Assembly: GCA_033182465.1 (NCBI GenBank) | Contig: CP137328.1 | Span: forward strand, 1,550,001-1,614,000 | Source: Sanghuangporus weigelae | Lineage: Eukaryota; Basidiomycota; Agaricomycetes; Hymenochaetales; Hymenochaetaceae | Reading direction: 5' to 3' | Length of the DNA stretch: 64,000 nt | Shown: piece by piece, positions 1-64,000 of the stretch | How the letters are laid out: each line of letters starts with the position of its first letter | How positions within the stretch are numbered: the stretch's first letter is position 1 | Translations under genes and position numbers: made by a program | Notes under the pieces: model-generated | The model's database searches: none | What the model saw: only the letters and a program-made list of their open reading frames with translations | Told to the model about the DNA's origin: nothing

Positions 1-53
1 CCAACTCATTCTCATGACCTGCTTCTTTACCGACAAGTTGTCCGGGCTTTCAG

Positions 54-1964
54 AACTTCGGCGTTTCATTCTCGATTATTAGTGTCATCACGGGAATACC
101 ATCCCTCTTCCTATATGGTTTGGTGAGGCACTGCCTCGTTCCTTATCATTGCTGGAGCTCAATGATTCGGCGAATTTAGACGACAGGTGGACCCGTCGTA
201 ATGGTCTGGGGATGGGTAGTCATTTCGTGTTTTACTATGATAGTGGGGCTTGCCATGGCTGGTAGGCACAATCAGAAGTTTATCTGATGTCAGTTAGACT
301 GATCTTTGAATCAGAGGTTTGTAGTGCGCACCCAACGTCTGGTGGGCCATACTTCTGGGCAGCAATGCTGTCAGAAAAGGAGCAAGCTCCGTTTGCGTCT
401 TGGGTTACTGGATGGTTTAATCTTCTCGGACAGGTTGCTGTGACTACTGGTATTAGGTGTGTCAAGAAATATTTCAGTGAACCAAAGCGGAAAGGTTTAT
501 TCGTGTAGCTTCGCATGCGCAACTTTCATTTCGACTATTTCGACGATCAACACTGGATTTACTCCAACCGCAGGAACGAATATCGGTGTCTATGCTGCAG
601 TTCTTTTTGCCCAAGGTTCGATGATTTGATGTAAGGGTTCTATCGTATTGTACCTGATAGCTAGTCCAGGTATCATCAATACTTTCGGAGTTCATTTGCT
701 CAAATACATCAATAATATCTCTATATGGTGGCATGCTGTCGGCACGACTGCGGTTGTCATCGCGAGTCTTGCAGGTGCCCCGGAGCACCAATCTGCTAAG
801 TTCGTTTTTACCCAGTTTATTGATGGCACGGGAGCAGAACAGCCGGATGGCAGCGTTATTGGGTGGAGCCAACGTGCAAGCAAAGCTTATGTGGTCGTCA
901 TCGGTATCCTGATGGCACAGTATACTCTCACTGGATTTGATGCTAGCGCTCATGTCAGTTCCTCCGTAATAAACGAAGGAAAGAAGCTAATCATTTGATA
1001 GATGACGGAAGAAACACACAATGCGGCCATGGCGGGCTCATTGGGTATTATTATTGCCATTGGCGTCAGCGCCGTACTCGGCTGGTTCCTCATTCTCGGC
1101 CTCTTGTTCTCAATGCAGGATTATGATGCAACGGTGGCGAGTGAAACTGGTCAGCCGGTTGCACAGATATTTTTGGACTGCGTTGGAGACAAGGGCGCGA
1201 TTGTATTGATGGTGATCGTCATTGGTGCAATGTTCATGTGCGGGTAAGTCCGTCCTGTTCAATCTTGCATAGCTAGGAAGTTTAAAAAAATCAACACCAA
1301 TTAGGTTATTCTCGATAACATCGAACTCCCGTATGATGTATGCCTTCTCTCGGGACGGGGCTCTTCCGGGGTACAAGTTCTTCCACCATGTGAGCGCAAG
1401 AACAAGGAGTCCTGTACGCACCGTATGGCTGGCCTGCACGCTAAGCTTCATTCTTGGTCTGCCGAGCCTCGGAAGTGACGTCGCTTTCGCTGCTGCAACG
1501 AGTATCGCAACGATCGGGCTGTACGTCTCGTATGGCATTCCAATAGCACTTCGCCTCATATACCGTCGGAAATTCGTGAAAGGACCATTTCATCTCGGAA
1601 TAGCTAGCGAGGCTGTTGCATTTATGGCAGTTGCCTGGATCGGGTTTATCTCTATTACATTTATCCTTCCCCAGGAGAACCCTGTCAACTCCCAGACGCT
1701 GAACTACGCGATTGTCGCCGTGGGCATTGTCGTGACGTATTCGCTATCATTCTGGCTTATCAGTGCTAGGAAATGGTTCAAGGGTCCAATCAGGCAAATT
1801 GCTGGTACGTTATTCTCGGTTGATACGAGCCGTGGTTGTGAATCTAATTGTTAATAAATACTATAGCGGAAGAGATGGGTATCGATGTCAGTGAACCAGG
1901 TATGCTAGAACAGCTTGAAGCGGAAGGGCAACTAGATGAAAGAAAATCCAAGTCTTCCGAATGA
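54..1964 (+). CDS. Amino-acid/GABA permease, APC superfamily (5' truncated by window)
   Basis: This is a plasma-membrane or vacuolar permease of the APC superfamily, Uga4/GABA-permease group, which moves amino acids or GABA by proton symport. The first visible exon follows an intron ending at about 53 and reads NFGVSFSIISVITGIPSLF, the first-helix signature of the Uga4 type. Further exons give GGPVVMVWGWVVISCF, TGFTPTAGTNIGVYAAV, LTGFDASAHMTEET (the conserved loop), NSRMMYAFSRDGALPG and several hydrophobic helices. The exons are joined by short GT-AG introns, for example about 269-320, 955-1002, 1243-1304 and 1803-1864. The last exon adds a hydrophilic tail and ends with TGA at 1962-1964. About 50-60 N-terminal residues lie outside the window. 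The exact substrate cannot be told from the sequence. Confidence 0.88.
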
Positions 1965-2970
1965 ACCATTTGCTTATGATTATCTATATACATCTTTTGT
2001 TGTGTGTTCGTGACAAACGACGGACACTTAGATAGAATGATCAATGTCCACTCACTCCAGCAGGCAAGTGAGCCGTTACAGATGTCACTTCCATAAACCC
2101 GTTGCACGGCTTTAGTCCCCTTGGAAGTGTGATGCGTATTTCACAAGTTGATAGAACGAAAAGGCAAAAGAAAAGAAAATCCTGACGAGAATATTATGTC
2201 TCTTCAACACATATCTCTTATATAATCCAACTGATCAGCAAACTCTATCCCGGATCAAAGTTCGGCAACCTCCCATACCCATCCACAAAGTGAACAACGC
2301 CGAACGGAACAGCACTTCAGCTACATTAGGAAATGCGATAGCTTACAATGAACCATCATATCAGCGATGAATGCATACAGAGTGACACAGATAACGTGGT
2401 CTCGTTGACAATACGGGTATCATTATTGTGAACCACGACGACTTCCCATTCTTTACAAGCACAAGCTTTGGCCGAATCAAGCAGCGAATCGGACCTCATT
2501 GCTAGAGGTGCAGCCGCTTTGTTACAAGAATGATTGCTTGGGCCAACTCGACCAAAGGCTTTGACAATCACAAACATGATTTTTCTTTTGAGATATGCGA
2601 TACAGTGAGGAGGTTAGCTACGATATCAGTGTCGAATTTAATCTTAAGCAGATTTCTCCAATTCGAACGCATATAATCCATTTATTTATTTTCGATAGGA
2701 TGTAAGTACTTTTAGCACCGCTTGAAGAGTGGCACACTGTCATCGGTATCGGAGACAGAAGCACACAAAAAGAGAATACAAGGCCCTAGCACAAAGGCCA
2801 AGAAAACGTGAGCATTGTGGCTCGCCGCGAGTCAAGCGCGTATAAAATCACCACCTGAACACTTGTGGCTTGATATCAGTTCGTTCACGACCACCACGAC
2901 CATCTATCAGTTCATCCCGCATCTCACCCCCCAAACATCTGTTTCCCTTTACTCGGTTGCTCAATTGAAT
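1965..2970. other. Intergenic region and gene 1 promoter
   Basis: No supportable gene lies here. The first part is the permease 3' flank. A TATA-like GCGTATAAAATC lies near 2837-2848, about 125 bp before the start codon of gene 1. A weak AACGTGAGC half-site near 2804 resembles one arm of the palindrome found in front of the other family genes, but its second arm is not clear. Confidence 0.5.
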
Positions 2971-4926
2971 ATGGCACAGACGCATAATGCTTCGAGCCAC
3001 CGATTCGCCCTTCGTCCCGCGTCATTCAACAGTGTCGGCAGCGGTTCCTCAAGTCGCAGCGTTGCTGACTCCGACGAAGTAAAAGACAACATCACCGAGT
3101 TCAGCTCGTTGAGGAGTGTCCTCTACTTCGCCGGTTCCCCGGGCTCCAGTGTTGCTTTGACCGCCGAACAACAAAACGTCGCCGTTACCGAAAGTAACGA
3201 ACGCAACATGGGAAGGCGGCTATCGATGCATGCTCTTCCTTCTACCACCTCAAGCATTATGGGTGAGTGGATTCCCCGTTATATCCTGATGAGACGATCT
3301 GACGGCGCGCATTCGCTAACCTGCAGCTGAAGTCGCATCCTCAACACGAGAAGTGTTGACTATTGAAAGCTCGCAGGCAGAGCCCGCAAGCCCATGCGAC
3401 CTTGATCAGCCTGGATGTAAGTGCGCAAGGCTCATCCGTCCATAAATCTTCTCATGACCTTTTACTAGTATCTGCTGAGCCACGCAATCCACCTCCCTTT
3501 GGTTCCGATGTTCTCTTCTCCGCTGTGCAACAAAGCGTACCGGGGACCGAGGGCGTAGCGGTGGCCGAGTCTGCTGTCATTGTTGACGAGAGGTACGACG
3601 AGCATGAGTCCGTCTCAGCGGTACCAATTCGACGTACCGAACGCAACATGAGGAGACGGCCCTCGATGCACGCTCTTCCCTCGACTAACTCAAGCATCAT
3701 GGGTGAGTAGCTTCTCCAATACGCCCACCGTGAGATGACCTGACGGCATGCATCCGCGGACACGCAGTCGAAGTCGCATCTTCAACACGACAAGTGTTGA
3801 CTACGGAAGGTTCGCAAGCGGAGCCTGCCAGTACACGGCAGCTTTTTCAATCTGGATGTAAGTGCGCAAGGTCTCTTCATCGGAAATCTCCTTATTCCCT
3901 TTTGCAGTTACTTCTGAGCCACTCGATCAGCCTTCGATACGGCAATCTTTACGCGCCGCATCTCCTGAGTCTCAGCCTGTGCATCAGCCAATTGCCACCG
4001 AGAACGACAACAAAGGGCCTGCCAAGCCAAAGAAGCGCAGGAAGAGGGCGTTCAGATTAACGCGCGTAAAAAATGAGAGGGTGAAGAAGGCCAAGACAAA
4101 AACCGAAGCAGTCAATCGTCGAACAAGGCGGAATGCTCAAGAAAGAGATGTCATTGCGAGCACTGCTCAAAGGACCAGACGAGAGCCTGCGCACGAGGAA
4201 GTTGACTGGACGAACCGCCGCATGACGCGTGCAGCCACTAGAGCGCAAGCAGCGGAATCGGCTGGGACGGCACAACAAACAGAAGGTCCGACGAAGAAAG
4301 ATAAAGGAAAGGGGAAGGCTAAGGACGAACCTGATTCTGATGCGGAAGAGAAATCCCTGAAGCGGCGTCGAGACGAGGAGGACGAGGAGGACGTAGATGA
4401 TGTTCCTGTGCAGCAAAATGAACCAGGACCGTCTCGTCCCATACGTCGTACTCGTCGAAGGGTGGAGGAGAATGTCAAACTCGAGGTGCCAGAGCCTCTC
4501 GAACCACTTTTCTTCGGTCAGCGAGGCTCGCGTGGAGCACATTTCATGTTGCGAGGAATGCAACGGCGCAGAAGCTCCGCGCCAGAACCTTCTATCGAGC
4601 CGCTCGAAGGGGAGAGCAGGAGATACCGACTCCCAACTCCCGAACGATTCGATCCTGGTCCAATCGCCACCTCATCTCATATGACGCTTGAGACCTTCGC
4701 TCGTTTGCAGGAGGAACAAAACCCGCAAACGAAGACAGAGGAGGAGGAAAACGAGGTATTAAACCAGATTTCAACGTCTGAACAACGCGATGACGAAGAT
4801 CGTTGGGTGAACGGCATTCCACCCATCCCCGCTCGTCCCAGATCCGATGTCCTGCAACGGTATGAAACGACTCTTCTTGGGAGGGAAGTATTCCGTCCTG
4901 CCGACCCAGACTATTGGCGTCGTTGA
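2971..4926 (+). CDS. Gene 1: divergent orphan-family member with duplicated exons
   Basis: The product is about 574 residues and its function is unknown. The exons I read are 2971-3262, 3327-3416, 3469-3702, 3768-3857 and 3908-4926. All introns are phase 1 and the total is an exact multiple of three. Exons 3-4 repeat the end of exon 1 plus exon 2: RNMGRRLSMHALPST and RNMRRRPSMHALPST both precede a donor, and EVASSTREVLT matches EVASSTRQVLT. Exon 5 is rich in K, R, E and D (KPKKRRKR, KGKGKAKDE, KRRRDEEDEEDVDD, RRTRRRVEE) and ends DPDYWRR. The core KRRRDEE...PGPSR...RRTR is closely shared with gene H at 54.4 kb, so this is a divergent family member. It lacks the N-terminal TRxMAK motif. A basic nuclear protein is inferred. 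Confidence 0.75.
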
Positions 4927-5687
4927 TCGTTCGTGTCAAGGTTGTTGTCCGATGGGAATCGATGGTTCAGACTCTCTTTCGTCATTCCACGTTTAAAGGC
5001 TCGTATTTATAGTATAATATCTTTATTCTTCTTCGGATCAGTTTCTTCATTTTTGTGCTTTGGCATTTCATTTCCTACCTTTGTTCTTGCATTGTTTCAT
5101 TGTGTTGTTAATACAAATCGAGCGATACGCGTCGCTCGGATTCGAAGGCTCAGTGGGCTCTTGAGCCTGCTGAAGCTACTCATAAAAAGCGCCCCTGAAA
5201 TATCAGAAAATCTATGTCAAGACCGCCACAAAAAGACAAGCCATTTGACTCACGCTTTGGGAAGATCTTAATTGCTTGGCCCAGATGGATGTCAATGTCA
5301 GATGCATCTTGAATAAGATGGTTAATCGACTCGGAGTATGTCATTTCGTCGTGCGGTAGTTGGTGAAAGGCGATGTGTAGTCTTTAGAGAATGCACCAAG
5401 CACAAAACAGATGAAAATGAGCCATTCGTAGCCCACCTATCCAATTATGTGCGTTTTGCAGAAGATGGCTATGGATCATCATGATGGAAGCGATAAAAGA
5501 AGAGTGGTGACTCCGTCACACTCTTCTGGTTCCTCACTATGTTCCCGAAGCTCAAAACGTATGACAAGAAATACAGTTATTTGATTCCATGATCCTGACG
5601 GCGAAACCTGATTCGAAAATGCACGAAGAGCCATGATAAAATACGAAGGCGTTACAGGAAAAGGTCTACAATAATTTCGATGTCATG
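4927..5687. other. Intergenic, convergent 3' flanks
   Basis: This gap lies between the end of gene 1 and the convergent end of BRF1. It starts with a T-rich stretch that fits the 3'UTR of gene 1. I see no gene, RNA or repeat here. Confidence 0.4.
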
Positions 5688-8041
5688 CTATACTTCTTGT
5701 TGGTATTCTTCATCCCAAGCGTACTCATCGTCCCCTTTCTCGCTAAGATCGATCTCCTCTCCCTCGCCGTCCTCTTCGCCTTCCGGTTCGGGCACTGCCT
5801 GCAGGTCCTTCAACGACGTATCTCCCTTCGGGCTAGACGCTTTCGCTGCTACACCCACACCCCCTCCACCCTCTTCAACGACAACAGTCATACTCTCCCT
5901 GTCGCTCTTATCGTCAAACGTGTACATGTAGTCTTCTTTCTCATCGAGATCAACCTCTGCTGGCGGGACAAGGTTAGACACATTCGCATCACTGGCGAAC
6001 AAATTCTGCAATGCTTCGTAGTTGATCTTGCGACTGTATTTCGTGCTCGTCTTCACCATGCTCTGTACGGATTCGATTGCGGTGCTACCAGCAGGCGTGG
6101 AGGCATCGCGAGGCTTGCTGACTGTTTTCCGTCTCTGTTAATATTACCCAAAATCAGCGATTAGAAATGTGGTAAAATTGAAAAGTTAAGTGGACAGAGC
6201 CTGAATCGAACCTTACGAGTCTTGGTCTCTTCAACACCAACCTTAGCTACCTCTTTGGCTACATGAATACCATTCAGCAAACGAAGTGAACAACAATTGG
6301 CAGAATGCCTCACCAGCTAGTGCTTCAAGATAATCACGATTCATCTCCACCCATACTCGTTCCTTGATTTTTACTTCCTCTTCAGATAGGATAAACGCGT
6401 CCAGTTCTGCGTCATCGATGTCCAGAAGGTCGTCATCTACCGTGAGATGCGATTGTCGTCTTTGTTCGGCCTCTTCAAGCGCGTCTGCTAGTCGAACGGT
6501 TTGAGGGTCGTGCAGGAATTCATTTACTTCCTCTCGCAAGGCCGCCTCTATAGCGTCTTCGGCAGGGCTAGATTCCGCGACCTTTTCAGACTCGTCGTTT
6601 GCTGAGCTCTCGTGAGGCTGCAATGTAGAACTTGCCGAAGTCTCTTGCGTCGCCTCACCATCCTCTGGTAGAAATAGAGGAGCTTCAACGCTGCCGGCCA
6701 GAATGCCTTCGTTGACAAGTTGAGGGTCGATCGGGGCTCCTACAGGGGCCGATTCGGTTGTTTCATCTTTTTCCGTTCCTACAGCAGTCTCTTCTTCATC
6801 CTCATCGACACGTCTTCGCTTCTTCTCCAGTTTCTTCTTCCTTCTCCTCCGATTTTTCCTTGTGCCTTCCTCGACCATCTCTCCTTCATCAAGCTCCGAC
6901 TCGTTACCGGCCGCTCTCGCCTTTTCCTTCGCCTCCTTTTCTTTGCCCTTGATATATGCTGGCGGGTCCATCTCGTCCTCAAGCCACACAGTCCGGAAAT
7001 CCGCAACTGTGAGCATAGCGCTTGGAGTCTTCCTGAATTCATCCAGACGCCTCTTCAGCGTCGCGTCCGTGATCTTCACAACCTGTACGATCTCTTGCAC
7101 TGAACGTCGGAAGTTGTTCATTCTGGCTGCGAGAAGGAGGCAAGCACCGCAAATGCCTGCGGGCCGTCGACCGCGCGACAGCCAGTCTCGGTCAAAGCGC
7201 GCGACGAGACGAACCGCATCTGCTGCAACTTTGGGTGTTTCGTCGCCGAACTCCAGTAACGCGGCGAATCGGGAGATGTAGTGAGACGGATCGACAAGCG
7301 GAAGGCGAAGGTTGAGTGTCTGTACAAGCTGTAGGAATATATGCCCGAGTTCAAACACGTTCACCTGTATCGTACTTATGAGATACAGCAACGTCTGATA
7401 GGATGAATGAAGCTTACCTGCAACAAGTCCGAGAAATCGATGAGCATATAGTTTCGCGTTTCCTTCTGTCGACAAGCCACGTAAAGACAGACAGCAACAA
7501 CGCTCATGCTCCTTCGTCCCTTGGTAAACTTGTGTTCCAGCGCGAGTGTGTACAAACGGACCGCGGCAGTTTGCACGACTTCCGATATTCGCATGACAGT
7601 GGCTACATTCCGAATTTTTCTGCTCGCTACCATGTTCCGAGCTTGAGCATCGTCCTGTTGTATCGAAGAAGGACATACCATTCTCTATGGTCTGCTCGCG
7701 TGATTCAGACGTATTTCTGCTTCCATATGGCCCGCTCATGCGAGCACGAGCTTGAAGGTAGTGTGAGCACTCTTCTTATTGATATGCGATTGCGCACTAC
7801 TTACTTGCACCCTGACTCACGAAAGAACCCTGTACAATTGCTGCTCCGCTCGACGATTCTCCAAAGACGACCTCCGATACTATTGTGTTCTCTTCCACAA
7901 CCGTTCCGCACCCAACACAGAAACCATTCCCCGCCGCTGCATCGTATTCGATAACAGTCCCACCACACTCGCCACAGACCGTCTGATGAAGCAAATAAGT
8001 AGGGATAATCGTTCATAGTAGGCGCGCGTACTGCTCACCAT
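5688..8041 (-). CDS. BRF1: TFIIIB subunit BRF1 (TFIIB-related factor)
   Basis: This is a subunit of TFIIIB, which recruits RNA polymerase III to tRNA, 5S and U6 genes in the nucleus. In order it shows an N-terminal zinc ribbon (VCGECGG and FCVGCGTVVEENTIVSEV), the linker ATRARMSGPYGSRN, cyclin-fold repeat 1 (KFTKGRRSMSVVAVCLYVACR) and repeat 2 (RRPAGICGACLLLAARM). A charged region (RKNRRRRKKKLEKKRRR) follows, then the C-terminal Brf1 block (KYSRKINYEALQNLF) and an acidic tail ending at TAG 5688-5690. The only ATG that fits the start is at 8039-8041. It is followed at once by GTGAGC, and the next exon resumes at 7982 after CATCAG, giving MTVCGECGG as in other BRF1 proteins. A longer-looking start near 7994 is a TTG codon. 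About six introns; roughly 660 residues. Confidence 0.92.
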
Positions 8042-8506
8042 TGAAGAACAAATGAAAATTGTAATAATAATAATAACTTGGATGGGATTGAACGCGGAAG
8101 GCACTTTTAGCTTAGATGGAAGTCTCAGGCGTGGGAATCGATCGCCGTTCTGACTCAGAACTTGACTGAAGTTCCACCTCTAAATTCCGAAATAGCTTGG
8201 CGATTGACTTCCAATACACAATACACCAACTCTGCATTTCAAGCACATGAGACGATTCCGATTCATGGATCTGATGGCTCGAGTAAGTCCCAAGGTGCTT
8301 ATATAATGCACGTCTGAGCTGCCTGAGCCTGCCTGAGCCCTTTTATTGTGTTCATATGAGTATGTATACCTAGGCACCGTCATACCCCCCAGTACGGCTA
8401 AGATCATGAGATACTATACTTCACCATTACGAGATTTCTTATCACGGATTCCTGCCGCCGTCCGGTTGCGAGATCGGACGTCTGAAGGACAATAAATTAC
8501 TTAAGA
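8042..8506. promoter_or_regulatory. Divergent promoter region BRF1 / SDR
   Basis: The 465 bp between the divergent starts of BRF1 and the dehydrogenase must hold both promoters. No strong TATA box or repeated element was recognised. Confidence 0.4.
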
Positions 8507-9847
8507 ATGATTAGACGCCACGCTCGAATCATGTTGCGAACTGGTTTCTGCATTTTAAGAGCAAACATCCTACGTCGTAGGGGCCTACCAAGATACTTTT
8601 CAGCCAGGGCTTCATACTCGACCGCGATGTCCATTTCATACAACAGTTACATCCCGCGCGTTGCAATTGTTACCGGAGGTGCTCAAGGCATTGGACGTGC
8701 CATCGTCCAGCGACTCGCCGACGATGGTATCGATGTCGCGGTGAACGACATAGCGTCCAAACATGACCTGATCGACAAAGTTGTCGAGGAGGTGCGCCAA
8801 AAAGGTAGACGCGCCATCGCTGTTCCGGCAGATGTCTCCTCCGAGGCGGATGTCAGCGAGATGGTCAAGAAAACGGCCAGCGAACTTGGAAGTGTAGATA
8901 TTGTGAGTCTCGTAACGGTTTCTCGACTTCTAGCCCAATGTGTTGATAAACCTAAGATGATTGCGAACGCCGGAATATTCCCATTCAGCCTGTTCCTCGA
9001 AAGTAAGTACTCCTAAACTGTCTCTCTAGTGATGAATTCCGAGTTTCTTTTTCATTAGCATCTACCGAGAAGTTCGATAAAGTTTTGGCCGTAAACGCGC
9101 GCGGAGCTTTCTTGTGTTTCAAGCTCGCTGCTCTACAGATGATAAAGCAAGGCCGCGGAGGGAGATTAATAGGTTTGTCTTCGAAAGGAACCGATGGGAA
9201 TGCTCTAACCTATTTGTTTTCGTGCAGCCGCAAGTTCAGTGGTAGGGATGCATGGTAGGATACGTTCAGCCATCCGTCATCTGCTATTTCATTTGCGTTG
9301 GCAGGTCATCGCTATCTTACGGATTACTCTGCTTCAAAGTTTGCTGTGCGGGGCATCGTTCAATGCAGTGGTAAGTTAACGTACTACTCTCAATTGCCTT
9401 CGGGAAACTGGCTTAAACTTGAATGAGCAATCGAACTCCGTGAGTATGGTATCACAGCCAACGCCTATGCCCCAGGAGCGACGATAACGCCGGAGAGTAA
9501 GCGGTCTACATCTCATTGATTCTCTTTACATTTAATCATACAACATATTGTTGCAAGATGCCGGAACAAGTGAAGAAGAGCGTGCCAAGGCCAGGCTTTT
9601 TGAATCCTTGATGTAATGGATATGACTTCATAAATACACATTATAGCTCGGACCACTTGGGTCTGCACCTCAGGGGAATGCAGAAGATCTTGCCGCCGTA
9701 GTCTCCTTCCTGACGAGGCAGGATTCTTGGTTTGTGAATGGTAGGTTTTGGCTCTACCGTAGACAGTACTAGGTAATTTGCAATTTCTGATGACCCCTTC
9801 TTGCAGGACAAACCATCAACGCCAATGGGGCCTTCTTTTGCACATGA
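8507..9847 (+). CDS. Short-chain dehydrogenase/reductase, possibly mitochondrial
   Basis: This is a classical SDR, an NAD(P)-dependent oxidoreductase. Visible motifs are the Rossmann loop VAIVTGGAQGIGRAI, ADVS, NAG in IANAGIFPF, LAVNARGAF, AASS, the active-site YSASK, and a C-terminal GQTINANGAFFCT ending at TGA 9845-9847. The reading is broken by about seven short introns, with exon starts near 9060, 9229, 9305, 9431, 9558 and 9808. The overall pattern resembles fungal acetoin/diacetyl reductases, but the substrate is uncertain. The N-terminus before the Rossmann fold is long, Arg-rich and lacks acidic residues (MIRRHARIMLRTGF...RYFSARASYST), which suggests a mitochondrial presequence. An internal ATG at about 8627 would give a cytosolic form. 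Confidence 0.87.
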
Positions 9848-11027
9848 AAGCTCTGATGCGGGCATTCATAGTATGAAGGCCCAAGGGAGCGGAAGAGCCA
9901 ATGAAGGTTTGGTTCGGGGTTCTTCTTCTATATTTTCTTCAGTTTTCAAGCTCCTGGTTCGTATTTCCCAATCATTCTATGGCAACAATGTTTGCTTTTA
10001 TGTATTTTTCGGACTCGTGCAGATTTTACGAGTTCATTGTCTCCTTACGGTGTATACACAATTGCGCAGGAATCATCGATATCAGTGCTGAAGTTGACCT
10101 AAGGAAGACTATATTCGAAAGAAACTGACGGTCAATTTACTGCGAATACTTACAAACTTGCTGCACTAACACGAGAACAGTTTTCTATTGCAAGCACATG
10201 AATTGATTCCTCCCGGATTCGATGGCTCATGAAAGTACTGGCAGAAGCTATTCAGCATGAAAAATCAGATGTGATCGCCAATCAGCGAACATCAAAACGG
10301 CAAAAATGATCGATGGCGTGGGAAATTGTAGAATTATTGATAAATAGTATTTTTCCACAAAGAATGTATCTTACCTACATACACCCATGGGCCGGCAGGC
10401 TGATGAGAAGGTAAGGAGCAATCTCTCGTTTCACAGTCATAGATATGTACCTCTGTTCTGCGAAAACTTGGGCTACCACCTTCGCTAAACGCTGTCAATT
10501 CCCTTCAAGGCATGAGAAAGATATCCATCTGAGCCTTGCAATGGCTTGCATGACGCTACGCTAGTCGTGCATTCAACACTTACGATGCATGGCGACGTTT
10601 TCGAGGCACAGACGAGTTAACTGGATAAATTGTTCATCGCGTGGATAATCGTACAGGTGGGTTCAAAACCAAGAAAGAAAGGTAAGGGCTCTGTGGAATA
10701 ATAATCTGACGAACGTACGAGCTAATGAGATACATAGAGAAAATCTAAACAAGCATCACCCGAGGACCGCCGAAAGAGATTCAGTACGTGGGTGACGCGA
10801 ATTCTCAGACGAGCAAGGATCATTACCCGTCGGTTTGATGGCACCCATGCTCGCTCAAAGGAAGACCGGCATTTTGTCGAGCCACCCGATAGTCCTGACG
10901 TGACCTTGACGGTGTCCAATCGCTCTATCTCCGTCCACACCGATGAGCTTTTGGAGTCTGGCGTTCCCCAAATTCAAGGGTTTTGACGCCTTCGGTCTGC
11001 GAAGTTTCGATTCGCTTCATCTCGGAA
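9848..11027. other. Intergenic; 3' flank of gene A
   Basis: No gene is supported here. From about 10,500 to 11,027 the DNA is the 3' flank of gene A and has a diverged copy downstream of gene B at about 12,180-12,850. The shared pieces include ATTCAAC..TTA..ATGC, CGACGTTTTCGAGGCACAG-like text and CTAATGAGATACATAGAGAA. Read on the minus strand it carries the family 3' motif (TGTGCCTCGAAAACGTCG, then CATCRTAAG). Short open frames in it are not conserved between the copies. Confidence 0.5.
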
Positions 11028-11929
11028 TCAGGCAATGACGGTAGGGCCTGGATGAATCGCCTTAAGCTTTTCCCCGATTGTGAGGCGGTAGATGGCATCT
11101 TTTATTTCATCTTCTTGGATCAGCTTTCCACTTGATAGTTCCACGAGCGCATGGGCTGCGATGGTGTCCGTTTCGGGATGTTCATCGCAGGACGAGATGC
11201 CTTGCAGAGAGCCAGAATCGGATGGATCCTCTGCTGCAACCAAGCTTGCCTTATTTGTAGGCGTGGCCTCGATCTCGTCACCGGCTACCTTAGCAACCCT
11301 TCGACGCAGGCGCCGGACTCCCGTCGGGGGCGAATCTGGGTCGCCGATGGCCATATTCTCTTTGTAGCCTTCTTCGGCCTCTTCCTCCCTTCCTCTCTTC
11401 TCCCCTCGTTTGACTGGAGCAGGTTTGCCTGATGGATGATCCGAATCCATGAGCTATCTACTCAATAAAGAAAGGAGCATATCGAGACTTACTTGCATCT
11501 TCGTTTGAGTTTACGTCGTTGGACGTGTTCAAGCCACCAGCCTTTGCAGTGGTTTGTTTCGCAAAATGCGGTTTGCTTGGGGCTTGAATCCAGCTTCGGT
11601 CAGTACAGAAGCGGAGCAGGTGGCTATCACGTTTACTCACAGACTGTCTTGCGGCCGCGACGACGCGGCATGGCTTTCGATCTGCGGATGGGAGTTTGAG
11701 GACGTGCTGGGATGGTGTCGTTGTCTATAGACATTTGCGGTTGAAAGTCATCGTTGGCTGTCGGAAGGCTTCTTGGAGAAGAGGCCTGTTTGCTAACGTT
11801 AACTCTCGCCGCGTGTCTATAGACAGCGGCGGTGCTAGGTTGGTCTGCGTTGACATTGTCAGACGCGTCGGAGCCGCTACCACTGTTCCTGGACGCGTTT
11901 TCTTTTGCCATGCGTCTTGTGACGACCAT
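11028..11929 (-). CDS. Family gene A (TRxMAK orphan family)
   Basis: Three exons, 11641-11929, 11493-11582 and 11028-11428 on the minus strand, give 259 residues with both introns in phase 1. Exon 1 starts MVVTRRMAKENAS, is Ser/Asn-rich, and ends with RRSKAMPRRRGRK. Exon 2 is a 30-codon symmetric exon with KQTTAKAGGLNTS. Exon 3 has KRGEKRGREEEAEE, then YKEN, RRLRRRVAK, and a hydrophobic helix AAHALVELSSGKL near the C-terminus. There is no signal peptide or membrane segment. The Arg/Lys clusters suggest a nuclear location. No known domain was recognised and the function is unknown. Its closest relative is gene B next door. Confidence 0.8.
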
Positions 11930-12055
11930 AATGAAGCAAAGACAGAGAGAGGATGAGTAATAGACGGAATGTGAACTGGAACGTGCTCGAAACAGCGAGT
12001 TTCGACGCTGAGGTGGTTGTGGTTAATTGTTAAGAGCTTGTGGTTGGAAGGGTGT

Positions 12056-12088
12056 CTTATATAGAGCGTGACCCTGGGCGCGGTCACG
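12056..12088 (-). promoter_or_regulatory. Palindrome plus TATA box of gene A
   Basis: On the minus strand CGTGACC-N8-GGTCACG is followed after 3 bp by TATATAAG. The arms match perfectly (7/7). It lies about 130 bp before the ATG, and the 5'UTR contains the shared AATTAACCACAACCACC motif. Confidence 0.75.
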
Positions 12089-12852
12089 TTCTTTGTTCAA
12101 CAAGGAGCCACACTCCTGATAAGTACAAACTTCGCTTCTCCCGTTTCCCTGTGCGTGAATTCCTTTCAAGGCACAACAGGTGGATTTGGGCGAGCCTTAC
12201 GTGGCGCCATGTTAACTGCATGCTAAGCGGTGGGGGAAAGGCATCCACCCGGACCTTGCATGACACCAGGCTAGTCACACACACATTCAACGCTTATGAT
12301 GCTTGGTGACGTTTTCGAGGCACAGCCGAATTTAACGATCAGTTATTCATTGAACGGATAATCATACAGGTGGGTACGAAGCCAAAAAAAGAAAGGCAAG
12401 GGCGATGCTGAAAAATAAAGTGACGATCATTCGGACTAATGAGATACATAGAGAAGAGCTAGACGAATATCACCCAAAGAGGCGCAATACGTGGATGTCA
12501 CGAATGTTCAGACGAGCAAGGATCAGTAACGGTCGGATTGACGGAACCCATGCTCCCTCAAAGGAAGGCTGGTATTTTGTCGAGCTAACGAATAGTCCTA
12601 ACTAGACCTTAACGGTGTCCAGTTGCTCTATCTCCGACCGCATCGACGAGCCTTTGGAGTCTGGTGTTTCTCAACTCGAGCTCCTTGTCAGAGTTTTGAC
12701 ATCTTCGACCTCCGAAGTTTCGAATCCCTCCATCTCGCGATCAGGCGATGACGATAGGGGTTGGATGAACCGCCTTGAGCTTTCCATGGCTTGCGAGGCG
12801 GTAGAGAGCATCATTTATTTCATTCTCTTGGATCAACTTTCCACTTGATAGT

Positions 12853-13645
12853 TCAACTAAGCACATAGGCTACGATGATGTCCGTTTCGAGACATTCAAC
12901 GCAGGACGATATGTGTTGCGGACAGCCAGGATCGGATGAATCCTCCGCTGCAACCAAGCTCGCCTTATTTGTAGGTGTGGCCTCGCTCTCGTCACCGGCT
13001 ACCTTAGCAGCCCTTCGGCGCAGGCGCCGGACACTCATCGGGGGCGAATCTGGGTCGCCGATGGCCATATTCTCTTTGTAGCCTTCTTCGGCCTCTTCCT
13101 CCCTTCTTCTCTTTTCTCCTCGTTTGGCTGGAGGAGGCTGGCCTGATGGATAGTTGGAATCCCTGAGCCATCTACTTTTCAATAAAGAAAGGAGCATATC
13201 GAAACTTACTAGCATCTTCGTTTAAGTTCACGTCCTTGGACGTATTCAAGCCACCAGCCTTTGTAGTGGCTTGTTTCACAGGGTGCTGTTTGCTTGAGGC
13301 TTGAATCCAGCTTCGGTCAGTATGAAAGCAGAGCAGGTGGCTATGATGTTTCTCACTGGTTGTCTTGCGGTCGCGACGACTCGGCGTGGCTCTCGATCTG
13401 CGGATGGGAGCTTTAGGACGCGCTGGGATGGTGTCGTTCTCTATGGGATTTTGCGGTTGACAGTCATCGTTCTCTATCGGGAGGCTCCTTGGAGAAGAGA
13501 CCCGTTTGCTAACGTTATCTCTCACCGCGTCTCTATAGACAGCGGCGGTGCTAGATTGGTCTGCGGCGACACTGTCAGACTTATCGGGCCCACTACCATT
13601 TTTCCTGGATGCATTTTCCCTAGCCATGCGTCTCGTGACGACCAT
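12853..13645 (-). CDS. Family gene B (TRxMAK family), C-terminally truncated copy
   Basis: The exons are 13357-13645, 13210-13299 and 12853-13142 (minus strand), 222 residues, with exon 1 and exon 2 lengths (289 and 90 nt) and phase-1 introns identical to gene A. It starts MVVTRRMARENAS, and exon 3 has KRGEKRRREEEAEE, YKEN and RRLRRRAAK. Compared with A, one extra base just after the codons for IIVAYVL shifts the frame and brings in a TGA at 12853-12855. The conserved ALVELSSGKL helix and the roughly 36-residue tail are therefore lost from the frame, although their DNA is still present downstream. It could be a shortened functional protein or an early pseudogene. Confidence 0.7.
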
Positions 13646-13770
13646 GATGACACAAGGATAGAGAGAGAATCGGTGATAGACGGGAGTATAAAGTAGAAAT
13701 TGCTCGAAACAGCGAGTTTCGACGCTGGGATGGTTGTGGTTGATTGTCAGGAGCTTGTGGTTGGAAGGGT

Positions 13771-13805
13771 GTATAATATAGAGCGTGACCCTAAACGCGG
13801 TCACG
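13771..13805 (-). promoter_or_regulatory. Palindrome plus TATA-like box of gene B
   Basis: On the minus strand CGTGACC-GCGTTTAG-GGTCACG has perfect 7-bp arms, and 3 bp later comes TATATTATAC. The downstream 5'UTR carries CAATCAACCACAACCATCC, close to gene A. Confidence 0.78.
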
Positions 13806-14141
13806 TTCCTTGTCCAAGTAAGAAGCCACATCCCTGATTCAAACTCCGCTTCTCCCGTATCCCGTGTTCGCGAATCGCCTTCCATGCACGGAAGAGTGAG
13901 CCTTAATTGGCGCCATGTTGACTACGTCAAACTCTCATGGTGGGCATTTGTGTTTTCTAAGCATTGTCGAGTCAAATGAGAGATCATTTATTGAACGAAG
14001 GATTGCACAAAGTAAAGAAAGAAAGACAAGAGCAAAGCGGAGCCAAACCAGGTACGTACAAGCCAATCAGATACGTAGGAAAAGATTTAACTGTTGGCTA
14101 CCTGAAAGAAACGAGCTGAAATATATAGGAGGTTGGGATGT

Positions 14142-15174
14142 TTAGTCGAGGCACGCTCGGACATTTGTCGGATCTATGCGCAGTCCTGACCAGATATTAT
14201 CACCCTTTGTTCGCGTAGTCTCAGTCCCGCCGATGAACTTGCTGGAGTCAGCATTGTGCAATTTATACGACTCCGCCAGGTAGACGATGCCTTCGCTTTC
14301 CGATGTTCCCATTCTCTTGAACAGCAGCGCCATTTCGAGATTCAACGCTGACGGAGCGGACTGGCTGTCCAATCCAGAACGATTCTCTGCCTGAGAGGAG
14401 GCCGATAACTTGTTTCCTTTTTGAGTCAAGTTTCCGGACGAAAGTACCAACAAGAAAAAGGCGGCATCGATATCCTCATCGGGAGATTCAATGCAGCGCG
14501 AGTCCTGCCTCGCAGAACCGGCACTCGACGTATCCTGTATGTAGACTAAGCTCTTTGCGTCGTCACCTGCCTTGTCAACTCTCTGGCGGATGCGACGTCC
14601 ATTCGATGTGGTAGCATCATGAGCGGCACCGGCAACATTCTCCTTGTCAGTGTCGGATTCCATTCGTCTTTTCTGCACTTGTTTAAAAGCCAATTTATCT
14701 GAGGGTAGCCCGGAAATGTTGAGGAAAGAGGCCAATGGCGCAGGGGGGATCTCGAGACTTACTAGTTGGTGAGTTCATGGTGGCGGAGCTATTCGAGCCA
14801 CCAATCTTTGCAGTGGCCCGCCTATTCGTATATTCTGGAATCAGTGCCATTCAATTTAGAAACGGAACACTTAATCGAAACGGATGCTCACCTGTCTGTT
14901 TGCGCCTACAACGGCGCTTGGTTGTTTGTGAGCCACGAACAGGAGAGAGAGGGAGAGCACCGACGGTGCTGTCCTCTGTGCGGATTACGGTTTTTGGAGC
15001 GTCGCGACCCTTTGTACCCCTTCTTCGAGAAGATGCACGGACGTTTGCGACAGCTCCCGCCGTATCTTTACCGATGACGGCGTTCGTCGAGCGGTCATCA
15101 TTGTCGGCCGTGTTAGAACCGGTATAAGTATTGGCGGATGCGGCTTGTTTTGCCATTCGTCGCGTGACGACCAT
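14142..15174 (-). CDS. Family gene C (TRxMAK family)
   Basis: Three exons, 14892-15174, 14763-14834 and 14142-14698 (minus), give 303 residues, with both introns in phase 1. It starts MVVTRRMAKQAASAN, and exon 1 ends RRCRRKQT. Exon 2 is a 24-codon symmetric exon whose acceptor is TTCCAG before AATATACG, the only choice that keeps frame (YTNRRATAKIGGS). Exon 3 contains QKRRMESDTDKEN (a KEN tripeptide), RRIRQRVDK and the helix DAAFFLLVLSSGNL. It then has a longer tail than A or B (EMALLFKRMG...). No known domain was recognised. The 5' flank has the shared palindrome. Confidence 0.77.
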
Positions 15175-15290
15175 GTTGATACGAGGAGTAGATATAAAAT
15201 AGGATTATGGAGTTGGAGGCACTGTAAAGGGGAAGTCCCGACTACAGGATGGATGTGGTCAGGAGATGGTGGATGAAATAGTGTCTTGAA

Positions 15291-15327
15291 TACTTTAAAG
15301 TAGTGCGTGACTCTAAACGCGGTCACG
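15291..15327 (-). promoter_or_regulatory. Palindrome plus TATA-like box of gene C
   Basis: On the minus strand CGTGACC-GCGTTTAG-AGTCACG (one arm mismatch) is followed by CACTACTTTAAAGTA. The TA-rich box again abuts the palindrome. About 120 bp separate it from the ATG. Confidence 0.68.
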
Positions 15328-16073
15328 TTTCTGGTTTAATAACGAGCCACGTTATAATGCACGCGGCTTGTTTCATGCCGGAAATCAGCTCTTTCTAGTC
15401 TCAACCATTCTAATTGATTAAACCGCTCGACGATGAGGTCGGAGGCGGAATAGGTAGGTGGAGTGTAGGGTGGAAAGTCGAGTCGCAAGGTGCTCCTGCC
15501 AGTGTACTTTTCAAGACTATCGATGCTCGGCACCACCATTGTCCCGTACCTTAGTCTCTCTTTCTCTGTATGACGAAGAAGGGAAGGGAAGGGAATCGGA
15601 AGAGCTCGACGATGGCAACAGAGGTTGAGGTATTCATCTTTCACTGCGTGAAGTTGTTTTCCTTTATGATTTACGAGAAATAGATAATGGATTGCATGCT
15701 TGCACCAGTCCAGCTTAAAACGGCGCGCTCTGCTCTGAGCCTCGTTGCATCAGTATCGGAGTGCAGGGACGAGCTGAACAGATTTCCACCATATACGTCT
15801 CAAGTAGTGGGACAGTCCTTGAATTCACAGTATCGTGCATCGTTTCAAACACACAAGTGATTGCATGCAGTCTCGAGGTGATGCCTTGTCAAAATATATA
15901 GCTGAGAATAGATAATAATGATGCCAACAGTCCCAAAGCAGATCCCTCTATGTCTTCAAGCAATGTCATACGCTCGAAAACACTCGATCTTCCGAGCACG
16001 TTAGTAGCTATACCAAACCGATTCGGGGTACTTCTCTCTCATCACTATCCAAGACAGAATTAAATAACGCGCC
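15328..16073. other. Intergenic between gene C and the spermidine-synthase-like gene
   Basis: A minus-strand open frame at 15336-15644 could encode about 100 residues, but it has no recognised motif, no clear start or partner exon, and runs up against the promoter of gene C. I do not call it. The rest shows nothing distinctive. Confidence 0.35.
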
Positions 16074-18202
16074 TCAGATGATAACGAAAAGGTACTTACA
16101 TCTCCAATAATCCACAATACCATCTTTACCCCACATCCTGATAACAGCGGGGTCTTCCTCCTTGAGAAGGTACTTGTCAGGTGAGATACCTCCTAGGACT
16201 GCGTTAATGTCGACTTCGCGGGTGTCTAGGGATGAAAGGATCGTAGACGCGCTCGCTGAGAGTTTGGACGACTGAGAGGAAGAGAAGGTGAAAAGGAGAG
16301 TGTCAGAAGGTGTGCAGTAGATTACCTGAGTAAAGAGAAGACCGCAGAGATGAGAGAGGGTCAGGTGAGAGAAAGATATATGTAAGAAATGGAATGGACG
16401 CACGATTTCGGCAATCTCGTCTGGTGTTGATGAGAGAGGTTTATCCGATGGGCTGGAGTGGAAGGCTCGACAGGTCCTGAAGTTCTTCCGAAGCATATTC
16501 AAAGTCGACTTGAGCGTCACGGCCGTCGGTCTTCCAACATACCTCTGCATGCATCAATTCGGAAAACCGAAGGAAATAACATTGAAATCAGTCGTAAGAG
16601 TGTGGACCGCCTTTATAAGAGGAAAAGCGACTTACGACAGCGAGAACACCTTTCTCATTCAACACGCCCCCAATAGCACTCCAAAATTCCATCGTGTACA
16701 TCCTGGCAGGTAGCTCCCCACCATCAAACACATCATGCACCACCACGTCGAACTTCTCGTCCTTCCTATTACCAGCATTTCCAGTAACATGCCTCGCATA
16801 TCGCGGCACCCAGATCGTCGGGTCATGAGGAATTACGGAGTCGGGCATTGGGAGATTGAAGTAAGATTGGACTGTAGAAATGAGTGCTGCGTTTGTGTCG
16901 ACGATAGTTGTGTTGTATGAGCTTGCGAGGAGGGACTTAGCGGATGCACCGGATTGGACGCCACTTTTGAGAAAATAGTTCAGTTAGCAGACGATCAAGA
17001 CAGAACGCGTTGAGAGCTTGTTGGGAGTATTTACATCACAAGTGCTCGCCGCCCCTTCTGCCCGTATACGAGCTTCACACCTTCAAGCAGAGCAGCAGAA
17101 ACAGCCCTCGCATCGCCAACACTTCCATCAGCTTTCAACTCCACCTCACCTAGAATACTTGAATCTACACGAACATATCTTGTCGCGGGAGTCGAAAGAC
17201 GGTTATCGACAATTTGTATAAACCCATGAGGAGTGAAGCGTTGGTACTGGACAGTGAGGGAAGAAGGAATTTGGGGTGGGACGTATACTGCAAGCATAGC
17301 CATGAAGAACGAGAGCATTGCGATTGATCTGCTGAGACTTCGGACCTCTGAGTCAAAGTTGGAAGACGGAGCGGACGAGGCAGAGGACAAAGAAGAGGGA
17401 GAAGCCCTGGACCTGGAAGGCTTGAAAGTGACTCCCAGGATGTATGCTGTCATAGCAAGGAAAATTAACTGTAAAACGATGATCGAGTCAACGGTGGAAT
17501 AGGAACGGAGAAAGTATATAGAAACTAACGGTAGCTTTTGGAGGAATGTCAGCGAGCTGCAGGAGTGTATTCCCGATGAACGGTTCGATGTACTTCACAA
17601 CGCTGATGAGGGCTACACAGGAGAAGACCTTAATGATCAATCGGCCCATTCCAGTCGGTTCCTCATCCATGAATTTGGACTGTAACAAGAGAAGTACAAC
17701 ACCGATGAGACAAGCTATTGAAGAGCATCTTTTCAGACGTACGTACCGTCCAATGCAACCAGACAGCTCCTCCCAAGCCAAGTATCGGAAAGCTCGACAC
17801 CGCATGGACAATCCAAGCAACAGCCGTCGGTTTCTCAGCGAAGTATGGTATCACGAACGCGCCTAACGACCTAGCTCCCACAGACGCAGCTACTTGCAAC
17901 ACAGACATCACCTCCAGAGTCTTTCGATGCACGCTCGTCCTATCCTGCAACGCAAATGAGAAAATTATGAAGGACAACAGTGCGCCTCCGTGGAACGATA
18001 ATTCGCCGTATGTCTTTTCGAATAAAGGCTTGACGTTCGCTTGTAGCGCATGGCTCGACAAGGAAAGGTTAATGAGAAGAAAGAGGACGTATACGAGATC
18101 TTCGCGAGTTGGCCTCACTGCGAGAACCTCATTTGATAGTTTTGCTGAAGCAGGCACGGCCTCGTCTTGCTTGACTGCCTTCCCATCGGGCTTGCCTGAC
18201 AT
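16074..18202 (-). CDS. Membrane spermidine/spermine-synthase-like methyltransferase-fold protein
   Basis: A multi-exon gene whose C-terminal half resembles the polyamine-synthase/SAM-methyltransferase fold and whose N-terminal half is membranous. Hydrophobic segments include LVYVLFLLINLSLSSHAL, LLSFIIFSFAL, TAVAWIVHAVSSFPI, SCVALISVVKYIEPF and SIAMLSFFMAMLAVYVP. The soluble part has RFTPHGFIQIVDNRL, LVYGQKGRRALVM then SGVQSGASAKSLL (the nucleotide-binding loop region), TTIVDTNAAL (an acidic residue after strand 2), FDVVVHDVFDGGELP and GVLNEKGVLAVV. The ATG at 18200-18202 gives MSGKPDGK. An upstream frame, ATG at 18447, could splice in phase (donor after GLHIK near 18262, acceptor CACCTAG near 18223) and add about 64 residues. 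The 3' end at 16074 is a run-on past a possible GTAAGT donor, so the true stop is uncertain. The substrate is unknown. Confidence 0.72.
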
Positions 18203-19214
18203 TTTGCTCAAGTTGCAGAACTAGGTGTGTAAAGAGGGTTCAACAAAGAGTTTCAGTGCGAGAGCTGTTTACTGACCTTAATATGCAACCCAACGCCAGT
18301 TTGAAAGGCACGGTAGGTATTGCGATACTCTAGCACCGCACAGCAACAGTGCATGATCGTGGTCATGAGGCGGAAATCCCAGAGTAAGTCCGGGATTTCT
18401 CCTTCAGGGTGATCGAGACTCACATTACCTCTTTTGGAGATTTTCATTTAGACGATCAATTTCGCTCCAGGGCTCAAATAATTTTTCTGACCCGTCCATT
18501 GTCTAGCTTGAGCTCAAGAGACAGATACTACAGAAGACAAACGGTAAGTGAGATATAAACACGAATGCTGTACTAATAGAACACGTAGTGACACACGTCC
18601 ATGTCTGGTCACAGCCCCGAAACCCACCTAGTAAACAGATCTGGACATAGTGAAAATGGCACCATCATTTACGTCTGCAGCATAAGGCTTGATAGACTCT
18701 ATACCTCATTCTCTATCGTCGTAGCTTTCTATCAATCCAGCACAGACTTCGATTTTCAACCCGTGTACAGCTCTGAGTCTGATGATAGAATGGATAGGCT
18801 ATTCAGCGCAGACTCGAAGCCTGCACACCATGGCCGCAAACACTAGTGCTCTTCTTCGTCCTCGATTTATGATCTTCCTAGAGACGCGCCATAGCATGGT
18901 TGGTGACTTTATGCTTCAAGTATTGCCCTGGGACTTGAGACTATCCACTGGAATGTCTATGCAATTCAAAGGAAGAAAATTAGGTGATTATCTATATAAC
19001 CAATTCAACCACCAAGGTCCGACGTTTCTCTTTAAGGGGCTCGCTTTAACGAAAACTGGTAGAGATCGAGATCGATTGTAAAATCTGTCCTGTTTGTAAA
19101 AGGGCGTGAGATATAAATACCATAAATGGAGATATGGTGTTTAGGGCCAGCTTTCACGCGCACCCGTCTTACGAGACACGTCGAGGCCACTCGCAGTCTA
19201 CGCCACTACAAACC
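18203..19214. other. Divergent intergenic region with possible 5' exon on the minus strand
   Basis: The minus-strand frame 18253-18447 (starts MKISKRGNVSLDHPEGE) may be a 5' exon of the neighbouring spermidine-synthase-like gene. GAGATATAAATACC near 19106-19119 looks like the TATA box of the remodeller gene. In-frame ATG codons at 19134 and 19215 could both start that protein. Nothing else was seen. Confidence 0.45.
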
Positions 19215-22200
19215 ATGTCCACCTCATCAACTCCCGCAATCATGTCTGACACAGAATATTTCGAGTCTACGCGCCCGAGCTCAGTCGCGACGACACCGCC
19301 GCCCGAGTCCGAGAGCGAATTGACGAAAGAAGAAAAGGACCTTTTGCAGGTCGATCAGGTGCAGTATTATACAACTGGACGTCCGTCATTTTATAATAAG
19401 ACTGTGGATTTTATAATATGCATTTAGGTCGATGATGACCATCTACCTGAGAAAGTTAAATACCTTGAAGACATGGTACGTGATCGTTAAAATGAGATGG
19501 AAGGGAATGTTTCTGACCGCCACATTTAGGACGCACAAGAGCGCTGGAGGCAGCTCGACGCGCTCCTTGAAAAGTCAGCAAAATATTCAGACATCTTACA
19601 CAAACAGATGTCTCTAGTAAAAGCGAAATCGAGGATTACGAAAGCTGCATCTGGTACCCGTGCTACTGCTCGAAGGGGGAGGACCTCCAGGGGAGGGGCA
19701 AAGCGTGGCCGGGGTGGGCCACCGAGCAAAAGACAGAAAACACGCGTCGAAAGTGATATTGAGGCGGAAGAAGAAGAAATAAAGGAAGATAATCAAGAAG
19801 AAAAAGAGGGAACGGAGGAAGAGAGCTTCCAACAGCCTTCTCTCGTCAGTGGAGGGACGCTAAAGGACTACCAGCTCGAAGGTGTAGCCTGGATGGCCTC
19901 ATTGTGGGAAAACGGGATTTCTGGTATCCTAGGTATGTAACTATCACTGCGCTGATGCTGGAGCATATGCTAATGAGCTATTACTAGCGGATGAAATGGG
20001 ACTTGGGAAGGTATTTCTTCGTTCTGCTTCTGCGCCACATTACAAGACAATCATGCTATTTTAGACTATCCAAACTATCTCATTCTGCGCTTTCCTACGC
20101 GAGCGAACGGGTACTCCTTTTCTCATTGTCTGCCCTCTGAGCGTTTTGCACAATTGGGTCGACGAATACAATAAGTTTGCCCCTCAGGTAAGATTCTTCT
20201 CTTCGTTACCTTTAAGCCACAATTAATTTCACTTACTCAGATACCGGTGGTGATGTACCACGGATCCCCTGAACATAGAGCCAACTTGCGCCGAAACGAA
20301 CTCTCATCACTCAAAGACGAGGAAGCAGACGAGAAGCCACCTGTTGTCGTCACCACTTACGAAATCATCATCAGGGACCGGAAATACCTCGAAAAGTACA
20401 CTTGGTCGTTCATCGCTGTGGATGAGGGTCATAGGCTGAAGAACATGAACTGTAAGCTCATGCAGGAGATCAAGAAGTATAAAGCCGGTGGGAGGATGGT
20501 ACTTACTGGTACACCCTTGCACGTACGTCTAGATGTGACTTTCCAAAGAAACGCTGTCGTATCTCATCTCGTCCCATGCTTTCAGAATAACCTGGCCGAA
20601 CTTTGGTCCCTCTTGAACTTCGTGTTACCAGACATCTTCCAAGATTTGGATACTTTCCAGCAATGGTAAGGTGTCTACTCGTAGCTCTTCACTGTCGATC
20701 TTAATTGGCGATTCCTCAGGTTCAATATACCCACCCTGTCATCGCAGCTAACCTCGGAGCAAACGACAAAGCTGATCACGACTCTACACTCCGTACTCAA
20801 ACCTTTCCTCCTACGTCGCCTCAAAGTAGACGTCGAATACAATCTCCCGCCAAAGAAGGAATACGTCCTCTACGCTCCTCTCACGGAGAAGCAAAAAGCT
20901 GTCTACGAAGCTGTTATTAACAAAAGTCTTCGGAGATTCCTCATTGATAATAAGCAGCAAATGACGGAAGAGGAGATACAGTCGGAAAGGGCGAGAAAGG
21001 CACTGGAGAGGGAGAGAATGCTTAGTGAGGGGAGGAAGTTGAGACATCGTGGTGTAAAAAGGAATTATGATGTCGATGGGAGCGATAGGGAGTATTTCAA
21101 GAAGCTGGAGAATGGGGAGTTTGACCAGATGTCGGGCAACGTGAGGCCAAAAACGGAGGATACGGCTCTGGAGCTCGGAAAACAATATCATCGCGGGAAA
21201 GCTGGTACGTGTCTATCTTACTAGACTATCTTCACGTCCTGATGAGGTAACGTCCTAACAGTTAAGCACGTTAACAATCTTCATCTACAAAACGCTGTCA
21301 TGCAGCTTCGTAAAGTATGCTCCCACCCGTTCCTGTTCGACTGGCCTATAGATGTGCAGACGGGTGAGGAAGTCATCAATGAGGAGCTCGTGAACGCTAG
21401 CGGAAAGATGCTTGTTCTTGATCGTCTCTTGACGGAGTTGTTCAAGCGCGGACATAAAGTTTTGCTGTTTAGCCAGTTCACGACTATGCTGGACATCATC
21501 GAGGTAATTACAACTTCCAGATCCGCGTTCGATGCACTAATGGGACATGTACACGGTTTACTAGGCCTGGGCGATTGAGTTCAAAGGGTGGAACCTTTGT
21601 CGCATTGATGGGAGCTTCGGGCCCGGTGAGAGGCGCGAAGAGATGAGGCGCTTCCAGGAAAGCGGTGATCACCCTGACGCACCTCGTCTCTTCCTCCTTA
21701 GCACGCGTGCAGGTGGACTCGGAATCAACCTCACTGCAGCTGATACTGTTATATTCTATGATCAAGACTGGGTACGCTTCCAGTTCACTTTGACGCGTTC
21801 GGTTTTATGATGCTGATGATGGCAATGAACAGAATCCTCAAATGGATATGCAAGCTCAGGATCGCTGTCATCGGATCGGGCAGACGAAGCCGGTGCTCAT
21901 TTTCCGTGTTGTGACTGCGCATACGATTGAAGATACGATCATGCGACGCGCGACGGAGAAGCGCAAGCTTGAGGCGCTGGTCATTGCCAAGGGTGGGCAA
22001 TCTTCGTCTCGCCGCTTCTTGACACTGTCCTGATATCTTATATTTCGAAATGCCATAGGTAAATTCAAAGTCCCAGGTTCGTTAGTCACGAAGAACACTC
22101 GCGACAAAGACAGCCTCGCCGAGATCGCGGCATCGCTGCTCAAACTCGAGGGAGAGAAGATTGACGTCGTGCTTGACAGAGAAGCAGGCAAGACGGAAGT

Positions 22201-22465
22201 GCTCAGCGATAAGGACCTCGACGTGCTACTCGATCGTCGTCCGAAAGTGTTCGCGGATAGGACCAAAGGGTGGACTTCTGCACACGCAGATACTAAGTTC
22301 CAGAGAGTCCCCATGGAGGATAAGGATGTGGAGGCTGCCAATACGAAGCCGAAAGCGGCATTCGCAGTGTTTGAAGCTGCTACGAATGAGGGTAACGATG
22401 CGCTTGCGAATATGCTGGGTGAGGGTGATGGAGAAGAGTCGGAGGATATTGATGAGTCCAGTTAA
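19215..22465 (+). CDS. IRC5: SNF2-family remodelling ATPase of the LSH/HELLS-DDM1-Irc5 group
   Basis: This is a nuclear chromatin remodeller; relatives act in heterochromatin, DNA methylation (LSH/DDM1) and cohesin loading or genome stability (Irc5). Ordered helicase motifs across about 12 exons are [20 protein letters not shown] then TIQTISF (Walker A split by an intron), [14 protein letters not shown], the DEGH box [83 protein letters not shown] and [22 protein letters not shown] fits this subfamily rather than INO80 or CHD. A coiled, acidic N-terminal region ([15 protein letters not shown]) precedes the ATPase. The length is about 840 residues. The start at 19215 is chosen for position; an in-frame ATG at 19134 is an alternative. 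It ends at TAA 22463-22465. No fault is visible. Confidence 0.92.
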
Positions 22466-23212
22466 GTTTATGACTATGGCGATCCAGAAAACGAGTTGAG
22501 AATAACTCCTTTTCTGTGCCCCTGTCTCTCTTGCTCTGTGGGCTGTCAGTTTGCTTTGAAGCGCTTTCCTGGTTGGTAGAGAAAGATGGCGTGCTGCTAT
22601 ATATTTGTAAATTGATTCGAATTATCTTTGTACGTAGACATTCCATAGAATTAGTAAATAATAATGCATGGTCTATTCTCTCGGAGACTCCGGGATCTGT
22701 CGATCTCTAAGAATCCAATTCCATGAAACAAACATGGCGAAGAGCTTCGGGCGCGATTTCTTGCGCATTCACTTTTCAACTTAGGGTACTTCCACGACTT
22801 GCTTCGCGATATCGTGTTGCAATCTGTCATTGCACCATGAGAAGTCTTAACGGCTTTGGCGCGCTCGCGTCTCCCACAACTTAACCAAACATCGTTCATT
22901 AGAGCCTATGCTAGTGACTATCGTTTCAACGTGTCTGGTCTAATCTCTGGAAATAAGGATAGCGATGTCGATCGCTCGAGCAGTGTTAGCTTTCAAGAGT
23001 AAAGGCATTCTAGGTAACAATTCAATTCGCTTGGCTGAGCAGGCTTGGAATACCGGAGCGTGGCTCCTTGTCAGGCAATAACGTGACCGCGTTTCTGATC
23101 ACACGCTATTAATAAAGGACCATTTCAATCCACAGCCCCGCATAACGATTCTCACCGCTCCAGCTGATTCCTTCTCCTCATGCATCCATACTTTAATTCT
23201 CTTCTAGTCAAC
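22466..23212. other. Intergenic; 5' region of gene D
   Basis: The 3' flank of the remodeller is followed by upstream DNA of gene D. No gene is supported. The regulatory palindrome of gene D lies at 23082-23116 and is listed separately. Confidence 0.45.
23082..23116 (+). promoter_or_regulatory. Palindrome plus TATA-like box of gene D
   Basis: AACGTGACCGCGTTT is intact on the left; the right arm reads GATCACA (5 of 7 match), followed after CGC by TATTAATAAA. The 3-bp spacing seen in the other copies is kept. It lies about 95 bp before the ATG. Confidence 0.65.
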
Positions 23213-24156
23213 ATGGTCCTCACTAGGAGTATGGCGAAGCAGAGTGCCAGCAACGGCGACAAAGGCTCTAACAGCTCCTCCGCTGATACTACCGATGCCC
23301 CAGTGAATACTGCATCCTGTAGAGACGTGGAGAGGGCTGTCGCGACCAAGCGCGGCCTTACTCACATCAAGGCCTCGAAGGGTCGCGAGGCTCCCAAACC
23401 GAAAATCCCTAAAGGCCGCAGCTCCAGTGATGCTCATCCCTCTGCTGCTGTCCCGAAATCAACTGGGGCTCGTCGTGGTAGAAAGGCAAGCTGTGAGTAT
23501 TCATATGAGTCACCTACCCTCTTATCATGCTGATGAAAGCTGAATTTCAGCCTCACAAAAGCCACGACCTACAAAGAAGATCGAGGATAAGGCAGGTGGC
23601 TTGGAGCCAACATCTGCCACTGACTCGAACATTAAAGACATCAGTATGCCTTTCGATGACTCGTGCAATTACTGAAGGCCTAATTCATGGATTAGCGGAT
23701 CATCCTTCGGACATTCTATCAATCAGGCAAAGGACGAAGAGACCAAGGGAGGACGAAAGCAACAAAGAAAATGAGGCCAATTCCCAACAGGAGCTTTCCC
23801 CCTCGAATGCACGACGCGTTCGGCAAAGAACGAACAAGGCGCCTATCAACGAGAACTCGGGAAAAGCGGCTAGCGAATCGTCAAACACCGGCTCTTCGTC
23901 CTCCGACGAGGCAGTTGCTATCTCGGCATTGCTGCAACTTTCACCCGCAGAGAAGAGGAAGGACACATTGGGGAGCTCGGCACCAATATCGTCGGTGAAG
24001 AAGCGTTCTGCTTCGACTAGTCAGTGTGCATCCTCGCCTAATAAGCAAGAGACGAGCTGGATCCCTAAGGGAATGAAGTTTAAGAGAATGAAACCCCTCG
24101 AAATCAAGCTATTTATGGTGCTGCTTGAGCTTTCGAAGACAGCCTTTTATAATTAA
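23213..24156 (+). CDS. Family gene D (TRxMAK family)
   Basis: The exons are 23213-23492, 23551-23643 and 23696-24156, 277 residues, with phase-1 introns of 58 and 52 bp. The frame works only with the ATTAG acceptor at 23691-23695. Exon 1 starts MVLTRSMAKQSASNGDKGS and ends STGARRGRKAS. Exon 2 has RPTKKIEDKAGGLEPTS. Exon 3 has RQRTKRPREDESNKEN (KEN tripeptide), RRVRQRTNK, a Ser-rich stretch, and the helix AISALLQLSPAEKRK. The tail is basic (KGMKFKRMK) and ends LELSKTAFYN. No known domain or signal peptide is seen. It is the first plus-strand copy after the remodeller. Confidence 0.8.
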
Positions 24157-24317
24157 AAGCGCTGTCAAACCTTTGATCTACTGCGGTCCATATCCTGCTA
24201 GCACTTGATCACTGAGACCTTCCGTCTGCTACGCTCGTACATAGCAAGTTTTTAATTTCGTCTTTCTTTCTTGGTTTTGTACGATTATCCATTCAATAAG
24301 CGATATGTAGTTTGGCT

Positions 24318-24339
24318 CAGCAGTCCTTCGGGATTGTTG
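24318..24339 (+). other. 3' stem-loop of gene D
   Basis: CAGCAGTC-CTTCGG-GATTGTTG forms an 8-bp stem with two G-U pairs, followed by CAACACATCATAAG. The same hairpin-plus-CATCATAA arrangement recurs 3' of other family genes. Confidence 0.5.
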
Positions 24340-24457
24340 CAACACATCATAAGTGCTAAACGTGTGACTAGAGCAGCATCCGGAAAGGAAAGGCTTCTTG
24401 TGTTCCGATGACATGTTTACTGTGCTATGTCCAAGCCGTGGCTGCTTAGACAGGTAA

Positions 24458-24489
24458 CGTAATCGTGTTTTAGTCACGCACTATTTAAG
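24458..24489 (+). promoter_or_regulatory. Degenerate palindrome plus TATA box of gene E
   Basis: CGTAATC-N7-AGTCACG: the left arm is eroded and the right arm kept. After 3 bp comes TATTTAAG. The downstream text has CAACAATTAACCGCATCCACTCC, the shared 5'UTR motif. Confidence 0.6.
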
Positions 24490-24616
24490 ACTTCGTTCAG
24501 TCATAAGCTCGCAACAATTAACCGCATCCACTCCGACGTAAATCTCGCTGCCAGGCGAGACCGAGTGCTATATTCTCATCTTACGGCCCTCATCCTCCTA
24601 TTACCATCCAGTCTAC

Positions 24617-25520
24617 ATGGTTCTTACAAGGAGCATGACCAAGAGGTCTGCAGACCACAGTGGTCATTCTGAAACGTCATCCGCTGGTATAGTTAAAGCA
24701 CCAGCGAATGCTGCCGTCCGTAGAGACGGGACGGGAGCTGCCGCGAAGGACCGCATCCCTTCTCACGTTAGAGACGTGATGACTCGCGAGGCTCCAAATC
24801 CGAACACCCCTATAGAGGACAGCAACCATAGTTCTGTCCCAGAAACGACCAAAACCCGTCGCGGTCGTATTGCAAATCGTGAGTACTCGTCAAGTTTACT
24901 GTTCTGCTCTCACGCTGACGGAGGATGATTTCTAGCCTCAAGCAAATCACGACGTGCCAGAAAGGACACTGCGAAAGAAAGCGGCTTGAAACCAGCATCC
25001 GTCTTGGAGCCAGGAACTGCCTCTATGCAAATCTGATGGATAAACATCTTCTGCCTGTACATTAGGCTTTCCGTCGCCCAGACGAGGCCAAAAGAAGCGG
25101 AAGGAAGAAGACGAAGGCAATAAAGGAAATGAAGCTATTGCCAGACAGCGTCTACCCTCGACGAACGCCCGACGTGTCCGTCGAAGGATTGCTGTCAATG
25201 ACGAGGCTGACGAAACAGCTCAGAACATGGAAAGCTTAGACGCTGCAGAGGATCTGTCGAGCTCTCGTTCTTTGCGGCGCCTCCCGTCACGCACTGAATA
25301 TTCTGTAGACGAGGTCATCGCCACCGCCACCTTGTTACAATTAGCGAGTGGGAAGCTGAATTGGTCCGCAAGCATGCTCCCGACGTCCTCTGAGGTAGAG
25401 GGGTATCGTGTCCTAGTCAGCGAGCCCACTCTGTCGCTGTGTAATCATAACTCGGAGCAGATTCTCGAGAGAATAGGTATTCCTGGAATCGAAGCAGTTG
25501 TGGTCCTGATCGGAGTTTGA
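24617..25520 (+). pseudogene. Family copy E, probably disabled by loss of a splice donor
   Basis: Exon 1 (24617-24878) starts MVLTRSMTKRSADHSGHSE and ends RRGRIAN at a good GTGAGT donor in phase 1. Exon 2 starts at 24936 (PSSKSRRARKDTAKESGLKPAS). Where siblings have a GTAAGT or GTATGC donor, E has GCAAATC, and no phase-1 GT is available, so translation would run into TGA at 25034-25036 (about 121 residues). The acceptor TACATTAG at 25065 and the whole of exon 3 survive: KKRKEEDEGNKGN (KEN changed to KGN), RRVRRRIAV and the helix ATATLLQLASGKLN, ending at 25518-25520. Because exon 3 is still open, the loss is recent, or a non-consensus GC donor is used. Confidence 0.6.
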
Positions 25521-27281
25521 GTTGCGAAGGTCCTGAAGCCGCCAGACTTTGGGGTAAAGAATGGGCTAGCGCAACTGATGCCATCGCGATGTTCTCACAA
25601 TGCTCCTAGGGAGGCTCTACAAGACACCTCGCTTTGTCTTCCCTGTCTTCCCTATTCTCTGGACAAAGTAGGGAGCATAGGAACCATTCATCTCTTGGGA
25701 ATCAGTCGGTTGTTCACCCAAATAGCCGTGAAAACACTCCTATTCCACGAAAGCCTCTTCGATTGATTCTATTTAGTTCATTAGTTGCACGTACCAAGTA
25801 GCGGCTTACCCTTCATTTTCTTGCGTGGCTTTGTACATTCACCTATTCAATGAGCAAAATATCAAATGGCTCGACAGTCAATCACGATCGCTATAGCGTT
25901 TTAGAAACATTCGGTGTACGGTGAGGCCGAGGACAAATGGCCTTCCGTGGACGACCAAAAAAGGTGACGCAAGTTGAGGCGCGAGACAGGGACACGAATG
26001 CGTCTTATTTGAGTGAGATGAAGTATAATTTGACCAGAAGTGTTGCTTACTTTCGAAGATCCCTAATCGGCTTGTCGCTCCATGGTCGTAGAGAGTAAAG
26101 TGACACTCTGGCGCTTTGTGTGTAAAAGGACGATGTGACGAATGGCTATTCGGTCACACCAAGTGATTCTTCTTGAGCTCAGTTCACACGTCTACTGACT
26201 GGAATAACCGTAGTATTGTGTGTATAACGAGAGGGGAGAATCCCCTTTACATATCGCTATCCATGTGCTATATAAACTAAAATACGTGAGGCATAACATG
26301 AGGGAAATAATACTATACTTAATCCGACTTTCTTGAACTTAAGTAATCGGTACTCATATGATGCGAGTGACTGTTACATCGTCACAGACGATTATCACCT
26401 AATTCCACATTCTCCCACGCCATCACAATGGCGATCATTTCGATTTGCTGATCTACAACGATCACTGCACAAAAGATGAGTATTACCTCACATCTATACT
26501 TTCGATGAGTCCTCGGTCACTTGAAGTTTAAGTATGTAAACAACGATAAGCGCGGGCACTTGTCGTTATGTTTGATAATATTATTTCCTACGAACCTACA
26601 ACATGTGAACTATGTTGCCGATAGAACACAACTTGAAATCGGCAAGAGGAAGAGGTAATCTACATGAAGAGTCGAGAACCATTAACGGGTACATCCTTCA
26701 ATATCATTCGGCACATTCCATAACTCATTCTCCTTTGACTATTTCCCTGAAATCGACAGGTAATATGAGTGTACCGAGAACTCTTGTTTTTCAAGGCAGC
26801 TCCGGCTCCACAGTCTAGCTCATGTTCGAAACGAGTGATTGGGGGTCGGGGCAAGCATAGGACGAACGCATAAATATCGACGGCACTCGTCTCGAGGGAA
26901 CGAGGTGACGCAAGTCCAAATGCTACAATTAGCCTTTCGATCACTTGTTGAACGAGAAAAACCTCAACGGCACCATAAAAGAAGGTCACCCCCGCGAGAA
27001 CCACACTTGTGCAAAGCTTCCCGTCATATTTAACTCAAATTGACCACACCCATACACGAGACCCACTTCCAGCTTAAGATGCCCGTCTACCCTCTTCTGT
27101 ATAGCACATCGACATGCATCTTGCAAAATGCAATTTTCTTATAGCACATGGCACTGTCAAAGGCCGTCTTCCCAGTTTCAATAGTCAAAACAACGGTATA
27201 AACGAGCCAAAACATTAATAGTAGGGCACCGTCTTTGAAACGGGAGATTCCAGAGATCGAAGCGGACTATTGAATGAGTAA
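25521..27281. other. Intergenic, 1.8 kb
   Basis: The first few hundred bases are the 3' flank of copy E: GGCTTTGTACATTCACCTATTCAATGAG matches the flank of gene D in pieces. The rest has no frame with motif, splice-site or sibling support, and I see no repeat. Confidence 0.4.
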
Positions 27282-27317
27282 CGTGACCGCGTCTTAGCCA
27301 CGCACATACTATTTAAG
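27282..27317 (+). promoter_or_regulatory. Palindrome plus TATA box of gene F
   Basis: CGTGACC-GCGTCTT-AGCCACG is followed by CACATAC and TATTTAAG. Spacing to the TATA box is 7 bp here, not the usual 3. The shared CTCCTCACAATCAACCACG motif follows, about 115 bp before the ATG. Confidence 0.75.
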
Positions 27318-27446
27318 TACCTTGTTCAGTCCACAACCTCCTCACAATCAACCACGTCTGCTTCGACTTCGAGACTTCTTTCCCAAAGCGGATCTCATCC
27401 TCATATTCCCCTTTTGCATCCATCCATCTGCTGTCATCGAATCGAC

Positions 27447-28402
27447 ATGGTCCTCACAAGACGGATGGCCAAGGAACGTGCGACAGGCGATATCAACGGT
27501 GAAACCAACACTTCTAACACCGGTCCTGCAACCCAAGTCGGCAATACCAACTCTTCTTTGTGCTCCGTCGCTGTCATCTGTAGGGATGCGGAGGGAGCTA
27601 ACGTTAACAATCGTGCCTCTTCGCGCAGAACAGGCACAAAGGCCAGCGGCACTCCTAAGCCAACAATCCCCAGAGAGAACAGCACAATCGAAGCTCAGAC
27701 TCCGGCTGCAAGCCGCAGATCAGGAGCAGCTAAGCGTAAGTCTAGGCGCAAAGAGACCCGTGAGCAAGCATATAACTCATTTGATTGGGCTTTGTAAACC
27801 AACTGAAATCGCATTTTAACCTCAAAAGCCGGCATCAAGTCGGGCGGCTTGAGCCCATCCACCCCCACCTACCCACCAGACGGGAGTGCTAGTACGCTCT
27901 TCTCAGCTGTTTGTTACTTTGAGGAAAACCTGACCACCTTTAATTTCCAGACTCGCCGCCAGGTGACATGGAACTCAGACGAAGAAAAAGGAGGCGGAAG
28001 GACGAGGGTGACAGTAATAAAGAGAATGCTGATGCTGTCGCCGGTCGTGATACTCCACTGAGACAACGCGACGAGATTTCGACTAAGCCAGCAAACAAAA
28101 ACCTGCCGGAAATTGTCGTGGCTCTGTCGAGCCGGAGTTTATCACACCAAGACTCAAGCGGCATGGAAACATCTGACGACGTAGTATTTGCCTACGAGCT
28201 GCTGAAGCTCTCGTGTCAAGGCAGAAAGCAGATTGGTGTGTCTCCTAGCCCCACAGCTGTTCTCCCACGCAATCCCGAGAAGAAGAGCATGTCCACCGCG
28301 ATGACAGCGGTGGACAATAGTGTGGTTCGGAGATTGCTGGAGCTTTTCGATCTGAAGAAGGCCGAGGACAGAACCGGGCAACCCGGGGTCACCAACACCT
28401 GA
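27447..28402 (+). CDS. Family gene F (TRxMAK family)
   Basis: The exons are 27447-27759, 27829-27891 and 27951-28402, 275 residues, with both introns in phase 1. It starts MVLTRRMAKERATGDINGE, and exon 1 ends RRSGAAKRKSRRKET. Exon 2 is only 21 codons (GIKSGGLSPSTPTYPPDG). Exon 3 starts NSPPGDMELRRRKRRRKDEGDSNKEN, cut here into the basic run RRRKRRRK and the KEN tripeptide. It then has the helix DVVFAYELLKLSCQGRK and a second helical stretch RRLLELFDLKKAED. There is no signal peptide or known domain. It sits next to broken copy E. Confidence 0.78.
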
Positions 28403-30075
28403 TTTTATCTATATCAGGTTCTCTTTGCTAACAAGCCGAACCGCGTCCTCTATAAAGAGAAAGGTTAGACGCTACCGGCTGACCTACTGACCAGTACGAA
28501 GTTTCCACGAGACGCGTTTGCTTCTCTTTTCACCACCCGTAGAGAATCACTTGTACATACCCATGCTTCCTTTCACAATTCTTACCTCAATTTGCACAAT
28601 CTACCGTAGAATAATGTATTATCCATTGGTTCACTGTTCCACCAGGATTGAATGTGCAGTTCGCGTTGCGTCCTTCAGGATAAGAGCGAAGTCTCATGCT
28701 CTGAAATGAGAAGTATACTTCCACGACTAGGTTAAGTCATGAAACGGAATAGAAACAAAATAGATGCTCACTTATGGTGTTTGGACTCTCGGTGAGTGTA
28801 GAAAAAGAGAGACATGCAAGCAGAAAATCTAATCAGTTTCCCACGCCACTGCAGGTGCCTTTGACTTGGAGATGATCGGACATAGGATCCCTGCTTTGCA
28901 CCGACCCACAGATAACCGTAACGGTGGAATTGAGTACTCAAGCCTCATTCAACTTCCTGCAGATACCATTGTGATGGTACGCACAGGGAATGTGAGAGCG
29001 CTCCGGAGATCCTTTTCATGGTGAAAAAAGACATTTAGAGAGTGAGATGTTCATATCTAGAACAAAAACCATTCGTCGTTGAAGATGTCACACGGTCTGT
29101 TCAATATAACAGTGACACCTATTAGAAATCGGCAAATATTGCTCAACTCGTGAGAAAACATTACTATTTCGAAGAGTAATTAGTCAAGAATTATTTCCTC
29201 TTACGGTTGTATCACTTACAAGCTCATCAAGGATATGTTTCCGGCTCTGGCTGTTTCCAAGCGTCAAATCATGAGAACTATACGACACAATGCCTTTTCC
29301 TGCACTATACACCAAGACCTGTTCTCGGCAAGACTGTATACACTTTACATCAAACGCGGTACGTAAGAAAGGCTTTCAGGACCTTTTAATTCCACGCTGT
29401 CTGCCTTATCTTGAACTACAATTTGGACTTTTCGTTGTCTCAACGCACATAGACTTGCTCCATATCTATCTCTTTAAGTCCAAAACCCATATTGTATCAA
29501 ACGAGGGAAGCCTTATACCGGGATCCGTCTCCGGTTCGCAAAACTACCTTGGCGTCTTTGTTTGCCACCCTCCATCGTGAATACTTCTAAAAATGTTGCT
29601 TCTAACGGATCGAAAGCCGCAGACCTCCAGCGGTCAGGAAACAATGTTTATGCCGTAATTCGCCTCGGTCGGAGTTTTTGACATCTACTCGGAGTCGAGT
29701 ATGCATAACACTGACAAATACAGATCAATAGTTCTCAGCATAGGCGTTACTCTACATCGAGCCGCAACTAGTAGCTTCGCTTACAGGTGATCTGATCAAC
29801 TATTCCGATTCTAATGGCCTTCAGGGGATCGAAGTTAACCATACTTTGATCTTCAAGGTTTGGCAGTCATGCGTATCAAGAAATATCTTTCATTATCAAT
29901 ATTCACAAGACATGTACACCGGTGATCAAACACAAGTATACTTCATTATTTGCACCAGACCGAATCCATTTATATCGTGAACGTGCGTGTATGTCAGCAG
30001 CACACCGCGAGAGATTCCTGAACGAAACGAACTCAGTGGGTCAATATGTATTGATTTGCCTTTGTGAACGTACGA
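28403..30075. other. Intergenic, 1.7 kb
   Basis: No gene is supported. It begins with the 3' flank of gene F. Short open frames (for example 29207-29580) have no motif and no consistent splice sites. Confidence 0.35.
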
Positions 30076-31036
30076 TTAAGAACTCATCCAGGTTCCAGTT
30101 CCCCGAATTTGGTTCTTGTTCCTTAATTGTCCATTGAGCTCTCCAGAGATGGTAGCGGCCTCAATTCCGTCGTTGTCCACTATCGTAATATCGAAATCGT
30201 CTTTGCCGAAGTATCCGCTGAAGGAATACGTTCCCGTCAAGTCATCTTTGTTCGTATAGACTAAGTTAGCAGTTTTGGACGTGAATGCAGGCAACGAGGG
30301 CGTCAATGTAGCGTCAAACGTCACTGTATATCCTTCTATGACGAAGGTGCAGGAAACTCGGTTGGCGGACACTCGAGTCACCGTACCTGGCGACGTTTGC
30401 TTGTTCGAGGCGCATTCTCCTAACTTCAGCTCGACGTCGCGTCCATGGCAGCTCCAGTTGGGATATTGTGCACAACCAAACACAGCCAATCGATCTCCGA
30501 CTTGCAGATGCGTCCAAATTTCATGATTGTCCGGGAAACGATGTTCAAATGTCTCGAAGGTGCCGTTCTGATCAACGGGATGGGAGTGAGAGAGCCAGGC
30601 CAGCGCCTTGCTGCCGGCCTTTTTGACAGAGTCGTACGTGACCTGCCCATTGCTATCGACCTTGTTTAAATCATTTACAGTCAACCTAATTTCACGAAAG
30701 AATAATCATCGAATTCCTTACTTGTGCATTCGCAGACACTATTGTGAGCTCAAACCAACTCCATGAGCCTCCGTCGGGAAGGTCGACCCATCCCTGATGA
30801 TGGGAGACTGTCTTGATATCGATTGGGGCACCTCTGCGCTTCAGAACTTCACCGTCGATTGGTTGCGTGAGCAGCCAGCAGCGCTTCTGTGCAATCGCGC
30901 TATCGGATGTAACTCCAAAAGCAGTACTGGCACGGGCAGTGAACTTGGTAGCCGCCTGAAAAAATGCCAGTGAGCACAAAGTACAGTCATGTACCAAGCT
31001 ATAGCCTACAGATAAAGAGTTTCCAGAGATCGACAT
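30076..31036 (-). CDS. Conserved fungal protein of unknown function (HHQGW domain)
   Basis: The ATG at 31034-31036 gives MSISGNSLS. A phase-0 intron, then a second exon from AATKFTARAS to TIVSANAQ and a second phase-0 intron (ending AAACAAG) lead to VDSNGQVTYDS, with the end at TAA 30076-30078. The product is about 270 residues. The middle has a pattern I recall from many basidiomycete proteins of unknown function: SHHQGWVDLPDGGSWSWFEL, WLSHSHPVD, HEIWTHLQVGDRLAVFGCA and PNWSCHGRD. The last 80 residues are beta-rich (FTSKTANLVYTNK, GTYSFSGYFGKDDFDITI). There is no clear secretion signal. The function is unknown; a ligand-binding beta-sandwich is a guess. Confidence 0.72.
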
Positions 31037-34000
31037 GTTGCGACTGAGTGAAACAGAAAATTGTCAATGAGAGCGAGGTGACGATTATACAAGGAACGAA
31101 GCTACGTCCAACTGGTTTCGTTGCTGGGGTTTTATACTTCTGCGACTCTTATTTTCACGTGCGAGCCTGCCTTTACAAGGTCCATTGTCTCTTCGCGCGC
31201 CCTTCACCGTATGAGGGCCTCGACAGGTGCACAGAATCGAAGCTAACACGGAACAAGTATCACAGCGAGAGACAGATTGCCACGTTCCGAACGCCATTGG
31301 CAATTGCATTGGCTCTAAGGCGAAGAAGGTAGCGAGGAATATGGACATGAAGAGAGAAGCAATGATCTTGGCGCATGCCCTACCATCTCGCCATTCGCAT
31401 CGGTGAATGTTGCGTCCCGGAATGTACGGCACCAATTATTTGATAACGCGAGGCATGATCATCGCACACAGTCCCGTCGATGCGCAAAATTTGAAATATC
31501 AGTACTTCTAGAGTGTGGGGTGACTTGTTGAAGGAACATTGAGGAGATATGCTTCTGGACATCGTAAATTTCTCTATCCAGAAAATACAAGTGAAAAAAA
31601 AACTGCGCTTGAGGTGCATTGTTAGTACATGTCACGAACAATGGCCTACACCCAATCCAGGATGGCTGAAAAATAATCGATGATGTCTTCTCAATGTCGC
31701 CTTTGCTCTTGCTTTCGATGTCATGATCGGCCTGTTCCAGGTTGGTTTGGGAGAACACTGTTTTATTCCTCCATAGCCATTCGGAATAAGAAAAGGAAGT
31801 ATATGGTAGATCCCAAATCCTCAGTTCCCTGACAAGTCGTGCTAGTGACTGATAACTACGCACTATTCTTCGCCATGTCCTTTTCACTCTTTTTGGGAGG
31901 ACAAATAGATGTTGTTCTGGCCGATTCTAACTTTTGTCAACTTGAATTTGTCACTATTTCGCTGATTGTTCGCCGCCGGGACTATTTTTACCTGCGCCGA
32001 AGCACCAACATCAGTTATCCAGCAATGTCGCGAATGGAAGTGCTAAAACGAAGCGTCAGAAGCTTACATGGTCGGTAGTGATACATCACCTGTGGCCAAC
32101 AAGGCGCCTCGAGCAGAAGCTACGCTAACGCTATTCTCTTGCTTGAGATGTTGCGTTCGGTTCGATTCGGGCGTCTCGATTACGTAATATTCTTCTGGTC
32201 AGCTGACTCGTAGTCTACCGCTACCGATCAATTGGCTCCGTCAGAAGCATCCTTTTCGGACACTCGTAACAGCACTCGTAACAGGAGTACGAGTTTGTGC
32301 AAAATTGATGGGATGAAGTGAGTTCGTTGTATTAGTGAAAAAGAAAAATACATAGGCCAACCTTCGAGAATTTCAAAAGTATCCCTCCCGGGTGAAGTAG
32401 CCTCCTTTGAGCTCAGCAGTACCTTCATGAATTTTTTGACGCACTTTTTCCTCTTTTTTTCAGCGGGGTATATTGTTCTTCTCTAAGATGGACCGCAGGG
32501 TCGGACAACCTTCATCATCTTGCTCACCAACCCTCTTTACACGCCCTATCCATTTGCCGATGACACTGTGGTGGACTTCATAGGCTCTACCGTGACAAGA
32601 ATTCACTCAAGTGTCTCGTAGAAGCAATGCTCTTGGATATTGGAGGCACAATGATATACAGATGAAGTTTCTGTGTGTGATGGTGCGGGACAAGGATCTA
32701 TGCTCGGGTGCTAACCTAACGTTGTCCTTGAAGCCTTGACTGCTTTCACATTAAATGCATTTTCTTTACGTTCCACTGAACTCGTTCCGTTTACAGAAAA
32801 ACCAGCGAGCAGTCCTTGAGTTTATCTCATAATGAACTGCCGATCTCTTGTATCGCTCACAAATCTACAAATACCGATTCATAATTCGCTGACTCTTCCG
32901 CCAAAGAATGCTATAGCATAACTGCAATTGGCTCGATCTAGACATACCGACCCTGAAAAACTAACCGGAAGAGAACTATATTTATTGTTCTTACAATCGA
33001 AACACCGAGTAAATGAGCTGTCCGTATCGTGCGGAGACGTTCAAGTAATGCTCTTCCCGCAAGTTTTCGTTAAGGGACGATGCCACAACCTTAAATTTTT
33101 GCAGAGGCACGCAGCGTCGAGGTTCAACCAATGCCAGTGTTCGCACCTTCTACGTATCCGGTATAACCTCATCGATTTCCAACCGTTAGAACTCTGCATT
33201 GGTTTTAACTGTTCTTCTGAAAGCAGTCTTTTTCATACCTTTCCGGATGAAATGCGGCTGGCTACCTCGCGGCCGTGAATTGATTTGAGGCTGTCCTTGG
33301 CGCCTCGTGTTCTCTAATCCCTTACTTTACCCACCAATTAGCATCCAAGTCGTTTCGTTACGAGAAAAACGTCGGTCTGTGAAATTTTCCGCTGGACAAA
33401 AAGCAATTCTCACAAATCCACCGATAAATCTAGTTCTAGGGGTCTTCCAATCCAGAAGCATCTGAAAGAGTACAAGAAGCATCACATACTCGGAATCCTT
33501 CCGTGGCTATATTGACAGTTTCTTTTTCTGATCAATATCTCACAAGGTTGGACTCTCCTGCTGTTGGGATCTCCGAGGTATTGTCGAGAGACAGCTGGTT
33601 TTCGATCGGACTTTGAAAAGCAATAAGATGCTCTCCTTCAAGACCCTTCCGCAGTACATGTTCACGATCCCGTGAAGGATCGACGCCCAACTGACCATCG
33701 GTCCGTCTCAATTCTACAGCTGCCTGCGATACCTCGACATCCTCTTTTCAGGGACCTCACGCCCTGCCGATCTTACTGCCCATTGCTCACTGCCTCAAGA
33801 ATAGAGAGGGGCTATTGTTCTATAAAGCAAATTTCATCATTTAGACTCGGTTCAATTCAAATTCAGTCAGCATTGTGTCGGGCGGAACAATGCGGCCTAA
33901 ATATCCACTCATACTTTTTCTTCTCCGAAATAGATCGAGACGATTCATTATGCCAGACATGCAGTCAGCGCTGAGCATTTCTCGGTCCGTGTATTCCCAA

Positions 34001-36597
34001 GTTGAATGTGCCGAAGGATCCTGAATGGAGATTAGACTATCATACTACTCGCAGTATCTACGGTCCATAAGTTTCCCCGATCTCTCGAAGCACTGAAGAG
34101 CATAACGTCCCTGGTTGTGGACGGATGTCGTATCGAAACTCTCTTTTGAAGAAGCCAAATTCGCCCAGAATATAGGGAGCTTGCGCTTGAACTCGATTCG
34201 TGGATAGGACTGCGGTGAGAAATACCTCATATATTTCCTCTCTCCACACTGAAATATGGGTCAAGATGGTGCAAGGAGATATATTAGGAAAAGCACCTCA
34301 AGCTCCAAAAGAAAACACGACTGATGTCAGTAGTTTCGTTTGCATTCCCTGAAGAAACTAATAGTGACAAATTCCCAAGTAACATGTCGAGAGTTAGTGA
34401 AAGTTCAAGCCGTCAACGTCAACAAAGTGCAAGCCGCGGTCCATCGGCCGCACGTCTGCAAATAGAATTCTCTACGAGTTCAAGGATTCTCAAGGAAGAG
34501 TGCTCGCTTCCAGTGCGGAGTTAGTGCCTTCCATGCGGACATGCAAGTTCAATTTATTATTGGCCACGAAGAGATCGAGGTCAAATTTACGTTCTTGTTG
34601 GAGTCTAGGATCATCGCAATTGTCAGAGATACCCTTGAGAAAAGTTTGAACTTCAGAAACCAGACTGCAGAAGGCGGGATCTGGAATGAAGCATAGGACA
34701 GAATTCATGTTCATAGATGACACGTCTGACATAGCGTTGACAATGACCCAGGATTCATTTATGGAGCGCAGGATTCATTGTTGGTTCTGTCGGATAGCAA
34801 TGCACTGATTTTGAGGAATAACTTTTTATTTTTGAAATGTACAGCAAAAAATTGTCAGACTGAAACTTAGTTGCACAGGTATGGAATAACGGCACCTTTT
34901 TACCATGAGGCTGCTGTGAGAAAGTAACCGATAGAATGATCCTTTTGTAGTCGAGACGGAAAATGAACAGTGCAGAGATCGAGTATTGGGAAACAATGGT
35001 GATAATAGTGCCTCGGCAACCTATCTTCTAGTGGATATTTGTCTGCTCTGGCTACATCGAGATAAATATCACTCCCTTCGAGACGTCCAAGACTATAGGT
35101 GAAATCTGGAGCATACTTGTGGAAAGCTAGGTGTTCGGAACCAGGTCGTTGGGGCTGGAGTCTGGATCAAGGCATAGTGGAGAACGACTACTTTGAGATC
35201 TTGGAAAGACAATAAATAATATGGTATTCGTTCCCGCACTGTCAGTACTGGTCTGTTCTCTGAGTGCTTTTATTTCTGTACTCAGCGATGGCTCCCATTA
35301 TCACTGACCAGTTCCAAATTTCATCTTTCCTGTGCGCGAATTCAGTAGATTCAAGACAGGAGGTGCCGTTCCAAGCAGCACGAAGAATTCGCAGAAATCA
35401 GTGTTTCGCTATCGACAATTTACCAAACGGAGTTAACATTTGGACAGAAAACACGTTCCCAAGAGCAAGGATTTGGAGTTGCGTCTGTGAGAGCCCACTG
35501 CATGATTATCCGCTGTTTCCCGTCGGCACCTGTCGTCAGCAGCATCTCGCCAGCGCATATTTCACCTTCGCAGAGAAGTTTACACAGTCCACCACTTTCT
35601 TTTACAATACGCTTTGTCAACTATGAAGTACTTCATCAATCAACCGCATTTGAGTTATGAAATCGATGAATTACGGTACCTCGATACCCAAGCCTGAGAA
35701 TAATCCATGAAACGGCCTCGCGCACTTCCAAAATATACGCGAAACCTTTCTGAAAGACAGATAGAAAATGTACGCTTTCAGTCGTCCTCGTCGTGTTCGT
35801 CTGAGTACATAGACAGCATGATCAAGTTCTCGAAGATCCGTGTGCTCTGATCATCATGGCATTGGGCCAGTGTAGGAAATCTCAGATGGTTTCGTCATTG
35901 TGAAGTACATTAATATTTCAATCAAAATGCTCGCGTCTATACATTTCCTTCGAACTATATACCTTCTCTAGACAAGTCTGTAATCAATACAAGAAGTATG
36001 CTTTGGTCCTCTCGCGTGAATAAAATGACACCCATCCCATTACAATCCTAGAGATAAGGTAATAGGTCTTGAGTAAAGAAGATCCCGCCTATGCATGACT
36101 TATATCTCGGAGCAGAGTAGCCAAAGCATGGGACGAGGAGACAAAGTGATCTGTCTCACTTCTACATTGTCAAATCCATTTTGAAAGCACGCAGTGGATC
36201 CTGCGTTGAGCTTCGACAGTCCAGTCAAAGCAGCGATCTTACAAAACGGGCAGATCTAAGCAACGGTGCCATTTGATATCGACTCCATAAAGCCAAACTT
36301 GATGTAAATTATGAATGAATTATCAAGCTTTGACCTGACGGCCAATGCACTTGACATTTTGCACAATGGGCCAAAATTCGTTAGATACACTCCGGGATGC
36401 AACATCATGCAGCAAGCTCCTTCCCCCAGAATCACCAGATTAAAATAAGCTTGTTTGCCGATAAAAAGAAAACTGAAGAATCGCGACGAAGAAATCTTGA
36501 AAGAACGATCACGTGCCTCATGTTTTCAACGCGAAGAAACAAAGAAGTGGAGTTTGAATTCAGAAACTTAGACCGTGGCCTGTTGTCGGTCAAAGAA
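31037..36597. other. Gene-poor stretch, 5.6 kb
   Basis: No frame here has both a motif and coherent splice sites. A few minus-strand frames look protein-like (31459-31887, 34490-34732, 35420-35620) but could not be joined or recognised. They may be relics of older genes. No terminal repeats or array were seen. Confidence 0.35.
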
Positions 36598-36630
36598 CGT
36601 GACCGTGCTTAGAGTCACGTTCAAATAAAG
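36598..36630 (+). promoter_or_regulatory. Palindrome plus TATA-like box of gene G
   Basis: CGTGACC-GTGCTTAG-AGTCACG is followed after 3 bp by AAATAAAG. It lies about 135 bp before the ATG, and a partial 5'UTR motif (CAACCTCCTGGTATTTAACCAC) follows, cut here to its recognisable words. Confidence 0.72.
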
Positions 36631-36763
36631 GCCATGTTTCGCTGCAACCTCCTGGTATTTAACCACTATCAATTCCTCGAGACTCTCGACGCCAACGATT
36701 CCCAAAGCCCTGCCTTTACTTCTCTTCCGTCAATCTGTACCCATCGTCATTCAGCGGTTCAAA

Positions 36764-38385
36764 ATGGTCGTTACACGCTCCATGGCGAAGAAAGGCAACG
36801 CCAAAAATGGTGGCTCCGATACGTTCGCATCATCCCAGACGCACTCCATCACCTACAGCACGGACGCTGTCGTCCCTGGAGATGCGGCGAGAGGAGCTGT
36901 TGATAAGCGCGCCTCTACCTGCAGCAAATTCGCGAAGAGCAACAGTGCTCCTACGCCAAATATTTCCAGAAAGGACAAGTCCGCAAGATCCTATTCTCGC
37001 ACAAATATCCCAAAATTAAGGACCACTTCGCGTCATGATGTTCGAAAGTCAACTCGTGAGCAATCATTTCTCTTACTTAACTGCCGCACTTCCAATATTG
37101 AATGGCCGATGACAGGCACGAGAAAGCCGTCTTTCTCCGCCCAAGCCACTGCAAAAAAGCGTGGCTTGAAGTCCAAGGAAGACTCCAATGACTCCATCAA
37201 CAAGTACACAGGTGGGTACCTTTGTGTTTCGCCCATTTAAAAATTCTTACCACTCTCCGCTTCAACGCATCAGCATCAACTACGTCGTCAACGGCAGTTG
37301 GCTCTGGCGAGGACGGGTATAAAAAGGAAGACAATACTCGCCATCCAACAACTCGAGGAGTGAAAAGAAAGAGTGACGGTGAAGATAATCCCCCTAAATC
37401 TGAAACCGGTCCTTGGGTGAACACGAGGCGCATTCGCCGAAGACTGGAGACACGACCAGATGGAAAAGAGGTCCGAGATGAATGCGTTACAGTAATTCAA
37501 AGGAACGGAATTCATGACAGCTGCCCTGTCGAGGGGCCAAGACGTTCTTCACGTCTAGCAGCGAAATCATCACTGTCCCTTCCCCATCCCCAACAGGACC
37601 GCAGAAGGTCAAATCGCTCTCGAAAGACGCAATGTCTTGAACACGCTCCAACGAAGGAGAGATTAGTATCGAGGAAGCAAAAGTGCGGTGATGAGCAGGC
37701 CAATGACATGATTGAAGCCCCTGGCCCTTCGCGCCGAGTGCGAAGACGTGCTTTGAAAGAATCCGACTGTGAAGGTGAAGGTGAAGGCAAGAGTTCATCT
37801 GCTTCCGGAATCTCGACGGAATCACCGCAAGAGACCCTGGCCAACGAGTCAAATACACCAGACATTTGCAGATCAGGGGGTGACCAAGAATCTTCCCCGC
37901 TGTGTTCTCTCCCTTTGAATGGGGATCTGGACAGCGAATCGACTCGGTCAAGTCCGAGGGGACTCTCTCGTGGACGTCACATGTCTATTGAGAGTGTCCC
38001 ATCAGCTATTTGGTCTGAAGGAGTCAAGACCGAACCACGAAGTCCATCCATCGAGTCTCTTATGACTCCTCCACCGTACATAAAGGAGGAAGAGGAGGAG
38101 GTCGTCCTTATCAACCAAGATCTGGATATGATGATTCCTCTCGATTCCCGAGATGCTGAGGAAGACAGGGCGGGTGCAGTGCTCACGCACTTGCTACAGC
38201 TCGAAGACGAAGAACCTAGCGATGAGCTGTTGATCGAAGCCTCCGAGGACGTTCACGACCACGTAGTCGTGAGTCGTTATCGGAGCCTGGCTCCCGAACC
38301 GGATCAAGGCCTCATAAACGCTATCCGATCAGGCGAAATTCCAGGTCTTGCTTCGCCTCCACCTTCAGTGCACGAAGCGAGCTAA
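36764..38385 (+). CDS. Family gene G (TRxMAK family, long form)
   Basis: The exons are 36764-37055, 37116-37211 and 37274-38385, 499 residues, with both introns in phase 1. It starts MVVTRSMAKKGNAKNGGSD, and exon 1 ends RHDVRKST. Exon 2 has RTRKPSFSAQATAKKRGLK. Exon 3 is about 370 codons, longer than in A-F: GVKRKSDGEDN, NTRRIRRRLE, GPRRSSRLAAKSS, PGPSRRVRRRALKES, an acidic Ser-rich middle, IKEEEEEVV, the helix AVLTHLLQLEDEE and LINAIRSGEIPGL. The repeated RRxRRR modules and PGPSR link it to gene H and gene 1. No KEN tripeptide is seen. Function is unknown; a nuclear protein is inferred. Confidence 0.8.
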
Positions 38386-39484
38386 GCGTGACGCGTTCAT
38401 TACGCGGCGAGTCCCACTGGCGGTCCAACGATCGCGCTCGATTCCGCTCAACGATGGAGACTCACCTGGTCCCGATACAGTTGCGTTCTCTCTCCGTCTC
38501 AGCAGCCAAGGCATCTCTCTTCGGTATTTTGTACATATTTCGAATGTTGGACTTTATTTCGATCTCGTTTGTACTTTTCCTTTTCCTTGTTCCTCTTGTA
38601 CAGTATCAATGTAATATACGGACGGTCGGCTTCAGCCGTTCTTTGGCTCGGTGATCTTCCGAGATTGCCGTAGCACCTCATAACTCGAGGGTGTGATAGC
38701 GTCTCAACGTCGTAACGAAAGGTTTGGATCGAGGCCAAGCGCGACTGACATTCAAGCGTCTCTTGGAAGTCGAGAGCTTCATTGTCTTATCGGCCTGAAA
38801 CAGAACGACATAAGCATCTATGATGATCGGTATAAGCGATTTGACTTTGGTGTAGAGGGTGTCCTGAGATGAGTATTAGCCAGACAGTAGACTGCGCCTG
38901 CGCCTTTGACTGAAGTGGACGTTCAAACGTTGACTTGGATTTTCATAATTTCTCATGCCTTTGACGAGAAGGTAACGTGACCTACCTCGTTTCGTTCAAG
39001 TTCGATTCTTCGTCGAACTCCAATCGAGGCGACCTCTGATACACGATTCCCTCATCAAAGTATGGTATATCGTCCCAGACAAATGGACATGAGAGAGACA
39101 CTGGGTAACTAAATGAGCTCGCCAAATTCCAGCTGCTCAGTTTTCTGCAATATCTTCACATTATTGAAGTCTGAGCTGCTTGCATTTCAATGCGAATAAT
39201 CGTTTTCAAGTCTATCTGGTCTAGTACTAGTCTCTTACTGTGTCCGGCCGAGGATACTGTACTTTCCTGCATAGGTCGTCATGGAATAGAATACGTCTGC
39301 TTCAGCTCACCTATCATATGTCTTGGATTACTGATGCCATGTTGTGTACTTTCTAAATGTCCAAATGAGAGAATTTCTGCTTTACTATAAACGCACTAAA
39401 CTCGGAACGATTTACTTCGTTTGCTAGAATTGTCAGCACGTCCATATAACCAGACTTGAAGCGTGGCCTGGTACTGAACAAGGA
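38386..39484. other. Intergenic between G and pseudogene I
   Basis: It holds the 3' flank of gene G, including its stem-loop (38651-38672), and then upstream DNA of copy I. No gene is supported. Confidence 0.4.
38651..38672 (+). other. 3' stem-loop of gene G
   Basis: CGGTGATC-TTCCGA-GATTGCCG gives a full 8-bp stem with two G-U pairs, followed by TAGCACCTCATAA. It differs from the gene D hairpin at several paired positions while the stem is kept. Confidence 0.5.
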
Positions 39485-40670
39485 ACGCGACCAAGCGTAT
39501 TTGAGGCCCTACACTCGTCTCTGACCTCTTGACAATCGATTACAACCACCTCCCACTTGTATCCAAGCCTTAACAAGCCTAGGATTTGCCCTAATCCATT
39601 TCCCGCTTGTACATTTCATCACCACGGACATTGGGCTCTTTACACGTGCCCTCTCAGGTGCGACCAAACCACGTCGTGCTGTGAGGGACACAGTAAGGAA
39701 AGGCGGCGCAAGCCATAAAACACCGACTCCAGATGATTCCGAAAGTGTTCGTTCAGGTCTAATGCCTGTCTCACTCGCTGATGAAGGCGTGGCTTTAATC
39801 ACAAAGCCATCATCGAGCAACGGCAAATCAAATCCGCAAGTCCGCAACACGAAAACTTTGCATGGCACCCCCAACAACACGGAGGTAAGCATGACAGGAC
39901 GAAAGAGAGGAAGAAGAGACTTGTGTCACAGATTCGCAAATAATAGAGGATACTGGTGCAACTCGGGTCAATGCACGGCGCATCCGTAGAAAATTCACCG
40001 CCATCAACGAGACGCCTTCGCGTGTGTCTAGCCTCAGAGATGCTACGAATTCGTGCCGCAAAGCAAAGGCCGATGGCGGTCTTTGCATGCCGGGACAGAA
40101 TGGCGCAAAGCTCAAGCCTGCCAATATGCATAGTTTCGACGGTCTTCTCCGCTTGGCTGAAGTATCCTCAGGGTATCTTCAAGAGGAAAAGGAAAATGAG
40201 CCAACCACGCAGGGCTCAACAAGAAGCCCCATGCAGAGCGCGCATCACAAGGGAAAGTTCTTCAATGGGCGGATGGATGGGGCATGTACTATCATGGCGC
40301 TATCTACGCTGCGAATATTCGTTGGTTTTCAGCACAAATGCCAATCCAATGAGTGAGGAATGACGAGGGTCAAAATCCCCTCGGACCTTATTTGACCGCC
40401 GAACGACGCAACACTGCGATTGCTCCATCCTTCTCGCACGTCCACGCTGACTTGCAAAACAATTCTCCGCAAGCATCAAACGGGCTCGAAATCGGCAATC
40501 CTGACTACAACAACGATGATGGCGAAGCAGGAGAGACATCGGCGTGCGAACTACGAGAGCTAGAACCAGGCGACTTCGCATTTCTGGTTCGCCGAGCTAC
40601 TCCATATGTTTTCGGAGAGTCCGACATGCGGAATTCCGCCAAAACCAGTCGAAGAAATGAAGAGCGGTGA
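39485..40670 (+). pseudogene. Family copy I, pseudogene lacking its start and most of exon 1
   Basis: A degraded promoter (ACGCGACCAAGCGTATTTGAGG) and the 5'UTR are followed by CATTTCATCACCACGGACATTG, cut here to show the point: where J, K and L have ACATGG, copy I has ACATTGG. After text matching ACGCGAGCC the alignment jumps to the end of intron 1 (CTCTCAG near 39653-39659), so almost all of exon 1 is deleted. Exon 2 remains (TKPRRAVRDTVRKGG). Exon 3 begins TGRKRGRRD, then loses the shared frame at least twice. Its parts still show EEKEN and, near the end, LEPGDFAFLVRRATPYVF as in J-L. Its 3' flank is the block copied to the start of units K and L. Confidence 0.75.
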
Positions 40671-41057
40671 GATTATGTATGCAATGTTGCATTTTGTGCT
40701 CGTTTCCGGCCCCTTTCCGCACATCCCGTAGATTTCGGCTTTCCTTTTCTTTAAAAATAATTACCTTGTTTCCCTGTCAGGTCTCCTAAATAAGTTACCC
40801 TGTACATCGAAGCTGTATTTCATAGATGCACTCCTCGGCTCAGTAATCCTTCGAAATCGCTGTGGCACCTTATAAACCTAGTAGGCGAGAATCCATGCGC
40901 CGTAGAGTTTTGATGACGCGAAATGGAGCGACACAGGCAAACAAGATGCGGTGAGCAGGTTTTGTAGAGTGCGAACAGACGTACCCTGTGATTATCTTGA
41001 CTTATACCGGGAAGGCGAGTCGCAGTTTGAGTCGTAGCCTGGTGGTGAACAAGTAAC
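40671..41057. other. 3' flank of I forming the 5' end of the J unit
   Basis: It contains TTGTGCTCG, a T-rich tract, CAGGTCTCCTAAATAA and the stem-loop CAGTAATC-CTTCGA-AATCGCTG (40841-40862) followed by TGGCACCTTATAA. The same block opens units K and L. No gene is seen. Confidence 0.6.
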
Positions 41058-41089
41058 GTGACCACGTCCGAGCCACGTACTATTTAAGG
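41058..41089 (+). promoter_or_regulatory. Palindrome plus TATA box of gene J
   Basis: CGTGACC-ACGTCCG-AGCCACG, then TAC and TATTTAAG. The 5'UTR has CCTCACATTTAACCACAACC and CACTCCTCACTCAC. It lies 163 bp before the ATG. Confidence 0.78.
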
Positions 41090-41220
41090 GCGTGCACTCT
41101 TGGCAACCTCCTCACATTTAACCACAACCACTCCTCACTCACATACCAAATTTGAGCGGCTCTATCGGTCTACCCTTTGTCCTTATCCACTCTGAGCCTG
41201 ATCATCTCATCATTACAAAT

Positions 41221-42527
41221 ATGGCACTTATTACGCGAGCCATGGCGAAGAAACTCGCCGCCAACAATGGTGGCCCTGAACCGACCAGGACCGTCACTGC
41301 GGAAGCACAACGTAATGTCACCGATGGAAAGGACTCTGCCGTCAATGAAGACACGGAAAGAGATGTCAATGAACGCTGCGTCTCTGCAAATGACAGAGGC
41401 GCAGAGAGCAATGAGGTTCTCATTCCTATAATCTCCACAGAGAGCGAGTCGATCGCTACTCGCTCGCCTCCATCTACTAACCCGAAATCGGGAACCATTG
41501 GACGTGGTCGCGGTACAAAGGCAACTTGTGAGTGTTCATATCTGAAACTCAATCCCTTTTATACTGAACGGGATTCCTCCCAGGTGCGACCAAGCCACGT
41601 CGCGTTAGACAAACCACCAGAAGAAAAGGTGGCTCAAGTCGTGGAGGATCGACTCCGGATGTTTCTGGAAGTGAGTGACCAAATTCCGGTACCTGTCTCA
41701 TTAGCTAAAGAATCATTGCTATGATCGCAGAGATTTCGCCAGATCACGGCGATGCGAAGCATAATAACGGTACCTCGGACGATACCAGCATAGTAATAAC
41801 CGGACGAAAGAGAGGGAGAGAAGAGACGAGCGACGCAGATCTGCAAACGGGTGATGTTGTTTCGAAGCGAGCTAAGACACGGCGCATTCATCGGAACATC
41901 CGCCGGAGTACACCCGTTTGTGAAGCGCCTTCAGTTGCACGCAACCTCCGAAATACCACAAACGCGAACCCGGGAGTAGAAGAAGCTAACGACGTCTTAA
42001 TCTTGCCTGAGACCCAGCACGGCGCAGAGCAAAGACATGATGAGATGCCTATTCTCAACAGTGTTTCCGACCCCATTGCAGTCTGTTTGGGACAGTCTCG
42101 GAAGGAAAATGTTAATGCACCCGCACCACGTTTAACGTCAAGCCCCTTACAACGTTCTCGTCGCAAGGGCACGTGCTCAGCGACAGAATTCGTTTTGGCA
42201 CGAACTATGCTAGTCCTGTCCAAACCACGGATTTCTTCTAGACTCCGGAATGATACCGAGCCTAGTGGCGACAGGAACGAGGCTGGTTTTCCGCACAGAA
42301 ATCCATTCGAATCTTTCCCGTCCACCGAGCGACACAACGTTACAATGGCTCCGTCCTCGCCAGGTGTCTATGTCGAGGTTGTCGAAACAGAAACAGCTCC
42401 AACATGGGAGGCGCGAGAACTAGATCCGGATGATTTCGCATTTCTACTTCGTCGATCAATGCCGTATCGATTTGAAGAATCGAATGTGCGGAATGAGGCA
42501 TTTACCAGACCTGCGCAAGAAGAATGA
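41221..42527 (+). CDS. Family gene J (TRxMAK family, array subgroup)
   Basis: The exons are 41221-41527, 41584-41670 and 41731-42527, 396 residues, with both introns in phase 1. It starts MALITRAMAKKLAANNGG, one residue longer before TR than in A-H. Exon 1 ends GRGRGTKAT. Exon 2 reads TKPRRVRQTTRRKGGSSRGG. Exon 3 has GRKRGREETSDAD, RAKTRRIHRNIRRST, QSRKENVNAPAPR (KEN), FVLARTMLVLSKPRI (the hydrophobic helix) and a subgroup-specific C-terminus LDPDDFAFLLRRSMPYRFEE. No signal peptide or known fold is seen. It is nearly collinear with K and L and probably intact. Confidence 0.82.
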
Positions 42528-43165
42528 TGCACAGCGCTATACCTCTTGCTCGTCATCTGCTGTTGTTTGTGTCCCCTTTCTAATTATCTCGCCAGTTTTA
42601 GCTTTCTGTTTACCTTGTGTTCCACCGTACCTTGCATTTTCCTCCAGTACCTCAGATGTAATAAATGGATCGTTTATCGCCTCGGTGATCTTGTGAGATC
42701 GCCATGGTGTCTCATAATCTTGAGAGAGAAATAACTGCAATGCTTTGACGAAGGGGGCTAACCGCCAGTATATCAAAGGATAGTTGAAAAAGAGCCTTCT
42801 ACGAAAACCTCAGTCTACTGTACAATTGTTCGATGAGATCGATGTAAAGTCACAAAGAAATGGGCAAACATATCATACCGGTACATTGACCTGCTTTCCT
42901 GCCGCCGGGGGACTGGGCGTCTTCTTGTGGACCGTCCTTGGATGAGGAGAGTTTGGCTTTCATGATTTTCGCCTGAGCCTGAAAAAAGGACTATCTTCTC
43001 CCACGCCCCAGATACTCAAACAGTCCTGCCTGCGACGATCAGGATCGATTTGGAGATGCTCAAAGCCGGAGAAACATTTATTCTAAGTATGTAGTGATAA
43101 TTGCGATTTCATCGGCAATCAGAATCGTCTTTCTTCCTAAAGTTATCTATGTTATTTAATATTAA
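42528..43165. other. 3' flank of gene J with stem-loop
   Basis: It holds CTCCAGTACCTCAGATGTAA, then the stem-loop CGGTGATC-TTGTGA-GATCGCCA (42683-42704) and GGTGTCTCATAATC. The same sequence follows genes K and L. It ends at the TAA target site of the MITE. Confidence 0.55.
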
Positions 43166-43751
43166 GGGCCTGATCGGTAAAAAAAATAACGGCGGATAGC
43201 TTATCCAAAGCCAAAGATTAAGATCGTGCGACTTACCTGTTGTGAGGTAATTTAGTCGGCAGCACTCGGCATCTGCTGATCACTGGATTACAAACGCGAT
43301 CGACACACTTGCCACATTTAGAAGTTACATGTCCCAACAGCTGATGTGACTTATACACACCGGGCAAAAACTCATTCCAAGCCCTTAGAAATTTTGATCG
43401 GAACGGGTGAGCTCTTATCCGATTGGCTCTTTTTCCATTCTGGGTAACATTTTCACGGTTCGGAAATGAGTTTTTGCTCGGTGTGTTAGAATTACTTGGT
43501 AATAATAAAAGTAGCTTTACTCTGTCAGCATGCAAGTCAAAGTCTACATATCCCAACTGGATGATTTATTGCAAATGATTGAGGCAGATCCCTGCCATTT
43601 TGGTACCGGAACATTACGGAAGTGATGATTACACTATCTGAACAAATAGGAACAAATAAAGAGGGAAAATGCCGGATCCCACGTCGTTAACTCGTTATCC
43701 AGTTATCCGCCCTTATTTATCCACCCGTTATTTTTTTTACCGATCAGGGCC
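43166..43751. mobile_element. Non-autonomous PIF/Harbinger-like MITE, 586 bp
   Basis: The ends are inverted repeats: GGGCCTGATCGGTAAAAAAA at the left, and the right end reads back as GGCCCTGATCGGTAAAAAAA with further match to ATAACGG (about 27 bp). TAA stands on both sides (43163-43165 and 43752-43754), the 3-bp TWA-type target of PIF/Harbinger elements. The matching site in unit K lacks the whole insert, which proves insertion. The GG(G/C)CCTG end also fits Tourist-like MITEs. No transposase frame is seen. Another 130-bp inverted-repeat element is nested inside. Confidence 0.8.
43356..43485. repeat. Nested inverted-repeat element inside the MITE
   Basis: It begins CACACCGGGCAAAAACTCAT and ends with the inverted match (reads back as CACACCGAGCAAAAACTCAT), about 23 bp at each end with one or two differences. 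It may be an older small MITE or an internal fold-back of the host MITE. The target duplication is unclear. Confidence 0.55.
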
Positions 43752-44835
43752 TAAGTATTTAAATTTGTGATTGAAAGTAATTCAGAGTTTGGGAGCGGTT
43801 TTCCCCCACGAATAACTTGAAAGGTCAAACACAAGTCTCCACAATGATAGTTTCCTCTCGTTCTCTTTCTCGCCTTTTAACGGCCGGCATAATCCTTGAT
43901 TCCGAACGATAGTAATGAGCGCAACGACATTTTACGCACAAGCCACGGAGGTACTGGCGGGATGTCTCGAATCGAAATGATTTAGACGCTGTGCTCGATC
44001 GCGACAAGGGGTTTGCGCCGAGGTGGAGCAAAATGTGCCAGAAACGGTGTGCATAGAACATCAAGCGATGGTGAGTTCATCTGCTGATGACTTCTGCATA
44101 TCCACTAGGCTCCATGAATTGAAAGAAGCGACCGAAGGGCAAGTTGCGACTCCGGCCATGAAGGAGGAGATTGCGATGTTGAAGCTAGAGAGTAATACAT
44201 GGGATCTCGTCCAGTTGCTCATGTCGTGAATAAACTCTACCATTTGGTAGACGCCAAATAAACTCAAATCTAATGCACAATTAGCGTTCGTAAGACCGAG
44301 CTAGCTCCATTCCCATCCGCAAGAACTCCTCCGCAAGAATTCCTACTTACCTAAGTTACTAGAACGCTCAGGCAATCTATCTTAAGGGACTCTCCTCTCC
44401 TCAATGAGCTCGTGATAGTCCGGAAATGGCTGCATGATAGCGCATCTGTGTCGATTCCACCTGAAAATGCGACAGGCTACTGCAATGCTGCTTTTTGTGC
44501 TCGTATCTCGTCGGTTTCGGGTTTCCTTTTTTTAAATGATTACCTTGTTTCCTTGTCAGGTCTCCTAAATAAAGTTCCCTGCACATTGAAGATGTATTGA
44601 ATAGACGAGCCCCTCGGCTCTGTGATCCTTCGAGAGCGCTGTGGCACCTCAAAACTTGATAAGTGAGAATCCGTGAGCCGTGTGAATTTTGATGGCGCAA
44701 AAGAGAGCATCATAGGCAAGCAAAATTCAGTGAGCAGGCTTTGTAGAGTGCGAACAGACGTACCCTATGATTATCTTGACTTATACTGGGCAGGCGACTC
44801 GCAGTTTGAGTCGTGGCCTGGTGGTGAACAAGTAA
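43752..44835. other. J-K spacer: NUP84-like fragment, junction and 5' block of unit K
   Basis: The first part (43,850-44,482) is the NUP84-like fragment, listed separately. After the junction at about 44,482 comes the copied family 3' flank block, with a stem-loop near 44,620-44,642 (CTGTGATC-CTTCGA-GAGCGCTG). No other gene is seen. Confidence 0.5.
43919..44482 (+). pseudogene. NUP84/NUP107-like pseudogene fragment (J unit)
   Basis: Pieces in order read DAVLDRDKGFAPRWSKMCQ, LHELKEATEGQVATPAMKEE, ESNTWDLVQLL and then, after several breaks, text matching LNELVIVRKWLHDSASV. The same order appears at 49.8-51.2 kb, where the pieces continue into unmistakable NUP84 motifs. The fragment stops at the unit junction, CAGGCTACTG, where the NUP84-like frame would continue GYWKFT. 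It is not functional. Confidence 0.65.
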
Positions 44836-44867
44836 CGTGACCGCGTCCGAGCCACGTACTATTTAAG
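44836..44867 (+). promoter_or_regulatory. Palindrome plus TATA box of gene K
   Basis: CGTGACC-GCGTCCG-AGCCACG, then TAC and TATTTAAG. The 5'UTR has CCTCACAATCAACCACAACC. It lies 156 bp before the ATG. Confidence 0.8.
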
Positions 44868-44991
44868 GCCCTGCGCTCTTCGCGATCTCCTCACAATCAA
44901 CCACAACCACTCCTCACTCACATACCAACTGTGAACGGGTCTACCCTTTGTCCTTATCCACTCTAAGCTTGATCATTTCGTCATTACAAAC

Positions 44992-46285
44992 ATGGCACTC
45001 ATTACGCGAGCCATGGCAAAGAGACTCGCCGCCAACAATGCTAGCTCTGGATCCGCCGCAGTCGCTACCGATAAAGGACGCACTATTCTTATCGAGAATG
45101 ACACCACCGTCAATGCAGACGAGGAAAGGGATGACAATGGAAGCTGCGTTTCTGCTAATGGCAGAGACACAGGGTCCAGTGCAACTCCCATGCCTAACAT
45201 CCACAAAGAGAGCGAGTCAATCCACACTCGCCCTCCTCATCCTACTGTTCCAAAAGCAGGAACTACTGGACGTGGTCGCGGTACGAAATCAACTCGTGAG
45301 CATTCATATCTGAAACTCGGTCCTCTTTTATACTGAACGGGACTCCTCCCAGGTGCGACCAAGCCACGTCGCGTTAGACAAACCACCAGGAGAAATGGTG
45401 GCTCAAGTCGTGGAGGATCGACTCCGGATGTTTCTGGAAGTGAGTAACCAAATTCTGGTACCCGTCGCATTAGCTAATGAATTATCGGCCATAATCGCAG
45501 AGAGTTCTCCAGACCACGGCGATGCAAAGTATAATGACGGCACCTCGGAAGATACCAGCAAAGTAACAACCGGACGAAAGAGAGGGAGAGAAGAGACAAG
45601 CGACGCGGATCTGCAAGCGGGTCATATTGTTCCGACGCGGGCCAAGACACGGCGCATTCATCGGGACATCCGCCGAAGTTCACCTGTCGGCGAAGCACCT
45701 TTGGATGCGCGCAAACTCTTAAATTGCACTAATTCGAGCCCCGAAGTAATGACTAATGATGGTCTTAACTTGCCTGATACCCAGTACGGCGCAGAGCGCA
45801 GATCTGACGAGACACCTCGCCTCAGTGGTGTTCCCGGCTCCGTTGTGGTCTGTTCAGGACAATTTCCGGTGGAAAAGGAAAATGCGCCGGCAGAACGTCT
45901 CACAGTGAGCCCCCTGCACCGCTCTCACCGCAAAGGAACATGCTCTGGAAGAGAATTCGTTTCGGCACGGACTATGTTGGCACTATCCAAACCACGGATT
46001 TTCGCTGGACTCCAGAATAACTCCGGGTCCGGTGGAGAGAGGAACGAGGCTCGTTTTCCACACGAAGATCCGTTCAAATCTCTTCCGTCCGTCGAGTGGA
46101 ACGACGGCGCAACGGCTCCGTCCCTGCTAGATCTCCCTGTCGAGGCCGCCCAGGCTTCAACATGGGAAGCACCACGACTAGATCCGGATGACTTCGCATT
46201 TCTACTTCGTCGAGCAACGCCGTGCAGATTTGAGGAATCAAACGTGCGCAGCGAGGCAATTATCAGACCTGCGCAAGAAGAATGA
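44992..46285 (+). CDS. Family gene K (TRxMAK family, array subgroup)
   Basis: The exons are 44992-45295, 45353-45439 and 45501-46285, 391 residues, with both introns in phase 1. It starts MALITRAMAKRLAANNASSG. Exon 2 starts with the same TKPRRVRQ text as J. Exon 3 has GRKRGREETSDAD, RAKTRRIHRDIRRSS, FPVEKENAPAERL (KEN), FVSARTMLALSKPRI and LDPDDFAFLLRRATPCRFEE. Exon 1 is closest to gene L, exon 3 and the 3' flank closest to J, which suggests exchange or conversion between units. No known domain is seen; function is unknown. Confidence 0.82.
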
Positions 46286-47658
46286 TGCACAGCGCTATAC
46301 CTCTTGCTCGTTGTTTCTGTCCCCTTTCTAATTATCTCGCCAGATTTAGCTTTCTATTTCACCGTACCTAGCATTTTCCTCCAGTACCTCAGATGTAATA
46401 AATGGATCGTTTATCGCCTCGGTGATCTTGTTAGATCGCCATGGTGTCTCACAATCTTGAGAGAGAAATAACTGCAATGCTTTGACGAAGGGGACTAACC
46501 GCCAGTATATCAAAGGATAGTTGAAGAAGAGCCTTCTACGAAAATCTCAGTCTACTGTACAATTGTTCGATGAGATCGATGTAAAGTCACAAAGAAATGG
46601 GCAAACATATCATACCGGTACATTGACCTGCTTTCCTGCCGCCGGGGGACTGGACGTCTTCTTGTGGACCGTCCTTGCTTGGAAGAGTTTGGCTTTCATG
46701 ATTTTCGCCTGAGCCTGAAAAAAGGACTATCTTCTCCCACGCCCCAGATACTCAAACAGGCCTGCGACGATCAGGACCGATTTGGAGACGACTAAACCTG
46801 CTCAAAGCCGGAGAAACATCTATTCTATGTAGTGATAATTGCGATTTCATCGACAATCAGAATCGTCTTTCTTCCTAAAGATATCTATGTTATATTTAAT
46901 ATTATTTAAATTTGTGATTGAAAGCAATTCAGAGTTTGGGAGCGGTTTTCCCACGAATATGGAACCAAACCTCTCCCGAACAACTTGAAAGGTCAAACAC
47001 AAGTCCACAATGATAGTTTCCTCTCGTTCTCTTTCTCGCCTTTTAACGGCCGGCATAATCCTGGATTACAAACGATAGAGATAAACCCAAACCCAATGCT
47101 CAACCAGTATTCGTAAGACCAAACCAGCTCCATTCCCATCCTCAAAAGAGCTCCTCCGCAAGAATCCCTCTTGCCAGCTAGAACGCTCGCACAATCTATT
47201 CTTCGGGACTCTCCTCTCCTCAATGAGCTCGTGATAGTCCGGGAATGGCTGAATGATAGCGTTCCTATGTCGATTCTGCCTGAAAACGCGACAGGCTACT
47301 GCAATGTTGCTTTTTGTGCTCGTATCTCGTCGGTTTCGGGTTTCCTTTTTTTTTTTTAATAATTACGTTGTTTCTCTGTCAGATCTCCTGAATAAATTTC
47401 TCTGAGCATTGAAGCTGTATTTGATAGATATGTTCCTCGGCTCAGCAATCCTTCGAGATCGCTGTGGCACCTCGTAAAGTTGGTAGGCGAGAATCCGTGA
47501 CCCCCAAAGTTTTGACGACGCAAAATAGAGCGACACAGGCAAGCAAAATTCGGCGGGCAGGCTTTGCGCAGTGAGGATCGACGTACCCTGTGATCATCTT
47601 GACCTATACCGGGCAGACGAATCGCGATTCGAGTCGTGGCCTGGTGCTGAACAAGTAA
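46286..47658. other. K-L spacer
   Basis: It holds the 3' flank of gene K with stem-loop CGGTGATC-TTGTTA-GATCGCCA (46420-46441), an empty MITE site near 46,905 (AATATTATTTAAATTTG), a short NUP84-like piece up to the junction at 47,300, and the copied flank block of unit L. No gene is supported. Confidence 0.55.
47090..47300 (+). pseudogene. NUP84/NUP107-like pseudogene fragment (K unit)
   Basis: One frame reads ARTLAQSILRDSPLLNELVI then VREWLNDSVPMSILPENATG, the best-preserved version of this segment in the window. It is cut at the junction after GGCTACTG. The upstream TWDLVQLL region present in J and L is deleted here. Confidence 0.7.
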
Positions 47659-47690
47659 CGTGACCGCGTCCAAGCCACGTACTATTTAAG
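47659..47690 (+). promoter_or_regulatory. Palindrome plus TATA box of gene L
   Basis: CGTGACC-GCGTCCA-AGCCACG, then TAC and TATTTAAG, with the shared 5'UTR motif (AGAATTAACCACAACCACTC). It lies 156 bp before the ATG. Confidence 0.8.
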
Positions 47691-47814
47691 GCCCTGCACT
47701 CTTCGCGATATCCTCAGAATTAACCACAACCACTCCTCACTCACATACCAACTGTGAACGGGTCTACCCTTTGTCCTTATCCACTCTAAGCTTGATCACT
47801 TCGTCATTACAAAC

Positions 47815-49122
47815 ATGGCACTCATTACGCGTGCCATGGCAAAGAAACTCGCCGCCAACAATGCTAGGTCTGGATCCTCCGCAGTCGCTGTCGATAAAGG
47901 ACGCACTATTCCTAGCGAGAAGGACACCACCGTCAATGCGGACGAGGAAAGGGATGACAATGGAAGCTGCGTTTCTGCTAATGGCAGAGACACAGGGACC
48001 AGTGAAATTCCCATGCCTAACATCGACATAAAGAGCGAGTCAGTCCACACTCGCCCCCCTCATCCTACTGGACGTGGTCGCGGTACGAAAGCAACTCGTG
48101 AGCATTCATATCTGACATTCGGTTCCCTTTCATACTGAACGGAACTCCTCCCAGGTGTGACCAAGCCACGTCGCGATAGACAAGCCACCAGGAGAAAAGG
48201 TGGCTCAAGTCGTTGCGGATCGACTCCGGATGTTTCTGGAAGTGAGTAACCAAATCTGACACCTGACTCGCTAGCTAATGAACCATCAGACATGATCGCA
48301 GACATTCCGCCAGACCATGTTCCATCGGGGACTGGACCACGCAATGCAAAGGTTAACAACGGTATCTCGGAAGATACCAGCATTGTAGCAACCGGCCGAA
48401 AGAGAAAAAGAGAAGAGACGAGCGATGCAGAGTCGCAACTGGGTCGTGATAATGTTTCGACGCGTACTACGCCACGGCGGCGCATCCGTCGGAACACCCG
48501 GCAAAGTACATTTGTCGACGAAACGCCTTCAGTTGCACGCAACCTCCGGGACTCTACCAACTCGAGCCCCGAAGCAAAGACAAATGCTGGTCTTGATTTG
48601 CCTGAGACTCGGTACGGTACAGTGCATGGATCCGACGAGGCGCCTCTCAACAATGTTCCCGGCATCGATCCAGTCTGTTCTTGTCATTTTCAGGGGGAGA
48701 AGGAAAATACTCCCGCGGAAGGCTCGCCGTCAAGTCCACCGCCGCGCTCTATTCGTAAGGGCGCGTGCTCCGCCGGAGAATTCGTCGGAGCACGGACTAT
48801 TCTGGCATTATCCAAACAGCGAGTCTTCTCTAAACCCGAGCATAGTCTCGAGCCGCGCAAGAAGAGCAACGGAGCTCACTCCCAGACAGAAACGTCGCAC
48901 GCAAGTCCGTTTGAATTTTCTCTGTCCAACGAGAGAGCCGGCGCTTCTTCCGTGCCAGGTGACCATGCCGAGGTTGTCGAGATAGAAACAGCTCCGATAT
49001 GGGTGGCGCGGGAACTGGATCCGAATGACTTCGCGTTCCTGGTCCGCCGAGCAACGCCGTACAGATTTGAGGAATCATATGTGCGCAACGAGGCATTTAC
49101 CAGACCGACGCCAGAAGAATAA
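47815..49122 (+). CDS. Family gene L (TRxMAK family, array subgroup)
   Basis: The exons are 47815-48097, 48155-48241 and 48302-49122, 396 residues, with both introns in phase 1. It starts MALITRAMAKKLAANNARSG; exon 1 is shorter than in K by a clean in-frame gap before GRGRGTKAT. Exon 2 has TKPRRDRQATRRKGGSSRCG. Exon 3 has GRKRKREETSDAE, TPRRRIRRNTRQS, QGEKENTPAEG (KEN), FVGARTILALSKQRV and LDPNDFAFLVRRATPYRFEE. It appears intact. Function is unknown. Confidence 0.82.
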
Positions 49123-49798
49123 CTTTCCGTTTACCTTGCACTCTACTGTACCAGCTACTGTACCTTGCATTTTCCTCCAGTGCCTTGGATGTAATAAATG
49201 GATCATTTATCGCCTCGGTGACCTTTCGAGATCATAGTGGAGTCTCATCATCTTGAGAGAGAAAGAACTGCAATGCTTTTAATCCCAGCGCCAACATATC
49301 AAAGGACAGTTGAAGAAAAGCCCTCTACGAAAACCTCGGTCTAGTATTATTGTTCAATGAGATCGATGCGAAGTCGCAAGAGAAGGTGGAAACATATCAT
49401 ACCATGCTGGTTTCCTGCAGTAGAAAGCTATTTCATGCAGACGGTCCTTGATGAAGAATGTTTGCTTTTCACAGTCGTCTTTTCACGAGATACAACTACT
49501 TTCTCCCACGCCTCAGATACCAAAATAAGCCCTACGTGGATCAATACGGATTTGGAGACAGACAGAACAGCAACATTTTGTCTACATAAGTCGAGCAAAA
49601 CGATCATGGTTCAGTCGATAGACGGGGTCCGAGTCGTCGAAGATATTAACGTTAAATGAATATTATTTGTACTTCGAAGGAGATTTTCCTAGATATGAAT
49701 CCAAATCTGTCCTGAAAAAGGTCCACCACACTCTTCGACCAATATATTTCCTCTCGTTTCTTTCCGCCCTGGTATTCGCAGGTATAGTCTTGAAATTT
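49123..49798. other. 3' flank of gene L
   Basis: It is collinear with the flanks of J and K but more diverged; the stem-loop (49216-49237, CGGTGACC-TTTCGA-GATCATAG) is partly eroded. No gene is seen. Confidence 0.5.
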
Positions 49799-51205
49799 GA
49801 ACGATGGTGACGAGCCCGAAGACGTGCACGCGCAAGTTGCAGAAGTCAGCAGGATGTCTCTCAAGTCGTGAAATTTTGGATGCTGTGTTCAACCGTGGCG
49901 TTTCCACCGACATGGGATCTCGTTCAGTTGCTCATGTCGTGAGTCAACTCTGCCATTTGGTAGACATCAAATAAACTCAAACCCAGTGCACACTCAGCGT
50001 TCGTAAGACCGAACCAGCTCCATTTCCGTCCGCAAAAGAACGCCTCCGCAAGAGTCCCTAATCACCTACTAGAACGCTCGCACAATCTATTCTTAGGATT
50101 CTCCTCTCCTCAATGAGCTCGTGATAGTTCGTGAATGGCTGCACGATAGCGTCTCTGTGCTGATTCCTCCTGAAAACGCGATAGGCTACTGGAAGTTTAC
50201 GCGACTAAGGTTGCAACAGGCAGAGAGGACGGGTGATCGACGCGACGTGGAGAAACTCATTACTGAATTGGATCCAGATGCTTTAAACAGAGAGAATGCC
50301 TGGAAGGTTTTGTCTGCTGACGATGCTGAAAGCTCTAATTGTCCGTCCTTGGATGGCGTCACATTAACCGGAATCATAGAACTATGAAAAAGCTCTCGCA
50401 CAAGCTTAGTATAGATATGTACGAGCCGGGAAGATAGATGAAGTCGTTGATTTATGTCAAAGAGCGAAACGACCTTGGCGTGCAGGATGTATACGTGGCT
50501 CACTGCTTTTCGACTGGAAGATGCTTACCGGGCAAACTCAGTCGAACGAAAGTGGCGAAACAGAATTTGAAGAAGGCTGGTCAGGAAATAAGCGTAGAAA
50601 GCTTTGGAAGCAGACGTGTACGCGGGCAGGGGAGCCTTGAATGTCAGCCGCTTACACATAGGTTTTCTCTCTTGACTAAACGCATTGATTTCGCTAGTCT
50701 CTTCTTTCCGAATCAGACCGCGCTTTACGCGCAGCTCTTGCACCATCGACCGCGACATCTGTCGTCCTAAAAAGTGTCCCCTGAAGGTGGCATGACCAAC
50801 CCTGGTTACAAATAGACATTGTATGTGAAGGTCGGACGTCCGATGCGCTTCACAGGCTCCAACGAAGACCCGTAATGGTTCGCATACGAAGAATCCACAT
50901 CCTGTGAATGAATCGCCGTGCGACTGCATAACTCGCTAGTTGGGTCGGAGGCAGGATTCCTCGCTCGGTCAGTCAGTATCCCTTTCTTCCCTTCCTATTA
51001 CCTTGGTACCCGCACATGCCTGCGCAGTCCCGGAAAGCTGAAGCTGAAGCATGCGTTCAACCTCGCAGACTCGCGCTAGGGGCTGTTCGGAGACTTCATC
51101 AGCGATGGTGTCCAGTGGCTGGAAGACCATCTCCGTTTAATACGGCAGGTGATTCTTCGCGAGCTGGGTCAGATCCATTGAGACCTCTACGGATGCTTTC
51201 CTAGA
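49799..51205 (+). pseudogene. NUP84/NUP107-like nucleoporin pseudogene
   Basis: Pieces in three frames follow the order of the NUP84/NUP107 helical scaffold protein of the nuclear pore Y-complex: LTMGS/TWDLVQLL-like text, LNELVIVREWLHDSVSV, IGYWKFTRLRLQQAERTG, ITELDPDALNRENAWKVLSA, DDAE, then YVRAGKIDEVVDLCQRAKRP, RGSLLFDWKMLTG, GWSGNKRRKLWKQTC, SDRALYAQLLHH and, near the end, FNLADSR, GLFGDFISDGVQWLED and GSDPLRPL. The assignment is from my memory of the family. Many frame breaks and stops show it is dead. A working copy should exist elsewhere. Confidence 0.72.
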
Positions 51206-51415
51206 TTCTTCTGGGCTTTCTATGTTGTTTATTCACTATAAACTCTGAATGCTTTCTTTCTCGCATCCTGATAGATCCAAGAGTTCTTGCAGAACAATGA
51301 GCTCGGTAGGGATGCTGGAACTACTCGGTAATCAATGTAGGGTGAAGCAACGAGTTTATCGAGAAGTCATATTTATTAGAATCCATTACACAGTACCATT
51401 CGAGTTGATGTTAAT

Positions 51416-53780
51416 TCATGATGTTATATGATTATTTACTATAAAATCGATTTCTGAATCGAGGTCTCTTACTTTTCGTTCTACGCTGCCGTTCTCGGTA
51501 TCGTTGGCCGGGGATTTCTGTCTGAGGATGTCCAACGTCCCATCGAGAATCACGAAAATCTTGTCAAACACCTCGTCTGGAGATTGCTCGTCCAATGGTC
51601 GCACGGCCAATCGTTTCTCACAATCCTTGATTTGTCGAATAATTTCATGCTTCTTCTCAGTAACATCAGAATCAGGCTCCGTTTCCGCCTCGCGTTCCTT
51701 GAGCGACTCTTTAAGTTTCTTGAGATTTTGCTCTACGTTATTTCTTCCGACGCCGCGCAAGACATCCGGGAAGAGTAGATCGTACATCTTCAGAGCAGTC
51801 GTCTTGAGATCTTCAAAGTAGGGTTGGAAGTGAGCGAGGATCTTTTCTTTGAATCTCCATCGCGACTCGAGGGCTTCAGCCCTATCCCGGTATGCTACAC
51901 CCCATGCTTCAGGAGACATCGGTCTCTCCCATTTCAAGAGCGGAGGCCGCTTGAAGCAGTTGCCCAAATCGAGCTTCTCGTCAGGTCCATCCAGGGCGAT
52001 GCACACAAAGCACAAGAGATGGAGTGTCGATTCGAGATCTTGTCGATAGGTTCGCTCAATCGATCTCCGCGTGAATTTGAAATTCGCATGCGCAAGTTCT
52101 TGAGAGCAAAACCACGGCGTTGTCTTAATCTGAAGTGTACGTACGGCTCGCAAGTCAGCAAATTTCACGACCAACGTGTCTGATATTCTGTAGCTGCGTT
52201 ACCTTGTGTTCCATATCGTAATCTACGCTATCCAGTTCAATTGCATCAGTAAAGTCAATGACACATCCCTTGCGTGGGGACGTTGGAGATTCTGCGCTCG
52301 GAGCGAGAATGACGTTGTGAAAGCTAATATTTCCGTGCAAAATGCGACGTTCGAGAAGGTCCTTGATGACTTGTCATCAAAAAGGAAGATGTGAAGAAAA
52401 ATTGTCAGTAAGAAACAGAATATATATATATATATATGCAAATCATACTTACCCTTTACAACGTCTCGGATTGCGGAAACGATCTCCTCCAGAGAAACAA
52501 AGCTATCCAGATGCGTTCCAACGGGCTTCATTACATAGCGATGATGGAAGCGGGTCGATAGGCGGAAGGAATCCTCATCATCGTCATCAGTCTCCCAGAA
52601 CGGGTCCGTTGAGTCGTCCGATCCATACCGAGTCGTGAGCTGCTCGTGTTCAACGAGGCGCGTGACGTTCTCAACATCACTGATCATTCGCAATATTTGA
52701 ACCTCAGGGGGACCATCGATACTTTCTTCGTAGTCGAGCCACACATCCTTTATGGCGTACAGTTCACCGGAACGTACAGCAAGGATACAAGTGGTGTCTG
52801 AGCCGAATAGGCGTCCTCCCGTCCCACAAGACACCTTCCGAAAATATGTTTTCTGGTTTACGAGCGTGCTGCGTTCCATGTCGAAGAGAACGGAGGGATC
52901 ATACCCCAGATACTCCGCGTCTGAGAACAACAGTCCGAGTATGAGCCGCGCGAGATTCATCGTCTGCGAGTTCAAATGATCGTCAGAAAGCACGATTCCC
53001 GACCGATTGAAGCAGATCAGCTCAAAGCGTTCCTTATAAATTCCGATACCCATGACGAATCGACGACGATACCCCTGGTTGGACCAGATATGGACCGCAG
53101 AAGACAGGAGCTTTTTCAGGACTTCCCCGCTCTCTTCCTCGTCCTGAGCGAATACCACGGGCACCTTTACAGTTTTCCACGAAAGGATACCACCACGAAA
53201 GAGAGAGTGGTGCTCAACTAACACCAGTTCTGGTCTCTCTGTTTGCTTCACTCCGGAGACATCCATCCTGGGTTCGGAAAACGCAAACTGGCATGTGAAA
53301 TCGGCCGAGAAAGGGTTCTGCGGAATCCCAAGGCGCTCTCGAATCGCAGTCCCAATCTCATTGAACAGCTCACCGATTCTACAGCCCAGCGGACGCTGTG
53401 AATCTCTACTGGCGAGTTCATTCAGGAAGCGCTCTTTCCGGCTCTCCACCTCGGGGAGGACATCGGCCCAATCAAAAGAGTACCCGGAAGCGGCCGTTTC
53501 ATCGTCGGGATATTTGAGCTTTCCTATGCCGTACGCAAGAGCTTCGCGGGAGAACGTGTTCTTTAGGACTCCAGCCAAATAGCATTCGTCGATTCTCCCC
53601 ATACGTAAGTTGTACAAATCTCTTGCGCAGAACGAGCTGGGAACGATATCCGCGATAACCGCATGAGACAGGTGCAAACGGCGAGTAAAAAAAAATTATA
53701 ATGCTATTTGCGTACCAGCACGTCCAAAAGAACTCATCACGTTTATGATCGGATGAGTCTGCTCGGTGGGTACACGACAT
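51416..53780 (-). CDS. FunK1-type fungal protein kinase, possibly catalytically altered
   Basis: This is a kinase-like protein of the fungal-specific FunK1 group, expanded in agaricomycetes. The ATG at about 53780 gives MSCTHRADSSDHKRDEF, then an intron to SSFCARDLYNLRMG. The N-terminal FunK1 region has DECYLAGVLKNTFSREALAYGI, cut here to its ends. Later come FICFN-like text (ERFELICFNRSGIVLS), YAIKDVWLDYEE (the VAIK-like Lys), RYVMKPVGTHL, LLERRILHGNISFHNVIL, KGCVIDFTDAIEL, TTPWFCSQELA and RTYRQDLESTLHLLCFVC. The catalytic loop reads H-G-N rather than H-x-D, while the metal-binding Asp in IDFTD is present. Introns lie near 52,387-52,451 and 52,145-52,205. The C-terminus ends at about 51,416. 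Its expected length fits the family. Confidence 0.85.
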
Positions 53781-54192
53781 GGGTGGAGGATAAAGAAAAG
53801 AGTCGTCAGCCGTTAGGACAGCATAAAAGTTCTTTCGAGCTTTCTTGGCGCGTTCTTGTGGCTTGCATCAAGCGCGAGTCATGACAAAGGCTTTTTCTAC
53901 GTCGGTAATAACCGATGGGCACCCTCTTACTCTTACTGTGCTAGAACTGGGCTAGACTTAAGAAAGACATGCAACCGGTGTTTGAGCGTTAGTACATGGG
54001 CTGTTGCTTCAATTGCAAGCAAGCGGCCTGGCGGAGACGACCCGTCACATGGGACAAAATCAGGCAAGGCAGACGTATAGACAACTTCCCCAAAGAGTGA
54101 ATAAAATGAATTACCGAAATGAGAACAAAGGGACCCTCGCGCTGAAAGCAAGTGCATACCATACCAAAAAGAGTCCGTGGCCGGTTAGATAA
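53781..54192. other. Intergenic between FunK1 kinase and gene H
   Basis: Divergent 5' flanks; nothing beyond the gene H promoter half-site was seen. Confidence 0.4.
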
Positions 54193-54210
54193 CGTGACCG
54201 CGTCCCTTCA
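54193..54210 (+). promoter_or_regulatory. Half palindrome of gene H
   Basis: GATAACGTGACCGCGTCCC keeps the left arm and the GCGTCC spacer seen in genes K and L, but the right arm and the TATA box are not recognisable. CGACCACGACCACGAAC further down resembles the 5'UTR motif. Confidence 0.55.
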
Positions 54211-54393
54211 AAAAGGATTCGGACGCGAAGGGGCCAAAGCGCAATCCACAACTTCGTTGTATTCGACCACGACCACGAACAACATCCAAGTCCGCTGACT
54301 GCTTACTTCCTGCTTCCTGCTTCCCGCTTCCACTCCCACTCCCACTCGCGCCTCTTAATCACCTTTCATATACATATACACCTGGTAGAAGAG

Positions 54394-57110
54394 ATGGTCG
54401 CGACTAGACAGATGACAAAAGCCCGTGCAGCCAAGCAGGGTGGCTCCGGTGCAGCTGCCCGCGCGCTCACTCAGACCGGGGCTCCCAAGGCCATCGTCGC
54501 ACCCACAAACACTGTTACCCGCCGGGGCGCAAGGCGAGGAGCCGCCGACAATCGCGGTTCTGCTCAACGTGAGGGCAGCAGTGTCCCTGAACTGTACGGC
54601 GTGAAGGAAGACGAGGAATCTGCTTCCATGGCTTCTCTCTCCAACTCCAAAGGCAAGAAGAGTGAGTACTCGGCTTCACGATCCGTCCTGATTTGAGCTT
54701 AAAGAGTATACCATTAGGCTCAGCTCGATCGTCGGGTCCAGTCCAGACCACAACCACAACCACAACCACAACCACACAGACGTGTGGCTTATATCTTGAA
54801 GTCAAGATAGAGCACATCTCCGCTTCAATAAGCGGACACTCCGGTAAAGTCTCTTCGACAAACATCTCCTTCATCTCGCTCAGCGAAACATGCTTGACAG
54901 ATACATCTTCACCACCTCCCCCACCACCCAAGAAAGTCAGGCAGCCGCGGAAGGCACCCGCAGAGGGCGGGAAGCCCAAAGCGAACACCAAAAGGGGCAA
55001 AGCCGCTGAGAAGACAGCAGCGGTGCCAGACAACGAGACGGTCAGGACGGGCTCCAAGCGTCGCCGCGAAGATGCGGACGATGACGATGAGGGCCAGCCA
55101 GAGACCTCGCGACAAGGTGCGCGAAGGACTCGTCGAAGGGTAGAGCCTCCTGCAGATCAGGAAAGCGAGCCCGTCGTCAAACGAACGCGGTCTCGTAAAG
55201 CCGCCGCCATTCCCATTCCTGAGCCTCCGAAGCCCCGCGCTTCTCGAAGGAAGGCTCAGGCGAGTCGCCCTGAGCCTGCGCCATCTAAATCTCGAGTGAC
55301 CAGAAAGGAGGTCGCTGCGTCACATGACGCTACCGCCGAGGCGGAGGGAAAAGCGCGAAAGAATAAAGGAAAGGGCAAGGCGGTCGACTTACCTTCGAGC
55401 GAGGTCGCTACGGTAGGCTCGAAGCGGAGACGCGACGAAGAGGATGTCGACGTCGAAGACGTTACACAATCGCCAGTGGATCCTGGCCCTTCCCGACGTA
55501 CGACTCGCCGGACTAGGCAGAAAGTCGAGGGGCCAGTGAAATCTGAGTCTTCAACGGAAATCGCCAGACCGAGACGAAGGACTACGAGGACGAAGGCTGC
55601 TAACAAAGGAAAGGGTAAGGCGAAGGCAGAAACGCCTGAGCCTACTGAGCCGAAGCGTGAGTCTCTCGAGCCTGAGGGACAGGTTCGAGAGCGTTCTCCA
55701 GGAGCAACAAGTCCGGCGCTCGTTAAACAAGAATCGCAATATTCTTCGCCTGTCCCGATCACGGAAGAATCGACCTCGGGTTCCAACGCCAAAGCCTCTT
55801 CATCCGCGGTCTGCAAGAAAGAAGAGCCTTCGTCATCTCCGCTCCGATTGCTACTGACAGCGATGGATTATTCGGAGTGGGAAGCCGCTGCCATCGCACC
55901 GCTCGATACTCACGCTCCCTCCCAAGCTGAGCCTGCGCCGACGCTCCCAATTGACGGTCCATCCTCCACTGTATCCCGGCTCGATCCATCTGTACCGGCG
56001 TTGACACTGAAACCAGAGGAGTCGATGCTCATTCTAGCGCCGCGACGCGTTCTTCCCGAGTCCGCACTGCGAGGGACCTACTTCGGAGACGAGGAGGAGG
56101 AGGAAGAAGCACGCAGCTCACGCTCGAGCGAAGCGGACGACGACGACGGCGGCGGCAGGGATGATAGCCGGGGCGCCGTCATACAAGCATGGTCCGCCTT
56201 CACCTCACTCTGTCTAGAGGCTTGTGCCAACATGGGCTCCTTCGCAGCTTCGTCTCCGGCGCAACAGGACTCCGGGGGTCCCGCGCGAACATCACCGGCT
56301 TCGATAAACGCAGTGCCGAAGAGTGGGACGCGAGTGGGCGCTGCTAATTGTGTTTCGTCCGTGACTCCGGGTGCTAGGAGCGAGGAGGACGAGAGAAGCC
56401 CGACTTCGTCATCTGAGGTTTCTGAGATGCTGGGGGATGGTGTAAGGTCGGATAGCGAGGACGACGAGACGTCGCCTTGTCGTACCAGCGGGGCCTTGAC
56501 AGTTGTATCTCATAAGAGCCTTACGCGTCTGTCCCCGCCATCTCGCAGATCGCTAACTATTCTTCCTGCGTCCTTCGAGCAGCCAGATGCAGGAAGCTCG
56601 AGCATGGCACTCGTCCTGTACGACAGGGGCTCCTCCAAGACCGAGACCGAGACCGAGACTGGGAATCCAAAGGCTGGACCGTCGCGACTACCCGAACGCA
56701 CGCCCCCCTCGCCCGCGCCGTCCGATGTGTCCTTCCCGAGCGACAGCTTCGGGTTGCACTCGGACGACGAGATTGAGATCGAGTGGACGGGAGGGCCCGA
56801 GCCCGCCCCAGAGCCGCCGACGCCTCCGCCCATCCGGGCGGCTCGGACAGCTCGACCTCCAGTAGCTCCCCACTCAACGCCATCGCCGACAAAATCCCCA
56901 GCGGGCCCCTCGCAGACCGAAGGTCGCGAGGAAGATCACGACCGCGTCTTCCACACCGAGGACGAAGTGCCTCCTGAGCTCAGGAAGGCATACCGTTTCG
57001 CGCGGTCCACTGCGTTCAGCTATCTGCGCGGCGGCGTTCGCGAAAAGAGCTTGCTGGGTATGCAAAAGTGGGTATTCGGACTTGATCCTCGATTTTCGAC
57101 TGGGCGCTAG
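54394..57110 (+). CDS. Family gene H (TRxMAK family, longest form)
   Basis: Exon 1 is 54394-54661 (MVATRQMTKARAAKQGGSG...KGKK, phase-1 donor). Exon 2 starts at 54718. The frame stays open to TAG 57108-57110 (886 residues). A phase-1 intron at 54844-54900 (GTAAAG...TTGACAG, 57 bp) would match the family and give 867. A (CAACCA)n repeat encodes poly-Thr in exon 2. Exon 3 shows PPPPPPKKVRQPRK, then twice a module of GSKRRR, D/E-rich run and RRTRRR/RRTTRRTR, with AT-hook-like Arg/Pro text (RKAAAIPIPEPPKPRASRRK) and KGKGKA. A long acidic Ser/Pro-rich region follows. The last 40 residues look folded (PPELRKAYRFARSTAFSYLR). The modules match gene 1. A disordered chromatin-type protein is inferred. 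Confidence 0.78.
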
Positions 57111-57683
57111 CGCTCCTTGGGAGGGCTGGGCTTAAGTATCGTTTTTTTTTTTATCCTTTTCGCGCAGCACGTATCTCTCCCTCGCTTCTCGCCTATTGTC
57201 GTCGCTGTCGCTGTCATTTAATTCGATTGTATCTCTGTTAGCTTCTGCTTTGTTCATTGTTTCGCTGTGTGTACGTACCTGATACCTAGATCCATTCTGA
57301 TTGTCTTCTGTTTTCGCTGCGTTCTTTGTTGTCTTCCCCTGTATTCCGCGCATTGTAATAGTAGTAATAATAAAATGCGAACGACTCGGTTTCGCTCTGT
57401 TGCTCCGGTCTTGAGGACCGACGGAGCACCTCATAAAGTCCATCGCGAGTGATAGAGAAATTGCATGGCAAGAGATCTTTAGACATAGGGCCGGAAAGCT
57501 CCTTTCAGAATGTTAAGTGAATGTCCGCTCGAAAGCAGCTCCGTCACCGTAGTCATGGCCTGCGTGATGACCTTGGAAAGTTGGGCTTCTTACGCACTGT
57601 CTGTAGTCAAGCAATATAAGATAGGAGATAAGACACATCTCGGCAAGCAACGACCAGACTCACTCTCCTTGCTCCCACCCACC
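57111..57683. other. 3' flank of H and promoter of phospholipase D
   Basis: It contains a T-rich 3'UTR and the stem-loop CGGTC-TTGAG-GACCG inside CTCC...GGAG (57403-57425), followed by CACCTCATAA as in the other family flanks. No gene is seen. Confidence 0.5.
57403..57425 (+). other. 3' stem-loop of gene H
   Basis: CTCCGGTC-TTGAG-GACCGACGGAG: a stem extended by CTCC/GGAG with two unpaired bases, followed by CACCTCATAA. Sequence differs from the hairpins of D and G, but the pairing and the trailing motif are the same. Confidence 0.5.
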
Positions 57684-60600
57684 ATGTCGTTCTTCAAGAA
57701 GCTGGGAGCTAAAGTGCAAGAAGGCATCGTCCGCACTTCAGATACAATCGAAGGTCAGTTATCTTTCATTGACCGTAAGTCGTGCTCATCGTCGTCCCGC
57801 CACATCTACAGGCCTCGTAAACCCAGATCGTAAGCTTTCATCGTCTTTACTTTAGCCTAGGCCCAACGATGAACCGCGCTTCTTTGCCCGGCCCAGACCG
57901 CCACGACGAGGACTGGGAGAAACAGCAGGACCAAGTCCGCGCAGAGATATGCGCTTCCCATCGATTCAACAGCTTCGCAGGCGAACGGAGCGGTAATTCC
58001 GTAAAATGGTGCGCTCGACTTGGCATCAGCAAGTGATAATATTGATAAATCGAACCGAAGGCACGTCGACGGCCATGATTACATGTACGCCGTGTCCGAG
58101 ATGATCGATTGCGCAAAGGAGTGCATCTTCATCCTCGTACGTCTCTCATCTCGTCTCGTCTCGTCTAAATACGAGAAGCCTTGCTTTGCTCTAAAAGGAC
58201 TGGTGGCTCACGCCAGAGCTCTATCTCCGCCGCCCACCCGCGTACTTCCCCGAATGGAGGCTCGACCGCCTCCTGCAGCGCAAAGCCGAGCAGGGCGTCA
58301 AAGTGTATGTCATCGTGTACAAGGAGGTGCGTTCGCGTTCTCAGTACCTTTTCTCTTCCTCCCTATGCGTTTACTGATATGAATGCGCAGGTCACGCAAA
58401 CGATGAGCATGAGTTCGCATCATACCAAGGTCGGTTCCAGTAGCTGGAGGGTATTGTCGGGGTTAATGGGGAATTTGGACAGGCAACGCTGGACGCGCTT
58501 CATCCTAATATCTCGTGCATGCGCCATCCGGATCACATCGGTGCCAAAGGTGAAGTGACCTCCGCTATTCATCCATCAATCCCCCGTTACTCACCTCCTG
58601 TATTCCAGACAACGTCGAGTTCTGGTCTCACCACGAGAAGGTCCGTCCGCATTACATAACTGAAGGAATCATTCAGAACTGACATTGCATGTTGTCACCA
58701 CGCAGGTCGTGGTCGTCGACAACCACCGCGCCGCCATCGGCGGGCTCGACCTCTGCTTCGGGCGCTGGGACACGCACACGCACCCGCTCGCCGACGCGCA
58801 CCCCACGGACTTCAGCAAGACGCTCTTCCCGGGCCAGGACTACAACAACGCGCGCGTGCTCGACTTCCAGCACGTGGACAAGTTTGTCGGGAATGCGGTC
58901 AGTATACTCGAGACGGCGCGGATGCCGTGGCATGATGTGCGTGTTTTGGTCTGGTTGGTTGGTTGGGAAGTTGGAATGGGTGATTGATGCTCGTTTACGC
59001 GACGTTTGTTAGGTGCATATGACGTTCACGGGCGACGCCGTCCTCGACGTCGTCCAGCACTTCATCGAGCGGTGGAACGAGATCAAGAACCGGAAGGTTA
59101 GCACGCATGCACTCTCAGGCTCTCTCTATCTTATCGCCATTGACCAACCTCTCTTGACTTTTCAATAATAACAGTACAAGAATAACAAGTAGGCGCAGCC
59201 AATCTCATGCTCCGCACGATGTCCCTTGCTAAATGCTTACGATTTCGATTCGATGCAGGCGCTTCGACTGGCTCGCCCTCCCGCACAACGTCGAAGTGGC
59301 ACCGAACGAAGCTGTCGTCCGTACGTACCCTCTCCTCCCTCTCCTCCTTCTCACACTCATCCCTCCCGACCTATTCATCCACCCATTCACTGATTCACTT
59401 TCATTCCACGCACGCACGCACGCACGCACGCACCCGCATAGGCCACCCGCACCGCGAAGCCTGGCACCACATGGGCAAGCGCTTCCGGCAGCGCTTCCAC
59501 ATCCCATCCGGCGAGGAAGGCCGCGGGTACGGCGACGAGGACCGCGACGCGTACCCGCCCCACCCCGCCGGCGCGTGCCGCGTGCAGTGCGTGCGCAGCG
59601 TGAGCGACTGGAGCCATGGCGTTTTGACGGAGCATAGTATTCAGAATGCTTGTACGTATTATTATTATTATTTTCTCTCCCTTTTTAGTTTTGTGCTTTT
59701 GTACGTCTGTGCTCCTGTACTATTTTTTGGGCTCTTTCTTTCTTTCTTTCGTTGCTTGTTTTGCGCTTGTCTGGCTGAGATATGTTGGGCGCGTTAGATA
59801 TCCAGATGATCATGGAGGCGAATCATTTCGTCTACATCGGTGAGTACAGTATCAACATTACTCATTCTTACCACTCCTTTCCTAACTCTTTTCCTCAGAG
59901 AACCAATTCTTGTAAGCCCCCCTCCCCTCCCAGCTCATCTCACCTTCGCTAAATCCACGCAACACGCGCCCACGCACGCCGTACACAGCATCTCAAACAC
60001 CGTCGACAAAGGCCCCGTCAAGAACCTGATCGCGAAGGCCCTCGTCGACCGGATCCTCATGGCCGCGCGCTCGGGGACGAAGTTCAAAGTCTTCATCGTC
60101 ATACCCGAGGTGCCGGGTTTTGCGGGCGATATCAAGGACCAGTCGGCTATAAAGACGATCATGGCGGCGCAGGTGCGTGTCCCGTTCGTTTTCCTCTCGG
60201 CCTGCGTGATGCGGTTGTGATGCTGATTGATTTTTTTTTTTTTTTTTTTTTTTGTGTGGGTAGTATCGCACGATGAACCGCGGTGGTGATTCGATCTATG
60301 AGGCGATTCGCAAGGAGGGTTTCGATCCGTACGTTGCCCCCCCTCTTTCTGACTCGCGCCCTTTGACCGTACCTAAGCTCAAACATATGGTAGTGAACTA
60401 TACATCAAGTTCTACCACCTGCGTTCGTACGACAGGCTCAACGCTCCTTACAGTAAGTTCCAAGTCCTCAAATCACACCATTATCACTATCTCAGACTTT
60501 CTTGCTTATCGGGTCCTTAAAAAGAATCTTTCATCAGCCAAATGGAACAGCGCAGCGGCGTGTCCTTCTACCAGGCCCAAGTCGCGCTCGCGCGTCTCTG

Positions 60601-62153
60601 GATCGGGAACGGCGGACCGGGGGAGGAGAAGATCGAGAAGGTGCAGATCAAGAAGATAGAGGCGACCGGCGAGGGCGTCGTCGTCAGCGACGACACCAAG
60701 ACCGACATCGAGGAGGTGCCGCTCCCGCAGTCGGCGGACGAGGCGAGGGAGATCATCGAAAGGTTCGAGCGCGGCGCGCAGGACTTGAGGGGGGACGATG
60801 ATGTTGCGGACACGGTTTCGCAGCACCTTTTGGAGGATAGAACGGGCTTGGAGGAGGAGAAGTGGCTGGGCACGGAGGAGGAGGAGCTTACTTGGTATGT
60901 GTCTTTCGAGCTTTCGAGTGAATGTCTGGATGTATGGATGCTGATGATGTTGGTGATGTTGATGAATTAAAAAGCTTCGTCTCGGAGCTTCTGTACATTC
61001 ATTCCAAGGTTATGATCGTCGACGATAGACGCGTTATCGTACGTTCCCTCGTAACTTCCGTCACTCAACAGTGACTTGACGTTCTCCACCGCGACTTTTT
61101 TTTTTTACTAGATGGGCTCTGCTAACATCAACGACCGAAGCCAGAAGGTCTGTCTTTCGCGTTCTAGCATCGTATCGGAACTCAGCTAATGACGAAGACT
61201 TTTGACGTTGCGATAGGGAGATGGCGATTCGGAGATAGCTCTTGTCGTGGAAGACAACGACATGATCGAGGCGACCATGGACGGAAAACCGTACATGGCC
61301 GCTCGCTTCGCCGCAACGCTCCGGCGCTATCTCTTCAGAGGTGAACCTCCTCCCTCTCTTTCCTTTTTTTCATTCACTGACATCCAACTTAAAATACTAA
61401 ACTATAACTACAAACACACACACACACGGGGGCAAAAAAAGAGCATCTCGGGCTTATCGCTCCGCAGAACTGCCAGAGCCGGGAGGAGGAAGTCACGTCG
61501 CACATGCGCCCGGCGCCTGTGCCGACGGAGTATGAGCTCGGCTCGGGCGAGGACCAGGCCGTCGCCGACCCGCTCGCCGACTCGACGCTCGAGCTCTTCG
61601 ACGGCACGGCGCGGAAGAACCGCGCCATCTTCACGGAGGTGTTCCGCACGGTGCCCTCCAACCTCGTGAGGGACTATAAGGCCTACGAGGTACGTCGACT
61701 CGACTAGGGTGTTTTATCTGTGTAGTTCGGTTTGATTTGGGTCTGATTTGCGGACGATGCCTATCTATATCTCTATACCGCCGTAACGACGACAGAGCTT
61801 CGTCCCGAAAGTCAAAATCGGACACGTTGCGCCCGGCATCTCGCTCGAGCGCGTGAAAGAGCGTCTCTCGGAAGTCCGCGGGGCACTCGTAGATTCTCCT
61901 CTGGTACGTCTCTGCTCCCGTTCATTAAACAAACACACACACTAGCGTTTTTTCTTTCGCATTCCCTATCCCTCGACTTCTCCGGCATCCGCCCTCCTTC
62001 CACGATGTCCCTCATTGTTTTAATACCTCACTTAAACAACCTGACTTCCGACGCTGACCGAATCCCCGACAGGACTTCCTGATCGATGAGAAGTCGCTCG
62101 TGGATAATCCCGACTGGTCAGGCCTGAACCCGACTCTGCCCATCTACATCTAG
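57684..62153 (+). CDS. Phospholipase D (short fungal form)
   Basis: It hydrolyses phosphatidylcholine to phosphatidic acid and choline. About 16 exons run from ATG 57684-57686 ([20 protein letters not shown]) to TAG 62151-62153. Visible motifs: [20 protein letters not shown], the first HKD block [69 protein letters not shown], the second HKD block [20 protein letters not shown], then [16 protein letters not shown]. No PX or PH domain is seen at the N-terminus, so this is the short type rather than the Spo14/PLD1 long form. A (CACG)n tract at about 59,403-59,431 and a poly-T run at about 60,231-60,253 lie in introns. The roughly 80-residue acidic insert before the second HKD block (60,660-60,890) is charged and probably a loop. 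Confidence 0.92.
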
Positions 62154-64000
62154 GTAAGTAAGATGGGAAGGGATAGGGATATAGGGATGTCCGGTAGCGT
62201 GAGGAATAAAGATGATGATGATGATGATGATAAGATGATGCGGTGCGATGCGAGGGGTGAGGGGCTATCCAATCAGCGGGGTTGGGTGCCCAAGCCTCCT
62301 TTCATTCACCTACACGGAGCGTGAGGTTGTTGGGGATGTGTATCGGAGCGGCCCACCGATAAAATCACGGACTAACCTGTCGCTGGGGGGGGGGAGTCGC
62401 TTGCTTCTACTGTCTGTCTGTCTGTCGCTCGCTCGCTCCACTTTGCGAACCCATCCCCATCTCGTCACCGTCGAATCCCACAGAAACATAATGAACCTTC
62501 GAACCTTCGAACCAATGGAAATCGGGGACTTCGTAGTAGTTAGTTGCAACAAACCCACCCCAGATGATACGATGCGATGCGATACGATACGATAACTTAA
62601 CTTACACATGTATGTACATTAAACTTCGAAAGGACGGTTGCGCGGGATCAATATCAATATCAATATCGGACTGTGTATGTTTGTATATATGTATAATAAT
62701 AAATCACACTCGGACGTAAAACCAAAGTCAGTCGGTTGTTCGTTCGTTTGTTTGGGGAAGAATGCTTTATCTAAATATAGCGTGAAGAGGTCCACGAAAC
62801 ACACATGCGCAGTAAGTAGCAAAATCAATAGCAAAGTGAGAAAAACATAAGGAGATATCTATCCCATCTATGTATATTCCAGAATTTCTATATATGTTTA
62901 TACAATTATGTATGTATGCGACCGTCTATATCCCAGCAAAAAGGAAGGGAAAACGAAAATCTATATATATCTAAATCTAGGTAAGTATGCAACTACATAA
63001 ATAACAGTCTATCGCGCAAAGCGAGCGGGCGAGCGAGCGAGAGGGTAGAGAGGTATCCGAGCATCGAGTATCGAGTTATCGAGATTGAAAGAAAGTCTAT
63101 ACAGAGATGAAGTCTATACAGAGAGATGAAAGTCTATACAACGCCGGGGAGAGGGAGAGGGGAGAGGAGGGGTTTAAGAGGAAAAGAGGAAAAGAGGAAA
63201 AGAGGAAGATTGGAATTGGAATTGAAATATACAACGATTATACCTAATAACTAAAACGAGCGGAGAGCCAGCGTTGTGATCTGTATGAAAATGTAAAAAA
63301 AAAGAAACAATGTTCTTCGATCTGCAGCATCGGCTAAGATTCGAAAGGAAAGGAACATGCAGGAAGGAGATACTAGGCTTTTTTGGTTGTAGGAGAGGGA
63401 AGGAGGGAGGGAGGGAGGAGGGAAAAAAAGCCAAATCAACGACTAAGCAGCGCTTCTCTTCACAAAACAAAGCAAAACGAACTCTAGCGCCGCCCGGCAG
63501 AAGAAGAAGCGGAGCTCGAACAAAAAAAAAAAAAAAAGGGACTGGTAGAGGGTGGAGTGGAGCGGGTATGAGATAGATACGTCAAAGTGAAAGCATTGGG
63601 AATTAGGGGTCGAGGGGGAAGAGGAAGGATGAAGGAAGTTGTTTTGTTCTGTACAGATGATATGTCATGTCATGTTATGTTACGATGTGGTCCATGCGCA
63701 TCTAAATGCTGCCTAATCTACACAGCTCCAAAGAGAAGAGAAGAGAAACGAGAAACGAGGGGGGGAAGTTTTGGAAAGGATTCTTCTTACCCTTCCTTAT
63801 TTTTGTACAATGCACGTCATAGCGAAGAGACGGGGGTCAAGAATGGGACACTGGATGGAAGGGAGGCGAAGTCGCCGAACGTGGAAAAATCAGGGGAAAA
63901 CTTGTAAGATGCACAACAAACACCATAGAAACGGAAGAAGACGATGAAAGATAAGAAGTAAAGCTGAACGGAAAACATAAGGCACAAGACGTAAGGCGAA
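62154..64000. other. Low-complexity intergenic DNA to the window edge
   Basis: It holds (GATGAT)n near 62,212, (CGATACGATA)-like repeats near 62,570-62,600, (CAATAT)n near 62,650, GAGCGAGC runs near 63,025, (GAAAAGA)n near 63,180 and poly-A runs. The plus strand is purine-rich over long stretches. It probably contains 3' flanks. I see no gene, and short open frames are compositional. Confidence 0.45.

What the first reader, a model, noticed from the sequence alone, without database searches (positions are those of the whole stretch)
2971..57110. An undescribed orphan gene family of 13 copies within 54 kb
Genes A, B, C, D, F, G, J, K, L and H, plus broken copies E and I, share a start of M-x-x-(x)-TR-x-M-[AT]-[KR] (lost with exon 1 in I), a first exon of about 260-315 nt with a phase-1 donor, a small symmetric second exon (63-126 nt) and a third exon with KR-x-RE and RR-x-RRR modules. 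Gene 1 lacks the N-terminal motif but has the same phases and the KRRRDEE/PGPSR/RRTR core. I recognise no Pfam domain. The proteins look nuclear and disordered. This is the best candidate for a new system in the window.
Basis: seen in the sequence. Interest (0 to 1): 0.9.

Follow-up and report, generated by a model that had tools for sequence, protein, structure and literature searches.

The report
Fungal gene family with private promoter
A stretch of fungal DNA carries about a dozen fast-changing copies of an undescribed nuclear-protein gene, and the copies share one unusually well-preserved DNA switch, which suggests that they are turned on together and perhaps destroyed together each cell cycle.

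Summary
The family is real. Eleven copies encode the N-terminal M-x-x-(x)-TR-x-M-[AT]-[KR] motif, and ten gave three-exon models with phase-1 donors. All 20 exon indels among K, L and M are multiples of three. E is a pseudogene and F looks decayed. Gene 1 is doubtful: of four members tested it resembles only H, and no three-exon model was found. No Pfam family reached its cut-off in the pieces scanned. (1) All 11 copies carry a promoter element related to AACGTGACCGCGT; 9 have it within one mismatch, and those are the only such sites in the window (0.05 expected). (2) The short copies share a KEN box (5 of 6 lineages) and a helix A-x-x-L-phi-x-L-S-like pattern (6 of 6), far above shuffles; the helix resembles Sin3-interaction motifs. 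Best reading: co-transcribed, disordered nuclear proteins removed by the APC/C, with a corepressor-type docking helix. The function is inferred. Taxonomic spread, expression and organism could not be tested, because no fungal genomes were available.

The parts
12853..13645 (-). Copy A, exons 13357-13645, 13210-13299, 12853-13142; 222 aa, shortened by a 1-nt indel relative to B
11028..11929 (-). Copy B, exons 11641-11929, 11493-11582, 11028-11428 (259 aa)
14142..15174 (-). Copy C, exons 14892-15174, 14763-14834, 14142-14698 (303 aa)
23213..24156 (+). Copy D, exons 23213-23492, 23551-23643, 23696-24156 (277 aa)
24617..25520 (+). Copy F, probably decayed: exon 1 24617-24878, exon-3 reading frame 25044-25520; no in-phase GT donor for intron 2, KGN where others have KEN, weakest promoter element of the 11
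27447..28402 (+). Copy G, exons 27447-27759, 27829-27891, 27951-28402 (275 aa)
36764..38385 (+). Copy J (long type, no KEN), exons 36764-37055, 37116-37211, 37274-38385 (499 aa)
39456..40664 (+). Copy E, pseudogene: most of exon 1 and intron 1 missing; degenerate promoter remnant at 39483-39506
41221..42527 (+). Copy K, exons 41221-41527, 41584-41670, 41731-42527 (396 aa)
44992..46285 (+). Copy L, exons 44992-45295, 45353-45439, 45501-46285 (391 aa)
47815..49122 (+). Copy M, exons 47815-48097, 48155-48241, 48302-49122 (396 aa)
54394..57110 (+). Copy H (long type, 867 aa, no KEN), exons 54394-54661, 54718-54843, 54901-57110
2971..4926 (+). Gene 1, doubtful member: shares a KRRRDEE-PGPSR-RRTR module with H; no N-terminal motif, no promoter element within 3 mismatches upstream of its ATG, no three-exon model found
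12078..12090 (-). Promoter element of B (1 mismatch)
13795..13807 (-). Promoter element of A
15317..15329 (-). Promoter element of C
23080..23092 (+). Promoter element of D
24456..24468 (+). Promoter element of F (3 mismatches in 13)
27280..27292 (+). Promoter element of G
36596..36608 (+). Promoter element of J (2 mismatches; outer arms AACGTGAC and GTCACGTT are a perfect inverted repeat)
41055..41067 (+). Promoter element of K (1 mismatch)
44834..44846 (+). Promoter element of L
47657..47669 (+). Promoter element of M
54191..54203 (+). Promoter element of H (first arm only)
11355..11363 (-). KEN box of B in exon 3; others: A 13069-13077, C 14637-14645, D 23764-23772, G 28019-28027, K 42102-42110, L 45875-45883, M 48700-48708, pseudogene E 40189-40197
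11133..11168 (-). Sin3-interaction-like helix of B; others: C 14439-14474, D 23914-23943, F 25314-25346, G 28181-28213, K 42189-42221, L 45956-45988, M 48781-48813, pseudogene E 40273-40305

Best explanation
A fast-evolving, tandemly amplified family of intrinsically disordered nuclear proteins, switched on together through one dedicated promoter element and, in the short copies, removed together by the APC/C through a KEN box. A conserved amphipathic helix in exon 3 docks a folded hub, most likely the PAH domains of the Sin3 histone-deacetylase corepressor, while basic patches hold the protein in the nucleus or on DNA. The protein would therefore act as a time-limited recruiter of a chromatin corepressor. 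Shown: the family, the coding exons, the shared promoter element, the KEN and helix motifs. Inferred: that the element drives co-expression, nuclear location, APC/C recognition, Sin3 binding, a cell-cycle role.
For: Promoter: AACGTGACCGCGT with at most one mismatch occurs 9 times in the window, each time in front of a family copy, against 0.05 expected and at most 1 in 100 dinucleotide shuffles; J has 2 and F has 3 mismatches. With D as reference, the 14-mer there averages 12.86 of 14 matches over the other seven lineages, against a median of 8.86 for all 14-mers of the 400-nt upstream region and a maximum of 10.0 in 20 single-base shuffles. A second arm GYCACG follows in 9 of 11 copies (D has ATCACA, H none); CTATTTAAG follows exactly in 5 of 11 and as an AT-rich variant in most of the rest. 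The two copies with a broken structure, E and F, have the weakest elements (PWM 6.0 and 19.0). KEN is in 5 of 6 short-type lineages (shuffle mean 0.37; 0 of 5000 reach 5) and the helix pattern in 6 of 6 (shuffle mean 0.05; 0 of 5000); a stricter helix pattern is in 4 of 6 (shuffle mean 0.03; 0 of 5000). Five of the eight exon-3 KENs in the models are preceded by D, N or E, as in the published consensus [DNE]KENxxP (PMC5717348, passages seen). The helix is close to phi-x-x-L-phi-x-phi-A given for PAH2 binders and LXXL-phi-X-phi-A for REST (PMC8657803 and PMC10163088, passages seen). AlphaFold places a helix over the motif in B (residues 84-98 of exon 3, overlapping the best-scored block) and inside it in L (153-160, low confidence).
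Against: J and H have the promoter and N-terminus but neither KEN nor the helix pattern. Copy A, also shortened, keeps a perfect element, and the intact copy J has the second-weakest, so decay of gene and element do not match perfectly. With up to 3 mismatches the element gives 24 matches against 15.6 expected, reached by 3 of 100 shuffles, so only close matches are informative. The first helix position is usually Ala where PAH2 binders have a hydrophobic residue, and the last is usually Ser rather than Ala. PMC8657803 itself says that SID conservation is low and prediction hard. The helix pattern was written after looking at the copies, so its shuffle figure is optimistic. AlphaFold confidence is low throughout, and it also draws a second helix in each chain (B 105-120, L 228-238). 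A weak Pfam SAP25 hit for D (E 0.11) vanished with the 32-aa peptide and counts for nothing. No D-box was found in the short copies with the pattern used. No expression, localisation or interaction data were available.
Confidence: 0.33

Rival explanations
1. The copies are APC/C pseudosubstrates or modulators (working like Acm1 or Emi1), and the helix docks something other than Sin3; the family tunes the cell cycle rather than chromatin.
For: KEN is kept across lineages far above shuffles; disordered, short, fast-evolving proteins, as such inhibitors often are (recalled).
Against: The inhibitor Acm1 also has an ABBA motif, and BubR1/Mad3 uses a KEN box together with a D box (PMC5717348 passages); no D-box was found in the short copies with the pattern used. 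ABBA was not searched for.
Confidence: 0.12
2. The genes belong to a genetic conflict (selfish or incompatibility genes) whose tandem growth, rapid divergence and decay reflect an arms race; the shared promoter ensures joint timing, for example at meiosis.
For: Tandem arrays with patchy similarity: K and L share a 97%-identical 3' flank but are 77% identical in exon 3, and L and M are 93% identical in exon 1 but 71% in exon 3; a pseudogene and a decayed copy beside intact ones; A against B has dN/dS near 1.
Against: dN/dS stays below 1 in exon 3 of K, L and M (0.38-0.48); exon 1 of L/M at 1.76 rests on a dS of 0.045 only. No feature specific to known fungal conflict genes was tested for.
Confidence: 0.15
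3. A fast-turnover nuclear family with no specific corepressor or APC/C link: basic disordered proteins that bind DNA or RNA, with motif resemblances that come from common descent and biased composition.
For: Basic patches, 15-18% K+R; related copies inherit motifs, so lineages are not fully independent; short motifs are easily over-read.
Against: KEN and the helix survive where exon 3 is only 25-36% identical between lineages (four pairs), and both beat composition-preserving shuffles.
Confidence: 0.3

Closest known systems
APC/C substrates with a KEN box (class described in PMC5717348)
   Same: KEN in a disordered region, in five of eight models after D, N or E, in L and M with a Pro two residues on
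   Different: No D-box found in the short copies; no homology to a named substrate found; degradation untested
Sin3-interaction domains (Mad1, HBP1, Pf1, TGIF1, REST; also the AA/VxxL helix of KLF9/10/13, the last recalled)
   Same: Single helix in a disordered protein, A-x-x-L-phi-x-L-S close to phi-x-x-L-phi-x-phi-A
   Different: Ala instead of a hydrophobic residue at the first position and Ser instead of Ala at the last; no DNA-binding domain recognised by Pfam in the pieces scanned; binding untested
Lineage-specific tandem gene families of fungi (recalled as a general kind)
   Same: Tandem arrays, rapid divergence, decayed copies, no Pfam domain
   Different: A promoter element better conserved than the rest of the upstream sequence, not found within one mismatch before the other genes of the window

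Membership tests
APC/C (KEN-box) substrate | KEN motif in a disordered segment | tested here: met
   8 of 9 short-type copies with the N-terminal motif have KEN in exon 3 (F has KGN); J and H have none; low AlphaFold confidence and no structure around it
APC/C (KEN-box) substrate | Flanks as in [DNE]KENxxP | tested here: inconclusive
   Five of eight exon-3 KENs have D, N or E before; a Pro follows at the second residue in L and M and at the fourth in K, and further off or not at all in the others shown
APC/C (KEN-box) substrate | Ubiquitination and loss in late mitosis or G1 | not testable with these tools
   needs protein work
Sin3-interacting repressor | Amphipathic helix phi-x-x-L-phi-x-phi-A | tested here: inconclusive
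   helix predicted at that place, but first and last positions differ from the published consensus
Sin3-interacting repressor | Binding to a PAH domain | not testable with these tools
   no Sin3 sequence of this organism at hand, and a two-protein complex could not be folded
Any Pfam family | Score above the curated cut-off | tested here: not met
   10 pieces (9 exon-3, gene 1) and 10 exon-1 pieces scanned; a few sub-threshold matches (best E 0.054), none reached its cut-off
Lineage-restricted orphan family | Absent outside one genus or order | not testable with these tools
   No genome held for this window and no fungal collection offered; viral and bacterial scans gave no confirmed relative
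Co-regulated gene set | Shared, constrained promoter element not found before other genes | tested here: met
   for this 64-kb window only; expression not tested

The most novel reading that the evidence does not exclude
A self-contained fungal regulon: a private palindromic promoter element (AACGTGAC-N9/10-GYCACG) read by an unidentified factor drives a rapidly diversifying set of APC/C-controlled, corepressor-recruiting nuclear proteins, so that the control DNA is held fixed while the proteins are free to change, as expected of a conflict over chromatin or chromosome transmission.
Probability: 0.15. Interest if true: 0.75.

Novelty: new variant of a known kind. Interest (0 to 1): 0.5.

Why it matters
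Multi-copy fungal genes without a domain are common and usually left as 'hypothetical'. Here the shared promoter element gives a direct handle: one DNA motif that can be scanned genome-wide to list the whole regulon and used as bait for its transcription factor. The KEN box and the helix turn 'function unknown' into two simple experiments. If right, it would show a young gene family wired into cell-cycle timing and corepressor recruitment.

Tried and rejected
Searched the window's own genome: none is held. Relatives outside: the exon-1 alignment was too diverse for a pattern scan; two single-protein scans of viral contigs matched 2 and 14 stretches by pattern, none confirmed by tblastn. The promoter pattern gave 23 viral and 2 bacterial stretches; none of the 25 has the N-terminal motif within 330 nt downstream, and I take them as chance. 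PDB by sequence: one match at E 0.15, not followed. PHROGs none at E 0.01, Rfam none at gathering score, tRNA none. The Pfam SAP25 match of D (E 0.11) was tempting because SAP25 is a Sin3-associated protein (recalled), but it did not return with the peptide and was dropped; a GRIP match with the peptide (E 0.0077, below cut-off) was also dropped. BLASTP of H exon 3 with gene 1 or J showed little (best E 1.9 and 0.041); window-shuffled Smith-Waterman was used instead. tblastn also listed five weak places (E 0.5-0.95) outside the family, which I ignored. Paper searches for the promoter string, for Agaricomycete orphan or KEN-box families (15 of 238 listed; none; 10 of 38 listed) and for basidiomycete + KEN box + Sin3 (none) showed no description of this family; I saw only the listings. 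The PWM scan was built from the 11 sites it finds and is circular; the claim rests. Gene 1 was tried for a three-exon model without success (exon and intron lengths were limited, so a longer-intron model is not excluded).
Full report
What was checked. The window looks fungal: it contains a fungal-type protein kinase (PF17667, E 4e-34), a BRF1-like transcription factor gene, an SNF2-type helicase, a short-chain dehydrogenase and an amino-acid permease. No whole genome is held for it.

The family. A six-frame search finds TR-x-M-x-[KR] just after an ATG at 11 places. With a simple splice-site score, ten copies give a three-exon model of 222 to 867 residues. For A, G, M and H I did not take the best-scoring combination but one in line with the other copies, so their exact boundaries are less certain. 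tblastn with the models finds two further places with good E-values: F (24617-25520) and E (39456-40664, start). E has lost most of exon 1. F has an open exon 1 and exon 3 but no GT donor that keeps the phase of intron 2. Gene 1 (2971-4926) was compared with H, J, D and C: it scores above window-shuffled controls only against H (200 against a mean of 95.6, 0 of 300 shuffles). It lacks the N-terminal motif and the promoter element, and no three-exon model was found from its ATG, so I do not count it as a secure member.

Coding evidence. In the three pairwise alignments of K, L and M, 20 of 20 exon indels are multiples of three, against 6 of 37 in introns and flanks (the pairs are not independent). 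dN/dS in exon 3 is 0.42, 0.48 and 0.38 by NG86; for the whole gene it is 0.58-0.72 by YN00 and ML. A against B is 0.72-0.78 by exon (NG86) and about 1.0-1.1 for the whole gene (ML, YN00), and A has one 1-nt exon indel. Exon 1 of L against M gives 1.76, on a dS of only 0.045, and means little. Similarity along K, L and M is patchy: K and L are 97% identical in the 3' flank but 77% in exon 3, and L and M 93% in exon 1 but 71% in exon 3. This could be gene conversion between neighbours. The tandem unit drags along pieces of a nuclear-pore gene (Nup84/Nup107; 50097-50384, E 2.1e-12; 44355-44597, E 0.0071, below cut-off).

The promoter element. Aligning the upstream regions of the 11 copies showed a nearly fixed block, AACGTGACCGCGTYY...GYCACG, followed by a TATA-like stretch (CTATTTAAG exactly in F, G, K, L and M; AT-rich variants in most others; none clear in H). 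Within one mismatch, AACGTGACCGCGT occurs 9 times in 64 kb, each time in front of a family copy, with 0.05 expected and at most 1 in 100 dinucleotide shuffles. J has two mismatches and F three; at up to three mismatches there are 24 matches against 15.6 expected, so loose matches say little. The inverted pattern TGACCGCGT-N2-6-RGYCACG gives 5 matches (A, C, G, L, M), with none in 100 shuffles. Taking copy D as reference and one copy per lineage (8 lineages: A, C, D, F, G, J, L, H), the 14-mer at this place averages 12.86 of 14 matches over the other seven; the median over all 14-mers of the upstream region is 8.86, and 20 single-base shuffles reach 10.0 at most. L and H as reference give the same top value at the same place. 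H, whose protein is hard to align with the short copies, has the 13 bases unchanged. In J the arms AACGTGAC and GTCACGTT form a perfect inverted repeat; H lacks the second arm and D has a weak one. In the pseudogene E the element is degenerate (PWM 6.0 against 19-27.5 for the 11 sites from which the PWM was made), and F has the weakest of the 11. Against this, A, also shortened, keeps it whole, and the intact J is second weakest. On balance this is what selection on a functional promoter would give, on few decayed copies.

The protein motifs. Exon 1 has M1, T4, R5 and M7 invariant in 11 of 11 and in most copies a basic end such as RRGRK. Exon 3 of the short copies runs KR-x-RE, KEN, a basic stretch, then a helix [DE]xxxAxxLLxLS; in K, L and M the KEN lies further downstream, but still before the helix. 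The automatic alignments do not put these KENs in one column; the common order is my reading. One representative per short lineage (B, C, D, F exon 3, G, K): KEN in 5 of 6 (shuffle mean 0.37, 0 of 5000 shuffles reach 5), the helix pattern in 6 of 6 (shuffle mean 0.05, 0 of 5000), a stricter form in 4 of 6 (mean 0.03, 0 of 5000). In 31,654 residues of other reading frames of the window KEN and the helix pattern each occur twice. The helix pattern was written after looking at the sequences. J and H have neither. AlphaFold on exon 3 gives low-confidence, mostly uncoiled chains, with a helix on this motif in B (84-98; the block 91-100 is the best-scored, mean 75) and in L (153-160, low confidence), and one further helix in each (B 105-120, L 228-238).

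Reading. KEN with Asp, Asn or Glu before it is the published APC/C degron form ([DNE]KENxxP, PMC5717348, passages seen); five of the eight model KENs fit that first position. The helix is near the published PAH-binding forms (PMC8657803, PMC10163088, passages seen) but not identical. I therefore propose co-transcribed, disordered nuclear proteins that recruit a corepressor such as Sin3 and are removed by the APC/C. The steps after 'motif present' are inference. The most serious rivals are a nuclear family with neither link, and a genetic-conflict family.

Novelty. No Pfam, PHROG or Rfam match at the thresholds used, for the pieces scanned, and no description found in the paper searches named above (listings only). 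Taxonomic spread remains open because the collections I could search hold viruses, bacteria and archaea, phages and plasmids.

Noticed in passing
window 50097-50384; also 44355-44597 and the repeat at 47206-47304: Pieces of a Nup84/Nup107 nuclear-pore gene lie between the tandem copies K, L and M and after M. I saw no intact Nup84 gene, but did not search for one systematically.
   Followed up: partly
window 51416-53695 (-): A fungal-type protein kinase gene (PF17667) sits between copy M and copy H.
   Followed up: no
window 3194-3489 and 3634-3928: A 75%-identical direct repeat inside gene 1; the second copy carries stop codons in the matching frame, so the first-exon model of gene 1 is doubtful.
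   Followed up: partly
window 42615-42914 and 46352-46651: The 3' flanks of K and L are 97% identical although exons 1 and 3 are only 72% and 77% identical, which suggests gene conversion.
   Followed up: partly
window 54001-62000: G+C rises from about 48% to 54-57% from copy H onwards and falls back after 62000; the reason is not known.
   Followed up: no
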